A stretch of 64,000 nt of DNA from Ehretia macrophylla (lineage: Eukaryota; Streptophyta; Magnoliopsida; Boraginales; Ehretiaceae). A model generated the notes under the pieces. It made no database searches. It saw only the letters and a list, made by a program, of their open reading frames with translations, and was not told the DNA's origin. The stretch covers positions 3,539,501 to 3,603,500 of the forward strand of contig CM075765.1 of assembly GCA_037974665.1 (NCBI GenBank). The letters run 5' to 3'. This document shows positions 1 to 64,000 of the stretch, piece after piece; positions within the stretch are counted from its first letter, which is position 1; every line of letters begins with the position of its first letter. A program made the translations under genes and the position numbers.

Positions 1-297
1 TTTAGGTATGAGCAATTAAACCTAAGTCTTGTAATGTAACTTCAGTGGTTGTAATCTTAATTCATAGTGGTAAAGTTTATATAATGTCTTTTATTAGTGT
101 TGATGTAACCAATAGGTAATGTAATGGTTATATTAGCATCTTAGTTGTATGGTTTTATGGACATTAGAGCTCGGGCTAGTAATTTATGCCTTAGCAGATC
201 TAAGAGAAGCTATCTTCTTAAACCCATGGCATTACAATCCCAGATGTTCGAGGTTATTATAAGTTCGAATATATCTCTTTTCTTGTAAGGGGTCGTG

Positions 298-323
298 ACA
301 ATAATAATAATAATAGTAATAGT

Positions 324-420
<97 letters not shown>

Positions 421-434
421 GTAGCAGTAGTAGC

Positions 435-464
<30 letters not shown>
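298..464. repeat. compound AAT/AAC trinucleotide microsatellite
   Basis: About 165 bp of trinucleotides: an AAT block, a long AAC block, a second AAT block, a few AGT/AGC units, then AAT again. The reading frames across it (poly-Thr/Ile, and poly-Leu, poly-Tyr or poly-Cys on the other strand) are artefacts of the repeat and not genes. Blocks differ by a single C/T change, as expected from transitions followed by slippage. Confidence 0.97.
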
Positions 465-466
<2 letters not shown>

Positions 467-588
467 GGATTGAGTTTTGTTATTGTATACATGTTATATA
501 TCAAAAGGCCATTTTAATCTTTTGATAAATAAGTTCCCATATCTTCTGACCAAAAAAAGAAGAAGAAGAAAATGAGTTCATATATAAA

Positions 589-1087
589 AGGGTAAATAGC
601 ACCGTAGCCCCCTATGGCTAGTCGAAAGTACGCAATACCCCCCTATGGTTTTAAAAGTGCACCGGAACCCCCTTTGATTTGAAAAATGTAATACCATAGC
701 CCCATCCATCACTAAATCCGTTAGTTTTAACGGCATATGAGGTACACGCGCGGCTTGTGCAACTTTGGTTGTTTTTTTAACAATTTTGTCAATAAAATAT
801 GTGTACTAATTGACCAAAAAGCCCTTTTCAACCCCAAACAAAATGAAAAAAAATAGAACAACACAGTTGATCTTGATCCTCCCTACCCCACCCCACCCTA
901 CCCTACCCTACCCTACCCCATCCCAACCTATGCGGAACCTACCCCCAAGCCCCGTCGAACCACCCTCCATCCCCCAGTACTGTCGCACCCCCCAGCCTCG
1001 TTGTATCTGCTACCCCACCCCTCAAACCCTATCAGATGTATATGCATATGTATTATATATAAACATATTTGTTTTTTTTTTTGATTT

Positions 1088-1142
<55 letters not shown>

Positions 1143-1423
1143 GTTTTTTTTCTCTTTTTTTTGGTGTGGTGTATGTACATATATGTTATATATATATGTA
1201 TAGATAAATAAACAAAAAGAAAAAGGAGAAAAGAGAGAAAAGAAAAAGAACTGAGGGTATTTATGTCATTTAACATTTTCTGTTAAAAACTTGACAGAAA
1301 AGAGACGGAGGGGGTGCGTGTGCCACTTTTTTAAACTACAGGGTGTCCAGTGCACTTTTAAAATTATAAGGGTGTGTTGTGCACTTTCGGCTAACCATAG
1401 AGGGCTGTAGTGTTATTTACCTT
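589..1423. mobile_element. non-autonomous element with long imperfect terminal inverted repeats
   Basis: The left arm (about 589-745, starting AGGGTAAATAGCACC) pairs with the reverse complement of the right arm (about 1265-1423, starting AAGGTAAATAACACT). Matching blocks include the CCCTCTATGG and TTTTAAAAGTGCAC stretches, so each arm is roughly 150 bp. No transposase is visible. The core is C-rich sequence (CCCTA/CCCCA runs, 880-1025) followed by a GT/TA microsatellite. Flanks ATATAAA (582-588) and ATCTAAA (1424-1430) could be a target duplication with one mismatch. The long arms suggest a Mutator-like or foldback MITE; the family assignment is inference. Confidence 0.75.
1090..1142. repeat. 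(GT)n(AT)n microsatellite
   Basis: A run of GT dinucleotides passes directly into a run of AT dinucleotides inside the inverted-repeat element. Reading frames over it encode only Cys-Val or Thr-His repeats and are not genes. Confidence 0.95.
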
Positions 1424-1430
1424 ATCTAAA

Positions 1431-3130
1431 AACATGAAATGGGCTAATTTTTGACATTTTGTATGGAATGACTATTCTCAAAATGGGAAAATCACATTAC
1501 TTAGGAATAGGACTCCCAAATTTACTGCCTTATATGAAATATAAAAATTTAAATAGAGTCGAGAATATCATTTTATTATCAACTTAACCTAATATACTAA
1601 TCGCCACCTTTTAAGTAATAAACGTGTTGGGAGTAACAACGCTTAACATCAAGGGAGAACCGTAACGGCGTTAATCTTAGTCAAGTCACTATAGGCGAGT
1701 CGTAGACTCGTAGTTTAGAAGCAAAAAATTATGTCCTAACCTGAAATCGTTATTTGATCGACCAAATGGAAGCAAGTCACAGTCATCCTTGGCACCACGT
1801 TAAAGTGCATATAGATGACATTGATATTAAAGTCTCTTAAGCTTTTAAATTTACTTCTTTCAAAACATAAATTAATGAAAACTTAACTTACTATCTTTAC
1901 ATGATTATAAATGGCATTATTACTTAATCAGATATGATATTTATATAAAGGTAAGTAGATAGGAGGGCTAAGGCCTAACAGTAGAGGATCTGACCTACAG
2001 TGTTTTATTTGCGGAAGTTTGCTTTCGCTACCAGTGTCCCATCAAAGATTTTTGTTCATTTATTTATTTTTTCCCAAACAATGATTTAATCAAATACTTT
2101 TAGCTATAAATTGTATCGAGTTCAACGGTAAAATCAAACTACCATTAGTGCAGCAGGTAGTTTGTCAAATCTCTTTGGAGGAAAATTACTAGAAATTGAA
2201 AGGTATTATTTTTTGATTTACGAACTCCTAGTTTCAAAGCAAACAAATGTATTTAGAAACATACTTATCAAGAAATTTTAAATAATACTTAGGGTAATGA
2301 GAAAGATCAAAGATACTGCGATTGAGTGGGCCAATGAAATCTTTCTAAGTTTGCCAAATGGAATGACCATATCTATAAAACAAGAATCACATGTAAGGAA
2401 GTGTAATGTCTCACGAGGTTGAAAACTCACCTAGCCAAGTCCCTACATTTTGCTGTCAAATATGATGTTCTATATAAGATTCCATTAATTTATATTCTGT
2501 AAAACAGTTAAATCTTCAGACATGTAGGCGGCGACCACCCGAACCGATAAAGGAAACGTAAAACTAAAGAAAAACAATCACCGTAAATTGCTGCAAATCG
2601 TTTGTCAATATTTGGCCGAAAATGAAATTATTAGCGACTTGGCTTGACACTTCTATTTCCATATGCAGATATATGACTTATTAAATCATTCCTCTAAAGA
2701 TAGAATTGCTTAAACCAACGGCATGCATTAGCGTTCCTTTTACTTATTTTTTGTTTCTTCCTTTCCCCTATAATTAATTGAACAAAAAAACGCGGGTTAG
2801 TCATGTGTTGATCTCACCAAGATACTGAGGAGAAAACGTAACAGAGGTAAATCTCAATTAAGTCAATAAGGGAATATAATATGTTGAAGAATGGGATCTG
2901 TTAAGGAGTTGAGTAAGTTAACAATTAAAAAATGTGATGTTAATTAGTTTCTACCCATTGACCACTAGGTATTTGCTCTAGCGATATTATTCTCGTTTTG
3001 TGTGTGAGAGTTTCGAGAGATTAATTCTTGACAAGTACAAGATTTTTTATATGTTATGTAATATTAGTTTATACATTTTTTTATATTAAAAAAAAAAAAA
3101 AAGTTTCTACCCATCGTTTGAACAAAGAAG
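1431..3130. other. intergenic, AT-rich upstream region of the P450 gene
   Basis: No coding pattern, LTR signature or RNA gene is recognisable on either strand. It is presumably the distal promoter of the P450. There is a poly-A run at about 3089-3103. Open frames entering from about 3028 are upstream of the true start and lack codon-level similarity to P450s. Confidence 0.5.
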
Positions 3131-3138
3131 AACTCCTC

Positions 3139-3146
3139 TATATATA
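3139..3146 (+). promoter_or_regulatory. probable TATA box of the CYP76-like gene
   Basis: TATATATA sits 47 bases before the ATG at 3193, which leaves room for a transcription start near 3170 and a short 5' leader. Position and composition fit a plant TATA box. No transcript evidence is available here. Confidence 0.45.
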
Positions 3147-3192
3147 CTCGTATAAGCAAAGAAGAGAGACAAATCTGAGAGAGCGAGATATA

Positions 3193-5378
3193 ATGGATTA
3201 TGTTACCATTTTTTTAGGTCTTTTGTTTGGCTTGATTTTGCTCCAAGGCCTCAGTACACTTTCAAGAAAACACAAAAAGCTTCCACCAGGACCTGCTCCC
3301 CTACCCATCATTGGTAACCTTCACTTGCTTGGTGGCCAAACCCACACGTCTTTAAACAAGCTTGTCAAAACTTATGGCCCGATTATGTGCCTAAAATTAG
3401 GCCGCATTACCACCGTGATCATATCATCACCAAGCGGGGCCAGAGAAATTCTCCAGAAACAAGATTTAGCCTTCTCTACCAAAAGAGTCCCTGATGCACT
3501 CCATGCCCACAACCATTACAAATACTCTGTTGTTTGGCTACCAGCTAACACTCAGTGGAGAAGCCTTCGAAAATTCATGACCTCTAACCTTTTTACGAAC
3601 AATAGGCTTGAAGCTAACCAACACCTAAGGTTCAAGAAGGTCCAGGAGCTCATTGAATATTGCGACAAAAGTAGTGAAACTGGTGAGGCTGTGGAAATAG
3701 GGCAAGCTGTGTTCAGGACCACGCTAAATTTGTTGTCCAACACCATCTTCTCCAAGGACTTAGTTGACTACCATTCAGACTATGCCAAGGAATTCAAAGA
3801 CGCAGTTTGGAACATTATGGTGGAGTCCACTAAGCCAAACCTGGTGGATTTCTTCCCCGTGCTTGGAAAATTTGATCCCCAAGGCATAAGGCGTCGCACT
3901 TCCGGCCATTTGGGTAAGGTGCTTAAGATTTTTGATGTCCTGGTTAACGAACGCCTGGTGCAAAGGAGATTGCATGGTGCTAGCGACAATGATGTTCTAG
4001 ATGCCTTTCTTAACTACTGTGAAGAACACTCGGACGAAATTGATAGGAATTATATTAAGCATACATGCCTGGTTCGTGTTCTTTCTTTTTCATCTTAAAA
4101 CATAAAATTTAAGGTCTACCATCATCAATATTGTTTATCTTACGATTTTTTTCGTTAAAATGTAGTTTTAAATTAAATGAACATATTTTGTTCTTTTTCT
4201 TTTTCCATAAGAATAGAAGATATTCAATAGTCACCGAAGTAATTTAGGTAGCCCACAATGTGATGATCGTCCGCATGGTACATCATCTTATATGCTAGTT
4301 GCTAATTAATATTGGAAACTGAAGTCTCATAAATATTATTTAATGTTAAATGAGTATATATCCCTGTATCAAAATTTTTTGGAGTAAATGGTTGGTTGAT
4401 GATAAAGAGAACATGATATCATTAAAAAGGTCCAACTCAAAGTATGACATAAATTTGACCACAAAAGAGTATGATCATATACAAATTACTTAAATTATGT
4501 TCTTTTTAAAGTTATGGAGATAATAAATAGGATACAATTATATATTCAGTAGAAGATTAATATTTCAGGGAATGATCCATAAGAAAATTAAAAGCATCTC
4601 TTAGGCAATGTACAGAGAATCGTATTTTATGGGTAAGTAGTTTGAGACGTGCAATTAAGATATCTATTGTCGTTTATGAAGAATGAAATTGCTTGACCTC
4701 TTTTATAAATTCCTTGGATAATTTGTTTCTAGAATCACATAGATATAAAATACTTTACTTTCATTGTTATAGGACCTATTTATCGCTGGGACAGAAACAA
4801 CTTCAAGTACAACAGAACGAGCAATGGCAGAATTACTTAAAAATCCAGAGATCATGAAAAAAGTTAAGGATGAGCTTGAGGAAGTCATTGGCAAAGAAAA
4901 ACCATTAGAAGAAGCTGATGTTGCTCGTTTGCCGTATTTGTGTTGTATTGTGAAAGAAACATTTAGAATACACCCACCTGGTCCATTCTTATTTCCTCGC
5001 AGGCCAGAGCAGGATATTGAAGTATGCGGGTACACTATTCCAAAAGAGTCTCAAGTGCTAGTAAATATATGGGCTCTTGGTCGTGATTCAAATTTGTGGG
5101 AGAACCCTTTAGTTTTTAAACCCGAGAGATTCCAAGAATCAGAAATAGATTTTCGAGGCCATAATTTTGAGCTAATTCCTTTTGGTGCTGGAAGAAGAAT
5201 ATGCCCAGGTTTGCCAATGGCAATAAAGATGATTCCAGTTATATTAGGATCCCTAATAAACTCATTTGACTGGAAGCTTGAAGGTGGTATTTTACCCAAA
5301 GAATTAAACTTGGTGGAGAAAGTTAGTCGTGCAGCAGAAATGGCTCATCCTCTACGGGTTGTCCCAATCCCTCTTTAA
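3193..5378 (+). CDS. CYP76: cytochrome P450, CYP76 family (geraniol 8-hydroxylase-like), two exons
   Basis: Membrane-anchored, haem-thiolate mono-oxygenase, expected on the ER and reduced by NADPH-P450 reductase. Exon 1 is 3193-4071 and exon 2 is 4773-5378. The 701-bp intron has GT (4072) and AG (4772) ends, is phase 0, and sits just before the I-helix where A-type P450s carry their conserved intron. The product is 494 aa, normal for the family. Visible motifs: N-terminal anchor about residues 4-20; proline hinge LPPGPAPLPIIGN (30-42); I-helix AGTETT (298-303); ExxR (E355, R358); PERF (410-413); haem loop FGAGRRICPG (430-439) with Cys437. The ATG is chosen because MDY followed by a hydrophobic helix matches CYP76B starts; the frame is also open upstream to 3028, which would add an unrelated 55-residue tail. 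Known relatives hydroxylate monoterpenols such as geraniol, but some CYP76s act on other terpenoids, so the substrate is unknown. Arg309 replaces the Trp usual in the EWA motif. Confidence 0.93.
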
Positions 5379-5511
5379 AAGCTGGGGGTTTTACTGCTTA
5401 AAAAAAGGCCATAGCCGTAATGTTATATACCGTTGCTGTATCTTGTGTATGAAAAAGCTCTCCTTTATTTGTGTACATTATTGTATATGTGTATATATCT
5501 TGCCGCTATGT

Positions 5512-5517
5512 AATAAA
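5512..5517 (+). terminator. polyadenylation signal of the CYP76-like gene
   Basis: AATAAA (within GTAATAAAGG) lies 134 bases after the stop codon and is preceded by TGTA- and TTGTAT-rich sequence typical of plant far-upstream elements. The neighbouring inverted-repeat element starts at the very next base. Confidence 0.55.
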
Positions 5518-6045
5518 GGTTTCGTTTGTTTGTCGTAAAATAACTTGTTTGTGAAAAATATTTTTTGTAAAAAATATTTTTTTAGAAAATAAAATATTTT
5601 CCTCCGTTTATTTATCGTAAAATAACTTGCTTGTGGAAAATATTTTTAGTATAAAATATTTTCAAAGGAAAATATTTTTCTGAGCTCCATTTATTTACCG
5701 TAAAATAACTTGTTAGGAAAAAATATTTTTTGACATGAGATTTATAAAAAATATATATATATACACATAAAATAGGAGTGGTTAAGTTCTGAAAAATATT
5801 TTCCTCTCCGAAAAAATACGAAAATATTTTCTCAAACTTTGAACTAGCTGTAATATTTAACCGGAAAATATTTTCCAATTGACCAATTTTTCTATATTAT
5901 CAAACACCGAAAAATCTCCAAAAAATAGCCTACCATTTTTTAATGTAAAATGTTTTCTAATTAACTAATTTTTTAGTGTTACTAAACACCATAAAATTAA
6001 AAAAATATTTTCCAAAAAAATATTTAACCACAAACAAACGGAGCC
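5518..6045. mobile_element. MITE-like foldback element rich in AAAATATTTT
   Basis: GGTTTCGTTTGTTTG (5518-5532) is the near-perfect inverse of CAAACAAACGGAGCC (6031-6045). Between them the motif YCGTAAAATAACTTG recurs three times (about 5534, 5613, 5699) and AAAATATTTT palindromes recur throughout, so the whole element can fold on itself. It has no coding capacity. Terminal CCGTTTGTTT sequences are common in plant hAT-like MITEs. No clear 8-bp target duplication was found. Confidence 0.6.
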
Positions 6046-8140
6046 AAAATACCCTTATAAATGTTTATCTGAAATCTCTTTATGTTTTTCTTGTCTTAAA
6101 AAGGAGAGAACTCGAACCCATTAAGAAGGACTGCATGTCCCCAATCTAAAAGAAGACACCTTCTTATACTTAAAGGGCTTGTCTTCATTAACCTTAAACC
6201 ACAACTCTCAGATGGCGTTCAGGACATGCCCCACACACCTATCAAACATTCAAGCAATACCTTTACAATCTTCAACAAAGCTAGTGAGAACTCTATTTGG
6301 GGTCCTTTTTCTATGCGGATGCGAACTTGGCAGCTGCATTAGTTCACTTTTTTTTTTTAATTAACACATCATTTAGGTACAATTACAAATTTATTTTTAA
6401 ATAGATACAAAATAAATTAGTCTAACTGTAAAATTTTAATTACAACTTTTAACATAAAATACTTTCAAATACGAGCCAAAACTAGTTAGCTTTAATTTTA
6501 AGACTCACAGTAAGTGCTTTTAAGTGTATAAAAATTAGTCATTTACACATTTTTTTAACACGTTAACTCCAGTTTCTAAACTCACAGACAGGCGAGCTTC
6601 GACTTCTAATCTCACAGGAAGTATTTTGAGTGTCTAAAAATTAGGTCAAACAAACCCTAGTCGTTTAGCACATCTTTTCAATATGAAATCAAGGGTATTA
6701 TGGACGTTTTGTTGCTTATTTGAACCGGCTTTATTGGTAGCATAAGGAACTACGAAAGGCTTGTTTTCCCCTATAGAAGAGGACATGCCTCACTTATCAA
6801 TATCTGACACAAGCCAGAAAAGTCGAGCTCAATCTCTTAAGTATTAAGCCTATATCGTCCTTATATAAAAATCCAAATATATATGAGCACCCTTATTTTT
6901 TTACTCGTAACCTCGTAAGGCTATTATTTCACGAATATCTGACTTGAGAGTCGAAATAGCCTTTCAGGAAAACCCAAGGTCAAATCACAATTGTTAAGGT
7001 TGTTAACCTATCAGTTCAACCTCTAACCTACAAAACAAATAAAGGGAACCACAGGAATTACGCTTTGGGGATTCTTTTCGATGATCAAGTCAGTTAAGTG
7101 GCCCGAGCTAATATATACGTGAATAAGAAGAGAGAAAGTGGACAATAAATGAGTTACCATGATTGGTGCATTGATGGACTATTTATTCTTACCTTAAGTA
7201 TGCCTTAAGCATACCTTAGTGGTCCTTACATGAGTTGACCTTTTTACCTTGAAGTTAGGTTGTAGACCTGTTTATGAGCCATGGGATTGTTCACTAGATT
7301 GTCAAATCGGTTCAAGTCAAGTTAGCTGGTTAGGTCCCCTTCAAGTTGGATCTATACCCATATCAATTCCTCTCCCACCAAGTCTAAAGTTCATCATGGG
7401 GTCTAGAAATGGAGAACTGTACCAACCTACCTAAATTTGAATTTTGATGCATCAGTTTAGTGTATCTACCACGTCATATTATTCTATGACAAAGGCATGA
7501 TGCTTGGACTTCCCGAGCAAATTGTTCGTGCCTATATAGGCGAGTGCCAACTCGAAACATACTTTTGGTCATACTTTATCTTTCCTTTAAGAATTTTCTA
7601 TTTGCTCAAGTAATCAGCTCAGCTTGTTTAGCTCAAAAAATTTTGTTTCCTCAATTAGCTCGATTCGTTCAACTCGAGAACACTTGTGTGCTATTCCTCA
7701 TTAACTAGGTACATTCTCATACCCCTTTCCCTTAGATTTCAATTTTCCTTGTTCTTTTTTTTTTTTCTTATAATGGTAAGGTCGGGCATGGAGTTTCATT
7801 CTTAAACCCGTTCCATCCTCTCTTACGGGTGCGAAGCAAAAAGTAGTTTTAAAGCCATGCCATTAGTACGACTAGATGCCAAGAAAAGTAGTAAAACGGA
7901 TAATGAGGTGAAAATGCTAGAAAGTAAGGACGAGGGGTCTGAAAGTAAGGGTGAGGAGACTGAATGTGAGGGCCAATAAATGGAACACTTTGAAGGTTTC
8001 TCACATGTGGGTGAGATTGAAAAGGCAAGTAGATCCCTATTGGATAAGTTAGAAGGGCTTGAGATGCCTACGAAATGAAGTGCAAACCCAGTCCTAGCAC
8101 CAAGTCCACCTCGAGCCATAACAAGTCTTCCCAACAAAGT
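6046..8140. other. intergenic stretch, no recognisable gene
   Basis: AT-rich and without a convincing gene on either strand. A short forward stretch at about 7838-7978 reads as a charged Lys/Glu/Ser-rich peptide with stops on both sides. It could be the tail of a decayed retroelement polyprotein next to the Athila/Tat-like sequence that follows, but this cannot be confirmed. Confidence 0.4.
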
Positions 8141-11100
8141 AGACTATTGGGTGTATTATTGATATTTTATTTCAGCACATTTCTACTTAAATTTTGTTAG
8201 TTCTTGAATAATTTATGAGCAATTTGATTGGTTTTGTATTTGATTTGCGACGTAGGTGATTTCTATGAGAAAGTCTAAGTTTTGAGGCACAATTGAAGAA
8301 AAATGGGTAAGGGCGAGCTTTCATGCGGCGTGTGAAGAAATTGAAGAGAAATCACAAGTAGCACAGTCATAGTGCAGCTACGCAGCATCGCATAAAATTT
8401 AAGGGAAATTTTGTAAAATAGCGTGAAAAGAAGCAAACCCTAGGATAAAAAGAAGAAAACACACGTTTGAGAGGAGGCTTTTTGGGCTGTTGGTTTGGAG
8501 AGAAAAACAAACGTTCTAGAGAGAAAGAAAGAGGAGATTCGCGAGTTGAAGACGGAGGAACGATCTGAAGACGGACTTCTGCCCCAATTCTTCTCCAAAT
8601 TCTAGTTTTCTCTATCTGTCTTATCATGAATTATACTATGTTTCAGATTTTATTTAATTTCTTTATGATGTTCTAAGCTTTTTTGTAACACCCCGATCCC
8701 TCTCGAGACCGGAAGTTCTATCAATCAATCTAATCCCAACCCAATTCCAAACCCGGGCAAAATTATTAGAGTAAGACGGACAGAGTCTCCCCTATTTCTA
8801 GGCAAAATGTAAAACCTGTAATAGCATATAAGTGGACCAGCACCGTGTCCAACCATTCAAACACCTCAAGGTCATCCGAGCCTTGGTTCTCAACAAGCGA
8901 ACACAAGTAAATATACATTTCCAGTTTAAATGCTAACCTATCTCTTCTCATCTTTGACAAGTACATTCATGCTTGGCAACTAAACTATACTAACTTATTG
9001 CATAAAATAGACTATCATACCATTCTAACTCTTTTCCTTTGAACATTACAAATATGTATTGATGTTAAACTATACTAACTGAATACATAAACTAGCTTTT
9101 CAAATCACTTCAATAACCTAGTAAAACCTAAATTACATTCCTTTTAAACATTAAATACAAACAACACATAAAACATACATCTTTGCATCTTTGACAACTC
9201 AAGTCACATAGCACGCAAGATAACTCTTCAAGCACGAACTTTCACGTAACTACGAACTTTCCAGCTAACATGGCATTTCCTGAAATGTGGTGGTGAGGAG
9301 TGAGTATAATCAACACGTATACTCAGTGAGGGCGAAACAGATATTGAGGTGGAGAGAAAAAAAGTCGTGCAATGCAAATAAGGCAGTTAAGCAATATATA
9401 TCCAATAAGAACAACAATCAATATAATCAACAATACAATAACAATTAAAGAAAGCATTAACACAACCAATCAAAGTTATACCACACTTTGAAGGTCACGG
9501 TTCACTCATACAAGCAATGTACTATTTCACGAGCAATACATCAATCTCGAGCTTGATGTGGACAATGATGACAATAAGCGCGCACTAACCTTATAACATC
9601 CACTGGGTGTACTCCGGAAGTACCCCGACACATCTACGACCCAAATCTCCCAGGGCGGCACCCCTAACAAGAATAGGAATAGGACACGGAGGTAGAGCAA
9701 CCAACCCTGGCAGCCCGAGACTACCCAGAGAGGCCTATCACTCACGCGCCTGACACTTATGCAATGCAATACGAGATAGAAGCAATAAACGAGCAATAAC
9801 ACAAAAATGACAAATATCTCTATTCAATCTCTAACTTCCAAAGGCAATTACGAGCAAACGAGCTATGGGATTAGGAAACCAATTTCACTACATTCACTTA
9901 GGCATTACAAAGCACGTTTCTATGTCACTAAACTTCACTTTCTCACCCGAGGCCTGAAAGTCCATCTATTGCGTTTGAACTATAGCTATGCTAACCGATC
10001 ATTCAATCAACGCCACAACAACGCCAAAAGTGCTTCCATGCCCTCAATAGCAAAACCCCTAACTCAATTCAAGCACAGTCAATACTTGGTCAAATGGCCC
10101 CTTTTCGTTTCATTGTCTAATTTTCAATTTTAACAAAGTCTGGTCCGTTTTTATTGCACATTTTATCTTTCTATCACTAATGGCACCTATCCAAATCAAG
10201 CAATTGCAATTCAGATCAAAATTCAAAATTATAGGGTTTTACTATTCAAAATCACTATTTATTATTCTTCCCCAATTCTAAATACGCAATTTCAGCCGTA
10301 AAAATTACTAAATAACTATCAAACAATGCTCTACGAACTCAAAGGAAGCTATATCAAGCAATTATAGGCATTATAACACATTATATATCAAATCTAAAAA
10401 TTTGAAACAAAAATCAAATTCGAATATAAATGCACAAAAGTGTGAAAACCCTCACAGAGATTGAAGACCAAGACCCGCAAGGACTCGAGCCACGACCCCT
10501 GAGCAATTCCAGGCATGATTGTAGAAGAAAATGCAAGCAAAATTCTTTTTTTTTTTTTCTCCTTAGAGCATTCGGCCAAAGAGGGGACAAGATAGGCATT
10601 TTGCAGTTTGTTTTTCTTGATTTTTGCCTTGTTTTATTATTTAAAAGGTGACAAAGGGCATTTTGGTCATTTTGCAAAGTCAAGCTTAAGTTAAAATTGG
10701 TCAAATAAGCTTATTTTGATGCCATTTAATCTAATTCAAGTTAAAATATTGCAATTAAATGAAAAACAACTAAAATTAGTTAAATTAAGCTAAAAAAAAA
10801 TTTCACTAAGTCCGAGGAATATTTCTCTAACTCTCATTTTTGAAATGCTACAATCGAACGGTCAATAAACGATCGCTAATCAAATGATGAGCACTAATAG
10901 AAAACTATAATTTTTAAAAAGTAGAATAGTGGAATAGTTTAAAATTCACTCCGGCTCAGAGTTACTTTTCTCATTTATTTGAAAATCGAGTAATTTAACA
11001 CAAGAAAATTAAAACCGATTATTAAAATAATCAAAACAATCAAAATAATCAATATTCATTTAAAAATAATTAATTTAACTATTTCTAGAATATTTTAAAG

Positions 11101-12070
11101 AATTATGAGATTAATGCTAAGATACAAGTGAATAAGTTAATATAAACACGTAATCGGATGCAATTAAATACTAACATTTAAGATGACACTTAATTAAATA
11201 CAAGAAAGTAAATCTAATTTTTATAAATAATAAAAATGGGTAATAATCTTTTAATTAATCAATATAAAAATTATTGAATGCTTCTAAAAGAAATATCAAA
11301 ATAGTGCAAAATGGTTGATTTAACTAATTAAATATTTAATTAAATGCTGTTATATGCCATTAAATGCATGCCGGGTTCGGGTTATCACATATTTTGTTAG
11401 GGCTACGATGTAGCCAGATTATGAATATTTGATACTTTTGGCTTTGATTGATTGATTAACTATTTCATGTATGCATTGAGTATTTCATGCTAAGTTTAAT
11501 GTTTGTGATTACCTTATCAACAATTGCATGATTCGTGGTTTGGTTTGAGACTAAGAAGTGATAACTAAATTAGACCACGTGTGAAATACCATTAAATTGT
11601 CATAAGCTATAGATAGTTATGAGATCTAGTGCAACGTTTGAATTTCTAAGGCTTAATGCATTCCATAAGTTCACAGTTACCATAGAGATATAGTTAGCTT
11701 GCTTATTGAGATAGGTTATCGATGCTTGAAAAAGATATCTACCTTAGCGAAATTGCTGGCAACGTAGGGAATAGGCGTCGATTGATTTAAATCAATAGTT
11801 TCAAGTAGGATTAATCTTGGTGAAATCGAAATCCCTAGAACCTTTTAATTATTGAATTACCATCTTTTGTTAATTTCGTAATTGATTTAGTTGCTATTTT
11901 TATAAGTTCTATAATTTCTTTAGTCATTAGTTACAAATTCTCAATTCGTGATTGTCCAAATAAAGTTAGAGCTATACTAATTTCGGTATTTAATAATCAC
12001 AGTCCTTGTGGGAACGATCTTTACTTACTACTTTATTACTTGTTACGATACGTGCACTTGCGTTAGAAAT
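8141..12070 (+). mobile_element. remnant of an Athila/Tat-like Ty3/gypsy LTR or leader, split by solo LTR A
   Basis: The joined sequence 8141-8683 plus 11390-12070 ends with CTTGTGGGAACGATC, then TTACTACTTTATTACTTGTTACGATACGTGCACTTGCG-type wording at about 12005-12063. That is a hallmark near the LTR end of plant Athila/Tat/Ogre elements. Upstream are a purine-rich leader-like stretch (8500-8570) and long T/A-rich sequence, also typical. No clean LTR start, primer site or partner LTR was found, so boundaries are approximate. It is oriented forward. Confidence 0.5.
8684..11389 (-). mobile_element. solo LTR A (2706 bp, Ty3/gypsy Tekay-like)
   Basis: Starts TGTAACACCCCG and ends GGGTTATCACA on the plus strand (TG...CA ends), flanked by TTTTT (8679-8683) and TATTT (11390-11394), one mismatch. 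It is a reverse-orientation copy of solo LTR B (51908-54731): both encode, near the 3' end, the same 66-residue open frame beginning MYLSKMRRDRLAFKLEM. There is no primer site or coding region, so it is what remains after LTR-LTR recombination. It splits the Athila/Tat-like remnant. Confidence 0.85.
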
Positions 12071-12234
12071 CATAGACCTTAGGCCCTATAACTCTTCTCG
12101 GGCTCCAAAACTGCCACCAACAGAGAACACATCCAATCTTCAAAAGGCAAGAAATCTTTTGCTTGCTACAAGAGAATCTACAAAACAAAAGTTTCATAGG
12201 CCAACAAAAGATTGAAAGAAGGTGCACTCTCTCA

Positions 12235-13317
12235 CGATTTCAGAATAATAGTGTCGAGGCCAAAGGAGGTGGCCTGCTGTATGGGCACTGGCGATGTCAC
12301 ATTCTACGACATTGTATCCAAGTTTATATGGCTACCTTTGCCTCCATTCATCTCAGACATTGTCAACCACTTTGAGATCAGCCCAGGGTAGATACTTCAT
12401 AATGGTTGAGCCATTATGGTGGCCTTCTATCTATATATTAAGAAGAAGGGGGTGAAACCTGACCTGCATATTGTTCAGAAAATGTTTCGTGGCTAAACTT
12501 GCCCCCAATGAAAGATGATGATTTTACTTATGTGCTCAGGAAAATAACACCATATTTGCGAAGTTGGCATCCTTGTTCAAAGGTTGGCACCACAAGTATT
12601 ACTTTGTGATGTGTCAAATGGGTTAGAACATTCATCGGGAATGGGTGAACGTCATCCCCTCTGGAATTAACAATGCCCCTTTGGCCTGACTGAGGAGAAA
12701 GATGAGGCATTCAATTTACTGTAACCCAAAAAAACATTTGATCCAAGCCTACTATTACATGGAATGGGAGTGGATCTGGGCCCTCAAGCCTTTTTGGCAA
12801 CAAGCCCACTGGTCCTGACAACTCTTACCCTGAATTGCTACCCGAGGACCCCTTAGAGAAGAAACAAAAGAAAAAGAAGGGTCAATCTACCCCTGTTTGG
12901 AAGATCTATGCCTGACCTCTTTCTAACACTAATTCATTTTTAACCTCTTACCTCTTTTTTCTCTCTAACTATTTTTTTTCTTTACTGGCATGGACAGATA
13001 ATCCAAGATTTTCATCTCTACTCAATCAAAGGTTGATGCCACTAAGTCTAAGGAGGTGACCTCGAGTAGGTACAAGAAAAGATCCATGGATATGGCAAGG
13101 GCCAAGCGTAAGAAGCAATCTGACCCAGTTGCCAAGGCCACAAGTATCAAAGACAAAGGCAATAACTCTTCCACCGAGCCCTCCACTCTTTCCAAGAGGA
13201 AGAGGTCCAAGTTAGGCATTGTCATACTTGATCTTGGCACTATAGAGGTCGAGGATTCTTTCCCCCAGAAGAAGAAGACCAAGGGGACCAACGATGATAA
13301 GAGAAAGTGTCACAACC
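12235..13317 (+). pseudogene. decayed 'putative gypsy type transposon' (PF04195-like) ORF, 5' part
   Basis: In one frame (about 12253-12500) the translation reads ...FIWLPLPPFISDIVNHFEIS..., then HNG.AIMVAFYLYIKKKGVKPDLHIV. This resembles the plant PF04195 domain (PLPPF...DLL..L...P.QL.PN.WR...F). At least three in-frame stops interrupt it. Downstream (13022-13317) lies a Lys/Arg/Ser-rich segment that may be a basic tail. Element K (TSD GAAAG) cuts the ORF at 13317, and it resumes at 51156 with a coiled-coil-like Lys/Glu segment. Domain identity is from memory of the family pattern; function in the host is not expected. Confidence 0.5.
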
Positions 13318-16300
13318 CCATTTCGCTAATATGATATCTAATACCACCGTTAGCCTAATAACCCTAATCACTCTTATACTGTTCCATCTAGGATCGTGAT
13401 GCCACGGGTTTAAGAAGCTTACTCCTCTTAAGTCCACTAAGGCGCATTATATTAGCCCATGCACTAATAACTACTATATACCAAGTCACCATTTTATCAT
13501 CAAGAAATATATTTCTACAGGAATAGTACCTAAAGGGTTTAGATGCGACGGTTGGTCGATTGGTATAACACCCAGAAATAACTTATGCTAAAGCCATTTT
13601 CCTTGATATACACAGTAAGCTTTTCATCTTCCTCAGATGACCCTAACCCTTATAATATTATTCAAATCTAATTCCCATAGCCTAAGCTTTTCTAAAATTG
13701 AAATTCGATTGGCAGCTTAACACCATTATTAGAATTAGTGATTAACCTAATAGTATTATCGTGATAATCTTTAATGGAATCCAAAACTACCCAATTCAAC
13801 CTATTATGGTCCAATAACACAACTAAGCCTTAGATGAAAACCTAATGTCATATAGCTGAGTCTATGAACCTTAAACCCTTAATACATACATGTCATAAAG
13901 TCATAATTCATAAGTACACAAGATAAGAACACGAGTTAAATATATAATCGGGTACTAGATTCAAAATGTACCATTGTAAGTCTAGCAAATATAAACATAC
14001 CAAGTAGGCTAATAACCTACTTCAAAAGTTTACCACAGCCAACTCAAAACGTCAACATACTTAAAATACATAAACAAGATTCTAAACACAATATATACAA
14101 GTCCAAGGCCAGATAAACATCATTCCACAAACATATCAAACATCAGGCTCAACCACGACCTCCTCAATCACGTACTGCACATATTCTATTTCAGGCTCAT
14201 CTAAAATGTTAGCAACAAGAATGAGTTTCCACCAACTCAGTGAGAGAAAGGGGATAGGGGATTTTATAAAACATTTTTTAGTTGGAAACCCTTTTGAAAT
14301 CATGCCATGCAACAATAGATATGCAACAAGTACGATAATTCAATTAATTATAAGGTAAATAATCATTCATTAAGGATACGTTCGCTTCGCTGATGCTGTC
14401 TCCTTATATCATCATCACGATCATTGCCCCGTTACACCAAGCAATACTTTGTATGTATGCTAACTACGGCCCATACCCTATGAACATCCCGTTCATTTGG
14501 GTTAGGGAATAGAACATCGGTAGTCATGTCATCGCCTGGCAAACCCGATGCTGCCTAGTGCAACATGAACGCTACCACATCTATTTTATGGTTGCAACCA
14601 TCCACTTCATTTCACTTCGCTTTTTACATGAACATTTAACAAGTAACCCGCATTTACGGTAAATATTAGGTAGACACATAAGAACGGGTAACTAAGTAGG
14701 TCACTCGCTATTTACTTAACATATCATTGCTCTTGAAACAATTCCAGAAAATACACTAGGCCATTGATACACCTTAACATCATATTGGGCTTCAACGTAC
14801 AAGATAGACTACTTAAATTCAACATGTTTCATTAGTTTCACAAACATGCTTCATATTACCTTATACCCGCACGGGACATATAATAAAACATTTAGCTTGC
14901 ACTAATATACCATTAGACCACATAATTTAACATATTATCATGATTTAATAGAAACAAAACACATGCAAGGCTTAAATCACCCAAAGGATGCAAACTGATC
15001 AACTCAACTACACATGTATGGCTTTTTCCAGTTTGGTTAGCACCTTTAAAGTTCTTATAAGTTCATGAAATTGTACAGGGAGATAGTTCTTTGAATGTAG
15101 ATAGTCCTAGAATCAAATGGATCCAAATTTTGAGTTGAAATAAACAAGTTATAGTCCTTGGAAATTTGTTGCGTAGTCTGCTAGCACCAGCGTGAGTTTC
15201 CCCGACTCACTAGAATGGCTTTACTTGAGAGGGTTCTAGTCATATTTTAAGCAAACACTCAACATGATTTTTGTTCTACTATATCTTGTGCATAACATAT
15301 CCGAAAACGAGCTTCATTTGTTGAGTTTTAGTTTGTCAAAAAATCCATGCAAAATCAGTGCACAAGTTTCAAGTTAGGTTTCAGCATGCTGCAAACTCAA
15401 GTAATCATTACCTACTGAAATTGCATTTAAACATGTCTTTAACCACAAAATTTGCGCATGCACCAAACATGAGATATGCTCCATTATGAATCTAGTATGA
15501 CATATGTGAAAATTGGACAATTCCATGAAGGTCCACTACCACAAATCTAACATGCAAAGACAGTACATGAAAATTTGAGCATGCAAGCAGTAGTTGGTTG
15601 ATTTCGACCAAAAACACATCCTTAATGACAAAACTAGCACATGCACTGAACTAGAGAAATGTTCTACTATGCATTTTGTGTAACATATTCAGAATTAACC
15701 CATTTTATCAAGGTTTACTATAAGAAATATGTTAAGCAAAAACAGTACGCAGGATTTTACAATCTACCTACATTCATAGCTATCTAGCAATATCATCAAA
15801 TTTAGCAACATGAATGGCCATATAACACAATATAATGCTTACGAACTTTTAGAAAAATAGTTTATTCCCTCACCTTAGCTCTACAATGCAAGAAATAGCA
15901 AAAGAAATGGTAGAAATTAGCTAAGAATTGATTGAAATTCCAGAATTTCTTCCTTCTTCACCTTTTCTCATTTCTTTTTTGTTTTTCTATGTCCCTCTCT
16001 CTCCCTTTCAACCATGACTCTCTCCTCATTTTGAATCAGATTTGTTGTTTGTGTTGAGTGTGTTAGATAGTGGTATAAGTGATCAAAGTAAGTGGAGGTG
16101 GTTGGAGATATATTGGCAACACAATGATGATGCTTATTTTATGACAAAGTCTACTTTTACACTCCAAAGCAAGCATCAATTCACTCTTTACTCCTCATGG
16201 CCGGTCAGAGGATAGATTTTCTAATTTATTTTGTTTGTTAAGTGTAATGTATGATAGTGTAAGAGATCAATACAATGTGGTGGTGGTTGAAGATTAATGG

Positions 16301-16966
16301 CAAAACACAATCATGGCATTTTATGACAAAAGATAAGCTTATACTCAAAAGCAAAAATATTTCTCTTTTCTTCCCTTGCATGGCCGACCAAGGGCATGTC
16401 TTCTAGCTATTGACTTGTGTTATGCAATATAATAAGTATAGTGCTATAGAATGATGGCTAAGCAAGTTGCACAAAAGAGCATCATTACAATATAAAAAAC
16501 CACCTAAACACTCCAAAGTAACCAAATTTCTCTTCTTTTTCCTTGTGCATGGCTGCCCACTTGACCTTGTCATTTGCTAATTTTCTTAGCCAAGTTTAGT
16601 ACTAAGTGTAGAGTTAATGCCTAGTGTCACACACCAACTAGTTAGATAGGAGCTTGGTTAGTTGCTAGCTAGTTAGTTATAGTTAGTGATTTAGCTACTA
16701 ATCAACTGTGAGACTCCGAATTTGCCTTATTTGTACTTACTTGTTTTCTCCTATTTAACTGCTATTAGAATTAACATGCATGTATATATGTGATATTAAA
16801 TGATCTTAGATTAATTGTGGATTTAAAAGACATTTGAAAAACTAATAATGTGATTTTTCATCTTCTTTTGCACAATTGAGCATTATACCTTAGTTGTATG
16901 TAAATATATGCTTATGTATATTGTTGTCAACTAAATATAGCCTACTAAATATATAGTATAAGTTAG

Positions 16967-17009
<43 letters not shown>

Positions 17010-17349
17010 GACTATTTTTGGCAAAAAATCAACTAAAACAACTAATTTGTCAACTTTGACCAAGCATTATATGTTTGACTTTGCCATATATATGCCATTA
17101 TACATACAATATACACATACCAAGCTCAAAACACCTCCAATTCTTACACACTTGGCTGTGGCTTTCATGGAGGAAGAAGAAAAATATTTTTAAGGTTTTC
17201 AAAGTTATTTTTTGAAGAAAAACTTCATTTCAAAGTCAAATATTTTCATTCCAAGCTTGTTTTTGCTTGTTAGGCACCTATACTACCTATTTCTAGAATT
17301 TCTGTGATCAAAGGTGAGGGAAAAACATCCTATTTTTAAAGTTCATGTC

Positions 17350-20300
17350 TGTCATGCCCCAACTCGACCCCACCTACGATTAATCAGGACGTAAAGGAAT
17401 TTCGGTAGTATAACGATAGTAACACGGATACCAGGGCTCTAAACCAACCCTTTTTAACTTCATACGTCCAACTCCAAAGATCAACAAGAAGTCCATAACT
17501 TTTGTAACAACATACAACACAACCATTTTTATATATATTCAACAACCATACAACAATTCATTCATAAGTTATATGCCTCCATTCCAACATCAATCCATAG
17601 GCTATATTATACATTGCCAAAATAGGTTATAAACCATTCTAGCAATCTAATCATGTTCAAAAGAAAGACTACTAAACTAGCATAATATAAGTCTCTAACT
17701 TAAGTAAGTTATACAATACATCTTACTACAAAGACTAAGACAAACTCATGGACACGACTCCGGCACATAAGACTCGTCCACATAAGGCATATTCTCAGCT
17801 TCCTGAGGCACATACCCATAATCCTGTTCAGTAATACCTGAATGTAGATAACGAATGAGAGTGAGCTTATATAAAACAAGCCCAGTGAGGAATTCGATAG
17901 ATCTTTTGAACACATATACCTTACCACCTTGGAAGTTATCCACGAGCTACAACACGCAATTAACACTAATAACAATACAGATATAACAACAACAGTAAAC
18001 ACACAATAACGATACAATACACTTGTTGATGAAGCTCCAGACACCATTTTCAATACTCACCAACTCCTTCAAACCCAATGACACAATCCTGAGGTACCTA
18101 GACCTAGACCCATACCCCATGGCCTCTTCACCCATGCGAGATAGGGAGTAGTCATGATAACTGTGCCGGCAGCCCAGGATGCATCCTCCAGAGGTGACAC
18201 AACATTATAAAAGCTCACAAAAATGTGACTTAATTCGAGAAGTCAACAACGAGGGTTGCCCGACTCCCGACACTTCAACAATCAACAATCAGCTAATAAT
18301 GTAACGCCCCGGATTAACCCGAGCACGCTACTAAGAAAGTAATGTCCGCTTTGGCTACACCTCAGATTAGTCCCGAGCGTGCTCCTCACGATTTTGCATC
18401 AACAATCAATTAAATAGGTAATGTCCACTTTGGCTACACCCCGGATTAGTCCCGAGCGTGGTCCTTATAGTTTTGTATCAACAATCAATTAAACATCATT
18501 TAAACAATCAACAACTATACAATTCTAAATCAATTAAGCTAGATGACAAAGTAGGTTATCCAACTCAATAAGCATTTAAACAAACATTCAACCCCGATCC
18601 CAATCAACAACAATCCAAGAATCAACTACCCAAACACTACCCAAACAACCCAAGACAATATATCAACATTTTAAAGAAAAGCTATACAAACTTATAAAAT
18701 TCATAACTTACATTCTACTAATCCAATAACCTCCAAACCACTTCCTATCACTCCACCACACATGCAATTACATTAGCCGCATCGGAAACCAACCAAGTGC
18801 CACCCAAATCAAGCCCAACAACCCTAATTTAGCAATGCACCAAGGATGATTTTTCCAAACTTTTTCTACAACATTCCAATCAAAAATTCGGCATTACAAT
18901 ATTACTACCCCATAATTAAAAAACTTTTAGAAGCAACAACCAATCAATTCCAACCACTACAATAACAGTTATTCAACAATGAACCTAAATTCCAATTTTA
19001 ATACCCGAAAAATAGAAATACATGCTACTACTATTCAAAACTTATATAAATGCACATAAACGATCCTTGGCATCTACTGAGCAATAATATAACAACAATT
19101 TAACATTTGATCGAATAAAAATTCAATTATATAAAAATGACATAAAATAGCATTTTAAGATCTAGAATTTTTCTCTCACCTCTGATGCAAAATAAGGCTA
19201 TAAATAGGTAGAATAGATGCCCAACAAGAAAAATCATGCTTTGAATGACTCAATTCGGCTTTGAAATGCAAAATCTATGAAAACAATGCTTTGAAAAACC
19301 TTGAAAATGTCTTCTTTCTTCTCCCTCAAGGGCTTACTATTTTGTGGTTGTTTGTGTGGTATTTTTGGCTGAAATTGTTAATATATAAGTTAAATGAAAA
19401 GTCAAAGCAAGACTAAATGGTCAAACTTGGCAAAAATTAAGTTTATAATGCAAAAGACTAAGTTAACCCTCATTTTCAATGCATTTTTCAATTGTTCTAT
19501 TTTAGAAATATTCAAAATGAAATATAATTTGTATTTAACATATACTAGGTCGATGAAAGTCAACACAATAATCGTTTTGAGTAGAAATCACTATTTTAGC
19601 TAAAAAAACGCTACTTTTAAAGTCTATTTTAAATTCCTAATTTGTTTCAGAAATAATTTATAGTAAATCACGGGTCTTTTAATAATGGAGGAATATTTAT
19701 TAAAATGTTTAAAAGACTAGTTTAAAAAATTTAGCGAAAAAGTCTTCAAATACCATTTAACGGCACTTTAAATGAAATTTTCTCCAAAAATGTTTATAAA
19801 AATTTTATGAATGCACATATATCAAGTAACAGGAGTAGTATTTAAATAAATCTAGTTTGGTCAAATAATATAAAAAGTCAAAGTCAAAGGAGACAAAAAG
19901 TCAACATTTTTTCAAAAGTCAAAGTTAATAAAAGTCAACATTTTTCAAAAAGTCAAAGTAAATAAAAGTCAACATTTTTCAAAAGCCAAAGTAGATGAAA
20001 AGTCAACGCAATAATCGGTTTTAATAAAGTCAAAGCTAGAAGTCTTGGTCAAAGTTGATAACTTAAGCTATTTTAGTTGTTTTTGCCAAAAAATAGTAAT
20101 ATTAATACTATCCAAAAATACTATTTTTTTAGTAGACTATTTTTGGGGACAACATTTATTCATAAGCATTTATTTACATATAGTCTAGTTATACTACACA
20201 ATTTTACAAAAGAAAATAAAAAGTCACATTATTTATTTTTCAAATGTCTTTTAAATGCACATTTAATGCAAGATCATTTAATAACTCACATATAAACATA

Positions 20301-20373
20301 TATACTAATTATAATAGTATTTAAACAAGGGAAAACACGTAATTCCAAATAGGGCAAATTCCGGGGTCTCACA
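17350..20373 (-). mobile_element. solo LTR F (3024 bp), a relative of E inserted antisense in E
   Basis: Perfect TSD ATGTC (17345-17349, 20374-20378); the uninterrupted site is seen in the 3' LTR of E at about 26817. Read on the minus strand it begins TGTGAGACCCCGGAATTTGC and ends GGGGTCGAGTTGGGGCATGACA-like sequence, so it belongs to the same broad family as E and L. It is longer than its relatives partly because of tandem units at about 19871-20010. No internal genes, hence a solo LTR. Confidence 0.88.
19871..20010. repeat. tandem units with core AAAGTCAACATTTTTCAAAA
   Basis: About four degenerate copies of a 35-40 bp unit alternating AAAAGTCAACATTTTT with CAAAAAGTCAAAGTWAAT. They lie in the 5' part (sense orientation) of solo LTR F and have no coding potential. 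Confidence 0.75.
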
Positions 20374-21928
20374 ATGTCAAATTTTTATTTTTGCATATAT
20401 AGTTGTTATTTTGTTAAATTGACTTAAGATTGTTGTTAGTTAGATGTCGTAGACCAACTTAGTGTAATTATAGCCAATTTAAACGATAGGAAGTTGTATT
20501 TTTATTTTCCTTGTATTGTTTGGATAATTTGGCTATATACTTGAATAATTGTTGTTGTAGTGGTTGTTTTTAGGTTGTAGTTGCTTCTATAGACTTGTTA
20601 ATTATTGTGTAGTAATGTTGTAATGCCAACATTTCAATTTGAATGTTGGATTAAAAGTAAAACATTTCAGCCCTTGGAGCATTACCATTTTGAACTTGTT
20701 GGCCTTGTATTGGATGGCTTTTGGTTGATTTCTGAGGGGGTTTATGTAGTTAGTTGAGTGGTTAGGTGGTAGGAAAAGGTTCGGGGGTTGTGTGATTCCT
20801 AGATTGGAGGTAATGTTGGTTAGAAGCTTGGGAAGTCTTTCTCTGAATTTGCAAAGGATTGTGTTTAATGGTTTGGTGTTATTTGGGTAGTTGAAATGTG
20901 AGTTGGTGTTAACTAGGCTCGGGTTTGAATGTGTGTTGAGTTTGGATGACCTACTTTGTCTCTAACTTAAGTGTTTTAGAATTGTGTAGTTGTTGATCGT
21001 TGAAGTATTGTTTAATTGATTATTGAATGTTGAAGTGCCGCGAAACAACTTACTTTGTTGTTTTCTCAGAATATAAAGTGTTAAGTGTTAATTGTTCTAA
21101 GTCACGATAATATTATGTTACCTCAAGCGGTATTGGACTTGCCAGGTTACATTGGCATTATCATGTGTTATCCCCTATCCTACATGATCGAAGGATATTC
21201 ATGGGGTGTAGGTCTAGGTTGGTGTATTTTCGGAATGCATTTGGTGCATGGTTAGGGTTTGTGATTGGTGCATGGGGAGAACGGTTTCAACAGAACAAGT
21301 GTATCGTATCTTTATTGTTTGGTTACCTATATGGTTATATTTGTATTGTTGTTGATGCTTGTTATGTATTCAATGTTCCTAGGGTATTTTCCAAATGAAA
21401 ATGTTTCCAAAACTTCATATTGAACCCTCGCTGAGCTTTGTTATATATAAGTTCACCCTCTTTGCTGTCCTTTCAAGTGTTCCAGATTTAGGGTACGTGG
21501 AATATGTGCCGTCAGATAATATGGACAAGCTCGAGGCTTGAATGATTGCTTGGATTCTTTATATGTTGTCCCTGAATTAATAATATGTTGTGTTGTAGTA
21601 GGTTTCAAAGTTTGTAATGTATAACTTACTTTAAAAGTTTAATGGATTGTATAATGCTAGTTTAGTAGTCTTTCTTTTGGTTATGAATAGGTTGCTAGAC
21701 TAGCTTAATATCTATTTTGCATATGTATAGTATGGTTTGATGTATGTTGTTGAGATGAAGGTATTGTATCTTGTTGTTTAAATGTTGCTTGGTTGGTTTA
21801 TGAAAGTTTTTGGTTGGGTTGTTTGTTGTTGAAGTTGTTGTTCGAGTTGTGGTTGGTTGTGGAGTGTTTGTAGAGAACCAGTTTAAGGTTTTGTTGTGGT
21901 TGGAGTCGAGTTGGGGCGTGACATTTAG

Positions 21929-21940
21929 TGGTATCAGAGC
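21929..21940 (+). other. primer-binding site of E (initiator tRNA-Met type)
   Basis: TGGTATCAGAGC, five bases after the 5' LTR end, is the complement of the 3' end of plant initiator tRNA-Met. This is the minus-strand primer site used by many plant Ty3/gypsy and copia elements. Confidence 0.9.
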
Positions 21941-21980
21941 ATGATTAACTTGTAAGCTAGGGTATCCTTGGAATGTTGGT

Positions 21981-24646
21981 TGTAACGCCCGTGAATTTTA
22001 TCATATCTTTTTTAAATAACTGTTATATATTTACCTGAGCATTCTTATGTGCATCTCTTTTCTTGCTTAATTGTTTTATTTTAAGGCTACTATTCACATG
22101 AAATTTGACTGTTTTAAATGGTCGATTTAATATTTTTCCTAGATAAAATGGCATATAAAAGGAATCGAAAACTTGTCGTTTTAGACTTTAGAGGCCGGGA
22201 GTATGAGTTTGAAAAATAATTTTTGGCTTTTTTTGAATAATGTTATGTAGGTAAGCATTATTTTGAGTTAGTTAGCAATTAAATTGGCATTTTAATGTAG
22301 TTGACCAAGATTTTAGTGGCATTTGACCAATAATATAACACCTACACAAATATATATATCTAAATTATCCTATATGCATAATACTCACCAAAAATAAGAG
22401 CCAAAAAATAACCCAAAAAGCCCCCCCAAACCCATCAACCCCATGGAGCAAAACAAAGAGAAATTTTCATCATCCAACCTTGCTATAGCCTTCTTGGCTT
22501 GATCTTGGAGATTCTTGGAGCATTTAGGAGGATCACTACCTTGCTTATAACTACAAAATTGTGAGGGAATTTACATTTGTTGCATTCTAAAGTTTATGTT
22601 CAATTTTGTAATTTTTGGATTTTGCCATTAATGTGCCATAAATGCTTGATTCTTGTTCTATATGGTATTATTACATGCAAGAGACCTTCTATATGCATTG
22701 GTATAGCTTGAAACTAAGTTTTTGACAAGATTTCACTTGAGGAAGATGATGATGAATAGTGCCAAACTAGGGTCCATGAGCGTGGAAAAAATGTTAATTG
22801 TACTTGCTATGTTCAAAATTTGAGAAATTTGATTAAAATAGGCTACTTTAATAAGGGGTTTTGGGGTTAACCCGAATCCGGGCATGTTTCGATGTCATGG
22901 CTAGTCTTTATTAAGTAATGAAACCTTAGAAGTGCCCTCGTTTCGCTTGTTTAGGATCCGAAATTGGTACTTGTAGTGTAAACCCACAAAGAGGTATTTT
23001 CGGTGTTTTCGTGTACTCATGCTCTAGGATATGAATTGGAGGCTCTAGATGATACATTTAGGTACCCTTGGATTAGTAGTATAGCTATCTTGCTTATCTT
23101 GACCTTGAATTTCCGGTAGAAAGCAAAATAGCCTAGTGGAACAAGGAGGAAACTCAGGGTTTTCATGCTTAGCCTTTGAATTAGCTTTTGTACTTGTATA
23201 TCTCACCTTTATATGTTATTATATAGCATTTGTGAGCATTTCGTGAAGTTTCATGATCATGGGACATTGACCCCTTTGTGTTCGTATAGTTATTTTCATA
23301 TTTAATACTTATATCTTGTTATAAAGACTATATTACTTGTACTTTGTTAAAGATCAAATTCTAATAGACATTGTATGCTAAGTGAGTAGGACTATAAGTG
23401 ATTATAAATATAGCTTCTATTGTTGTAGGTTTGAGTTAAGTAATAGTTAAGTTGGAATTGATATAGTTACTGCTAAAGTGCTGAACTTATATGAACACAC
23501 TAAGGCTACGTATTCGAGAAACTTTGAAGTGAATCGGAGCTATTTTCTTGCATGCTTGGCTTAATTCTAGGTGAGGGAGTCTTTAACCTTTCTGTGCATC
23601 TTAGTTTATTTTATTGTTTTTAGATTATATGATTTAGCTAATTGATAAAGTTACATGTACCATTTATTTGTTATCTCATGGTTATTCGTGTTTGTTTGAT
23701 ATTATCTCATGAATTCTTGAATTCGTGTCGGGTTGCACAACCTTTTCAGACATGGTAGCGTCGAGAAATATGGGCGGCGTCGGGCTTGCCGTGCTCCCTC
23801 GACTACTATGGTGCCTATTTCCTTTCTCGCTGAGTATACTCTACTACCCCAGAGGTATGGTTCACCTGCTAGGCATATGAACCTACCTCAAGAGAAAGGG
23901 TCGTAGGATCGGGGTACATCCGGAGTACCCCAATTTGGAAGAGTAAGGGTTTGCCGGCACTTGCGTGAAGTTCGTGGTTCATGGTACGAGATTGAAGACT
24001 TGAAGTGGAATCGTATTCTTTTAATATGTGGTTAATTACCTGTTTACTTGGTTGTGTTATTTGGTGTTGGAAATGCTATTATTCTGTTGCATATCATGTT
24101 GCACGCCCCGGTTTGTTGCATCACCTCCCTTACTGGGTAACTTTGGTTACTCATTCCTTGTTTGAACATGTTACAGGTGCAGTTAGAACAACTACCTTGA
24201 GTGTTGTGTTGCTGGTTGCTTATCTTGCTGAGGTTGAATCCCTTTGAAGATGTGTGTTATTATATTATGTCTTATTTTGAGACCTTTGAGGCCTTGTATA
24301 TATTAATGATAAATTTTGTGGGTTGTAATTAAAGCTGTAGTCTTGAATATTTAGTGGCTTTGTTGGCATGTAATAGCTAAAGATATACTTTATTGTCTTT
24401 TGATTGCATGCTCGTGTGGTTATGTTTTTTGTCTAAGGCTCAGATGGCCTTGGGACTGGGAAAAGTGGGACAATTGGAGTAGGGGTGTTGTATTGTGGTT
24501 ATACTTACTGCTTGCAGGTTTTTGATTAGTCCTATAAATAGGGGAAACTCCGTCTGTTCTCCCTAAATTTTGTGACCGGGTTGGAATTGGGTTGTGTTTA
24601 GCTTGGCTATTAGAGTCCCGGTTCCGTGAGGGATCGGGGCGTTACA
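21981..24646 (+). mobile_element. solo LTR C (2666 bp, Tekay-like) in E just after its primer site
   Basis: Starts TGTAACGCCCGTG and ends ATCGGGGCGTTACA; flanks TTGGT (21976-21980) and TGGGT (24647-24651) differ at one base. It shares with A, B and D the terminal block around AGGGGAAACTCCGTCTG (24540-24556), here preceded by TATAAATA (24533-24540). It separates the primer site of E from its gag start. Confidence 0.85.
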
Positions 24647-24845
24647 TGGGTAGTGGTCTTAGCATGAATACATGTACTAAGTGAAAAGTGAAATATATAT
24701 TAATGTGTTTATGTGATTAACTTACTTTCGTGATTAACTTTCTATGTGATCTACGTGCCTTACGTGAACCTTATTTCGTAAATGTTATTAACTGTCTATA
24801 GCATGTATATGTGTTATAACATGTGGCTAATTCTTTGATAGTAAG

Positions 24846-26150
24846 ATGGCTGGCCATCCAAATACTCGAGGTAGACCACAGAGGGGTGATGATGATTTGG
24901 GGATGAGGCTTAGGCTGAGATCCGGGTTATGATTGTATAACTATGGCTATGGACCGTATGACGGAGGTTCTAGCTAGGCAGGCTTAGATTTTGGCGGGTC
25001 AGGCTGCACAGGTGCATAACGTGCAAGGTAACATTGATCGTGGGTTTAATGCAAGAGGTAGTTACCGTGGGGGTAGTTTGCTGAAAGAGTTCCTAGGGTA
25101 CATGCCACCGAGATTTCTGGGTGAGCCCGATGATGACAAGGCCGAGGCCTAGGTGACTAGGATTGAGAAGATTTTTTATCCTCTTGACTATACCGATGAT
25201 AGGAAGGTTACTTTTGCTATGTTTCTCTTTCATAACGAGGCAGAGCAATGGTGGCATACGGTGAGAATGAGATGGGCAGCTCAGGGTACTCCTTATCTTT
25301 GGGCTAGTTTTCTTCGAGAGTTTTGAGCTAAATATATTCCGAGGATTGCCAGAGAGTACAGGGAAGAGGAGTTCATATCCCTTGTTCAGGGTAATTCTAC
25401 TATGGCCCAATATGAGGCCAACTTTACTAGGCTATCTCGTTATGCACAGACTTTGTGCAAGACCAAGAATGGAGGACCTGGAAGTTTATTCAGGGTTTGA
25501 GGCCAAAGCCTTAGGATTCTATGGCCTTATTGGAGTTTGATGAGTTTCCAGCAGCTTTTAATGCAGCTTCCAGATTAAAGAAGATGAAGTTAGACCAGGC
25601 CGGTTCTAGTCAGCCGAATAAGACGCTATTTTAGTCTCAAAGCCAGAGTCAGCAGCGATCTTTCTCAACCCAGGATCAACAGAGGTATTATCAACCCTAT
25701 GTCCAGTTAGATGATCAGCAACAATTTTATCAGCCTTCGAGTCAGTTAGACCCTATTTCCAGTCAGTCACAAGGGCTGTTTAGGCAGGTACCAGTGAGGT
25801 CTCAATCAGGGCAGACCCAGACTCAGGGCCAGAGTAGACCAGCTAGTATGAGGTTCCAGCAGGGCGATCCAGTTGGTTCGTTAGCTCCGAGCACTACAAG
25901 AGGTGATATTGCTCTTAATGTTCTATTTTGTGCTTTCTGCAATAAGAAGGGCCATAGGGAGGCCAACTGTTGGAGGAAGTCTAGTAGACGTACAGGTGGT
26001 GGTAGTGACCAGCATAGGGCAAAGGAATGCCTGAAGTTTCAGACTAGTCAGGGGCAATCGATAGCTAGGGGTAACAAGAGTAGTCTTGGCAGTTATTGTA
26101 CCTCTACTGCCTCGTGTTCATACCAGAGCTTATACCGTTGATCTGTGGGC
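24846..26150 (+). pseudogene. broken gag of element E
   Basis: Starts MAGHPNTRGRPQRG, matching the gag start of element L (MAGRPRTRGRPE). A stop follows within 30 codons and more stops lie after. Recognisable pieces in order are: the LLKEFLGYMPPRF..EPDDDKAE segment (about 25079-25150), the retrotransposon-gag core with WWHTVRMRW (about 25250-25275), a Gln-rich linker (25620-25870), and one zinc knuckle CAFCNKKGHREANC (about 25931-25972, CX2CX4HX4C). Normal Tekay gag-pol would continue into protease and RT. Here sequence jumps within about 230 bases to the polypurine tract, so pol is deleted. Confidence 0.82.
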
Positions 26151-26203
26151 TTATTATGAGGGTAAGAATTGCACGGACGCAATTGTTTTAAGGGAGGAGG
26201 GAA

Positions 26204-28082
26204 TGTGAGACCCCGAATTTTCCTTATTTGCAATTACATGTTTTCACCTGTTTAAATGCTATTAGAATTAATATGTATGTATATATGTGATATTAAATGA
26301 TCATAGATTAATTGTGCATTCAAAAAACATTTGAAAAACTAATAATGTGAGTTTGCATATTCTTTTGCAAAATTGAGCATTATACCTTAGTTGTATGTAA
26401 ATATATGCTTATGTATATCATTGTCAACTAAAAATGGCCTTCTAAATATATAGTATAAGCTAGATTATATATATATGACTATTTTTGGCAAAAAATCAAC
26501 TAAAACAACTAAGTTGTCAACTTTGACCAAGCCTTATAAGTTTGACTTTGCTATATATATGCCATTATACATACAGTATACACATAACACGCTCAAAACA
26601 CCTCCAATTCTCATACACTTGGCCGTGGCTTTGAAGGAGGAAGAAGAAAAATATTTTCAAGGTTTTCAAACCAACGTTTTGAAGAAAAACTGTATTTCAA
26701 AGTCAAATCTTTTCATTCCAAGCTTGTTTTTGCTTATTGGGCACCTATACTACCTATTTCTAGCATTTCTTGGGATCAAAGGTGAGGGAAAAACTAGATC
26801 CTATTTTTCAAGTTTATGTCAAATTTTTATTGTTGCATATATAGTTGTTATTTTGTTAAATTGACTTAAGATTGTGTTGGGGATATGCCCTAATGCTAAA
26901 GTTTGAGATGACCTTTTTAGGGTTTAATAAGAATATGCTTATGTGTTTTATACACTATGTGATTTGAAGGATATTCATATTCTTCTCTTTGATATGAATA
27001 TGTCTCTAATGTTTATCCGAGAAGAGAAATGTTCTAAAAGAGGATATTTCACACTTTCTCTTAGATATGATAAGCATTAAGAAACAATTCATAGCCCTTC
27101 AGATTATTCGACCGGGACTAGAATAATCGAGTACTGGTTATCATATGTTATTACTTTTGATTAACATGGTGATGTTAATGATAAAGGATGACATGCGAAA
27201 TGCCAAAAGAACATGGTGATGTGGACTAATAAACATATGAGTGATCGTCTGTGTACAGATCATTGAATGTGACAATAAATAGTGAACTATATGATTTTAA
27301 GTTAGTAATTTATTATTTAGTTGAGAATTGTGCAAATTAATCATCAGATTTGAGAGATTACGGCTGCCGGTCATATCAGGGGCTAAATACTGAGTCTAGA
27401 CAATGCCCGTCTTCTACAAGTTGGGATATGGCTTTTCGCGTTTTAGTCTTGTGGTATGAACCGACAGGTAATTGTCAAGTTAGGATATGTTAACCTCCAG
27501 CATGAGGCGATGTCTTGACCAAGACGAGTATGAAGTGATGGAAATGGGTTTTTCCATGGTAGTCATCTCTTGTTTTACCGATTCAGATTTATACATAGTA
27601 TCGGATATGGGCTTAACCATTTCATGGTCCTTTCCCGATCGGGGAACTTGTAACAGAAGGATCGAACTGCACGCTAATTCTCGACGATTAAATGGATTCA
27701 TGAAAGAAGTCGTCTTCATTATCGTTTACATTCTTATGATACGTTCGTTGCTAGTGCGTCACTTATGAGCATGAGGGTAATTTGGTAAATGACGGAGATA
27801 TTTTCGAAATAGATAAGGAGGTTTATCAGGTCCTTCATCGGTACGCGATTATGAATCTAGAAGGTCACACATTAACAAGTATCATGAATAAGTTCACCGG
27901 GAACTTGTATAATGTGGTGAATGGCTTTAAGGTGTTAAGAGTCATCTATGTTGGTATTTAGGCCAAAAGTGTAATTTTGAAAAGTTTTGGGGTCAAATTG
28001 TAATTACCAAAACTTTTGAGGCCAAACTATAATTATTGAAAAATTGTTTCAATATATTTATTCTAATAGAGATTTGAATTGG

Positions 28083-28142
<60 letters not shown>

Positions 28143-30831
28143 TATATATAAAGGTGTTTATATATGTATATGTGTAATGATGATATAATTTGTCAAATGC
28201 CACGTCATCATCCTAGTCATCAAATGAAAATGGCAAATTAATGATAAGGCATTGACATGTGGCATGTGAGATGTAAGATCATCCATGTCATCAGTCCTAG
28301 TCATTTGAATTTGAATTGGACGGATGAGATTGACTTTTGAATAAAGACAAAAGAATCTTAACCATTGCTTTTGATGATAGAACTTTTTTGCCAAGTGTCA
28401 TGATAGAGAAAAAGGTGTCCCTTGGATTGTAATCATTACAATCCAAGGCTATGCATGGCTTGGTTGATTCAAGCAAGATAGAGCAATGGTTTGATTGGCT
28501 CTGGAATGCATAAAAGCAATTAAATAATAAGTTATCATATAATATATAAAAAATGACAATCTTCTCTCTCTTTCCACTAAGATTTTCAGCCAAGAGGAAG
28601 AGGAGAGAGAAAACATTCATCTTGCCATCAAATTGCAACGATTGTGATCCTATGATGTGCATGCATTATCAAGAAAAGTTAACAATTGTGATTGGCTACA
28701 CTTTTTGATATTGTTAATATATTATTTGATTAAAAGATGACAACCTCTCTCATGCAATAAGACACACAATTCGGCCAAAGCAATTGAGGAGAAAGAAAGA
28801 TCATCTTCTTCTTATTGCTTGGTGATTCTCGGCCATTGCAAGAACTTTGAGGAGCTTTTGCATTTTGATAATATACCACATACACATAACTTAACACTTA
28901 GAAGATATACTAGCACATATTTGTCTTCAAGTGAATGGTGGACTTTGGATGTTTGTGGACCAACTAGATCCTTCAAGTTAGAAGGATTCCATTGCTCCAA
29001 CTTCAAGCCATACCATCAACCAAGTTGTCTACAAAAGGTATACCTAAGGACCTTGCTATTTCATTACATATAGTAGATATATAATGTTAGCTTGCTAGTT
29101 TATGGTCATATGTGAAAGAATACATGTTGATCTTTGCTAGAAAGTTTTTGAAATATGTCTTGCCTAGTTTCGGCCATAGTTATGTATCCATGCATAACTT
29201 TCTAGATCTTGAATCCAACCATGATATATGTTTTGGCATGTTATCTATATGTGTTGGCTTGCCTCCCTTTCAGATTGTTGTTAGTTAGATGTTGTAGACC
29301 AACTTAGTGTAATTATAGCCAATTTAAACGGTAGGAAGTTGTATTTTTATTTTCCATGTATTATTTTGATAATTTGGCTATATTCTTGAATAAGTTTTGT
29401 TGTAGTAGTTATTTTTAGGTTGTAGTTGCTTCTAAGGACTTGTTAATTATTGTGTAGTAATGTTGTAATGTCAAAATTTCAATTTGAATGTTGGATTAAA
29501 AGTCAAAAATTTCAGCCCTTCGTGCATTGCCATTTTGGACTAGTTGAGCTTGTTTTGGATGACGTTTGGTTGATTTCTGAGGGGATTTATGTAGTTTCTT
29601 GAGTGGTTAGGTGGTAGAAAAAGGTTCGGGGGTTGTTTGATTACTAGATTGTAAGTTATGTTGTTTAGAAGTTTGGGTAGTCTTTCTTGGAATTTGCAAT
29701 GTGTTGTCTTTAATGGTTTGGTGTTGTTTGGGTGGTTGAAATAGGAGTTGGTGTTAAGTAGGCTCGGGTTTGAATGTGTGTTAAGTTTGGATGACCTACT
29801 TTGTCATCTAACTTAAGTGTTTTAGAATTGTGTAGTTGTTGATTGTTGAAGTGTTGTTTAATTGATTGTTGGAGTGTTGTTTAATTGATCGTTAAATGTT
29901 GAAGTGCTGGGAAACAACCTACTTTGTTGTTCTCTCAGAATATAAAGTGTTAAGTGTTAAATGTTGTGAGTCATGAGAGTGTTGTGTCACCTCGGGCGAT
30001 ATTCGACTTGCCAGGTTGCATTGGTACTATCATTTGCTATCCCCTATCCTACATGATTGGAGGATGTTCATGGGGTATGGGTCTAGGTTGGTATATTTCC
30101 AGAATGCATTTGGTATATGGGTAGGGTTCGTGATTGGTGCACAGGGAGAACGACTTCAACATAACAAGTGTATCGTATCTTTCCTATATGGTTATATTTG
30201 TATTGTTGTTGATGCTTGGTATGTATTCAATGTTCCTAGGGTTTTTTCCAAATGAAAGTGTTTCCAAAACTTCTTATTGAACCCTTGTTAAGCTTTGTTA
30301 TATATAAGTTCTTCCTCTTTGTTGTCCTTTCAGGTGTTCCAGATTTAAGGTATGTGGAATATGTGCCGTCAAATAATATGGCCAAGCCCGAGGGTTGAAC
30401 GCTTGCTTGGATGCTTCATATGTTGTCCCTGAATTAATAATATATTATGTTGTAGTAGGTTTCAAAGTTTGTAATGTATAACTTACTTTAAAAGTTTGGT
30501 GGATTATATAATGCTAGTTTAATAGTCTTTCTTTTGGTTGTGAATGGGTTGCTGGACTAGCTTAATATCTATTTTGCATATGTATAGTATGGTTTGTGTA
30601 TGTTGTTGAGACAGAGGCATTGTATCTTGTTGTTTAAATGTTGGTTGGTTGATTTATGAAAGTTGTTGGTTAGGTTGTTTGTTGTTGAAGTTGTTGTTGG
30701 AGTTGTGGTTGGTTATGGAGTGTTTGTAGAGAACCGGTTTAGGATTCTGTTGTCCATATTACAGATGTTATAATACCGAAATTTTGCCGCGTCTTGACTG
30801 ATCATAAGTGGGGTTGAGTTGGGGCGTGACA
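26204..30831 (+). repeat. 3' LTR of E, split by solo LTR G
   Basis: Begins TGTGAGACCCCGAATTTTCC directly after the polypurine tract and ends GGGGCGTGACA. Apart from the insert G it aligns along its length with the 5' LTR. The LTR-embedded acceptor plus short frame (TTTCAG then GVPDLRYVEYVPS) is at about 30325-30399. Confidence 0.87.
26875..29272 (+). mobile_element. solo LTR G (2398 bp, copia-type)
   Basis: Perfect TSD GATTG (26870-26874, 29273-29277) and ends TGTTGGGGATATGCCC...CTCCCTTTCA. The opening matches the copia LTR family seen in H, I and J. A TA tract lies at about 28087-28138. The open frame at 27487-27768 crosses sequence conserved with the other LTRs and is not supported as a gene. 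Confidence 0.88.
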
Positions 30832-30936
30832 TTAACTAGGAATTAGTTAGTTAACTAATTAGTTACTTAATCATATTGGAATTAAAAGACAAATAATCTA
30901 GCAAATATAGTACAAATGATAAAGAAGCTAAACACT

Positions 30937-32943
30937 TGTTAAAGATATGCCTAATGCTATATAGTTAGATGATCTAGATAGGGTATTTTGATGTAAATCT
31001 GAATGGCATGTTAATTGGATGTTCATATTCTCCGTTCAATTATATCAATGTGTCCTCAATGTTTTTGACAAGAAATATATTCTTAATGTGTTGAGAATTC
31101 GACGACATATTTCTTCGACATGATAAACATTCAAAATCATTCACAGTCTTTAGATTATTTGACCAGGACTAGAATAATCAAGTACAGACTATCATATGTA
31201 GTTACCTTTCATTAACATAGAGATATTAATGATAAAGGGTAGCGAGCGTTGAGCTACAACAACATAGGGATGCGATTAATTCACATATGAGTGATCGTTA
31301 ATGGAACGGATCATTGAATGTAACCAAAATGACAAACTACATGACTTTGGATTAATAGTTTGTCATTCGTTGAAAATTGTACAAATTAATCCTTTGACTT
31401 GAGAAATTATAGCTGTCGGCTATATTAAGGGCTAAATCTTGCGTTTGGACAATGCTTGTCTTTTTTTTGAGGGTAAGATACAACCTCTTGCAATTTAGTC
31501 TTGTGATATAGAGACTGATAGGTAATTGTCAAGATAGGATCTGTTATCCTCCGACAGTGAGGCGATGTCCTATGCAATCTAATGTCGGTTGTCTGAAATA
31601 AGAAATCCTCGGCCGGGGTAGTTGAACGATGGAAAGGTGTTTTTTCATAGATGTCATCTCTCATTCTACCAAATTAGATCTATGCATAGAATCGTTTAGT
31701 GGACTTAATCATTTCATGGTCTCCATAACGATCGGTACATTTTAATAGAAGGATCGGACTACACGCTAATTTACGACTGTATATAGGTTCGTTGGAATTG
31801 GACTTCATTACTGTATATATTGTCATGATACGTTTGTTGCTAGCTCGTCACTCATAAACATGAAGGTATTCCGGAAAATGGCAGATACATTTTCGAAATC
31901 GATCCTTTATTGCTATACGGTCATGAACCTAGAAAGTCATACACTTAGGGTATCATGAATAACGCAGATTTGAGCTTGGTATTGAGTTAGAAACAAGTGA
32001 AAGTGTTAATGGTATTATTTTGGACATTACCGGTTAAGTGGACCAAAATCATAATTTTCAAAAGTTTTAGGGCCAAAGTGTTAATACTAAAAAGTATTAG
32101 GGCAAAAATACAATTAGATTGAAGGGTCAATCTTCAATTAATTATTTTAAAGGGGTTTAGAATTAATTAATATTTGTCTTCACTAGAAGGCAAAAAACAA
32201 CTTGCACTAAAAGACAAAATACAAAATGACAAACACTAAAAGACAAATCACAACTTGTACAAAAGACAAGCAACAAGTTGCATGCAATATTGTCCTTTTT
32301 GCCCCTCCTTGGCCGACCATCAAAGGGCATAGATGACACTTGGCTTCTTCATTTATTTAGATCATGCCACTTGTCATTTGATGAGTATGTTCATGCATCT
32401 ATAAATAGAGGTCATGTCTTCATTCTTTTTACCTCTCCTTGGCCGAAAATTACACTCAATTAGAAGCAAAATTTTTTCTCCCTTTCTCTTGGTGGATTCG
32501 GCCAAAGCAAGATGAGTTAGGAAACAATTTGCTTCTTGTTATTAACTCTAAATCACTCAAGCTATTGGACTTAACGAAGCTATCACTTTAATTAGTTTAT
32601 AGTCCCTTTGCTTTCGGATACCTATGGATTGATTAGGACCTTTGCACTTGCAGAGGAGCTTTGTCTGAGTCAAGATCTTCCTTCGAGAGTCTACATTCGA
32701 GTTCTCCACGCGAGGTATTCATGTTTTCGAATACATTTGTATATATTTGTATATACTCACTTGTATTTTCCTTTAATGTACTAATTACGGATTTACTCTT
32801 GAGATTTATAAATACAACCTGCTTACATGCAAAATTTTAATTGTTATTATTTCCGTTGTGCTTGTATGTTTTTATTACTTACATATCTCGAGACGATTCC
32901 GTTGTGTTCCCGCTTTTGAAGCTGACGCCTTTATGCGCCTTCA
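30937..32943 (+). mobile_element. solo LTR H (2007 bp, copia-type)
   Basis: Perfect TSD ACACT (30932-30936, 32944-32948); the empty site is visible in the other K LTR at about 50787. Starts TGTTAAAGATATGCC and ends TTATGCGCCTTCA. It contains a minisatellite of AAAAGACAAA/CAACTTG units at about 32190-32280 that recurs, inverted, in J. Confidence 0.88.
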
Positions 32944-33086
32944 ACACTAAGGACACATGGCAAAGCAAAACTATGGCACATAGCATGATCACATTTCAAA
33001 GTCCACTACCTTATTCTTTTTCCTTACTATGGCTGGTCAATAAGGCCACTTTTTCTTTATTATTTTGTTTTGTCATGCAAGCTAAT

Positions 33087-33137
<51 letters not shown>

Positions 33138-33358
33138 ATGGTGGTTAGTCAAATGGTCAAACCTAGGTCAAAATAATGTCTTCTAAGTCAAAATTGCTAA
33201 GTCAAAAGTCAAAGTCATTCTAGCTAAGCTAATTAAATTATTTAAAAGTGCTAGAAGACTACTAGATTATAATTAACATCTAATTCAACAGATAATGACA
33301 CATAAAATCACGTAAATGCACCTAGGATTATGTCGGGACTTATATCTTCCACCCTTTA

Positions 33359-34270
33359 AGGAAATTTCATCATTGAAATTCTTACTCTGCTTCTCAGAAT
33401 AATTATGGATATTGCTACTTGATCTAATGTTGTCTCTCCCAGGTAGCCTTTTCTATCCCGTGGTGATTCCATAATACTTTAACCATTGGGATACTCTTGG
33501 TACGCAGCTCCTGCACTTTCTGATCCAAAATACGGATAGGTTTCTCCTCATAAGAGAAATCCTCATTAAGTTGTAACGGCTCAGGTTCCAGCACATGCAA
33601 CGGATCATGATGATATGTCCTTAACATAGACACGTGAAACACATCGTGCAACTTTGAAAGACTCGGAGGCAATGCCAAGCGATAAGCCAATTTGCTAACA
33701 TTTTCAATAATTCCAAAAGTTCGAGCATATCTCGGACTCAGCTTTCCACCTTTAACATGACGCATCAAACCTTTTCGGGGAGATATCTTCAGGAAAACTT
33801 GATCACCCTCCTCAAATTCCAAGTCCTGTCTGCACTTGTTAACATAACTCTTCTGTCTACTTTGAGCTGAAAGCATTCTTTTACGGATGACTTGTACATT
33901 TTCAATCTTTTCCAAAATTTCAAGCATCATAGTTGGATCCATGATTTTCTTTTCCCCAACTTCATCCCAATATAGAGGAGATGAACACTTTCATCCATAC
34001 AGAGCCTTATAGAGAGTCATGCTAATAGTAGCTTGGTAACTATTGTTATATACAAACTCCGCTAGAGGTAAATGCTTCTCCGAACTCTTCCCGAAGTCTA
34101 GAACACAAGCTCTTAGCATGTCCTCTAATATCCAGATAGTTCTTTCTGATTGCCCATCTGTCTATGAGTGATAAGCTGTGTTCAAACTCAATTTAGTGCC
34201 CAGCCAAGCTTCTGCTTTCTCATCGTCTGGTTCCCTTGCAAACCTTAGTGGTTTACGATTTAGAAATTTC
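33359..34270 (-). pseudogene. gag-to-integrase deletion remnant of K
   Basis: Reading on the minus strand from 34270: a gag fragment (FLNRKPLRFAREPDDEKAEAW) runs directly, at about 34196-34207, into integrase sequence (LGTKLSLNTAYH, then [33 protein letters not shown]). It then reaches an open 172-residue C-terminal segment (33424-33942) with VGDQVFLKISP-like and PMVKVLWNHHGIEKATWE motifs, the chromodomain-like tail of Tekay-type integrases. All of protease, RT and RNase H is missing. Stops at TAYHS*TDG and ALYG*KC fit CAG-to-TAG and CGA-to-TGA changes. Confidence 0.85.
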
Positions 34271-34275
34271 TCCAT

Positions 34276-36653
34276 TGTCACGCCCCAACTTGACCCCACC
34301 TACGATCAGTCAGGACGCAACAGAATTTCAGCAGTATAACGACAGTAAATAGAATACCGAGGTTCTAAACCAACCTCATTAATAACATTAAACATCCAAT
34401 TCCATAACCATACAATCAACAACTCCTCAACAGCATAGCAACACACAACATAACTGTAATATACAATAATCAGTACTCGTTATCTGCCTCCGTTCCAACA
34501 TAACATACAATACCTCAACCTTATCATACATTTCAAAAATAAGTTGAGACCCATCTAACAACTTAACCATAGACAAAAGAAAACCACTAATTTAACATCA
34601 TTTGGATCATCATCTTTTCAACGTCTATTACAATAAGAACCATAAAGCATATAAAAGTCTATTAAGCTAATATAAATGACATTAAACAACATAGAATCAT
34701 GGATAAGACTCAGGGACATATGACTCATCCACGAAAGGCACATTTTCCTCCTCATGAGGCACGTACCCGTAATCCGGCTCTGCAACACCTGTAAGCATGC
34801 AATAATAGAAAGTGAGCTTATATAAATAAACCCAGTGAGGATCCGATAGATCTCGACAGTATTCATTATGCTCCTTGGATTTAGTCCTTTGAGCAAGTAA
34901 ATACACAACAACAATAATAACATTATCAACATATAACTATATAACCATTCAATAAAGGATACTCTATTTGGTGTAGCTCCAAACGCCATCACGATCTCAA
35001 CCGTTCTTCTTATAACTCCCCATTACTCACGCACCCGAGGTACCTCACTAGCCCCTCCCTCCATGACACCTCCGTCATGCGAGCTGGGGGTAGCCTATGG
35101 CAGTCATGCCGTTATCAACCCGACAGCCCAACGCTGCCCGAGAGGTGGCACACACATACCAAGACTCCATAATCATCATCAATCATCAATCAATCATCAA
35201 TTATACATCATTGATAGCATCAATAATCATTTAAACAACAATAACTTAATTAGATGACAAAGTAGGCCACCTAACCGGACATGCATTATAAACACAATAA
35301 AATCCTAAATTACTTATCAACACTCACCATTCAACACTCAAACACCACCCAATCATCTAAAGGCATCGTTCAAGAAATTAAAGAATGACAACCTAAACTT
35401 CAGAAATTCATAACTTACATTCTACTAACCCAAACATTGCCAAATCAGTTTCTATCACTCACCCATTCAACCTACTACATTATTCCTCTCGGAAATCCAC
35501 CACAACACCTCCAAATCATGCCCGATAACCGTAAAACCCTAGGATGTCTTGGCTGGATTTTCCGGATTTTCCCACGAGCAATGTAATCGAAAATTCGGCA
35601 TTACAACAGCGCTAACACGTAATTATCAAATATTTAGAAATCGACGGAAATCGATTTCGAGCAACGCAACTCAATTAAATCAACTTTGAACAATTTAATC
35701 TAAATTAAATACCCGAAAAATAAAACTTATGCTATATCCGACAGAAACTCGTAGTATTAGCATAAAACGATCCCTAGCATGCAAGGAGCAATAATCTAAC
35801 ATCAGATTACAATTCTAACGGTTCAATCTTCATTTATATGCAAAAACACAAAAATGGCATTTTGAGATCTAGAATTTTTCTCTCACCTTTGATGTGATAA
35901 AATCCTAGGGATGCGTGCAGTGCATGCCCAACAAGAAGAATCCAAGTCGGTGCGAAGTTTTACGGACAAAAACCAAGTTTTTCTTTGAAAAATTGATTGA
36001 AAAAGCTTGAAATTCTCTTTCTTTTTTTCCTCCTCTTTCTCTCGGCCTAGTGTGTGAAATTGGATGTGTTTTTGTGTTATGTGAGTGTGTGTAACTAGTG
36101 TGAGCATAAATAGTTAATATATAAAATAGTTTAAGTTATAAAAACTAATTAATTTTTGTGTTTTATTGACTTTAAACTCATTTTATTGCTCACCAAGGCT
36201 CACAATAATTATGCAACCCCCAAGATATCTCAAGTGGATTATTTTTAGGTGACAAGAAGTTTTACATTCAAAGAATTCCACCCGAGTCGGCTTAAAACTC
36301 GGTTTTTCGCAAAAAGTGGTGTAAAAACCCTACTAAATTCCTAAGCCGATTTGAAATCTATTTTTATCAATCACAGGTCTATTAAAGTCTATGGACTAGG
36401 TCTTGAAGGGTTAAAAAGACCAGTTTCAAAATTTTAGCGGACGTGCGTCCAAAATACTATTCACTAAAAGACGACGATAAAATTTCGGATTCCGTTTTTG
36501 ATGAAAATTTCATGAATGCACATTTAGCATGTATTAGGAGTATTGACATCAAAATTATAACTTTCTAGGTCCTATAGCACATAAACAGGTCATATGCACG
36601 CAAAACGAAGTATAGCACGTAAAACGAGATAAGTAGAAAAGTGGGGTTTCACA
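34276..36653 (-). repeat. 3' LTR of L
   Basis: Plus-strand ends TGTCACGCCCCAACTTG...GTGGGGTTTCACA. The pol frame runs on into it for about 99 bases (36555-36653). At 34725-34800 (minus) GCTTACAG precedes a frame containing AEPDYGYVPHEEENVPFVDE. Confidence 0.95.
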
Positions 36654-37982
36654 TTCTCCCCCCCTTACAAAAATTTCGTCCTCGAAATTCTTACTTGATG
36701 TACGAAATAGATCTGGGTATTGCTGCTGCATCTGATCTCGTCTCTCCCACGTAGCTTCCTCAATGCCGTGATGCTTCCACAACACCTTAACCATCGGAAT
36801 CCTCTTCGACCTCAACTCTCGGTCCATATGATCTAGAATACGAATCGGACGCTCGTCATAAGTCAAATTCTCTCGAAGCTGTAACGGATCTGGCTCAAGA
36901 ATATGAGAAGGATCCGAATTATATTTCTGCAAATTAGACACGTGGAATACTTCGTGGACATTAGAGAAGTTCTCCGGTAAAGCCAACCAATATGCCAACT
37001 TACCAACCTTGCCAGTAATCTCAAACGGCCCAACAAATCTCGGACTCAGCTTTCCACCTTTACCATAACGAGCAAACCCCTTTCGAGGAGACAATCTCAA
37101 GAAAACCCGATCTCCGACTGCAAACTCTAAGTCTCGACGACGCTTATCAGCATAACTCTTGAACCTACTCTGCGCCGTAAGCATTCTCTGCCTGATCAAC
37201 TGAACATTCTCAATCTTTTCTAGAAGTTCTGGCATAATAGTCGGATCAATAGTCTTCATCTCCCCTACCTCGTCCCAATATAAAGGTGAACGGCACTTAC
37301 GACCGTAAAGAGCTGCGAAAGGTGCCATCCCAATAGTAGCTTGATAACTATTGTTATAGGCAAACTCGGCAAATGGTAGATGTTTCTCCCAGTTCTTCCC
37401 GAAGTCCAGAACACAAGCCCTAAGCATATCTTCCAGAATCTGAATAGTCCGCTCAGACTGACCGTCAGTCTGTGGATGATACGCGGTACTGAAGTTCAAC
37501 TGAGTACCCAAAGTCTTCTGAAGTTTCTCCCAAAAGCGAGAAGTAAATCGAGAATCTCGATCAGAGATAATACTAGATGGAATCCCGTGAAGTCTAACAA
37601 TCTGATCCAAATAGAGACCCGTCAACTTTGTAACCTCATCTCCCATCCTCATCGCAATAAAATGAGCCGTCTTCGTCAAACGATCCATGACAACCCAAAC
37701 TGCATCATTACCCCTCGGTGTTCTAGGCAAACCAGTGACAAAGTCCATCATAATATGCTCCCATTTCCACTCTGGTATAGCCAACGGCTTAAGCAAACCT
37801 GTAGGTCGTTGATGTTCGGCTTTCACCCTCTGACAAGTCAAACATCTAAATACAAACTGAGCAACCTCCCTCTTCATGTTGTTCAACCAGTAATGTTGCT
37901 TCAAATCCCGATACATCTTAGTTTCACCGGGATGAATAGTATATTTAGAATTATGAGCTTCCTCCAGAATACCTCGCCTCAA
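36555..37982 (-). pseudogene. integrase and chromodomain-like part of L pol
   Basis: 475 residues open, but an internal piece of a larger polyprotein. Order: HHCC zinc domain (AHNSKYTIHPG, then FRCLTCQRVK), catalytic core with MMDFVTGLP (first Asp), ISDRDSRF (second Asp) and [11 protein letters not shown] followed by the Glu of ILEDML, the GDRVFLRLSPRKG module, and a C-terminal RIPMVKVLWKHHGIEEATWE stretch like the truncated chromodomain of Tekay elements. It would insert the cDNA into chromatin. Its frame ends inside the 3' LTR. Upstream stops at about 38045-38103 separate it from the RNase H part, so a full-length protein is not made. Confidence 0.92.
36654..36666 (-). other. polypurine tract of L
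   Basis: Minus-strand AAGGGGGGGAGAA directly abuts the 3' LTR start, the place and composition expected for the plus-strand primer. Confidence 0.9.
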
Positions 37983-38102
37983 ACTCGGCTCATCGGGAAC
38001 ACATACCCTGTTCCGAAACCGAAGAATACCATCCTCATGTACTTTGAAGTCAGACTAATCATTAGTGATCTGATCCTTGATTTTCTAAAGTTTAACATCA
38101 AG

Positions 38103-38804
38103 TTACTGAGCTTCCCTGATCTGAGACAATAATAAAGGCTGAATACGGAGATGTGAACACATCACCCCAACCTGAGTCAACTCTGGTCTCCAATAACTAA
38201 ACTCCTCAAGAACCTCCCACTTCTTGATAGCCAAACAAGAAATACTAGCCTTCCGGCTGAGAGCATCTGCTACAACATTTGCCTTTTCAGGCAAATAATT
38301 GATAGAACAATTATAATCTCCAAGAAGCTCCATCCATCTCCTCTGGCGCATATTCAACTCCTTCTGTGAGAATAAGTACTTAAGACTCTTATGATCAGTG
38401 AAAATCTCAAACTTACTGCCCCACAGATAATGACGCCACTTCTTGAGTGCAAAGACAACTGCTGCCAACTCAAGATCATGAGTCGGATAGTTTTCTTCAT
38501 AAGGCTTCAACTTTCGAGAAACATAGGCAAGAACTCGGCCATCCTGCATAAGAACACATCCCAAGCCCTCCTTGGAGGCATCATTGTAAATGACCATATT
38601 ATCGGTCCCTTCTGGTAGAGCAAGTACTGGAGCAGTAGTCAACCTCTTTTTCAACTCCTGAAACCCACTCTCACACTTCTCATCCCAATTAAAGATAGTC
38701 CGTTTCTGAGTCAACTTAGATAGTGGCCCCGCAATCTTTGAAAAGTCCTTGACACCTACGGTAATAACCCGCCAAGCCAAGAAAACTACGGACATCAGAA
38801 ACAT
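38103..38804 (-). pseudogene. RNase H part of L pol
   Basis: Shows the RT thumb/connection ([20 protein letters not shown]) and RNase H motifs [39 protein letters not shown] and ADALSRK, i.e. the Asp-Glu-Asp-Asp acidic set. Frame changes near 38760-38850 and stops near 38090 detach it from the RT and integrase parts. It would degrade the RNA strand during cDNA synthesis if intact. Confidence 0.9.
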
Positions 38805-38903
38805 TCTCTGGCCGCTTCCAAGACATCACCGATTCAATCTTAGTGGGATCTACAGAATACCGCTCTGTGTAATAACATGGCCAAGAAAAGAAATCCGTTG
38901 CAG

Positions 38904-40826
38904 TCAAAATTCACATTTGCTGAACTTGGCAAACAACTGATGCTCCTGCAGCTTCTCTAATACAAGCCGTAGATGTTGCTCGTGCTCCGATTCAGATTTA
39001 GAATAGACCAAGATATCATCAATAAAAATCACCACGAATTGGTCCAAGTACGGCTGAAAGACTCGATGCATCAAATCCATGAATGTTGCCAGTGCATTAG
39101 TCAATCCAAAGGGCATAACAACAAACTCATAATGCCCGTATCGAGTCCTGAAGGCAGACTTCGGAACATCCTCCATGCGAATCCGAAGCTGATAATACCC
39201 TTGCCTCAAATCAAATTTAGAATAGACTTTGGCTCCCTGAAGTTGATCAAACAACTCATCAATCAGTGGCAAAGGATATTTATTCTTGATGGTCACCTGA
39301 TTCAAACCACGGTAATCAATACAGAATCTCAAAGTACCATCCTTCTTCTTCACAAATAAAACAGGAGATCCCCAAGGTGAAGAACTCTGCTGGATAAATC
39401 CCTTCTTCAATAACTCCTGTAACTGAGTCTTTAACTCCTTCAACTCAGCTGGTGCCATCTGGTACGCCGATTTAGAAATAGGTTGAGTACCGGGAACAAG
39501 ATTAATCACAAACTCTATATCCCTCTCTGGCGGTAACCCTGGCAACTCCTCAGGAAATACATTAGGATATTCCTGAATAATAGGGACTTCCTCTAGCTGT
39601 AGCTTATCAGATGGCTTGTTGATCAAATAAGCTAGATAACCTGAACACCCCTTACTCACCAACTTAACGACTTTAGTTGCTGAGATAACAAAACTCGTCT
39701 TAGCACCCCGGTTACCCGCTACCTCTACTACTGGCTGATATGGCAAACGAAACTGTACTACCTTGGTTCTATAGTTCAACTGGGCATCATACTTAGAAAG
39801 CCAATCCATACCCAGAATAACATCATACCCCCGGATAGGAAATAAAATAAGGTCCGAAGGAAAATTATGCCCCTTAACATGTACTATACAATTCTTACAT
39901 ACTAAGCTAGTAACATACTTATCAGTCAAAGAGGTACTAATCTCAACCACATAAGGCAATCTTTCAGGTTGCAAATTAACACGTTGCACACAAGCAGGAG
40001 TAATGAAAGAATGCGTAGCACCAGAATCAATCAGCACTTTAACAAGTTGATCAAGTATAAGGAAGTTACCTTCCACTACTGCAGTCTCCTCAGGCATCTC
40101 CTCCATATCAACTGCATAAGCCCAAGCCTGAACCCGATGCTGCTGTGGTACACTGCCCGTAGGCCTACCCTGGTAACCCTGAGTCACTGCCCGACCCTCA
40201 ATCCTCGCATATCTAGGGCAATCCTTCGCCCTATGCTCGATGCTACCACAACCTAAACATGTCCCTGCCTTTACCCTGCAGTCGGACTCCACATGCCCTG
40301 GGCGCTTGCAGTAATTACACTGCGATGATGTGGCACTAACACTGCCCCTAGAAGAACCAGAAGCTGACGAAGCAGCTGATACAGCCTGCTGCTGAGGTCT
40401 CACCACACTAGGCCTGTACTGACCTTGAGACTGGGCTGGCCTATACTGAGTCTGAACCTGATATGGCCCCTGCTGAAACTGAGGCCAATAGTAACTCTGC
40501 TGACCCTGTGGCCTATAAGAACCCTGCTGGGCTGGTGGCCTATAGACAACCTGCTGTACTGGAGGCCTATATATAACCTGCTGGCCCTGTGGCTGATACG
40601 GCCTCTTACTAGGCTGACTGGAGACAATCTGATCCCTTTTCCTCTTCTCTAACCTAGAAGCTGCATCAAAAGCCTCAGTGAAAATATCATAGCGATTCAG
40701 AGCCATTGCATCCTGAATCTCGGGCCTCAATCCCAACATAAATCTACGAGTCTTCCTCTCCTCCACAGCTACAAACTCCGGTGCATACCGGGACAACCTA
40801 GTGAATGTAGCCTCATACTGAGCCAC
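38904..40826 (-). pseudogene. gag C-terminus, protease and reverse transcriptase part of L
   Basis: 640 open residues. In order: end of the gag core (residues 1-66), Pro/Gln/Tyr-rich linker with repeated YRPP.QQ (about 80-145), two zinc knuckles [14 protein letters not shown] (170-183) and [14 protein letters not shown] (190-203), aspartic protease IDSGATHSF (active Asp267), and RT with [22 protein letters not shown] and catalytic IDD (603-604). It stops at KFSKCEF where relatives continue with Trp: TGG has become TGA. A TAG stop separates it from the upstream gag frame. Confidence 0.93.
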
Positions 40827-40838
40827 AGAAGAATCCCC

Positions 40839-41375
40839 CTAAACCAAAGATAGGAACTCAGCCTCTCTCCTCTCCCGTGCAACCCTTGGGACATACTTAT
40901 CCCTAAAAGCAGTCAGAAAGGCATCCCAAACATACGGAACACCCCGGGTCTCCCAACTGGCTCTCACAGTGCGCCACCATTCCTCTGCCTCATCATCAAG
41001 CAAATAGACAGCACAAGTCACCTTCCTCTCATCAGTGTACTCGAGAGGATCAAAAAATTTCTCTAACTTACTAATCCATGACTCGGCCTTCCTATCATCA
41101 GGCTCTCCCTGAAATCTAGGAGGATAGTACCCCAGAAACTCCTTCATAGTACCTCGACCGTGATTACCACCCTGTACATTCTGTATCTGAGCCTGCAACG
41201 CCTGAGTCTGAGCAGCCTGACCCGCTAACAACTGGGCCTGTCCAGCCATCAAATCTGCAATCCGATCCATTACTGCCCCAAACCTGACATCACCCCTATC
41301 ACTGCCCTATGCCACATTACCAGGAACCTCATCTACAATCTCGGGCCTACCACGAGTCCTTGGTCTACCGGCCAT
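40839..41375 (-). pseudogene. gag N-terminal part of L
   Basis: Starts at the minus-strand ATG at 41375 with MAGRPRTRGRPE. It meets a TAG at 41307-41309, resumes with GSDRGDVRFGAVMDRIADLM, a Gln/Ala coiled-coil-like stretch and the gag core (FLGYYPPRFQGEPDDRKAE, EEWWRTVRASWE, FRDKYVPRVARERRE), and ends at a second TAG at 40839-40841. In relatives this runs unbroken into the next frame. Gag forms the virus-like particle. Confidence 0.9.
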
Positions 41376-41651
41376 CGTACTAATCAAAGAGTTAGCACAG
41401 GTTGTAGCACGTAAACAGGTTATATACAACTTTTAACACATAAACAACAAACTCATATAAAGCACATAGATCACATAAGCTTCAATCACATAAGCAAATT
41501 GATCACATAATCACATAAGCACTTAAATCACATAATCACTTAATCATTTAGTCATATCAATACATAATTTACTTTTCTTTCTTTTCATACATATTTCATG
41601 CTAAGACCATTACCCACATTCCGAAAATACCCCTGCTAACAACTAACATGC

Positions 41652-41663
41652 GCTCTGATACCA
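41652..41663 (-). other. primer-binding site of L (initiator tRNA-Met type)
   Basis: Minus-strand TGGTATCAGAGC, six bases inside the 5' LTR boundary at 41670, identical to the site of E. Confidence 0.92.
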
Positions 41664-41669
41664 CTTAAA

Positions 41670-44048
41670 TGTCACGCCCCAACTCGACCCCACCTACGAT
41701 CAGTCAGGACGCAACGGAATTTCGGCAGTATAACGACAGTAAATAGAATACCGAGGTTCTAAACCAACCTCATTAATAACATTAAACATCCAATTCCATA
41801 ACCATACAATCAACAACTCCTCAACAGCATAGCAACACACAACATAACTGTAATATACAATAATCAGTACTCGTTATCTGCCTCCGTTCCAACATAACAT
41901 ACAATACCTCAACCTTATCATACATTTCAAAAATAAGTTGAGACCCATCTAACAACTTAACCATAGACAAAAGAAAACCACTAATTTAACATCATTTGGA
42001 TCATCATCTTTTCAACATCTATTACAATAAGAACCATAAAGCATATAAAAGTCTATTAAGCTAATATACATGACATTAAACAACATAGAATCATGGATAA
42101 GACTCAGGGACATATGACTCATCCACGAAAGGCACATTTTCCTCCTTAAGAGGCACGTACCCATAATCCGGCTCTGCAACACCTGTAAGCATGCAATAAT
42201 AGAGAGTGAGCTTATATAAATAAGCCCAGTGAGGATCCGATAGATCTTGATAGTGTTCACTATGCTCCTTGGATTTAGTCCTTTGAGCAAGTAAATACAC
42301 AACAACAATAATAACATTATCATCATATAACTATATAACCATTCAATAAAGGATACTCTATTTGGTGTAGCTCCAAACGCCATCACGATCTCAACCGTTC
42401 TTCTTATAACTCCCCATTACTCACGCACCTGAGGTACCTCACTAGCCCCTCCCTCCATGACACCTCCGTCATGCGAGCTGGGGGTAGCCTATGGCAGTCA
42501 TGCCTTTATCAACCCGACAGCCCAACGCTGCCCGAGAGGTGGCACACACATACCAAGACTCCATAATCATCATCAATCATCAATCAATCATCAATTATAC
42601 ATCATTGATAGCATCAATAATCATTTAAACAACAATAACTTAGTTAGATGACAAAGTAGGCCACCTAACTGGACATGCATTATAAACACAATTAAACCCT
42701 AAATTACCCATCAACAACTCACCATTCAACACTCAAACACCACCCAATCATCTAAAGGCATCATTCAAGAAATTAAAGAATGACAACCTAAACTTCAGAA
42801 ATTCATAACTTACATTCTACTAACCCAAACATTGCCAAATCAGTTTCTATCACTCACCCATTCAACCTACTACATTAGCCCTCTCGGAAATCCACCACAA
42901 CACCTCCAAATCATGCCCGATAACCCTAAAACCCTAGGATGTCTTGGCTGGATTTTCTGGATTTTCCCACGAGCAATGTAATCGAAAATTCGGCATTACA
43001 ACAGCGCTAACACGTAATTATCAAGTATTTAGAAATCGACGGCAATCGATTTCGAGCAACGCAACTCAATTAAATCAACTTTGAACAATTTAATCTAAAT
43101 TAAATACCCGGAAAATAAAAATTATGCTATATCCGACAGAAACTCGTAGTATTAGCATAGAAAGATTCCTAGCATGCAAGGAGCAATAATCTAACATCAG
43201 ATTACAATTCTAACGGTTCAATCTTCATTTATACGCAAAAACACAAAAATGGCATTTTGAGATCTAGAATTTTTCTCTCACCTTTGATGCGATAAAAGCC
43301 TAGGGATGCATGAAGTGCATGCCCAACAAGCAGAATCCAAGTCGGTGCGAAGTTTTACGGACAAAAACCAAGTTTTTCTTTGAAAAATTGATTGAAAAAG
43401 CTTGAAATTCTCTTTCTTTTTTTCCTCCTCTTCCTCTCGGCCTAGTGTGTGAAATTGGATGTGTTTTTGTGTTATGTGAGTGTGTGTAACTAGTGTGAGC
43501 ATAAACAGTTAATATATAAAATAGTTTAAGTTATAAAAACTAATTAATTTTTGTGTTTTATTGACTTTAAACTCATTTTATTGCTCACCAAGGCTCAAAA
43601 TAATTATGCAACCCCCAAGATATCTCAAGTGGATTATTTTTAGGTGATAAGAAGTTTTACATTCAAAGAATTCCACCCGAGTCGGCTTAAAACTCAATTT
43701 TTCGCAAAAAGTGGTGTAAAAACCCTAATAAATTCCTAAGCCGATTTGAAATCTATTTTTATCAATCACAGGTCTATTAAAGTCTATGGACTAGGTCTTG
43801 AAGGGTTAAAAAGACCAGTTTCAAAATTTTAGCGGACGTGCGCCCAAAATACTATTCACTAAAAGACGACGATAAAATTTATGATCCCGTTTTTTATGAA
43901 AATTTCATGAATGCACATTTAGCACGTATTAGGAGTATTGACATCAAAATTATAACTTTCTAGGTCCTATAGCACATAAACAGGTCATATGCATGCAAAA
44001 CGAGGTATAGCACGTAAAACGAGATAAGCAGAAAAGTGGGGTTTCACA
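41670..44048 (-). repeat. 5' LTR of L
   Basis: Plus-strand ends TGTCACGCCCCAACTCG...GTGGGGTTTCACA. Most differences from the 3' LTR are transitions. Contains the same embedded frame with AEPDYGYVPLKEENVPFVDE (about 42091-42180, minus). Confidence 0.95.
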
Positions 44049-44053
44049 TCCAT

Positions 44054-44305
44054 CATGATATTACCACCGATACCGTTGCCTCCTCCACCATTTCCTCTAT
44101 TGCCGTTTCCTCCATTGTTGTTGTTACCGCCCTGATTGGAGTTGCCACGATTGTTTGGCCCTTGGTTATTTTGCCTCTCAAGCACTTGGGCCATTCGAGT
44201 CATAGTTATCGCTATCTAACCCAAAACCGGATCACGCATCGGTGGCTGCTCACCTTCACCCTCGTCATCTCTGCCAGGTCTACACCTAGTATTTTGTGCA
44301 ACCAT
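44054..44305 (-). pseudogene. gag N-terminal remnant of K
   Basis: From the minus-strand ATG at 44305: MVAQNTRCRPGRDDEGEGEQ, an in-frame TAG, then MTRMAQVLERQ and a low-complexity Asn/Gly-rich stretch (about 44070-44150). Element L is inserted right after it. The continuation is the FLNRKPLRFAREPDDEKAEAW fragment left of L. Confidence 0.78.
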
Positions 44306-44526
44306 CTTCTAACCAAAAGTTATTCTTAGGTTATATCACATAGACAAGTTATAAACACTTAAAAACTCATATGAAACAATCTAGCAAAAGCATATCAAGC
44401 ACGTAAAGTACGTTGTTCACATTTTATCCATTGAACATAACACACAAATGTACCTATTCAAAATTGGTTCATGTGAAAACTTCTACCCCATAGTCTGAGA
44501 GTTCTAACCCGACCTATTCAAACTAT

Positions 44527-44538
44527 GCTTTGATACCA
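44527..44538 (-). other. primer-binding site of K, one base changed
   Basis: Minus-strand TGGTATCAAAGC differs from the tRNA-Met-type TGGTATCAGAGC of E and L at one base, a G-to-A transition consistent with age. Confidence 0.85.
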
Positions 44539-44541
44539 TCA

Positions 44542-47500
44542 TGTCACAACCCTATTTCGCTAATATGATCTCTGATACCACCTTAGCCTAATAACCCTAA
44601 TCACTCCTGCACCATTCAATCTGGGATCGTGATGCCACGAGCTTAAGAATATCACTCCTCCTAAGTCCCCTAAGGCACATTACGTTAGCCTGTGTACTAA
44701 TAACTACTATATACCAAGTCACCATTTTATTATCAAGAAATACATGTCTGTAGGAATAGCACCTAAGGGGTTTAGACGCGACGGTCGATCGATTGGTATA
44801 ACACCTAGAAATAACTTATGCTAAAGCCATTTTCCTTGATATACTCAATAAGATTTTCATCTTCCTTAGGTAAGCCTAACACTTATAGTACTATTCAAAT
44901 CTAATTCCCATAGTCTAAGCTCTTCCGAAATTGAAATTTGATTGGCAGCTTAACATCATCATTAGAATCAGTTATTAACCTAACAGTATTATCACGATGA
45001 TCTTTAATTAAATTCAAAACTACCCGATTCAACCTATTATGGTCCAATAACACAACTAAGCCTTAGATGTAAACCTAATGTCATATAGATGAGTCTATGA
45101 ACCCTAAACCCTCAATACATACGTGTCATAAATTTATAATTCATAAGTACACAAGATAAAAACATGAGTTAAATATATATATCCGAGTACTAGATACAAA
45201 ATGTACCATTGTAAGTATAGAAAATATATATATATACCTGTAACACCTTGACCCCCCACGGAATCAGGTTCCTAATCCCAAAACCCCAACTCACAAAAAA
45301 TGAGAGAAAATAGACAGAGTTTCCCCTATTTCAAATCCAAACCAACCTGCACGCAGAAGAATCATCACACAAGAAACATTGTATTTTAACATGATTTAGT
45401 CCATTCTAGTTCATTTCTTGTTCATTTAGTAGTTCCAATACTTCTCTTAGCAAAATAGACTGTAAGTGTTCTAGGTTAGTTCACTACCAACCAAAACATT
45501 AGCCAAAATATTACATGCCACTATTCTATGTGAGCCTTCACTTAGTTACATTCTTTATAACTAAAAATATACACAAGGCACCCAGGCCTAAAAAAGAATA
45601 CATAAACATTCACAAATTTACAAGGAGTATCTACTTAAAAACATAGCAACACTCAAGGTGATGTTTTAGCCTCCTCCTCCACAGACTCAGGAGGGATTGA
45701 ACCTGTTTTACTTGAAAATGTTGGATAACAGGGAGTGAGCATACACTATACTCAGTGAGGGAGGGAAACATTTATCCGGGGAGTTTTCAAAAATATTTCG
45801 TGCAATGCATTCAAGCAATTTTAAAGTTAAGTAAATACATACTAAACAATACACCTTAAAAAGGATACGGGTGGACAAGTATATAAAATAATCACGCGAA
45901 TACAACGTCAATGCAAGGTAACATCCAAGAACATGAAACTAGATAACACATATAAAAGGATACAGTTCTGATTAACCCTATACACTCCAAGTTAATAATC
46001 TTGATCGCGAACCTCGAACCATAAACCACGTACTACCAACAAGTTTTGCCGGCATATTCCCAATCACCAATGGGTACTCCGAATGTACCCATAATCCTAC
46101 GACCTAACACCCATTGGCAATCTCCAGGTTAGGCAAGCGAGAGACTACAGAGTTAGAGCAACCAACCCTGGCAAGCTCGCTGCCGCTTAGAGAGGCCCAT
46201 CGCATCTATCCCGACGATAAGGTTGCGTAACCATCGATATGATACCCAATATAACAATAAATATCATAATCACATAATTCAAGGTAATCAATATCACGTA
46301 AACGAGAGACAACAAAGTAGGTTGTCCTCGATCACATACAACATAACATAATAATCAATGTAAGCAATAAACTACACAACATTCAATTCATATTCATATT
46401 CTCATGGATATCTTTCATATCCATCTAACAACACCACTTTCTATTATATTTCAAACTATTCAATCACATTTAACCCAACTTTGAAACACTAGAGCTAACT
46501 TTATAACGATTAATTAAGGCATCTACACAATGAATAAACTTCAAAAGTATACAAGACAACTCCTATCCACTAACTAAACACAAACCTACCTCAATAATAC
46601 ATACACACACATGGCCTTGATAAACTCACCCAATTGTCCCTATGCTCACATACTCGCACAATGAATTCTAACTACATTCTAATCATTTCAAGCATTAATT
46701 TAGCATTATGAACATTTATGGCACAAGAGTTTAGCATTAAAGTAAGCAATTTACTTATTAACTACATCAACTCATTTATGTTCAAACCAATATCAACATG
46801 ATCTAATCAATATTCATTCATTTTAAGCTTCATTCTAGTTTATACAACACTTATGACACAAGTTTTTACCCATAGATTAAGCATTTAGCCACAAACTACC
46901 ATAACCCTTTTATGACCAAACCACCATTACCAAGTTTTAACCAAGATCTAGCCATTTCATGCATTATTATAGGTTCAAGGACATTTATGGAACACAATAG
47001 TAGCATAGAAACAAATAGATAGCCATTAAACACCAATTATGCCTAAAAATCACAATTCATCTTTTTCTAGATTACACCATTTTATAAACACCAATTACAA
47101 GCTTGCTAAACCTATAAGACTTGTTCTACTATCCATAAAACTCATAATCTTGCAAGGATAAGCTAAATAAACAACATATAAACCATAATAATTTCATGGC
47201 ATAATCATCAACTAACAAGAAAATGCAACAATATGCAAATCCCTCACCAATACTAGTTGAGAATGCTTGGAATTAGCTTGGAGTGGCCTTGGATCAACTC
47301 AAAATGGCTTGGATTGGACCCTAGAAATATATCCTTGTTTGCAATTCTCTTCTTTTTCTCTCTTATGGCCGATGACCAAACTTTCTCGCTCTTTCTTTTT
47401 TTTTATCTTTTGTTTTTCATTAATAGGTATTACAAGGTTAATATTACATGGGCTTGGGTCTTTGGTATTGGTTTTGGGCTTAGTAAATTATTAGGATGAC

Positions 47501-50500
47501 ATAAAATGGCTCAAAGTTTAGTTAGTTCAATTAAAAGTCCAAAATACAATTCTAGTGTTACTATTCCTACGGTACCAAGAATATTTTATAACTCACTCTC
47601 CTGACATGCAATGCACAAAACAACAATGAACGAATACTTGGAAACAAGTATATAGTAAGGGAAAAATATAGAATTCACAAACTAAAATACTTTAATTTTT
47701 ACCCGGGGCTCAGGGCTCATTTTTAAATGATAAAAATTGATTCATCAGATGTAGGGAACAATTGCACATAATATAAATAAAAATAATAATAGATTAAACA
47801 TTTTATTTGAATTAATTAAATGTTAGTTGCACATTTAAAAGAAATAGAAAAAGTAAGGTTACTAAATACATACAAAAGTTAAAATAAACACATAAACTCA
47901 CACAAAATCAATTAAAATAACACATAAACATATGCAAATAGACACTATTTACTACATGCTAGGTCCGGGGTGTCACAATACGAAGTAGGCCAATAACATA
48001 CTTCAAAAGTCTACCACAGCCAACTCAAAACGTCAACATACTTAACATACATAAGCAATATTCTAAACACAATATATACAAGTCCAAGGCCAGATAAACA
48101 TCACTCCACAAGTATATCAAACATCTGACTCAACCAAGACCTCCTCAATCACGTACTGCACATACTCTATTTCAAGTTCACCTAAAATGTTAGCAAACGA
48201 GAATGAGTTTCCACCAACTCAGTGAAGGAAAGGGGATAGGGGATTTTATAAAACATTTTTTAGTTGGAAACCCTTTTGAAATCATGCCATGCAACAATAG
48301 ATATGCAACAAGTATGATAGTTCAATTAATAGCAAAGTAAAGAATCATTCATTAAAGATTCGTTGACTTCACTGATGCCATCTCCTTATATCACTATCAC
48401 GATCATTGCCCTATTACACCAAGAAATACTTTGCATGTATGCTAACTACGACCCACACCCTAAGAATACCCCGTTCATTCGGGTAAATGAATGAAACATC
48501 AGTCGTCATGTCATCGCCTTGCAAGCCCGATGCTGCCCAATGCAAAACAGACACTACCGCATCTATTTTATGGTTATAACAATCCACTTCATTTTGCTTC
48601 TCTTTTCACATGAACATTTAACAAGTAACACGCATTTACGACAAATATCAGGTAGACACAAAAGAATGGGTAACGAAGTTGGTCACCCACTCATTACTTA
48701 ACATATCATTGCTCTTGAAACAATTCCAGAAAATACACTAGGTCATTGATACACCTTAACACCATATTGGGCTTCAACGTACAAGATAGACTACTCAAAT
48801 TCAACATGTTTCGTTAGTTTTATAAACATGTTCCATATTACATTTTACAAGCACCGGACATGTAATAAGACATTTATCTTGCACTCATATACCATGAGAC
48901 AACATAAGTTAGCATATAATCATGATTTAATAGCAACAGAACACAAAAAGGCTTAAATCACCCAAAGGTTACAAATTGATCAACTTAACTATACATGCAT
49001 GACTTTTTCTAGTTTGGTTAGCACCTTTAAAGTTTTATGAGTTCATGAAATTATACATGGAAATATTTCTTTGAATGTAGATAGTATTTGAATCAAACGA
49101 ATCCGAATTCGGAGTTGAAATGAGCAAGTTCTAGTCCTTAAAAAAATTTTGCACAGTCTACGAGCACCAATGCGAGTTTCCCCGACTCACTGGAATGGCT
49201 TTAATTGAGGGGGTTCTAGTCACATTATGAGCAAACACTCAACTTGATGTTCGTTCTACTATGTCTTGTGCATACCATATCCAAAAACGAGCTTCATTCG
49301 TTGAGTTTTATTATGTTAAAACATCCATGCAAAATTAGTGCGCAAGTTCCAAGTTAGGTTTCAGCATGCAGTGAACTCAAGTAATCATTATCTACTGAAA
49401 TTGCATTTAAACATGTCTTTAACCTAGAAATTTGCTCATGCACCAAACATGAGATGTGTTCCGTTATGAATATAGTATGACATATATGAAAATTGGCCAA
49501 TTCCATGAAGGTTTACTACCCCAAATCCAACATGCAAAGATAGTGCAGAAAAATATGAGCATGCAAGTAGTAGTTGGCTGATTTCGACCAAAAACACATC
49601 CTTAATGACAAAACTAGCGCATACATTGAACTAGAGAAATATTCTACTATGAGTTTTGTTAAATGCAAATGGAATTCAGCCATTTTCATCAAGGTTTACT
49701 ATAGCAAATTAGTTAAGCAAAAATAGCACCTAGGATTTTACAATTTGCTACATTCATAGCTATCTTGCAATATCATCAAATTTAGCAACATGCATGGCCA
49801 TATAAAACAATATAATGATTATGAACTTTTAGAAAAATAGTTTATTCCCTACCTTAGCTATGCAATGCAAGAAATAGAAAAAAAATGGTGGAAATTGGCC
49901 AAGAGTTTATTGAAATTCCAGAATTTCTTCATTCTTCACATTCTCTCCTTTCTTTCTTGTTTTTCTCTCCCTCTCTCTCTCCCTTTCAGCTGTGGCTCTT
50001 TCCTTACTTTGAATCAGATTTGTTATGTGTGTTGAGTGTGTTAGATAGTGGTATAAGTGATCCAAATAAGTGGAGGTGGTTGGAGATTTATTGGCAACAC
50101 AATGATGATACTTATTTTATGACAAAGTCTACTTTTACACTCCAAAGCAAACATCAATTCACACTTTACTACTCATGGACGGTCAAAGGCTAAATTTTGC
50201 TGATTTATTTTGTTTATTAAGTGTAATGTAGGATAGTGTAAGAGATCAATGCAATGTGGTGGTGGTTGAAGATTAATGGCAAAACACAATCATGGCATTT
50301 TATGACAAAAGCTAAGCTTATACTCAAAAGCAAAGATATTTCTCTTTTCTTCCCTTGCATGGCTGGCCAAGGGCTTGTCTTCTAGCTATTGTCTTGTGTT
50401 ATACAATATAATAAGTATAATTCTATAGAATGATGGCTAAACAAGTTGCACAAAAAAGCATCATTACAATATGACAAACCACCTAAAACACTCCAAAGCA

Positions 50501-51150
50501 ACCAATTTTCTATTCCTTTTCCTTGTGCAAGGCTGGCCACTTGGCCTTTTGATTTGCTAATTTTCTTAGCCAAGTTAAGTATTTAGTGTAGAGTTAATGC
50601 CTAGTGTCACACACCAACTAGTTAAATAGGAGCTTGGTTAGTTGCTAGCTAGTTAGTTATAATTAGTGATTTAACTGCTAATAGAAGATTAACTAGGAAT
50701 TAGTTATTTACTTAATTAATTACTTAATCATATTGGAGTAAAAAGACAACTAATCTGGAAAATATAGTACAAATGACAAAGAAGCTAAACACTAAGGACA
50801 CATGGAAAAACAAACTATGGCATATAGTATGATCACATTTCAAAGTCAACTACCCTATTCTTTTTCCTTACTATGGCCGGTCATTAAGGCCTTTTTTTCT
50901 TTATTATTTTGTTTTGTCATGCAAGCTAATTAATAAATATATTATTGTGGCTAGTCAAATGGTTACACCTAGGTCAAAATAAGGTCTTCTAAGTCAAAAT
51001 TGCTAAGTCAAAAGTCAAAGTCATTCTAGCTAAACTAATTAAATTATTTAAAAGTGATAGAAGACTACTAGATTATAATTAACATCTAATTAAACAGATA
51101 ATGACACATAAAATCACGTAAATGCACCTAGGATTATGTCGGGCCCTACA
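44542..51150 (-). repeat. 5' LTR of K, split by solo LTR D
   Basis: Pieces 44542-45238 and 47983-51150 align with the left LTR along their length. Ends are TGTCACAACCCT and GTCGGGCCCTACA. The block near 48130-48195 carries the embedded frame with IEYVQYVIEE. Confidence 0.9.
45239..47977 (-). mobile_element. solo LTR D (2739 bp, Tekay-like)
   Basis: Starts TGTAACACCTTGACC and ends GGTCCGGGGTGTCACA. Flanks ATACC (45234-45238) and ATACG (47978-47982) differ at one base, and the unbroken K LTR at about 13998 reads ATACC AAGTAGG, confirming the original site. Related to A, B and C by the terminal and mid-LTR conserved blocks. Confidence 0.87.
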
Positions 51151-51155
51151 GAAAG

Positions 51156-51887
51156 TGAGGTGAAGAGAAAGCTCATCCTTGTGCTCTAGAGATAAAAACT
51201 ACCAATCTACCTATTGCCACCGCCCTGGTTGAGGTTAAAGCATTAGGCTCTTAGCCCCCAAGGATGAGCAACTGGCCTCTAAACCAAGTGTTAAACGTGA
51301 TGCAAAAGGCTTCGGCCCTGGTATATGCCCATAACTTAAACTTGTTTTGTCAACTTATTTCCTTCTTGTCTCTTACTCAACAATCTATGCACTCGGTTTG
51401 TAAGACAAGTTGTTTCTCATGCTCAATCAACCTATGACTATATAGGGAAGATGCAGTCCTTCTACAACGAGCTTGGCTACCACTTCCACGACCAAAAGAC
51501 TGAGGCTACCCTCTACAAGTATAATGTAGAAAGTTGCAGAGGACAAGGTCGAAGTTGAGTGCCTGAAGAAGAAGCTTAAGGAGAAACGAGAAAAGACCAA
51601 GAAACTCGAGCCTGTGAGCTCTCAATTTGAGGAGTAGAAGAAGAAGGTCGTTGAGGAACTTGAGTAGGAGAAGTTGGCCAAGGTCAAAGCTTAGGAAGAA
51701 CTGGAATCTCTAAAGTCTAGGCTTGGGCCTAACAATAAGACAGCCATCCAAGCCTTGAAGGATAGAAATGAGGCTATAGACTCTATCGCTAAGCACTCAT
51801 AGGACATCTTCAAGATGACCTATGCCAAGAGATATCTCATGGGTAAACTCAAGTCAAAGTACCTGCCGAGGACTTAGTACCTATTTA
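51156..51887 (+). pseudogene. decayed gypsy-type-transposon ORF, 3' part with coiled-coil-like segment
   Basis: Continues the ORF cut at 13317 by K. At about 51545-51850 one frame reads as Lys/Glu/Leu-rich peptide (VECLKKKLKEKREKTKKLEP, then SLKSRLGPNNKTAIQALKDR) with several TAG stops, the pattern of a coiled coil. No function is expected now. It ends where the N LTR begins. Confidence 0.5.
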
Positions 51888-51907
51888 GTACCTGTTGAGA
51901 ATGGTAT

Positions 51908-54731
51908 TGTGATAACCCGAACCCGGCATGCATTTAATGGTATGTAACTGCATTTAATTAAATGTTTAATTAGTTAAATCATCTATTTTTCACTATTTTG
52001 ATATTTCTTTTGGAAGAATTCATTAATTTTTATATTGATTAATTAAAAGATTATTACATATTTCTATTAATTATAGTAATTGGATTTATTCTCTTGTATT
52101 TAATTAAGTGTCATCTTAAATGTTAGTATTTAATTGCATTTGACTACGTGTTTATATTAACTTAATTATTTGAATCTTAACATTAATTTCATAATTCTTG
52201 GAAATATTCTAGAAATAGTTAAATTATTTATTTTTAAATGAATATTGATTATTTTGATTCTTTTCATAATCGGTTTTATTTTCTTGCATTAAATTACTCA
52301 GTTTTCAATTAAATGAGAAAAATGGCTCGGAGTCCGGAGTGAATTTTAAACTATTGCACTATTCTACTTTTCAAAATTTATAGTTTTCTATTATTGCTCA
52401 TCATTTGATTAGCAATCATTTATTGACCGTTCGATCGTAGCATTTCGAAAATGGGAGTTAGAGAAATATTTTCTAAATTTTGTGAATAATGTTTTTAGTT
52501 TAATTTAGCTAGTTTTAGTTGGATTTCATTAAAATTGCATTGTTTTAACATGAATTAGATTAAATGGCATCAAAATATGCTAATTTGACCATTTTTAACT
52601 TGAATTTGACCTTGCCTTTTTACCATTTTGCCCTTTGTCATCTTTTTAGAATAAAACAAGGCAAAATCAAAACAAACAAATTGCAAAATACCCTTTATAT
52701 CCCCCCCCATGGCCAAATGCTCCCTAGGAAAAAAAATTGATTTTGCTTCATTTTTCTTCTACAATCATGTGTGGAATTGCTCAAGGATTGTGGTTCGGGT
52801 CTTTGCGGGTCTTGGTCTTCAATCTCTGTGAGGGTTGTCATGCTTTTGTGTATATTTTGTGAAATTTGATTATTGTTTCAAATTTTTAGATTTGATATTT
52901 AATGCGTTATAATACTTGAAATTGCCTCTTTAGGGTTCGTAGAGCATTGCTTGTTAGTTATTTAGTGATTTTTACAGTTAGAAATGCAAATTGAATTTAG
53001 GCAAGAACGTGCATAGTAAAAATAAATAGTAAAACCCTAGAATTTTGGATTTCTGATCCGAATTGCGATTTCTTGATTTGGATAGGTGCCATTAATGATA
53101 GAAAGATAAAATGTGCAATAAAAACGGACCAGCCTTTGTTAAAATTGAAAATTAGACAAAGAAACGTAAAGGGGCCATTTGACCAAAAGTTAACCGTGCT
53201 CGAATTGAGTTGGGGGTTTTGCTATTGAGGGCATGGAAGCACTTTTGGCGCTGTTGTGGCATTGATTGAGAAACCGATTCGTATAGTTGTAGTTCAAACG
53301 CAGTAGGTGGGCTTTTGGGCCTCGGGTGAGAAAGTGAAGTTTAGTGATGTAGAAATGTGCCTTGTAGTACCTAAGTAAATGTAGTGAAATCGGTTTCCTA
53401 ATCCTGTAGCTCGTTTATTCGTAATTGCCTTTGGAAGTTAGGGATTGAATAGTGAGATTTGTTGTTTTCGTGTTTGAACTGCTATTACTTGTTTGATTGA
53501 TGTTATTGTTGATATTATGATAATCATGCTTGAAAAGTTAATTGATTACTATTGTTGATTGTAGATGCTTGATATCTTGTTTATCGCCACTAATCTACAC
53601 TTTCGTGCTATTGTTCGTTTATTGCTTGTATCTCGTATTGCATTGCATAAGTGTCAGGCACATGAGTGATGGGCCTCTCTGGATAGTCTCGGGCTGCCAG
53701 GGTTGGTTGCTCTAGCTCCATGTCCTATTCTCATTCTCGCTAGGGGTGCCGCCCTGGGAGATTTGGGTCGTAGATGTGTTGCGGTACTTTCGGAGTACAC
53801 CCAGTGGATGTTATAAGGTGGTTACGTGCTTATTGTCATCGTCGTCAACATCAAGCTCGAGATTGATGTAATGCTCGTGGAATTGAATCGCATGATACAT
53901 TGCTCGTATGAGTGAACCATAGCCTTCAGAGTGTGGTATAGCTTTGAATAGTTGTGTTAATACTTTCTTTAATTGTTTATTGTATTGTCGCTTATATTGA
54001 ATGCTTTCTTATTGATTATATTGCTTAACTGTACCTATTTGCATTGCACAATCTTTTTTCTCTCCAACTCGATATCTGTTTCGCCCTCACTTAGTATATG
54101 TGTTGAGTATACTCACTCCTCACCACCACATTTCAGGAAATGCCTTGTTAGCTGGAAAGTTCATGGTTACGTGAAAGATCATGCTTGAAGAGTTGTCTTG
54201 AGTGTTATGTGGCTGAGTTGGAGAAAGATGCAAAGATGTATGTTTCATGTGTTGTATGTATTTAATGTTAAAAAGAATGTAATTTAAGTTTTACTAGATT
54301 ATTAAAGTGGTATGATAAGCTAGTTTATGTATTCAGTTAGTATAGTTTAACTTCAATGCATGTTTGGAATGTACAAAGGACAAGAGTTAGAATGGTATGA
54401 TAGTTTATTTTATGCAATAAGTTAGTATAGTTTAGTTGCCAAGCATGAATGTACTTGTCAAAGATGAGAAGAGATAGGTTAGCATTTAAACTGGAAATGT
54501 ATATTTTCTTGTGTTCGCTCGTTGAGAACCAAGGCTCGGATGGCCTTGAGGTGTTTGTATGGTTGGACACGGTGCTGGTCCACTTATATACTATTACAGG
54601 TTTTACATTTTGCCTAGAAACAGGGGAGACTCCGTCCGTCTTTTCCTAAAAATTTTGCCCGGGTTTGGAATTGGGTTGTGATTAGATTGATTGAAAGAAC
54701 TCTCGGTCTCGAGAGGGATCAGGGTGTTATA
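51908..54731 (+). mobile_element. solo LTR B (2824 bp, Tekay-like), sister of A
   Basis: Perfect TSD GGTAT (51903-51907, 54732-54736); starts TGTGATAACCCGAACC and ends CAGGGTGTTATA (the last CA changed to TA). It aligns throughout with the reverse complement of A. The shared 66-residue frame is at 54449-54649. Confidence 0.88.
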
Positions 54732-56358
54732 GGTATGCCCAAAAGACCACTAGCATTAAGTCATAATTATATATGGATGGTTTGCAATAAGATAATTATT
54801 GTCCTCATTTTTATATGAACATATTTCTCTCATTATAAAGATTGACATAGGTATATATGTGAATACAAGGTCCTTGCTTCGAGTGTTGACTTAGGTACGT
54901 GCTGATTACGTGCAGAAGGTTTAAATCATAGTTACTTGTAAGCAGAATTGTTTAGTCCATAACTTAGTAGTAAAGTTGGGCGTGTTATTATGGTAGAAGT
55001 TATAGTGCAGTAAGTTTCCCTTGCAGTGGGGTGGTTTTCCTTGATCATGGATTTGTTCTAGATTTATTACACTTATGCATGAATATGCATTGGATGACCC
55101 CATAGGTATGAACTCTAAATACGTACTATCAAAGAAAGGGTCCACTAATGACTACAAGCTTCTAAGTGGGCCATTGCTCTTAATCTTGAGCATGTATGGA
55201 TGAACTGATGAAGTCAAGTGCTTTTACTTTGAGCCATTATGGGTGTGGTCTAAATGCTTAGGTAACTTATTTTGTGGTTTGGGTGTATAGGACTTGATTA
55301 GAAGGGACATGGATATAAAATAAGGAGTCTATACATTAGTCACTCCCTTAGAATAATCCAAGCCAGATCATCCTGAATTTGTGCGTACAGTAACACTAAT
55401 TGTGTTGGATGTTACACTTGTGGGTTACTCCCATGATAAAATGGATAACTTTCGGAGGATAGTGGGATTGTGGTTTAGAGGTTCTAAAGAGATAAGATGT
55501 CGTCAAAGAGGTAATAGTATACTTAGGGAACCTGCCTTTGACTATGAGTGAGTATAGATGGGCAGAGTAGTCGAGACAACACTTAGTTGGTCGAAAGACA
55601 AAGCCTCATGTATAGATTGACTAACACTTGTTTAATTAGTAATTATCCTATAGTGCAGTCATAGTCTTTTAGTGGAATAGACTTGGTTAAAATGATACAA
55701 CATTGCTAAGGGACTAGCGGGAATATTTTATTCATTTCCAGATGAAGGATAATTATGCCTTCGGTCCGTCTTCTAGCCATTTACCTTGTAATTGTCTTAG
55801 CTAAATAATGATTTACTATTTTGAGAGAGAATATAATCTATTGACAATTAGAAATCAAAGTAGACTTTCTATTTTGGGAAAGAGTTTCTATTTTGATTAT
55901 TGGCAGAAATTGGATTATAGGATTTATATGATTAATTGCTTGATTAATGGAAGTCAAAAGACTACTGAAATATTTAAGATGATTTTTTTCACTATTGAAA
56001 AAATAGTTTATTCTTAAATCGTAGTTTAAATTTGGACTTTGGAAATTAATCAAAGGTTATTTAATTCATTGGCACTTAGATATTAAAAATAGACTTTCTA
56101 TTTTATAGAAAATGGATTTCTATTTTGAATTATTGGTTATAATTCAATTAAATAAATAACAAATTAATTAATTAGAGCACATTAGGCAAGCCAAGACCCT
56201 AGCTCGGAGACCATGATGGATGCGTAGGTCTACGGGCGTTCCTAGCATAAGAATTTCGGCCACAGGTAGGAAAAATACGAGGAAGGAGAAAAAATAGGAA
56301 AATGGGCTTTTCCTATCCCACATTGATTTTTCAAGATTTTTTCTCAGGATTCTTTTCC

Positions 56359-56366
56359 TATAAAAA
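56359..56366 (+). promoter_or_regulatory. TATA box of the N LTR promoter
   Basis: CCTATAAAAAGGCC followed by a pyrimidine-rich leader (56395-56450) and, 240 bases on, AATAAA: the usual U3/R layout of a plant LTR. Confidence 0.6.
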
Positions 56367-56798
56367 GGCCTTTACTCCAAGCTCTTCAATTGCACCATCT
56401 CATCTTGAGATTTCTCTTGTCTCTCTCTCTTTGATTAAGCTTCATCTTTTGAAAAAACTCGAAATGGTTTTCTTTTGTTTTTAGTTTAGCAAAATCTAGT
56501 CCCACAACTAGATTACACTTAGGCTAAGGATTTGGTTATAGAAGGAAAGATTAAAGTAGATGAGTGGAAGCTCTTTGTTCCAATCATGTGGTTCATTTAA
56601 ATAAAAGATGAAATTGTTCTTGTTTCCTTCTTCACAAGAGGTATGCCTAGATCTTTGTTTGTTTTGGAATTAAACTATAAATTGTTAATATTTTACTATT
56701 TCATGTTTAGTCTCATTAAGATCCTGCATGATTTTTTTCGCCTTGCTCATAAATTTTTTTGAATATGTATCATGCTAGGCTATATCATATTCCTTCAG

Positions 56799-56810
56799 TG
56801 GTATCATAGC
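56799..56810 (+). other. primer-binding site of N
   Basis: TGGTATCATAGC, one base after the LTR end, is the tRNA-Met-type site with one change from TGGTATCAGAGC. It shows N is a 5' LTR and not a solo LTR. Confidence 0.75.
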
Positions 56811-57025
56811 CACTGCGAATTAAACATACGATAGTTAAGAATAGTTTAATTCTTGAATTGTAGAAACTAAGAAATTACAAGAACACTTGGAAAAAATAGA
56901 TTTGTATTTTATCTTTGATACATAGTGTTACGATAGGTTTCTACGTTATTTAGAATTCATTCTTTGTTGTTATTTCTAGTCTGGTTTCATATTATTATTT
57001 GTTTTAAATTTCAATTCCTTGTAAT
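56811..57025 (+). other. start of the internal region of N, no recognisable coding
   Basis: AT-rich leader-like DNA after the primer site. Element I is inserted at its right end. A gag ORF expected in this position is not recognisable. Confidence 0.4.
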
Positions 57026-58127
57026 TGTTAGAGATATGCCCTAATGCTACATATTTGGATGACATATATTGGGGCATTTTGACATTTACTTATGATATTA
57101 GTGTTTATATGTTCGTTTACATATTGACATAATTAGGACATTCATATTCTCCTTTATTATGTGTATGAATGAGTCCCTAGTATTTTCATTAGATGAATGT
57201 ATTTTAAAAGAGTTTAGAATATGTTGGCGTATTTCCATAATATGATAAATACTTAGAGTGTTCATAGTCCTTAGATTATTTGATCGGGACTTTAATAATC
57301 AAATACGGATTATCACATGTGTTGTTACTTTTGATTAACATAGAGATGTTAATGATAAAGGATGGTGAGCCACGTGTCACAACAGTATAGGGATGCGTTA
57401 ACAAACATGTGGGTGACTATTAGTTGAATAGATCACTGAATGTGACGTGAATAACAAATTACATGACTTCAGATTAATAATTTGTTATTCATTGTGATTG
57501 TGCATGTAATCCTTAGACTTGAGACATTACGGTTGTCATCTATATTAGGGTTTGATTCTAGCGTTTGGACAATGATTGTTTCGACAATCGAGATGAGATG
57601 CGTCCTCTCGCAGTTTCATTCGTTCGGTATAGTGATTGACAGGTAGTAGTCAAGATAGGATCCATTAACCTCCAGCATGAAGCGATGTCCTATGCGATCT
57701 AAACTTGGTTGTTTAATGAGGAAATCCTTGGCCGAGGTATGAATGATGGAAAAGGGGTTTTCCATGTGTCGTCTCTCATTACACCAATTAGATCTATGCA
57801 TGGTATCGAGTTTATGAACTTAATAGAATCATAGTTCTTGTTCGACGGGACAATTAATGGAAGGATTGGATTGCACGATAATCGGCGACCATAAATAGAT
57901 TCACTTGAATAAGACTTCATTGCTTTATAAACTGTCTTGATACGTTAGTAGCTAGAACGTCACTCAAGAACTCTGAAGGTGTTTTGAGAATGATGGGAGA
58001 TATTCTCTAAGAAAATCGAATAGTTTGATGAACATTGAACGTGTTCAATGTTTCTTCAGTGCTACATAACGGTGAATCTAGAAAGTCACACACAATAGAG
58101 CACGACAAATGTTTTTCCTATTGAGCT

Positions 58128-58245
58128 TGATTTAGTTTTTCTTGAGTTGTTAAAGTGTTAACAATTGCAATTAGTTTTCTCTTGAATTGTTAACATGTTA
58201 ACAATAATATTTTGTTTCTTTTGAATTGTTAAGGAGTTAACAATC
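58128..58245. repeat. three tandem copies around TTGAATTGTTAA...GTTAACAAT
   Basis: Units of about 45 bp near 58140, 58185 and 58225, each pairing TTGARTTGTTAA with GTTAACAAT, itself palindromic (GTTAAC). They lie within LTR I and are non-coding. Confidence 0.7.
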
Positions 58246-58485
58246 GTGTGATTGACCTTTAAAAGTTATTGTGGTCAATATGCAATTATTATTAAGTGTT
58301 GTGGCTAAATGTGGAAATATGAAAAAGTTGATTTCATAATTTCAACTAATGGTGATTAGGTTGAATATTTAAATGTCTTAGTGAAAGAATACTACACAAT
58401 ATACATATGATGTATATATGTATATTATTACATTAGTAGAAGAATACAACCCAGTATACATATGATGTATATATATGTATATGAT

Positions 58486-58486
58486 G

Positions 58487-58548
<62 letters not shown>
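58486..58548. repeat. (TA)n(TG)n microsatellite
   Basis: A TA run passes into a TG run inside LTR I. The Thr-His, Ile-Tyr and Cys-Val reading frames over it are artefacts. Just upstream a segment around ATACATATGATGTATATATG is duplicated (58398 and 58457). Confidence 0.93.
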
Positions 58549-58551
<3 letters not shown>

Positions 58552-59268
58552 TTTTTCTTTCAACAAAAGCTAGACAATACAACCAAGATTTGACAAAGTT
58601 GTCTTCTCTTTTGTTTAAAAGAGGGAACAACAATGAGGAAAGTAGGGAAAAGAAACCAAAGATGACAAGGCTTGTCTTTTGTTTTCATGTGAGCTAAGAG
58701 TAGTCTTCCTCTCTCTCTCTCCATGCTCCTACACGGATGAAACACAAGAAATATGAGAAAAGCCTCCATGGCTGATTTTAGAAAAATAAAAACAAGAAAG
58801 AGAAGAAGAAAAATCTTCTTCAACTCTTGAAAGAGAAAAACCTCCATGGCTGAAAAATAAAGAAAAACGCAGCCATATTAGATGCAAGAATAAGGAAATG
58901 GTTTTGCTCTTTTCTTCACAATCAAGCTCATAAATCTTCCATGGTAGATCTAGCACAAAAGGATAAACCATTATTTGCTCGTGTGGACGAACTAGAGCTC
59001 TTGTGCTTTCAAGGGATGGTGTCTTCCATCAAGTGATAAGAAATTTCAGGTTCATGCCTCCTATGAGTTGTCTACAAGAGGTATCTCCTACTTTTATCAT
59101 TTGTCAATATATATATTTGCTATATATATGTTTTTGCATATGTTAATCCCGTGATATCAAGATTAGAGTTTCGTATGAACATTTGCTTTGAATTCCTGAA
59201 AACTTTTGAATGTCATGTTTTCGCTTCCGCTCGATAATGTTCATAGCTCTAAATATACAAGATCCTTC

Positions 59269-59729
59269 AGTTAGGTAAAGTAGTTTAAAAGGAATGAAAT
59301 TAATGGAAGACCACTATAAATTAGGTTTTTTATAAAACCAAGTTTACCTGATTATTTCGGTTAAAATTCTTAAATTCTAGATTTTCACATTTATTGCAAA
59401 TTAAGTTATGGAGATGGATTGGACACTTGCCAAAGTTAAATCTATATTAACCCGCAACACAAAAAAAAAATAATTTTTTTTAGTATTCCGCACGCGTGTG
59501 AGGATCTGCGTATGGACCATGTGTGCATATGGTAAGATCCCATTGTTTTAATTTTATTTTTTTTCCTTTTGAGAATTATTTATTATTTTTATGAAATACT
59601 AGAATTACAATTTTGCTTTAATTATGTTGATTTACATATTTGTTTATTCTTTTGTTGTGCAAAATTGCATGGCATTTATATTTTTTATAAGTCCTTGATA
59701 GTCAAGTTGTTAACTAATCTAGATGTTAG
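59269..59729. other. unassigned spacer between LTRs I and J
   Basis: AT-rich with poly-A and poly-T runs and no recognisable gene or LTR end. It may be more of the internal region of N. The short frame at 59569-59796 runs into J and is not supported. Confidence 0.35.
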
Positions 59730-62082
59730 TGAAAGAGGGATCGGTTCCTGGAAACGTGTGATTCACTACATAAAAGAGTTAAAGCGGAAGCATTGAGCAT
59801 TTTAAAATTTTCAACATTAACTTTTGTAATCACATGCATTTCCAAAGTAAGTCTATGGTAATCAACATACAACATATAATATATCAAATATATACTATAA
59901 AGTAAACGAGAGATAAAATGACATACCTCTCGTTTATAGCTGAGTGAAGGTGGAACCACGACGGAGATGCTACTGCGTGGGCAAGCCTTTTTCATACATG
60001 CAACGACACTATATCAAAATACACAAGCATCCAACAGTTATTACTACAAACTAAGTTAATGTGCTACTTAGTAGTAGAAATAAGCTTGTATATAATTATA
60101 GAGCAAAAAGAATAACACTTATCTTTTTTCGTGCTTTGGCCGAGAGCATCAAGGAAGAAGATAGAGTTCTCATCTTGTAGATAGCATGGACTAGCCTCAT
60201 TCAGAAGTGTAAAGGTCATAGATCGAAACACACGAGCATCCAATGGCAAACACCATCAACCAAGTGAATGTGCTAGCTTCTCGGTAATAGATCTAAGCTT
60301 GTATAATGTTAGAAAAGCAAAAGAAAAATTTCTCCTATTAATCTCAACAATGGCCGAAATTAACAAGGGAGAAGATGAAGAGTTTTGCTTATGTTGTTGC
60401 TTGTGTTGGCCAAAAAAAAGACTTAGACAATGAAGAGAAGTTGGCCTTTATATAAAGTCTTGAGGTGTATAGGCATGTGACAGGTGGCATGTTATGTCTT
60501 CTCAAGACATCATCTTTTTGCCAAGTGTCAAACATGTATATAAATTCATGCCAACTTGTTCTTTATATTTTAGTGTTTGACTTTTAGTACAACTTGTTGT
60601 TTGTCTTTTAGTGCAACTTGTTGTTTGTCTTCTAGTGTTGTCTTTTAATGCAAGTTGTTGTTTGTCTTTTAGTAAGACAAACATTAATTAATTCTAAACC
60701 CCTTTAGAATAATTAATTGAAGATTGACCCCTCAATCTATTTGCACTTAGACCCCAACACTTTTGAAAATTATGATTTTGGCTCACTTAATTGGTAATGT
60801 CCAAAATCACATCGTTAACACTTTAACGTGTTTCCAACTCAGTATTTGCACTTCAACCCTAATACTTTCAGTATTTGTACTTTGGCCCCAAAACTTTCAG
60901 TATTTGTACTTTTGACCCGCTTAACTATTAACGTCCAAAATAAACAACGTTAACTCTTTAACGTGTTTCCAACTTAATATCAAGCTCGTTAATTGCCTTA
61001 TTCTTGATGCTCTTTATGTGTGTGACTTTCTAGATTCATAACTGTATAGCGATGAGGGACTGTTAAATGCTTTTAATATATTCTGAGAATGTCTCTATCA
61101 TTCTCCGAAATACCCTCATGTTCAAGAGTTACGTCTAGCAACATACGCGCATCATGACAATTTATATGGTAATGAAGTCCAACTTTTATGAATTTATTTA
61201 TAGTCGCAAATTAGCGTGCAGTCTGATCCTTCTATTAAATATGTCCAGTCGTTGTGGGGACCATGATACGATTAAGTCCACTAAACAATTCTATGCATAG
61301 ATCTATTCGATGGAATGAGAGATGACACCTATGGAACCTTTTCTATCATTCTATTTGTTATGTGCCCTAGCTGAGGACTTCCTCATTCAACAACTAAATA
61401 AGATCGCATAGGACATCGCCTCATGTCGGAGGTTAACGGATCATATCTTGACAATTACCTGTCAGTTCATACCACAAAACTAAAACGCAAAAGGCTGTAA
61501 CCCACCTATTGGAAATCGGTTATTGTCCAAATGCAATATTTAGCCCCTGATATAACCGGCAGCCATAATTTCTCAAGTCAAATGATTAATTTGTACAATT
61601 CGCAACGAATAACAAACTATTAATCCAAAGTCATGTAGTTTGTTATTCTGGTCACATTCAGTGATTCGTTCAACTAACAATCACCCATATGTAAGTCAGT
61701 CGCATCCCTATGTTGTTATGGCACAAGGCTCACCATCCTTTATCATTAACATATCTATGTTAATCAAAGGTAACTTACATATGATAGCCCGTACTTGATT
61801 ATTCTAGTCCCGCTCGAATAATCTAAAGGCTATGAATCATGTTGAATGTTTATCATATCGAAAAAATATGCCAACGTATTTTAAACTCTTTTAGAATATA
61901 TTTCTTCTCCCAAAAACATTAAGGACACATTCATATAATAAGAATGGCAGAGAATATGAACGTCACAAACAAGTCAATATGTAAATAAACATATAGACGT
62001 AAATGCCATTAGGTACAAGTTAATGCCAAAATATCCCAAAATATGTCATCTAACTATATAGCATTAGGGCATATCTCCAAAA
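59730..62082 (-). repeat. 3' LTR J of a reverse-strand copia element
   Basis: On the minus strand it begins TTTTGGAGATATGCCCTAATGC, directly after a polypurine-like AAGTGGGATAC (62083-62093, plus-strand numbering), and ends GGGATCCCTCTTTCA-like sequence at 59730. Blocks match G, H and I. A minisatellite of TTTAGTGCAACTTGTTG units lies at about 60575-60680, the inverse of the one in H. The matching pol lies to the right, so this is a 3' LTR and not solo. Confidence 0.8.
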
Positions 62083-62105
62083 GTATCCCACTTGCACTAA
62101 TGTTA

Positions 62106-62107
<2 letters not shown>

Positions 62108-62150
<43 letters not shown>
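62108..62150. repeat. (TA)n microsatellite
   Basis: About 21 TA units just inside the copia internal region, 3' of the pol remnant. Confidence 0.95.
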
Positions 62151-62153
<3 letters not shown>

Positions 62154-62199
62154 TTAGTGCAAAACACAATGATATCACATATCAATCTTCACAAGATGT

Positions 62200-63900
62200 G
62201 GACCTAGCTATGACATATTCATGGCTAAGATAAGTGGGTTAACTACATCAGATGTGGTCGTTTTTCCGCAATAACATATCACAATATTCTTATAGGCTAC
62301 ATATACAATATATGAAAATAGAAATACCTTTCCAAATGTTTGGACATACTGTGAGACCCTGGTTCCTTTAGCTTGTGCAATAGCTCCATTATAGTCGTAA
62401 CACAAAAGCATGACAACTAAATGATATGAACCATTATCATCTTGTATGATCAGCTTGATCCAAACAAATTCTTTTGTAACTTCACAAAAGATATAATATA
62501 TATAATGGGACATACAGTTGATTCAGAATCTTTCTAACTAACTGTGTTCCCACTAAACATGAATCCCAAAAAAGACATTTTATTATTAGTTCCAGATCAA
62601 AATCTAAACTGCTAAATCCGTCACCACGGATTTTATCTTCTCCATAGAATATATTTCAAGTGCTTCAGAAGTACTTTTAAATATATGCAAATATTATCCA
62701 ACATTCTTTATTAGGATAGGATTGACATTCATTCATAACACTTTACAATTTGTGCAATGTCAAACGTTGTACTTAGCAACTTATGAAGTCATATATTACT
62801 CAAGCATATGATGATTTCATCCCAGGCTTGCTATGCTGCTGGAGTTTCTCAAAAATCATTCGTCGGAGATGGATTCATTGTCCCAAGGACAATAATTCCT
62901 TTCTTTGATTTCTTTTCGAAAACCCATCTTGAATACCTTCAAGATCACTCTAGGTACAATCTTTGGAATATGTTAAGTAATTTCCTCGTACTATCACTAT
63001 AGCTACGAATTCCCGAGATACTAATAACATCTTCCAAGAATGGAGAACATTTAATATGACTAGACTTTAACTGACATCACATCACTTATATCATCAACTA
63101 TGATATACAAGTCATCAACATACAGATTGAAAATAGTGGTTGCGTTCCTACTAACTCTGATGCAAACACAAGATTCAACCAAGTAATCATTATCTCAAAG
63201 ACACAAACCACTTTTGTGCATCCAATAGAAGATATCCCCATATCCCTCAATGGATGAGATATACTACTAGATTTGCAAAGTTCTTGTATGATGACATTTC
63301 AGACCGAATTGAATAGATTAGGTTTAGGTAATTTTTTGACTTAGAAGACACTTCCTCAATTTCTATTTAGTTAGAATGCATCAACCTTCTTGAACAAAAC
63401 CTTTTCGCCAAGAATGATCACAATCTAACAAATCAATAGAACTTGGTCATACAATAGAAATTATATCCTTTAAAACAAGGACATAGCACGAAATTACCTT
63501 TCAACCCCAAACTCCTACTTGTCCTTTAAAACTTTTCAATAAAAGTAGGACAATCCAAGTATTACCTCCTTTAATATTTGGTTGCTATCCAACTCTTATC
63601 ACATATAAAGTTCTAGCAAAGGTAGGAATTTAACTATTCAATAAAAGAAGTAAGGCAAGTACAACCCACAAGTAAATAGTATGATTAGTCCAACTAATCA
63701 ACTTTTGCACAAAACATAATTTCTTCACTAGAAATTCTTGTTTAACTGTGGTGCATCGGGTATTGTTAATTACAATACTATACCGAAAAATTGAGATACT
63801 TTTCCAAATAGTACTCAAGTATTTTAGAATCATGATCATATCATAATGCAATAATACCTTTTCTTATATGGTTTCTCTCCTTTAGTCTAATGCTCTTTGA
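62200..63900 (-). pseudogene. decayed copia pol: RT and RNase H fragments
   Basis: In minus-strand order: an RT stretch SRNATTIFNLYVDDLYIIV with the copia catalytic YVDD at 63111-63122; a downstream stretch around FEKKSKKGIIVLG (about 62890-62930) like the SKKG..P...G region of copia RT; and an RNase H piece at about 62208-62513 with TKEFVWIKLIIQ and CYDYNGAIAQAKGTR (family consensus is CDN.GAI.LAK/AQAK). Stops and frame shifts separate them. The element continues beyond base 64000, where gag, integrase and the 5' LTR would be expected. The region 63200-63900 has only weak traces. Confidence 0.8.
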
Positions 63901-64000
63901 ATCATTCAAAAACTTTAGACATGTTCTTCAACAAGAACACATAACCTTTCTATGACAATCATTAGTGAGGTTATATAAAGGAGAAAACACAGTTGAAACT

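Follow-up and report, generated by a model that had tools for sequence, protein, structure and literature searches.

A predicted intron and a conserved short frame in LTRs of chromovirus-type Ty3/gypsy elements of Ehretia macrophylla

LTR families of the locus and their acceptor-like layout

The window examined here, a stretch of 64,000 nt of the Ehretia macrophylla genome (GCA_037974665.1, contig CM075765.1, forward strand, positions 3,539,501 to 3,603,500), carries LTRs of the families A/B, C, D, E, F, K and L. Element L has a 3' LTR at 34276..36654 (minus strand, TGTGAAACCCC ... GGGGCGTGACA), with the polypurine tract (PPT) directly upstream, and a 97.6% identical 5' LTR at 41670..44049 (minus), after whose end stands TTTAAGTGGT, as ahead of the PBS of copy L033. 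The element matches the profiles Retrotrans_gag, RVP_2, RVT_1, RT_RNaseH, Integrase_H2C2 and SH3_Tf2-1; rve scored 28.4 bits, under the 32.6 cut-off. Gag, protease, RT-RNaseH and integrase follow one another as in plant Ty3/gypsy chromoviruses, and the integrase C-terminus gives a Pfam Chromo match (E = 0.00044) of 20.6 bits, below the 25.1-bit cut-off. The likely label of L is plant Ty3/gypsy chromovirus-type, with Tekay as the clade name.

The first-pass annotation had described a layout shared by the LTRs of all these families: a block, a pyrimidine stretch ending in YAG, and a short frame, acidic in several families, with its stop. Such a layout was found in L, F, K, D and A/B, where a CTCACTGRG block is followed by a branch-point-like CTCAY, a pyrimidine stretch with YAG, and a short frame. 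The block reads CTCACTGGG at 42233, 34839 and 17889 and CTCACTGAG at 45759, 14244 and 9330 (all minus); the sequence match in the L 3' LTR spans 34831..34839 and its 5' LTR copy starts at 42233. In B it reads CTCACTTAG. Family E has a degenerate block (CTCGCTGAG / CTTGTTAAG); its 5' LTR copy has CAA where the acceptor CAG is expected (AA for AG), and its 3' LTR copy lacks the second CTCAY. Family C falls outside the group, nothing similar being found after CTCACTG at 31561 (minus). The branch A lies 24 nt from the acceptor in L and F, 21 in the E 5' copy, 22 in K, 25 or 33 in D and 21 in A.

A search of the 1.58 Gb genome with the pattern CTCACTGAGT-N8..20-CTCACTCC gave 5516+5557 matches, and one with the reversed pattern none, so this layout is commoner than chance. 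The 100 matches listed look to be of A/B type, and the window's D fits too. The LTRs had been called otherwise poorly alignable, which is too strong, as pieces of L, F and E align mutually at 68-73% over 0.2-0.8 kb.

Purifying selection on the L/F frame

The short frame following the acceptor, referred to below as exon 2, was delimited in every family but C. In L it follows TTACAG, the top-scoring acceptor of the LTR, and reads [G]VAEPDYGYVPHEEENVPFVDESYVPESYP stop (34697..34788, minus; 5' LTR copy 42091-42182). In F it reads [G]ITEQDYGYVPQEAENMPYVDESYVPESCP stop (17746..17837, minus), in the E 3' LTR [G]VPDLRYVEYVPSNNMAKPEG stop (30334..30398, plus; 5' LTR copy 21477-21541) and in K, after CATTTTAG, DEPEIEYVQYVIEEVVVEPDV stop (14136..14200, minus; the other LTR copy starts at 48181). 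The solo LTR D (45235-47977) has a candidate exon 2, [G]SIPPESVEEEAKTSP stop (45653..45702, minus), with two possible acceptors, CAAG / ACAG. The frame of A, after CATTTCAG, is [G]NAMLAGKFVVT stop (9242..9279, minus; B copy 54137-54174, plus). The five peptides quoted earlier could all be located (L 34783-34724, F 17829-17773, E 21491-21517, K 14198-14160, D 45697-45656), and the A/B frames GNAMLAGKFVVT / GNALLAGKFMVT, placed within the same splice layout, are neither acidic nor related to the others.

Copies of L/F type were picked by the exact 22-mer of the leader donor (CATCAAAG-GTGAGAG region). Two of 69, L009 and L024, were dropped because exon 2 was not recognisable, leaving 67, of which 64 lie in the first 24 Mb of a single contig and 3 in the window; having been chosen in this way, they cannot serve to judge conservation of the leader donor. 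The acceptor AG is present in 62 of them. Over the 30 codons of the frame, parsimony changes at positions 1/2/3 number 28/33/75 on internal branches (permutation p = 0.0001) and 49/42/53 on terminal ones (p = 0.24); the 60 nt past the stop show 53/57/51 on internal branches. A tree built from the intron gives 36/51/114 on internal branches (p = 0.00035) and a third-position excess on terminal branches too (67/81/120, p = 0.003), so that the contrast between internal and terminal branches depends on the choice of tree.

The dN/dS test proposed with the first-pass annotation, run on genome copies, points the same way. The value for L vs F is 0.08, and the median over L/F-type copies is 0.20 (1042 non-independent pairs with dS above 0.4; 13 of the 67 copies, with gaps or stops, were left out, which favours open copies), compared with 1.15 and 0.90 for the other two frames under a somewhat different pair filter. 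The L/F exon 2 frame is under purifying selection. Its openness alone is no evidence, since stops interrupt the first 28 codons of the phase-1 frame in 12 of the 67 copies, compared with 6 copies for the +1 frame and 67 for the +2 frame. The least changed sequence is the 66 nt before the acceptor (27 internal-branch changes vs 136 in the 90-nt frame), which has no codon periodicity. In K, D and E, phase and acidity suggest a coding role; in the A/B copies the acceptor is kept and no sign of coding was found.

Donor-like sites and elements lacking the predicted intron

The shared layout is larger than first described. Upstream in L, F, E and K lies a leader ending in AAG or GAG followed by GTGAGR, so that the LTR contains a predicted intron of 1.1-1.7 kb. 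The leader donor of L, CATCAAAG|GTGAGAG, lies at 35886..35887 (minus; 5' LTR copy 43281/43282) and is the best-scoring donor of its LTR; its 22-mer has 12,360 exact copies in the genome vs 0 for the control, and 0 matches to viral contigs. The predicted intron of F (GAG|GTGAGAG ... CATTCAG) covers 1342 nt (17838..19179, minus). The donor GATCAAAG|GTGAGGG stands at 26781..26782 in the E 3' LTR (plus; 5' LTR copy 17313/17314), and GCTAAG|GTGAGGG at 15873..15874 in K (minus). All donor and acceptor ranks and scores depend on approximate matrices; by these, the predicted donor and acceptor are the top scorers of the L LTR and likewise of the F LTR, the sites of D and A fall outside the six best of their LTR pieces, and the K acceptor falls outside the ten or six best of the scanned part. 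An Rfam scan gave nothing reaching gathering thresholds.

Two elements were found in which this intron is precisely missing. A leader|exon-2 junction pattern fixed before the genome was searched gave 4 matches and 0 in the control; three of them, in the two elements, are exact junctions, the intron being absent exactly at the predicted sites. The fourth match, L032, proved to be an unspliced LTR that carries a short deletion. One intronless element has two LTRs of 1268 bp (97.2% identical), a PBS, a PPT and the TSD AACCT. AGGTG stands at both cut sites of the intronless copies, which makes loss by microhomology deletion possible; in the L LTR, 906 pairs of identical 5-mers are spaced 900-1400 bp apart. 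A search for K-type leader|exon-2 junctions found 0. The leader was also considered as coding partner of exon 2 and rejected. Its frame has no codon signal and reads TAA at the junction in 6 of the 67 L/F-type copies, so the selection cannot be explained by a leader joined to exon 2; in K the frame is closed at the junction. The site is retained as one of leader splicing.

The best candidate for an upstream coding exon is a putative phase-1 donor GTAAG ending pol or gag, just before the PPT. In L the donor-like CATCAA|GTAAG (36694..36695, minus; phase 1, A|GT AAG) is directly upstream of the hairpin AATTTCGAGGACGAAATT (36672-36689), which separates it from the PPT. The corresponding sites are GCAGA|GTAAGAATTTC at the end of K pol (33385..33386, minus) and TATGAGG|GTAAG in the gag-only E (26161..26162, plus), upstream of a hairpin AATTGC..GCAATT (26167-26184) and PPT; in the genome, the exact hairpin of E is matched once, by the window copy. 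Since the frames of the K and E copies in the window are broken (K pol by stops), phase 1 there rests on alignment, for K to L. GTAAG ends pol in 9 of 9 copies, and in 36 of 37 pol-like copies picked regardless of GTAAG, the window copy being in both sets. Of the 41 hairpin ends from which the latter come, the window's own and 40 others, 4 did not align to L pol and were omitted: L079 and L102 without GTAAG, the gag-only L086 with it, and the pol-bearing L110, with a shifted GTAAGT and a stop where GTAAG would stand. CTCACTG is absent from the LTRs L114, L115 and L117 of these ends, L117 being that of L110, and present in L116, the LTR of L086, whose exon 2 frame is just GEAETKP. As AGT AAG encodes Ser-Lys, protein constraint could maintain GTAAG. 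The leader donor scores 9.00 vs 6.89 for the pol donor on the same approximate matrices, and sits nearer the acceptor. The single DNA match to a pol|exon-2 junction turned out to be an unspliced LTR, and the DNA search found no retrocopy.

Possible roles of the LTR exon

On balance we think that these chromovirus-type elements have an LTR intron and a coding exon in the 3' LTR that is joined to the end of gag-pol or gag. CTCACTGRG...CTCAY...YAG would be a 3' splice site with branch point, pyrimidine stretch and acceptor. The acceptor of the 5' LTR would pair with the leader donor AAG|GTGAGR, excising 1.1-1.7 kb of leader, and the same acceptor in the 3' LTR would take the GTAAG at the gag-pol or gag 3' end and pass over the hairpin, PPT and U3. 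The latter junction is in phase 1 on either side, which would make the LTR exon the last coding exon; it would append an acidic C-terminal tail (..DYGYVPHEEENVPFVDESYVPESYP in L), followed by a stop and a 3' UTR of its own. We infer that splicing takes place in cells and that the terminal donor supplies the coding sequence; the likeliest function of the tail would be tuning integrase or Gag. In the L/F group, selection on the frame and the splice-site features of its CAG favour a 3' exon of a spliced transcript over the other readings offered earlier.

More tentatively, and with some doubt, the acceptor may have a dual use, removing from the 5' LTR a leader intron with a folded packaging or export element and switching, in the 3' LTR, to an acidic Gag-Pol or Gag C-terminus. 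If so, spliced RNA would be translated and unspliced RNA packaged, and the LTR would be a coding and splicing module common to abundant plant chromovirus-type families.

It seems unlikely that the frame is an independent microprotein, read from unspliced LTR RNA with an ATG of its own (MLTGVAEPDYGYVP... three codons before the acceptor in L), and that the CAG resembles an acceptor only incidentally. An in-frame ATG lies 3 codons upstream in 59 and 4 codons upstream in 2 of the 67 L/F-type copies; in D it stands 13 codons upstream, in E 25-27 and in one of two K copies 34, each time with no intervening stop. However, its location varies by family, and in F, A, B and the other K copy a stop is reached before any in-frame ATG, which makes the small accessory peptide considered earlier less likely. 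The absence of codon periodicity from the conserved 66 nt, the more than 1 kb that a leader transcript would carry ahead of the ATG, and the exact intron loss in two elements also speak against it.

Less likely still is that the LTR exon is joined to another donor, such as one at the gag end; the product would be a short Gag carrying an acidic tail, comparable to what the spliced short-Gag RNAs of EVADE and BARE encode. A phase-1 AAG|GTAACT lies at 40069 in L, close to the gag-protease border, splicing of that kind is known in plants from what PMC12786077 relates of it, and the LTR exon is kept in gag-only elements; yet two of these, E and L086, keep GTAAG right before the hairpin and PPT. Weakest is a pure RNA-level signal, a leader-intron splice site or a core promoter with the frame open by chance, which the low rate of change before the acceptor, the TATATAAG just ahead of CAG in L, F and E and the A/B layout maintained without coding evidence would favour, but which is contradicted for the L/F frame by its dN/dS and strong third-position bias and, as a promoter, by the lack of TATATAAG there in K, D and A; for A/B it is the likely reading.

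LTRs of plant retrotransposons are usually regarded as non-coding regulatory repeats. Were a selected exon and a predicted intron to reside in thousands of them, annotations would miss part of the protein, solo LTRs would spread splice acceptors and short coding exons across the genome, and the old question of how RNA is divided between translation and packaging would become testable by long-read RNA sequencing. The arrangement resembles that of retroviruses, with their unspliced genomic RNA, in having a donor just past the leader and a folded RNA module within the intron; in the present elements, in contrast, donor and acceptor both lie inside the LTR itself.

The closest known case is group A of the CRM centromeric chromoviruses, which have the CR motif in the 3' LTR and in which, as stated in passages of PMC3059260, the 3' LTR encodes the C-terminal portion of the polyprotein. 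There the coding region is described as running on into the LTR, and the text of PMC3059260 nowhere mentions splicing, whereas in L the hairpin, the PPT, about 1.9 kb of LTR and an acceptor-like site precede the conserved exon. It is not contiguous with the upstream frame as in CRM group A, and the Chromo match is weak; the L frame extends about 100 nt into the LTR, a stretch distinct from the conserved tail. A 2025 review (PMC12786077) states that introns are generally lacking from plant LTR elements, with exceptions including Ogre and EVADE. EVADE and BARE short-Gag and Bagy2 env-like splicing likewise yield a second protein form, and the passages on these mention no LTR-borne terminal coding exon. 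Ogre, of the Tat lineage, is a plant Ty3/gypsy element whose intron is spliced from a subset of transcripts, as outlined in PMC12786077 and PMC6317226. In L, the protease and RT domains share one open frame of 640 aa, which speaks against an Ogre-type intron between gag-pro and RT.

Splice-like organisation of the gypsy LTRs

The window, which corresponds to C2:3539501-3603500 of the 1.58-Gb genome searched (20 contigs), contains P450 coding pieces and nested Ty3/gypsy elements, whose LTR pairs were derived by self-comparison. L is complete, with LTRs at 34276-36654 and 41670-44049 (97.6% identity, sense minus); its coding content (gag, protease, RT, RNase H, integrase) and a weak chromodomain match suggest a chromovirus-type element. 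K, E and A/B survive as interrupted or dispersed pieces, D consists of a solo LTR, and F is one LTR lying within E. E is gag-only, its zinc-knuckle frame leading directly to the 3' end and PPT. It apparently spans 16707-30831, with F inside its 5' LTR and a C insertion inside its 3' LTR, insertions that would account for the dispersed repeats D5, D6, D12 and D13. The K pieces (13308-16702, 32943-33342, 44542-45234 and 47978-51148) indicate very long LTRs of about 3.9 kb (sum of aligned pieces), each interrupted, and little of the internal region remains apart from the L insertion.

The first-pass annotation had attributed a hidden splice-like layout to the LTRs of K, L, E, F, C, D and A/B. The peptides and CTCACTG blocks that it quoted were found at their positions; the layout itself holds for L, F, K, D and A, is degenerate in E, and is absent from the C LTR, which was thus ruled out. 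In sense orientation, CTCACTGRG (in B, CTCACTTAG) is followed by a second CTCAY and then by YAG, the A of this CTCAY lying 21-25 nt upstream of YAG (33 nt for an alternative acceptor in D). The usual plant branch-point form is CTNAY. The pattern CTCACTGAGT-N8..20-CTCACTCC, a single variant of this arrangement, has 11,073 genome matches (reversed control, 0).

Upstream of the block, L, F, E and K carry AAG or GAG followed by GTGAGR, a putative leader donor that in L and F follows a TATA-like element and then A-rich leader sequence; D and A have only weaker donor candidates. The 22-mer GTGAGAGAAAAATTCTAGATCT at the L leader donor has 12,360 exact copies in the genome (control, 0). With approximate splice-site matrices, the leader donor and the CAG were the top-scoring donor and acceptor of the L and F LTRs; in K the donor ranked first and the acceptor did not, and in D and A neither predicted site fell within the best six. 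Across 67 copies of the L/F type the predicted intron ranges from 1084 to 1433 nt; that of K is longer, at 1673 nt. In the same 67 copies, the 66 nt upstream of the acceptor show the fewest changes (27 on internal branches) and no codon pattern, as expected for a splice signal. The A/B type keeps the acceptor in 21 of 22 copies, window pair included.

Selection on the LTR frame

The frame downstream of the acceptor (exon 2) was located in 67 of 69 donor copies (66 taken from fetched loci, three from the window). Along its 30 codons, internal branches of the exon-2-region tree carry 28/33/75 changes at positions 1/2/3 (permutation p = 0.0001), and terminal branches, which represent decaying copies, carry 49/42/53 (p = 0.24). 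The intron tree reproduces the internal-branch result (36/51/114, p = 0.00035), but its terminal branches likewise show a third-position excess (67/81/120, p = 0.003), so that the difference between live and dead lineages is less well supported than selection itself. No codon-position pattern was seen in the 60 nt 3' of the stop in the 67 copies.

The dN/dS comparison suggested by the first-pass annotation was run on the L/F type and agrees: between L and F of the window, dN is 0.135 and dS 1.80 (ratio 0.08). Among the 54 of 67 copies that are ungapped and stop-free, the median ratio is 0.20 over 1042 non-independent pairs with dS > 0.4; the other two frames gave medians of 1.15 and 0.90, with stop codons passed over and pairs filtered differently. 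Openness alone is no proof, because the +1 frame is closed by a stop in fewer copies (6/67) than the phase-1 frame (12/67). The L/F-type frame is under selection, a firmer conclusion than the lineage contrast.

A similar acidic frame had also been claimed for several families. K, D and E do have an acidic frame that shares the phase of L/F and is a candidate for coding; the phase-1 frame of A/B has 9-12 residues, is not acidic and showed no sign of coding on inspection of 22 copies. As A/B keep the acceptor without such a sign, and the coding signal was tested in the L/F type, the splice layout is wider than the coding tail. At 34766-34767 (minus), GG/GTAYGTG, which encodes the conserved peptide DYGYV in L and F, itself resembles a donor and scores high as one (8.88 in L); a still shorter exon is conceivable.

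Copies lacking the predicted LTR intron

A genome-wide search for the predicted exon 1/exon 2 junction (at most two mismatches) returned four matches (control, 0), three of them exact leader/exon 2 joins (L029, L030 and L031); the fourth, L032, is an LTR in its unspliced state that carries a short deletion. L030 and L031 are both LTRs of a single element, L033 (2199-3466 and 4724-5991, 97.2% identical), so there are two intronless elements in all. With its PBS, PPT and TSD AACCT, L033 represents an element that transposed in intronless form. In the 1.26 kb between its LTRs (whole element 2199-5991, reverse complement) neither gag nor pol is recognisable. Microhomology deletion is a possible alternative origin, as AGGTG is present at both cut sites; however, the L LTR holds 906 pairs of identical 5-mers spaced about as far apart, which makes use of exactly this pair twice unlikely, though not impossible. 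No K-type junction was found in the genome.

A putative coding donor at the end of pol or gag

The in-phase leader frame shows no codon pattern (28/43/35 internal-branch changes, 67 copies), and TAA occurs at the leader/exon 2 junction in 6/67. In unspliced RNA, an ATG would lie 3 or 4 codons upstream of the acceptor in 61/67 copies. Within the window, the in-frame ATG lies 13 codons upstream in D, 25-27 in E and 34 in one K copy, and is absent before the next upstream stop in F, A, B and the other K copy. With no start common to the families, a coding donor elsewhere would be the simpler answer.

At the 3' terminus of pol in the first nine copies (9/9), GTAAG is followed at once by a hairpin (AATTTCGAGGACGAAATT or nearly identical forms) and then by the PPT. 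The exact L hairpin has 1347 genome matches; 37 of 41 hairpin ends (40 fetched, one from the window) align to L pol, 36 of them with GTAAG. The pol frame 5' of it is clearly coding (19/12/68 internal changes over 240 nt), and donor (A/GT AAG) and LTR exon are both phase 1. Gag-only E and L086 have a phase-1 GTAAG after gag, a phase resting on similarity to L gag because the E frame is broken in the window copy and that of L086 contains stops. GTAAG is absent from L033 and L079, where no gag or pol was read before the hairpin, and from L102, which has in-frame stops throughout; pol-bearing L110 has a stop codon in place of the donor. At that locus (L110/L117, C1:123655210), AG/GTAAGT precedes the same hairpin and pol stops there. 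In this small sample, CTCACTG is absent from the LTRs of L079, L102 and L110 and present in that of L086, where the frame is shorter (GEAETKP).

The simplest account is that a single LTR acceptor would serve two donors. Its partner would be the leader donor within the 5' LTR and the pol/gag donor within the 3' LTR, where the exon would supply a new C-terminus, stop and 3' UTR. The latter splicing would remove PPT and U3, leaving an RNA translatable but unfit as a normal reverse-transcription template, which would explain why no pol/exon-2 retrocopy was found in the genome search. Efficient use of the pol donor is made less likely by the leader donor, which has both the better score and the shorter distance to the acceptor.

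In published accounts, CRM group A encodes its CR motif in the 3' LTR (PMC3059260) and the gag-pol ORFs of the beet families Beetle7 and Bingo1 run into the 3' LTR (PMC3605345); there the frame itself extends into the LTR, whereas an exon behind an LTR acceptor is proposed here. Other kinds of splicing are described for Ogre, EVADE, BARE and Bagy2 (PMC12786077, PMC6317226, PMC7264820). A literature search with most subscription journals outside its reach turned up no description of a terminal coding exon carried by an LTR, which does not imply absence from print. That such RNAs have so far gone unnoticed may be partly because Tekay elements are, in sunflower, missing from the expressed set (PMC7730604).

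Alignment folding of the L LTR intron yielded a GC-rich module (35052-35168, minus). Its RNAalifold energy over 54 copies is -24.1, better than all 100 column shuffles (-15.8, sd 3.2, minimum -23.6), and pair changes are mostly one-sided. This is suggestive of a candidate cis RNA element that only unspliced RNA would retain; a role in packaging or export would be a guess. Paired changes preserve the stem of the hairpin immediately 5' of the PPT (36672-36689, minus, in L; 26167-26184, plus, in E): L has AATTTCG..CGAAATT, E has AATTGC..GCAATT and L033 has AATTGCG..TGCAATT.
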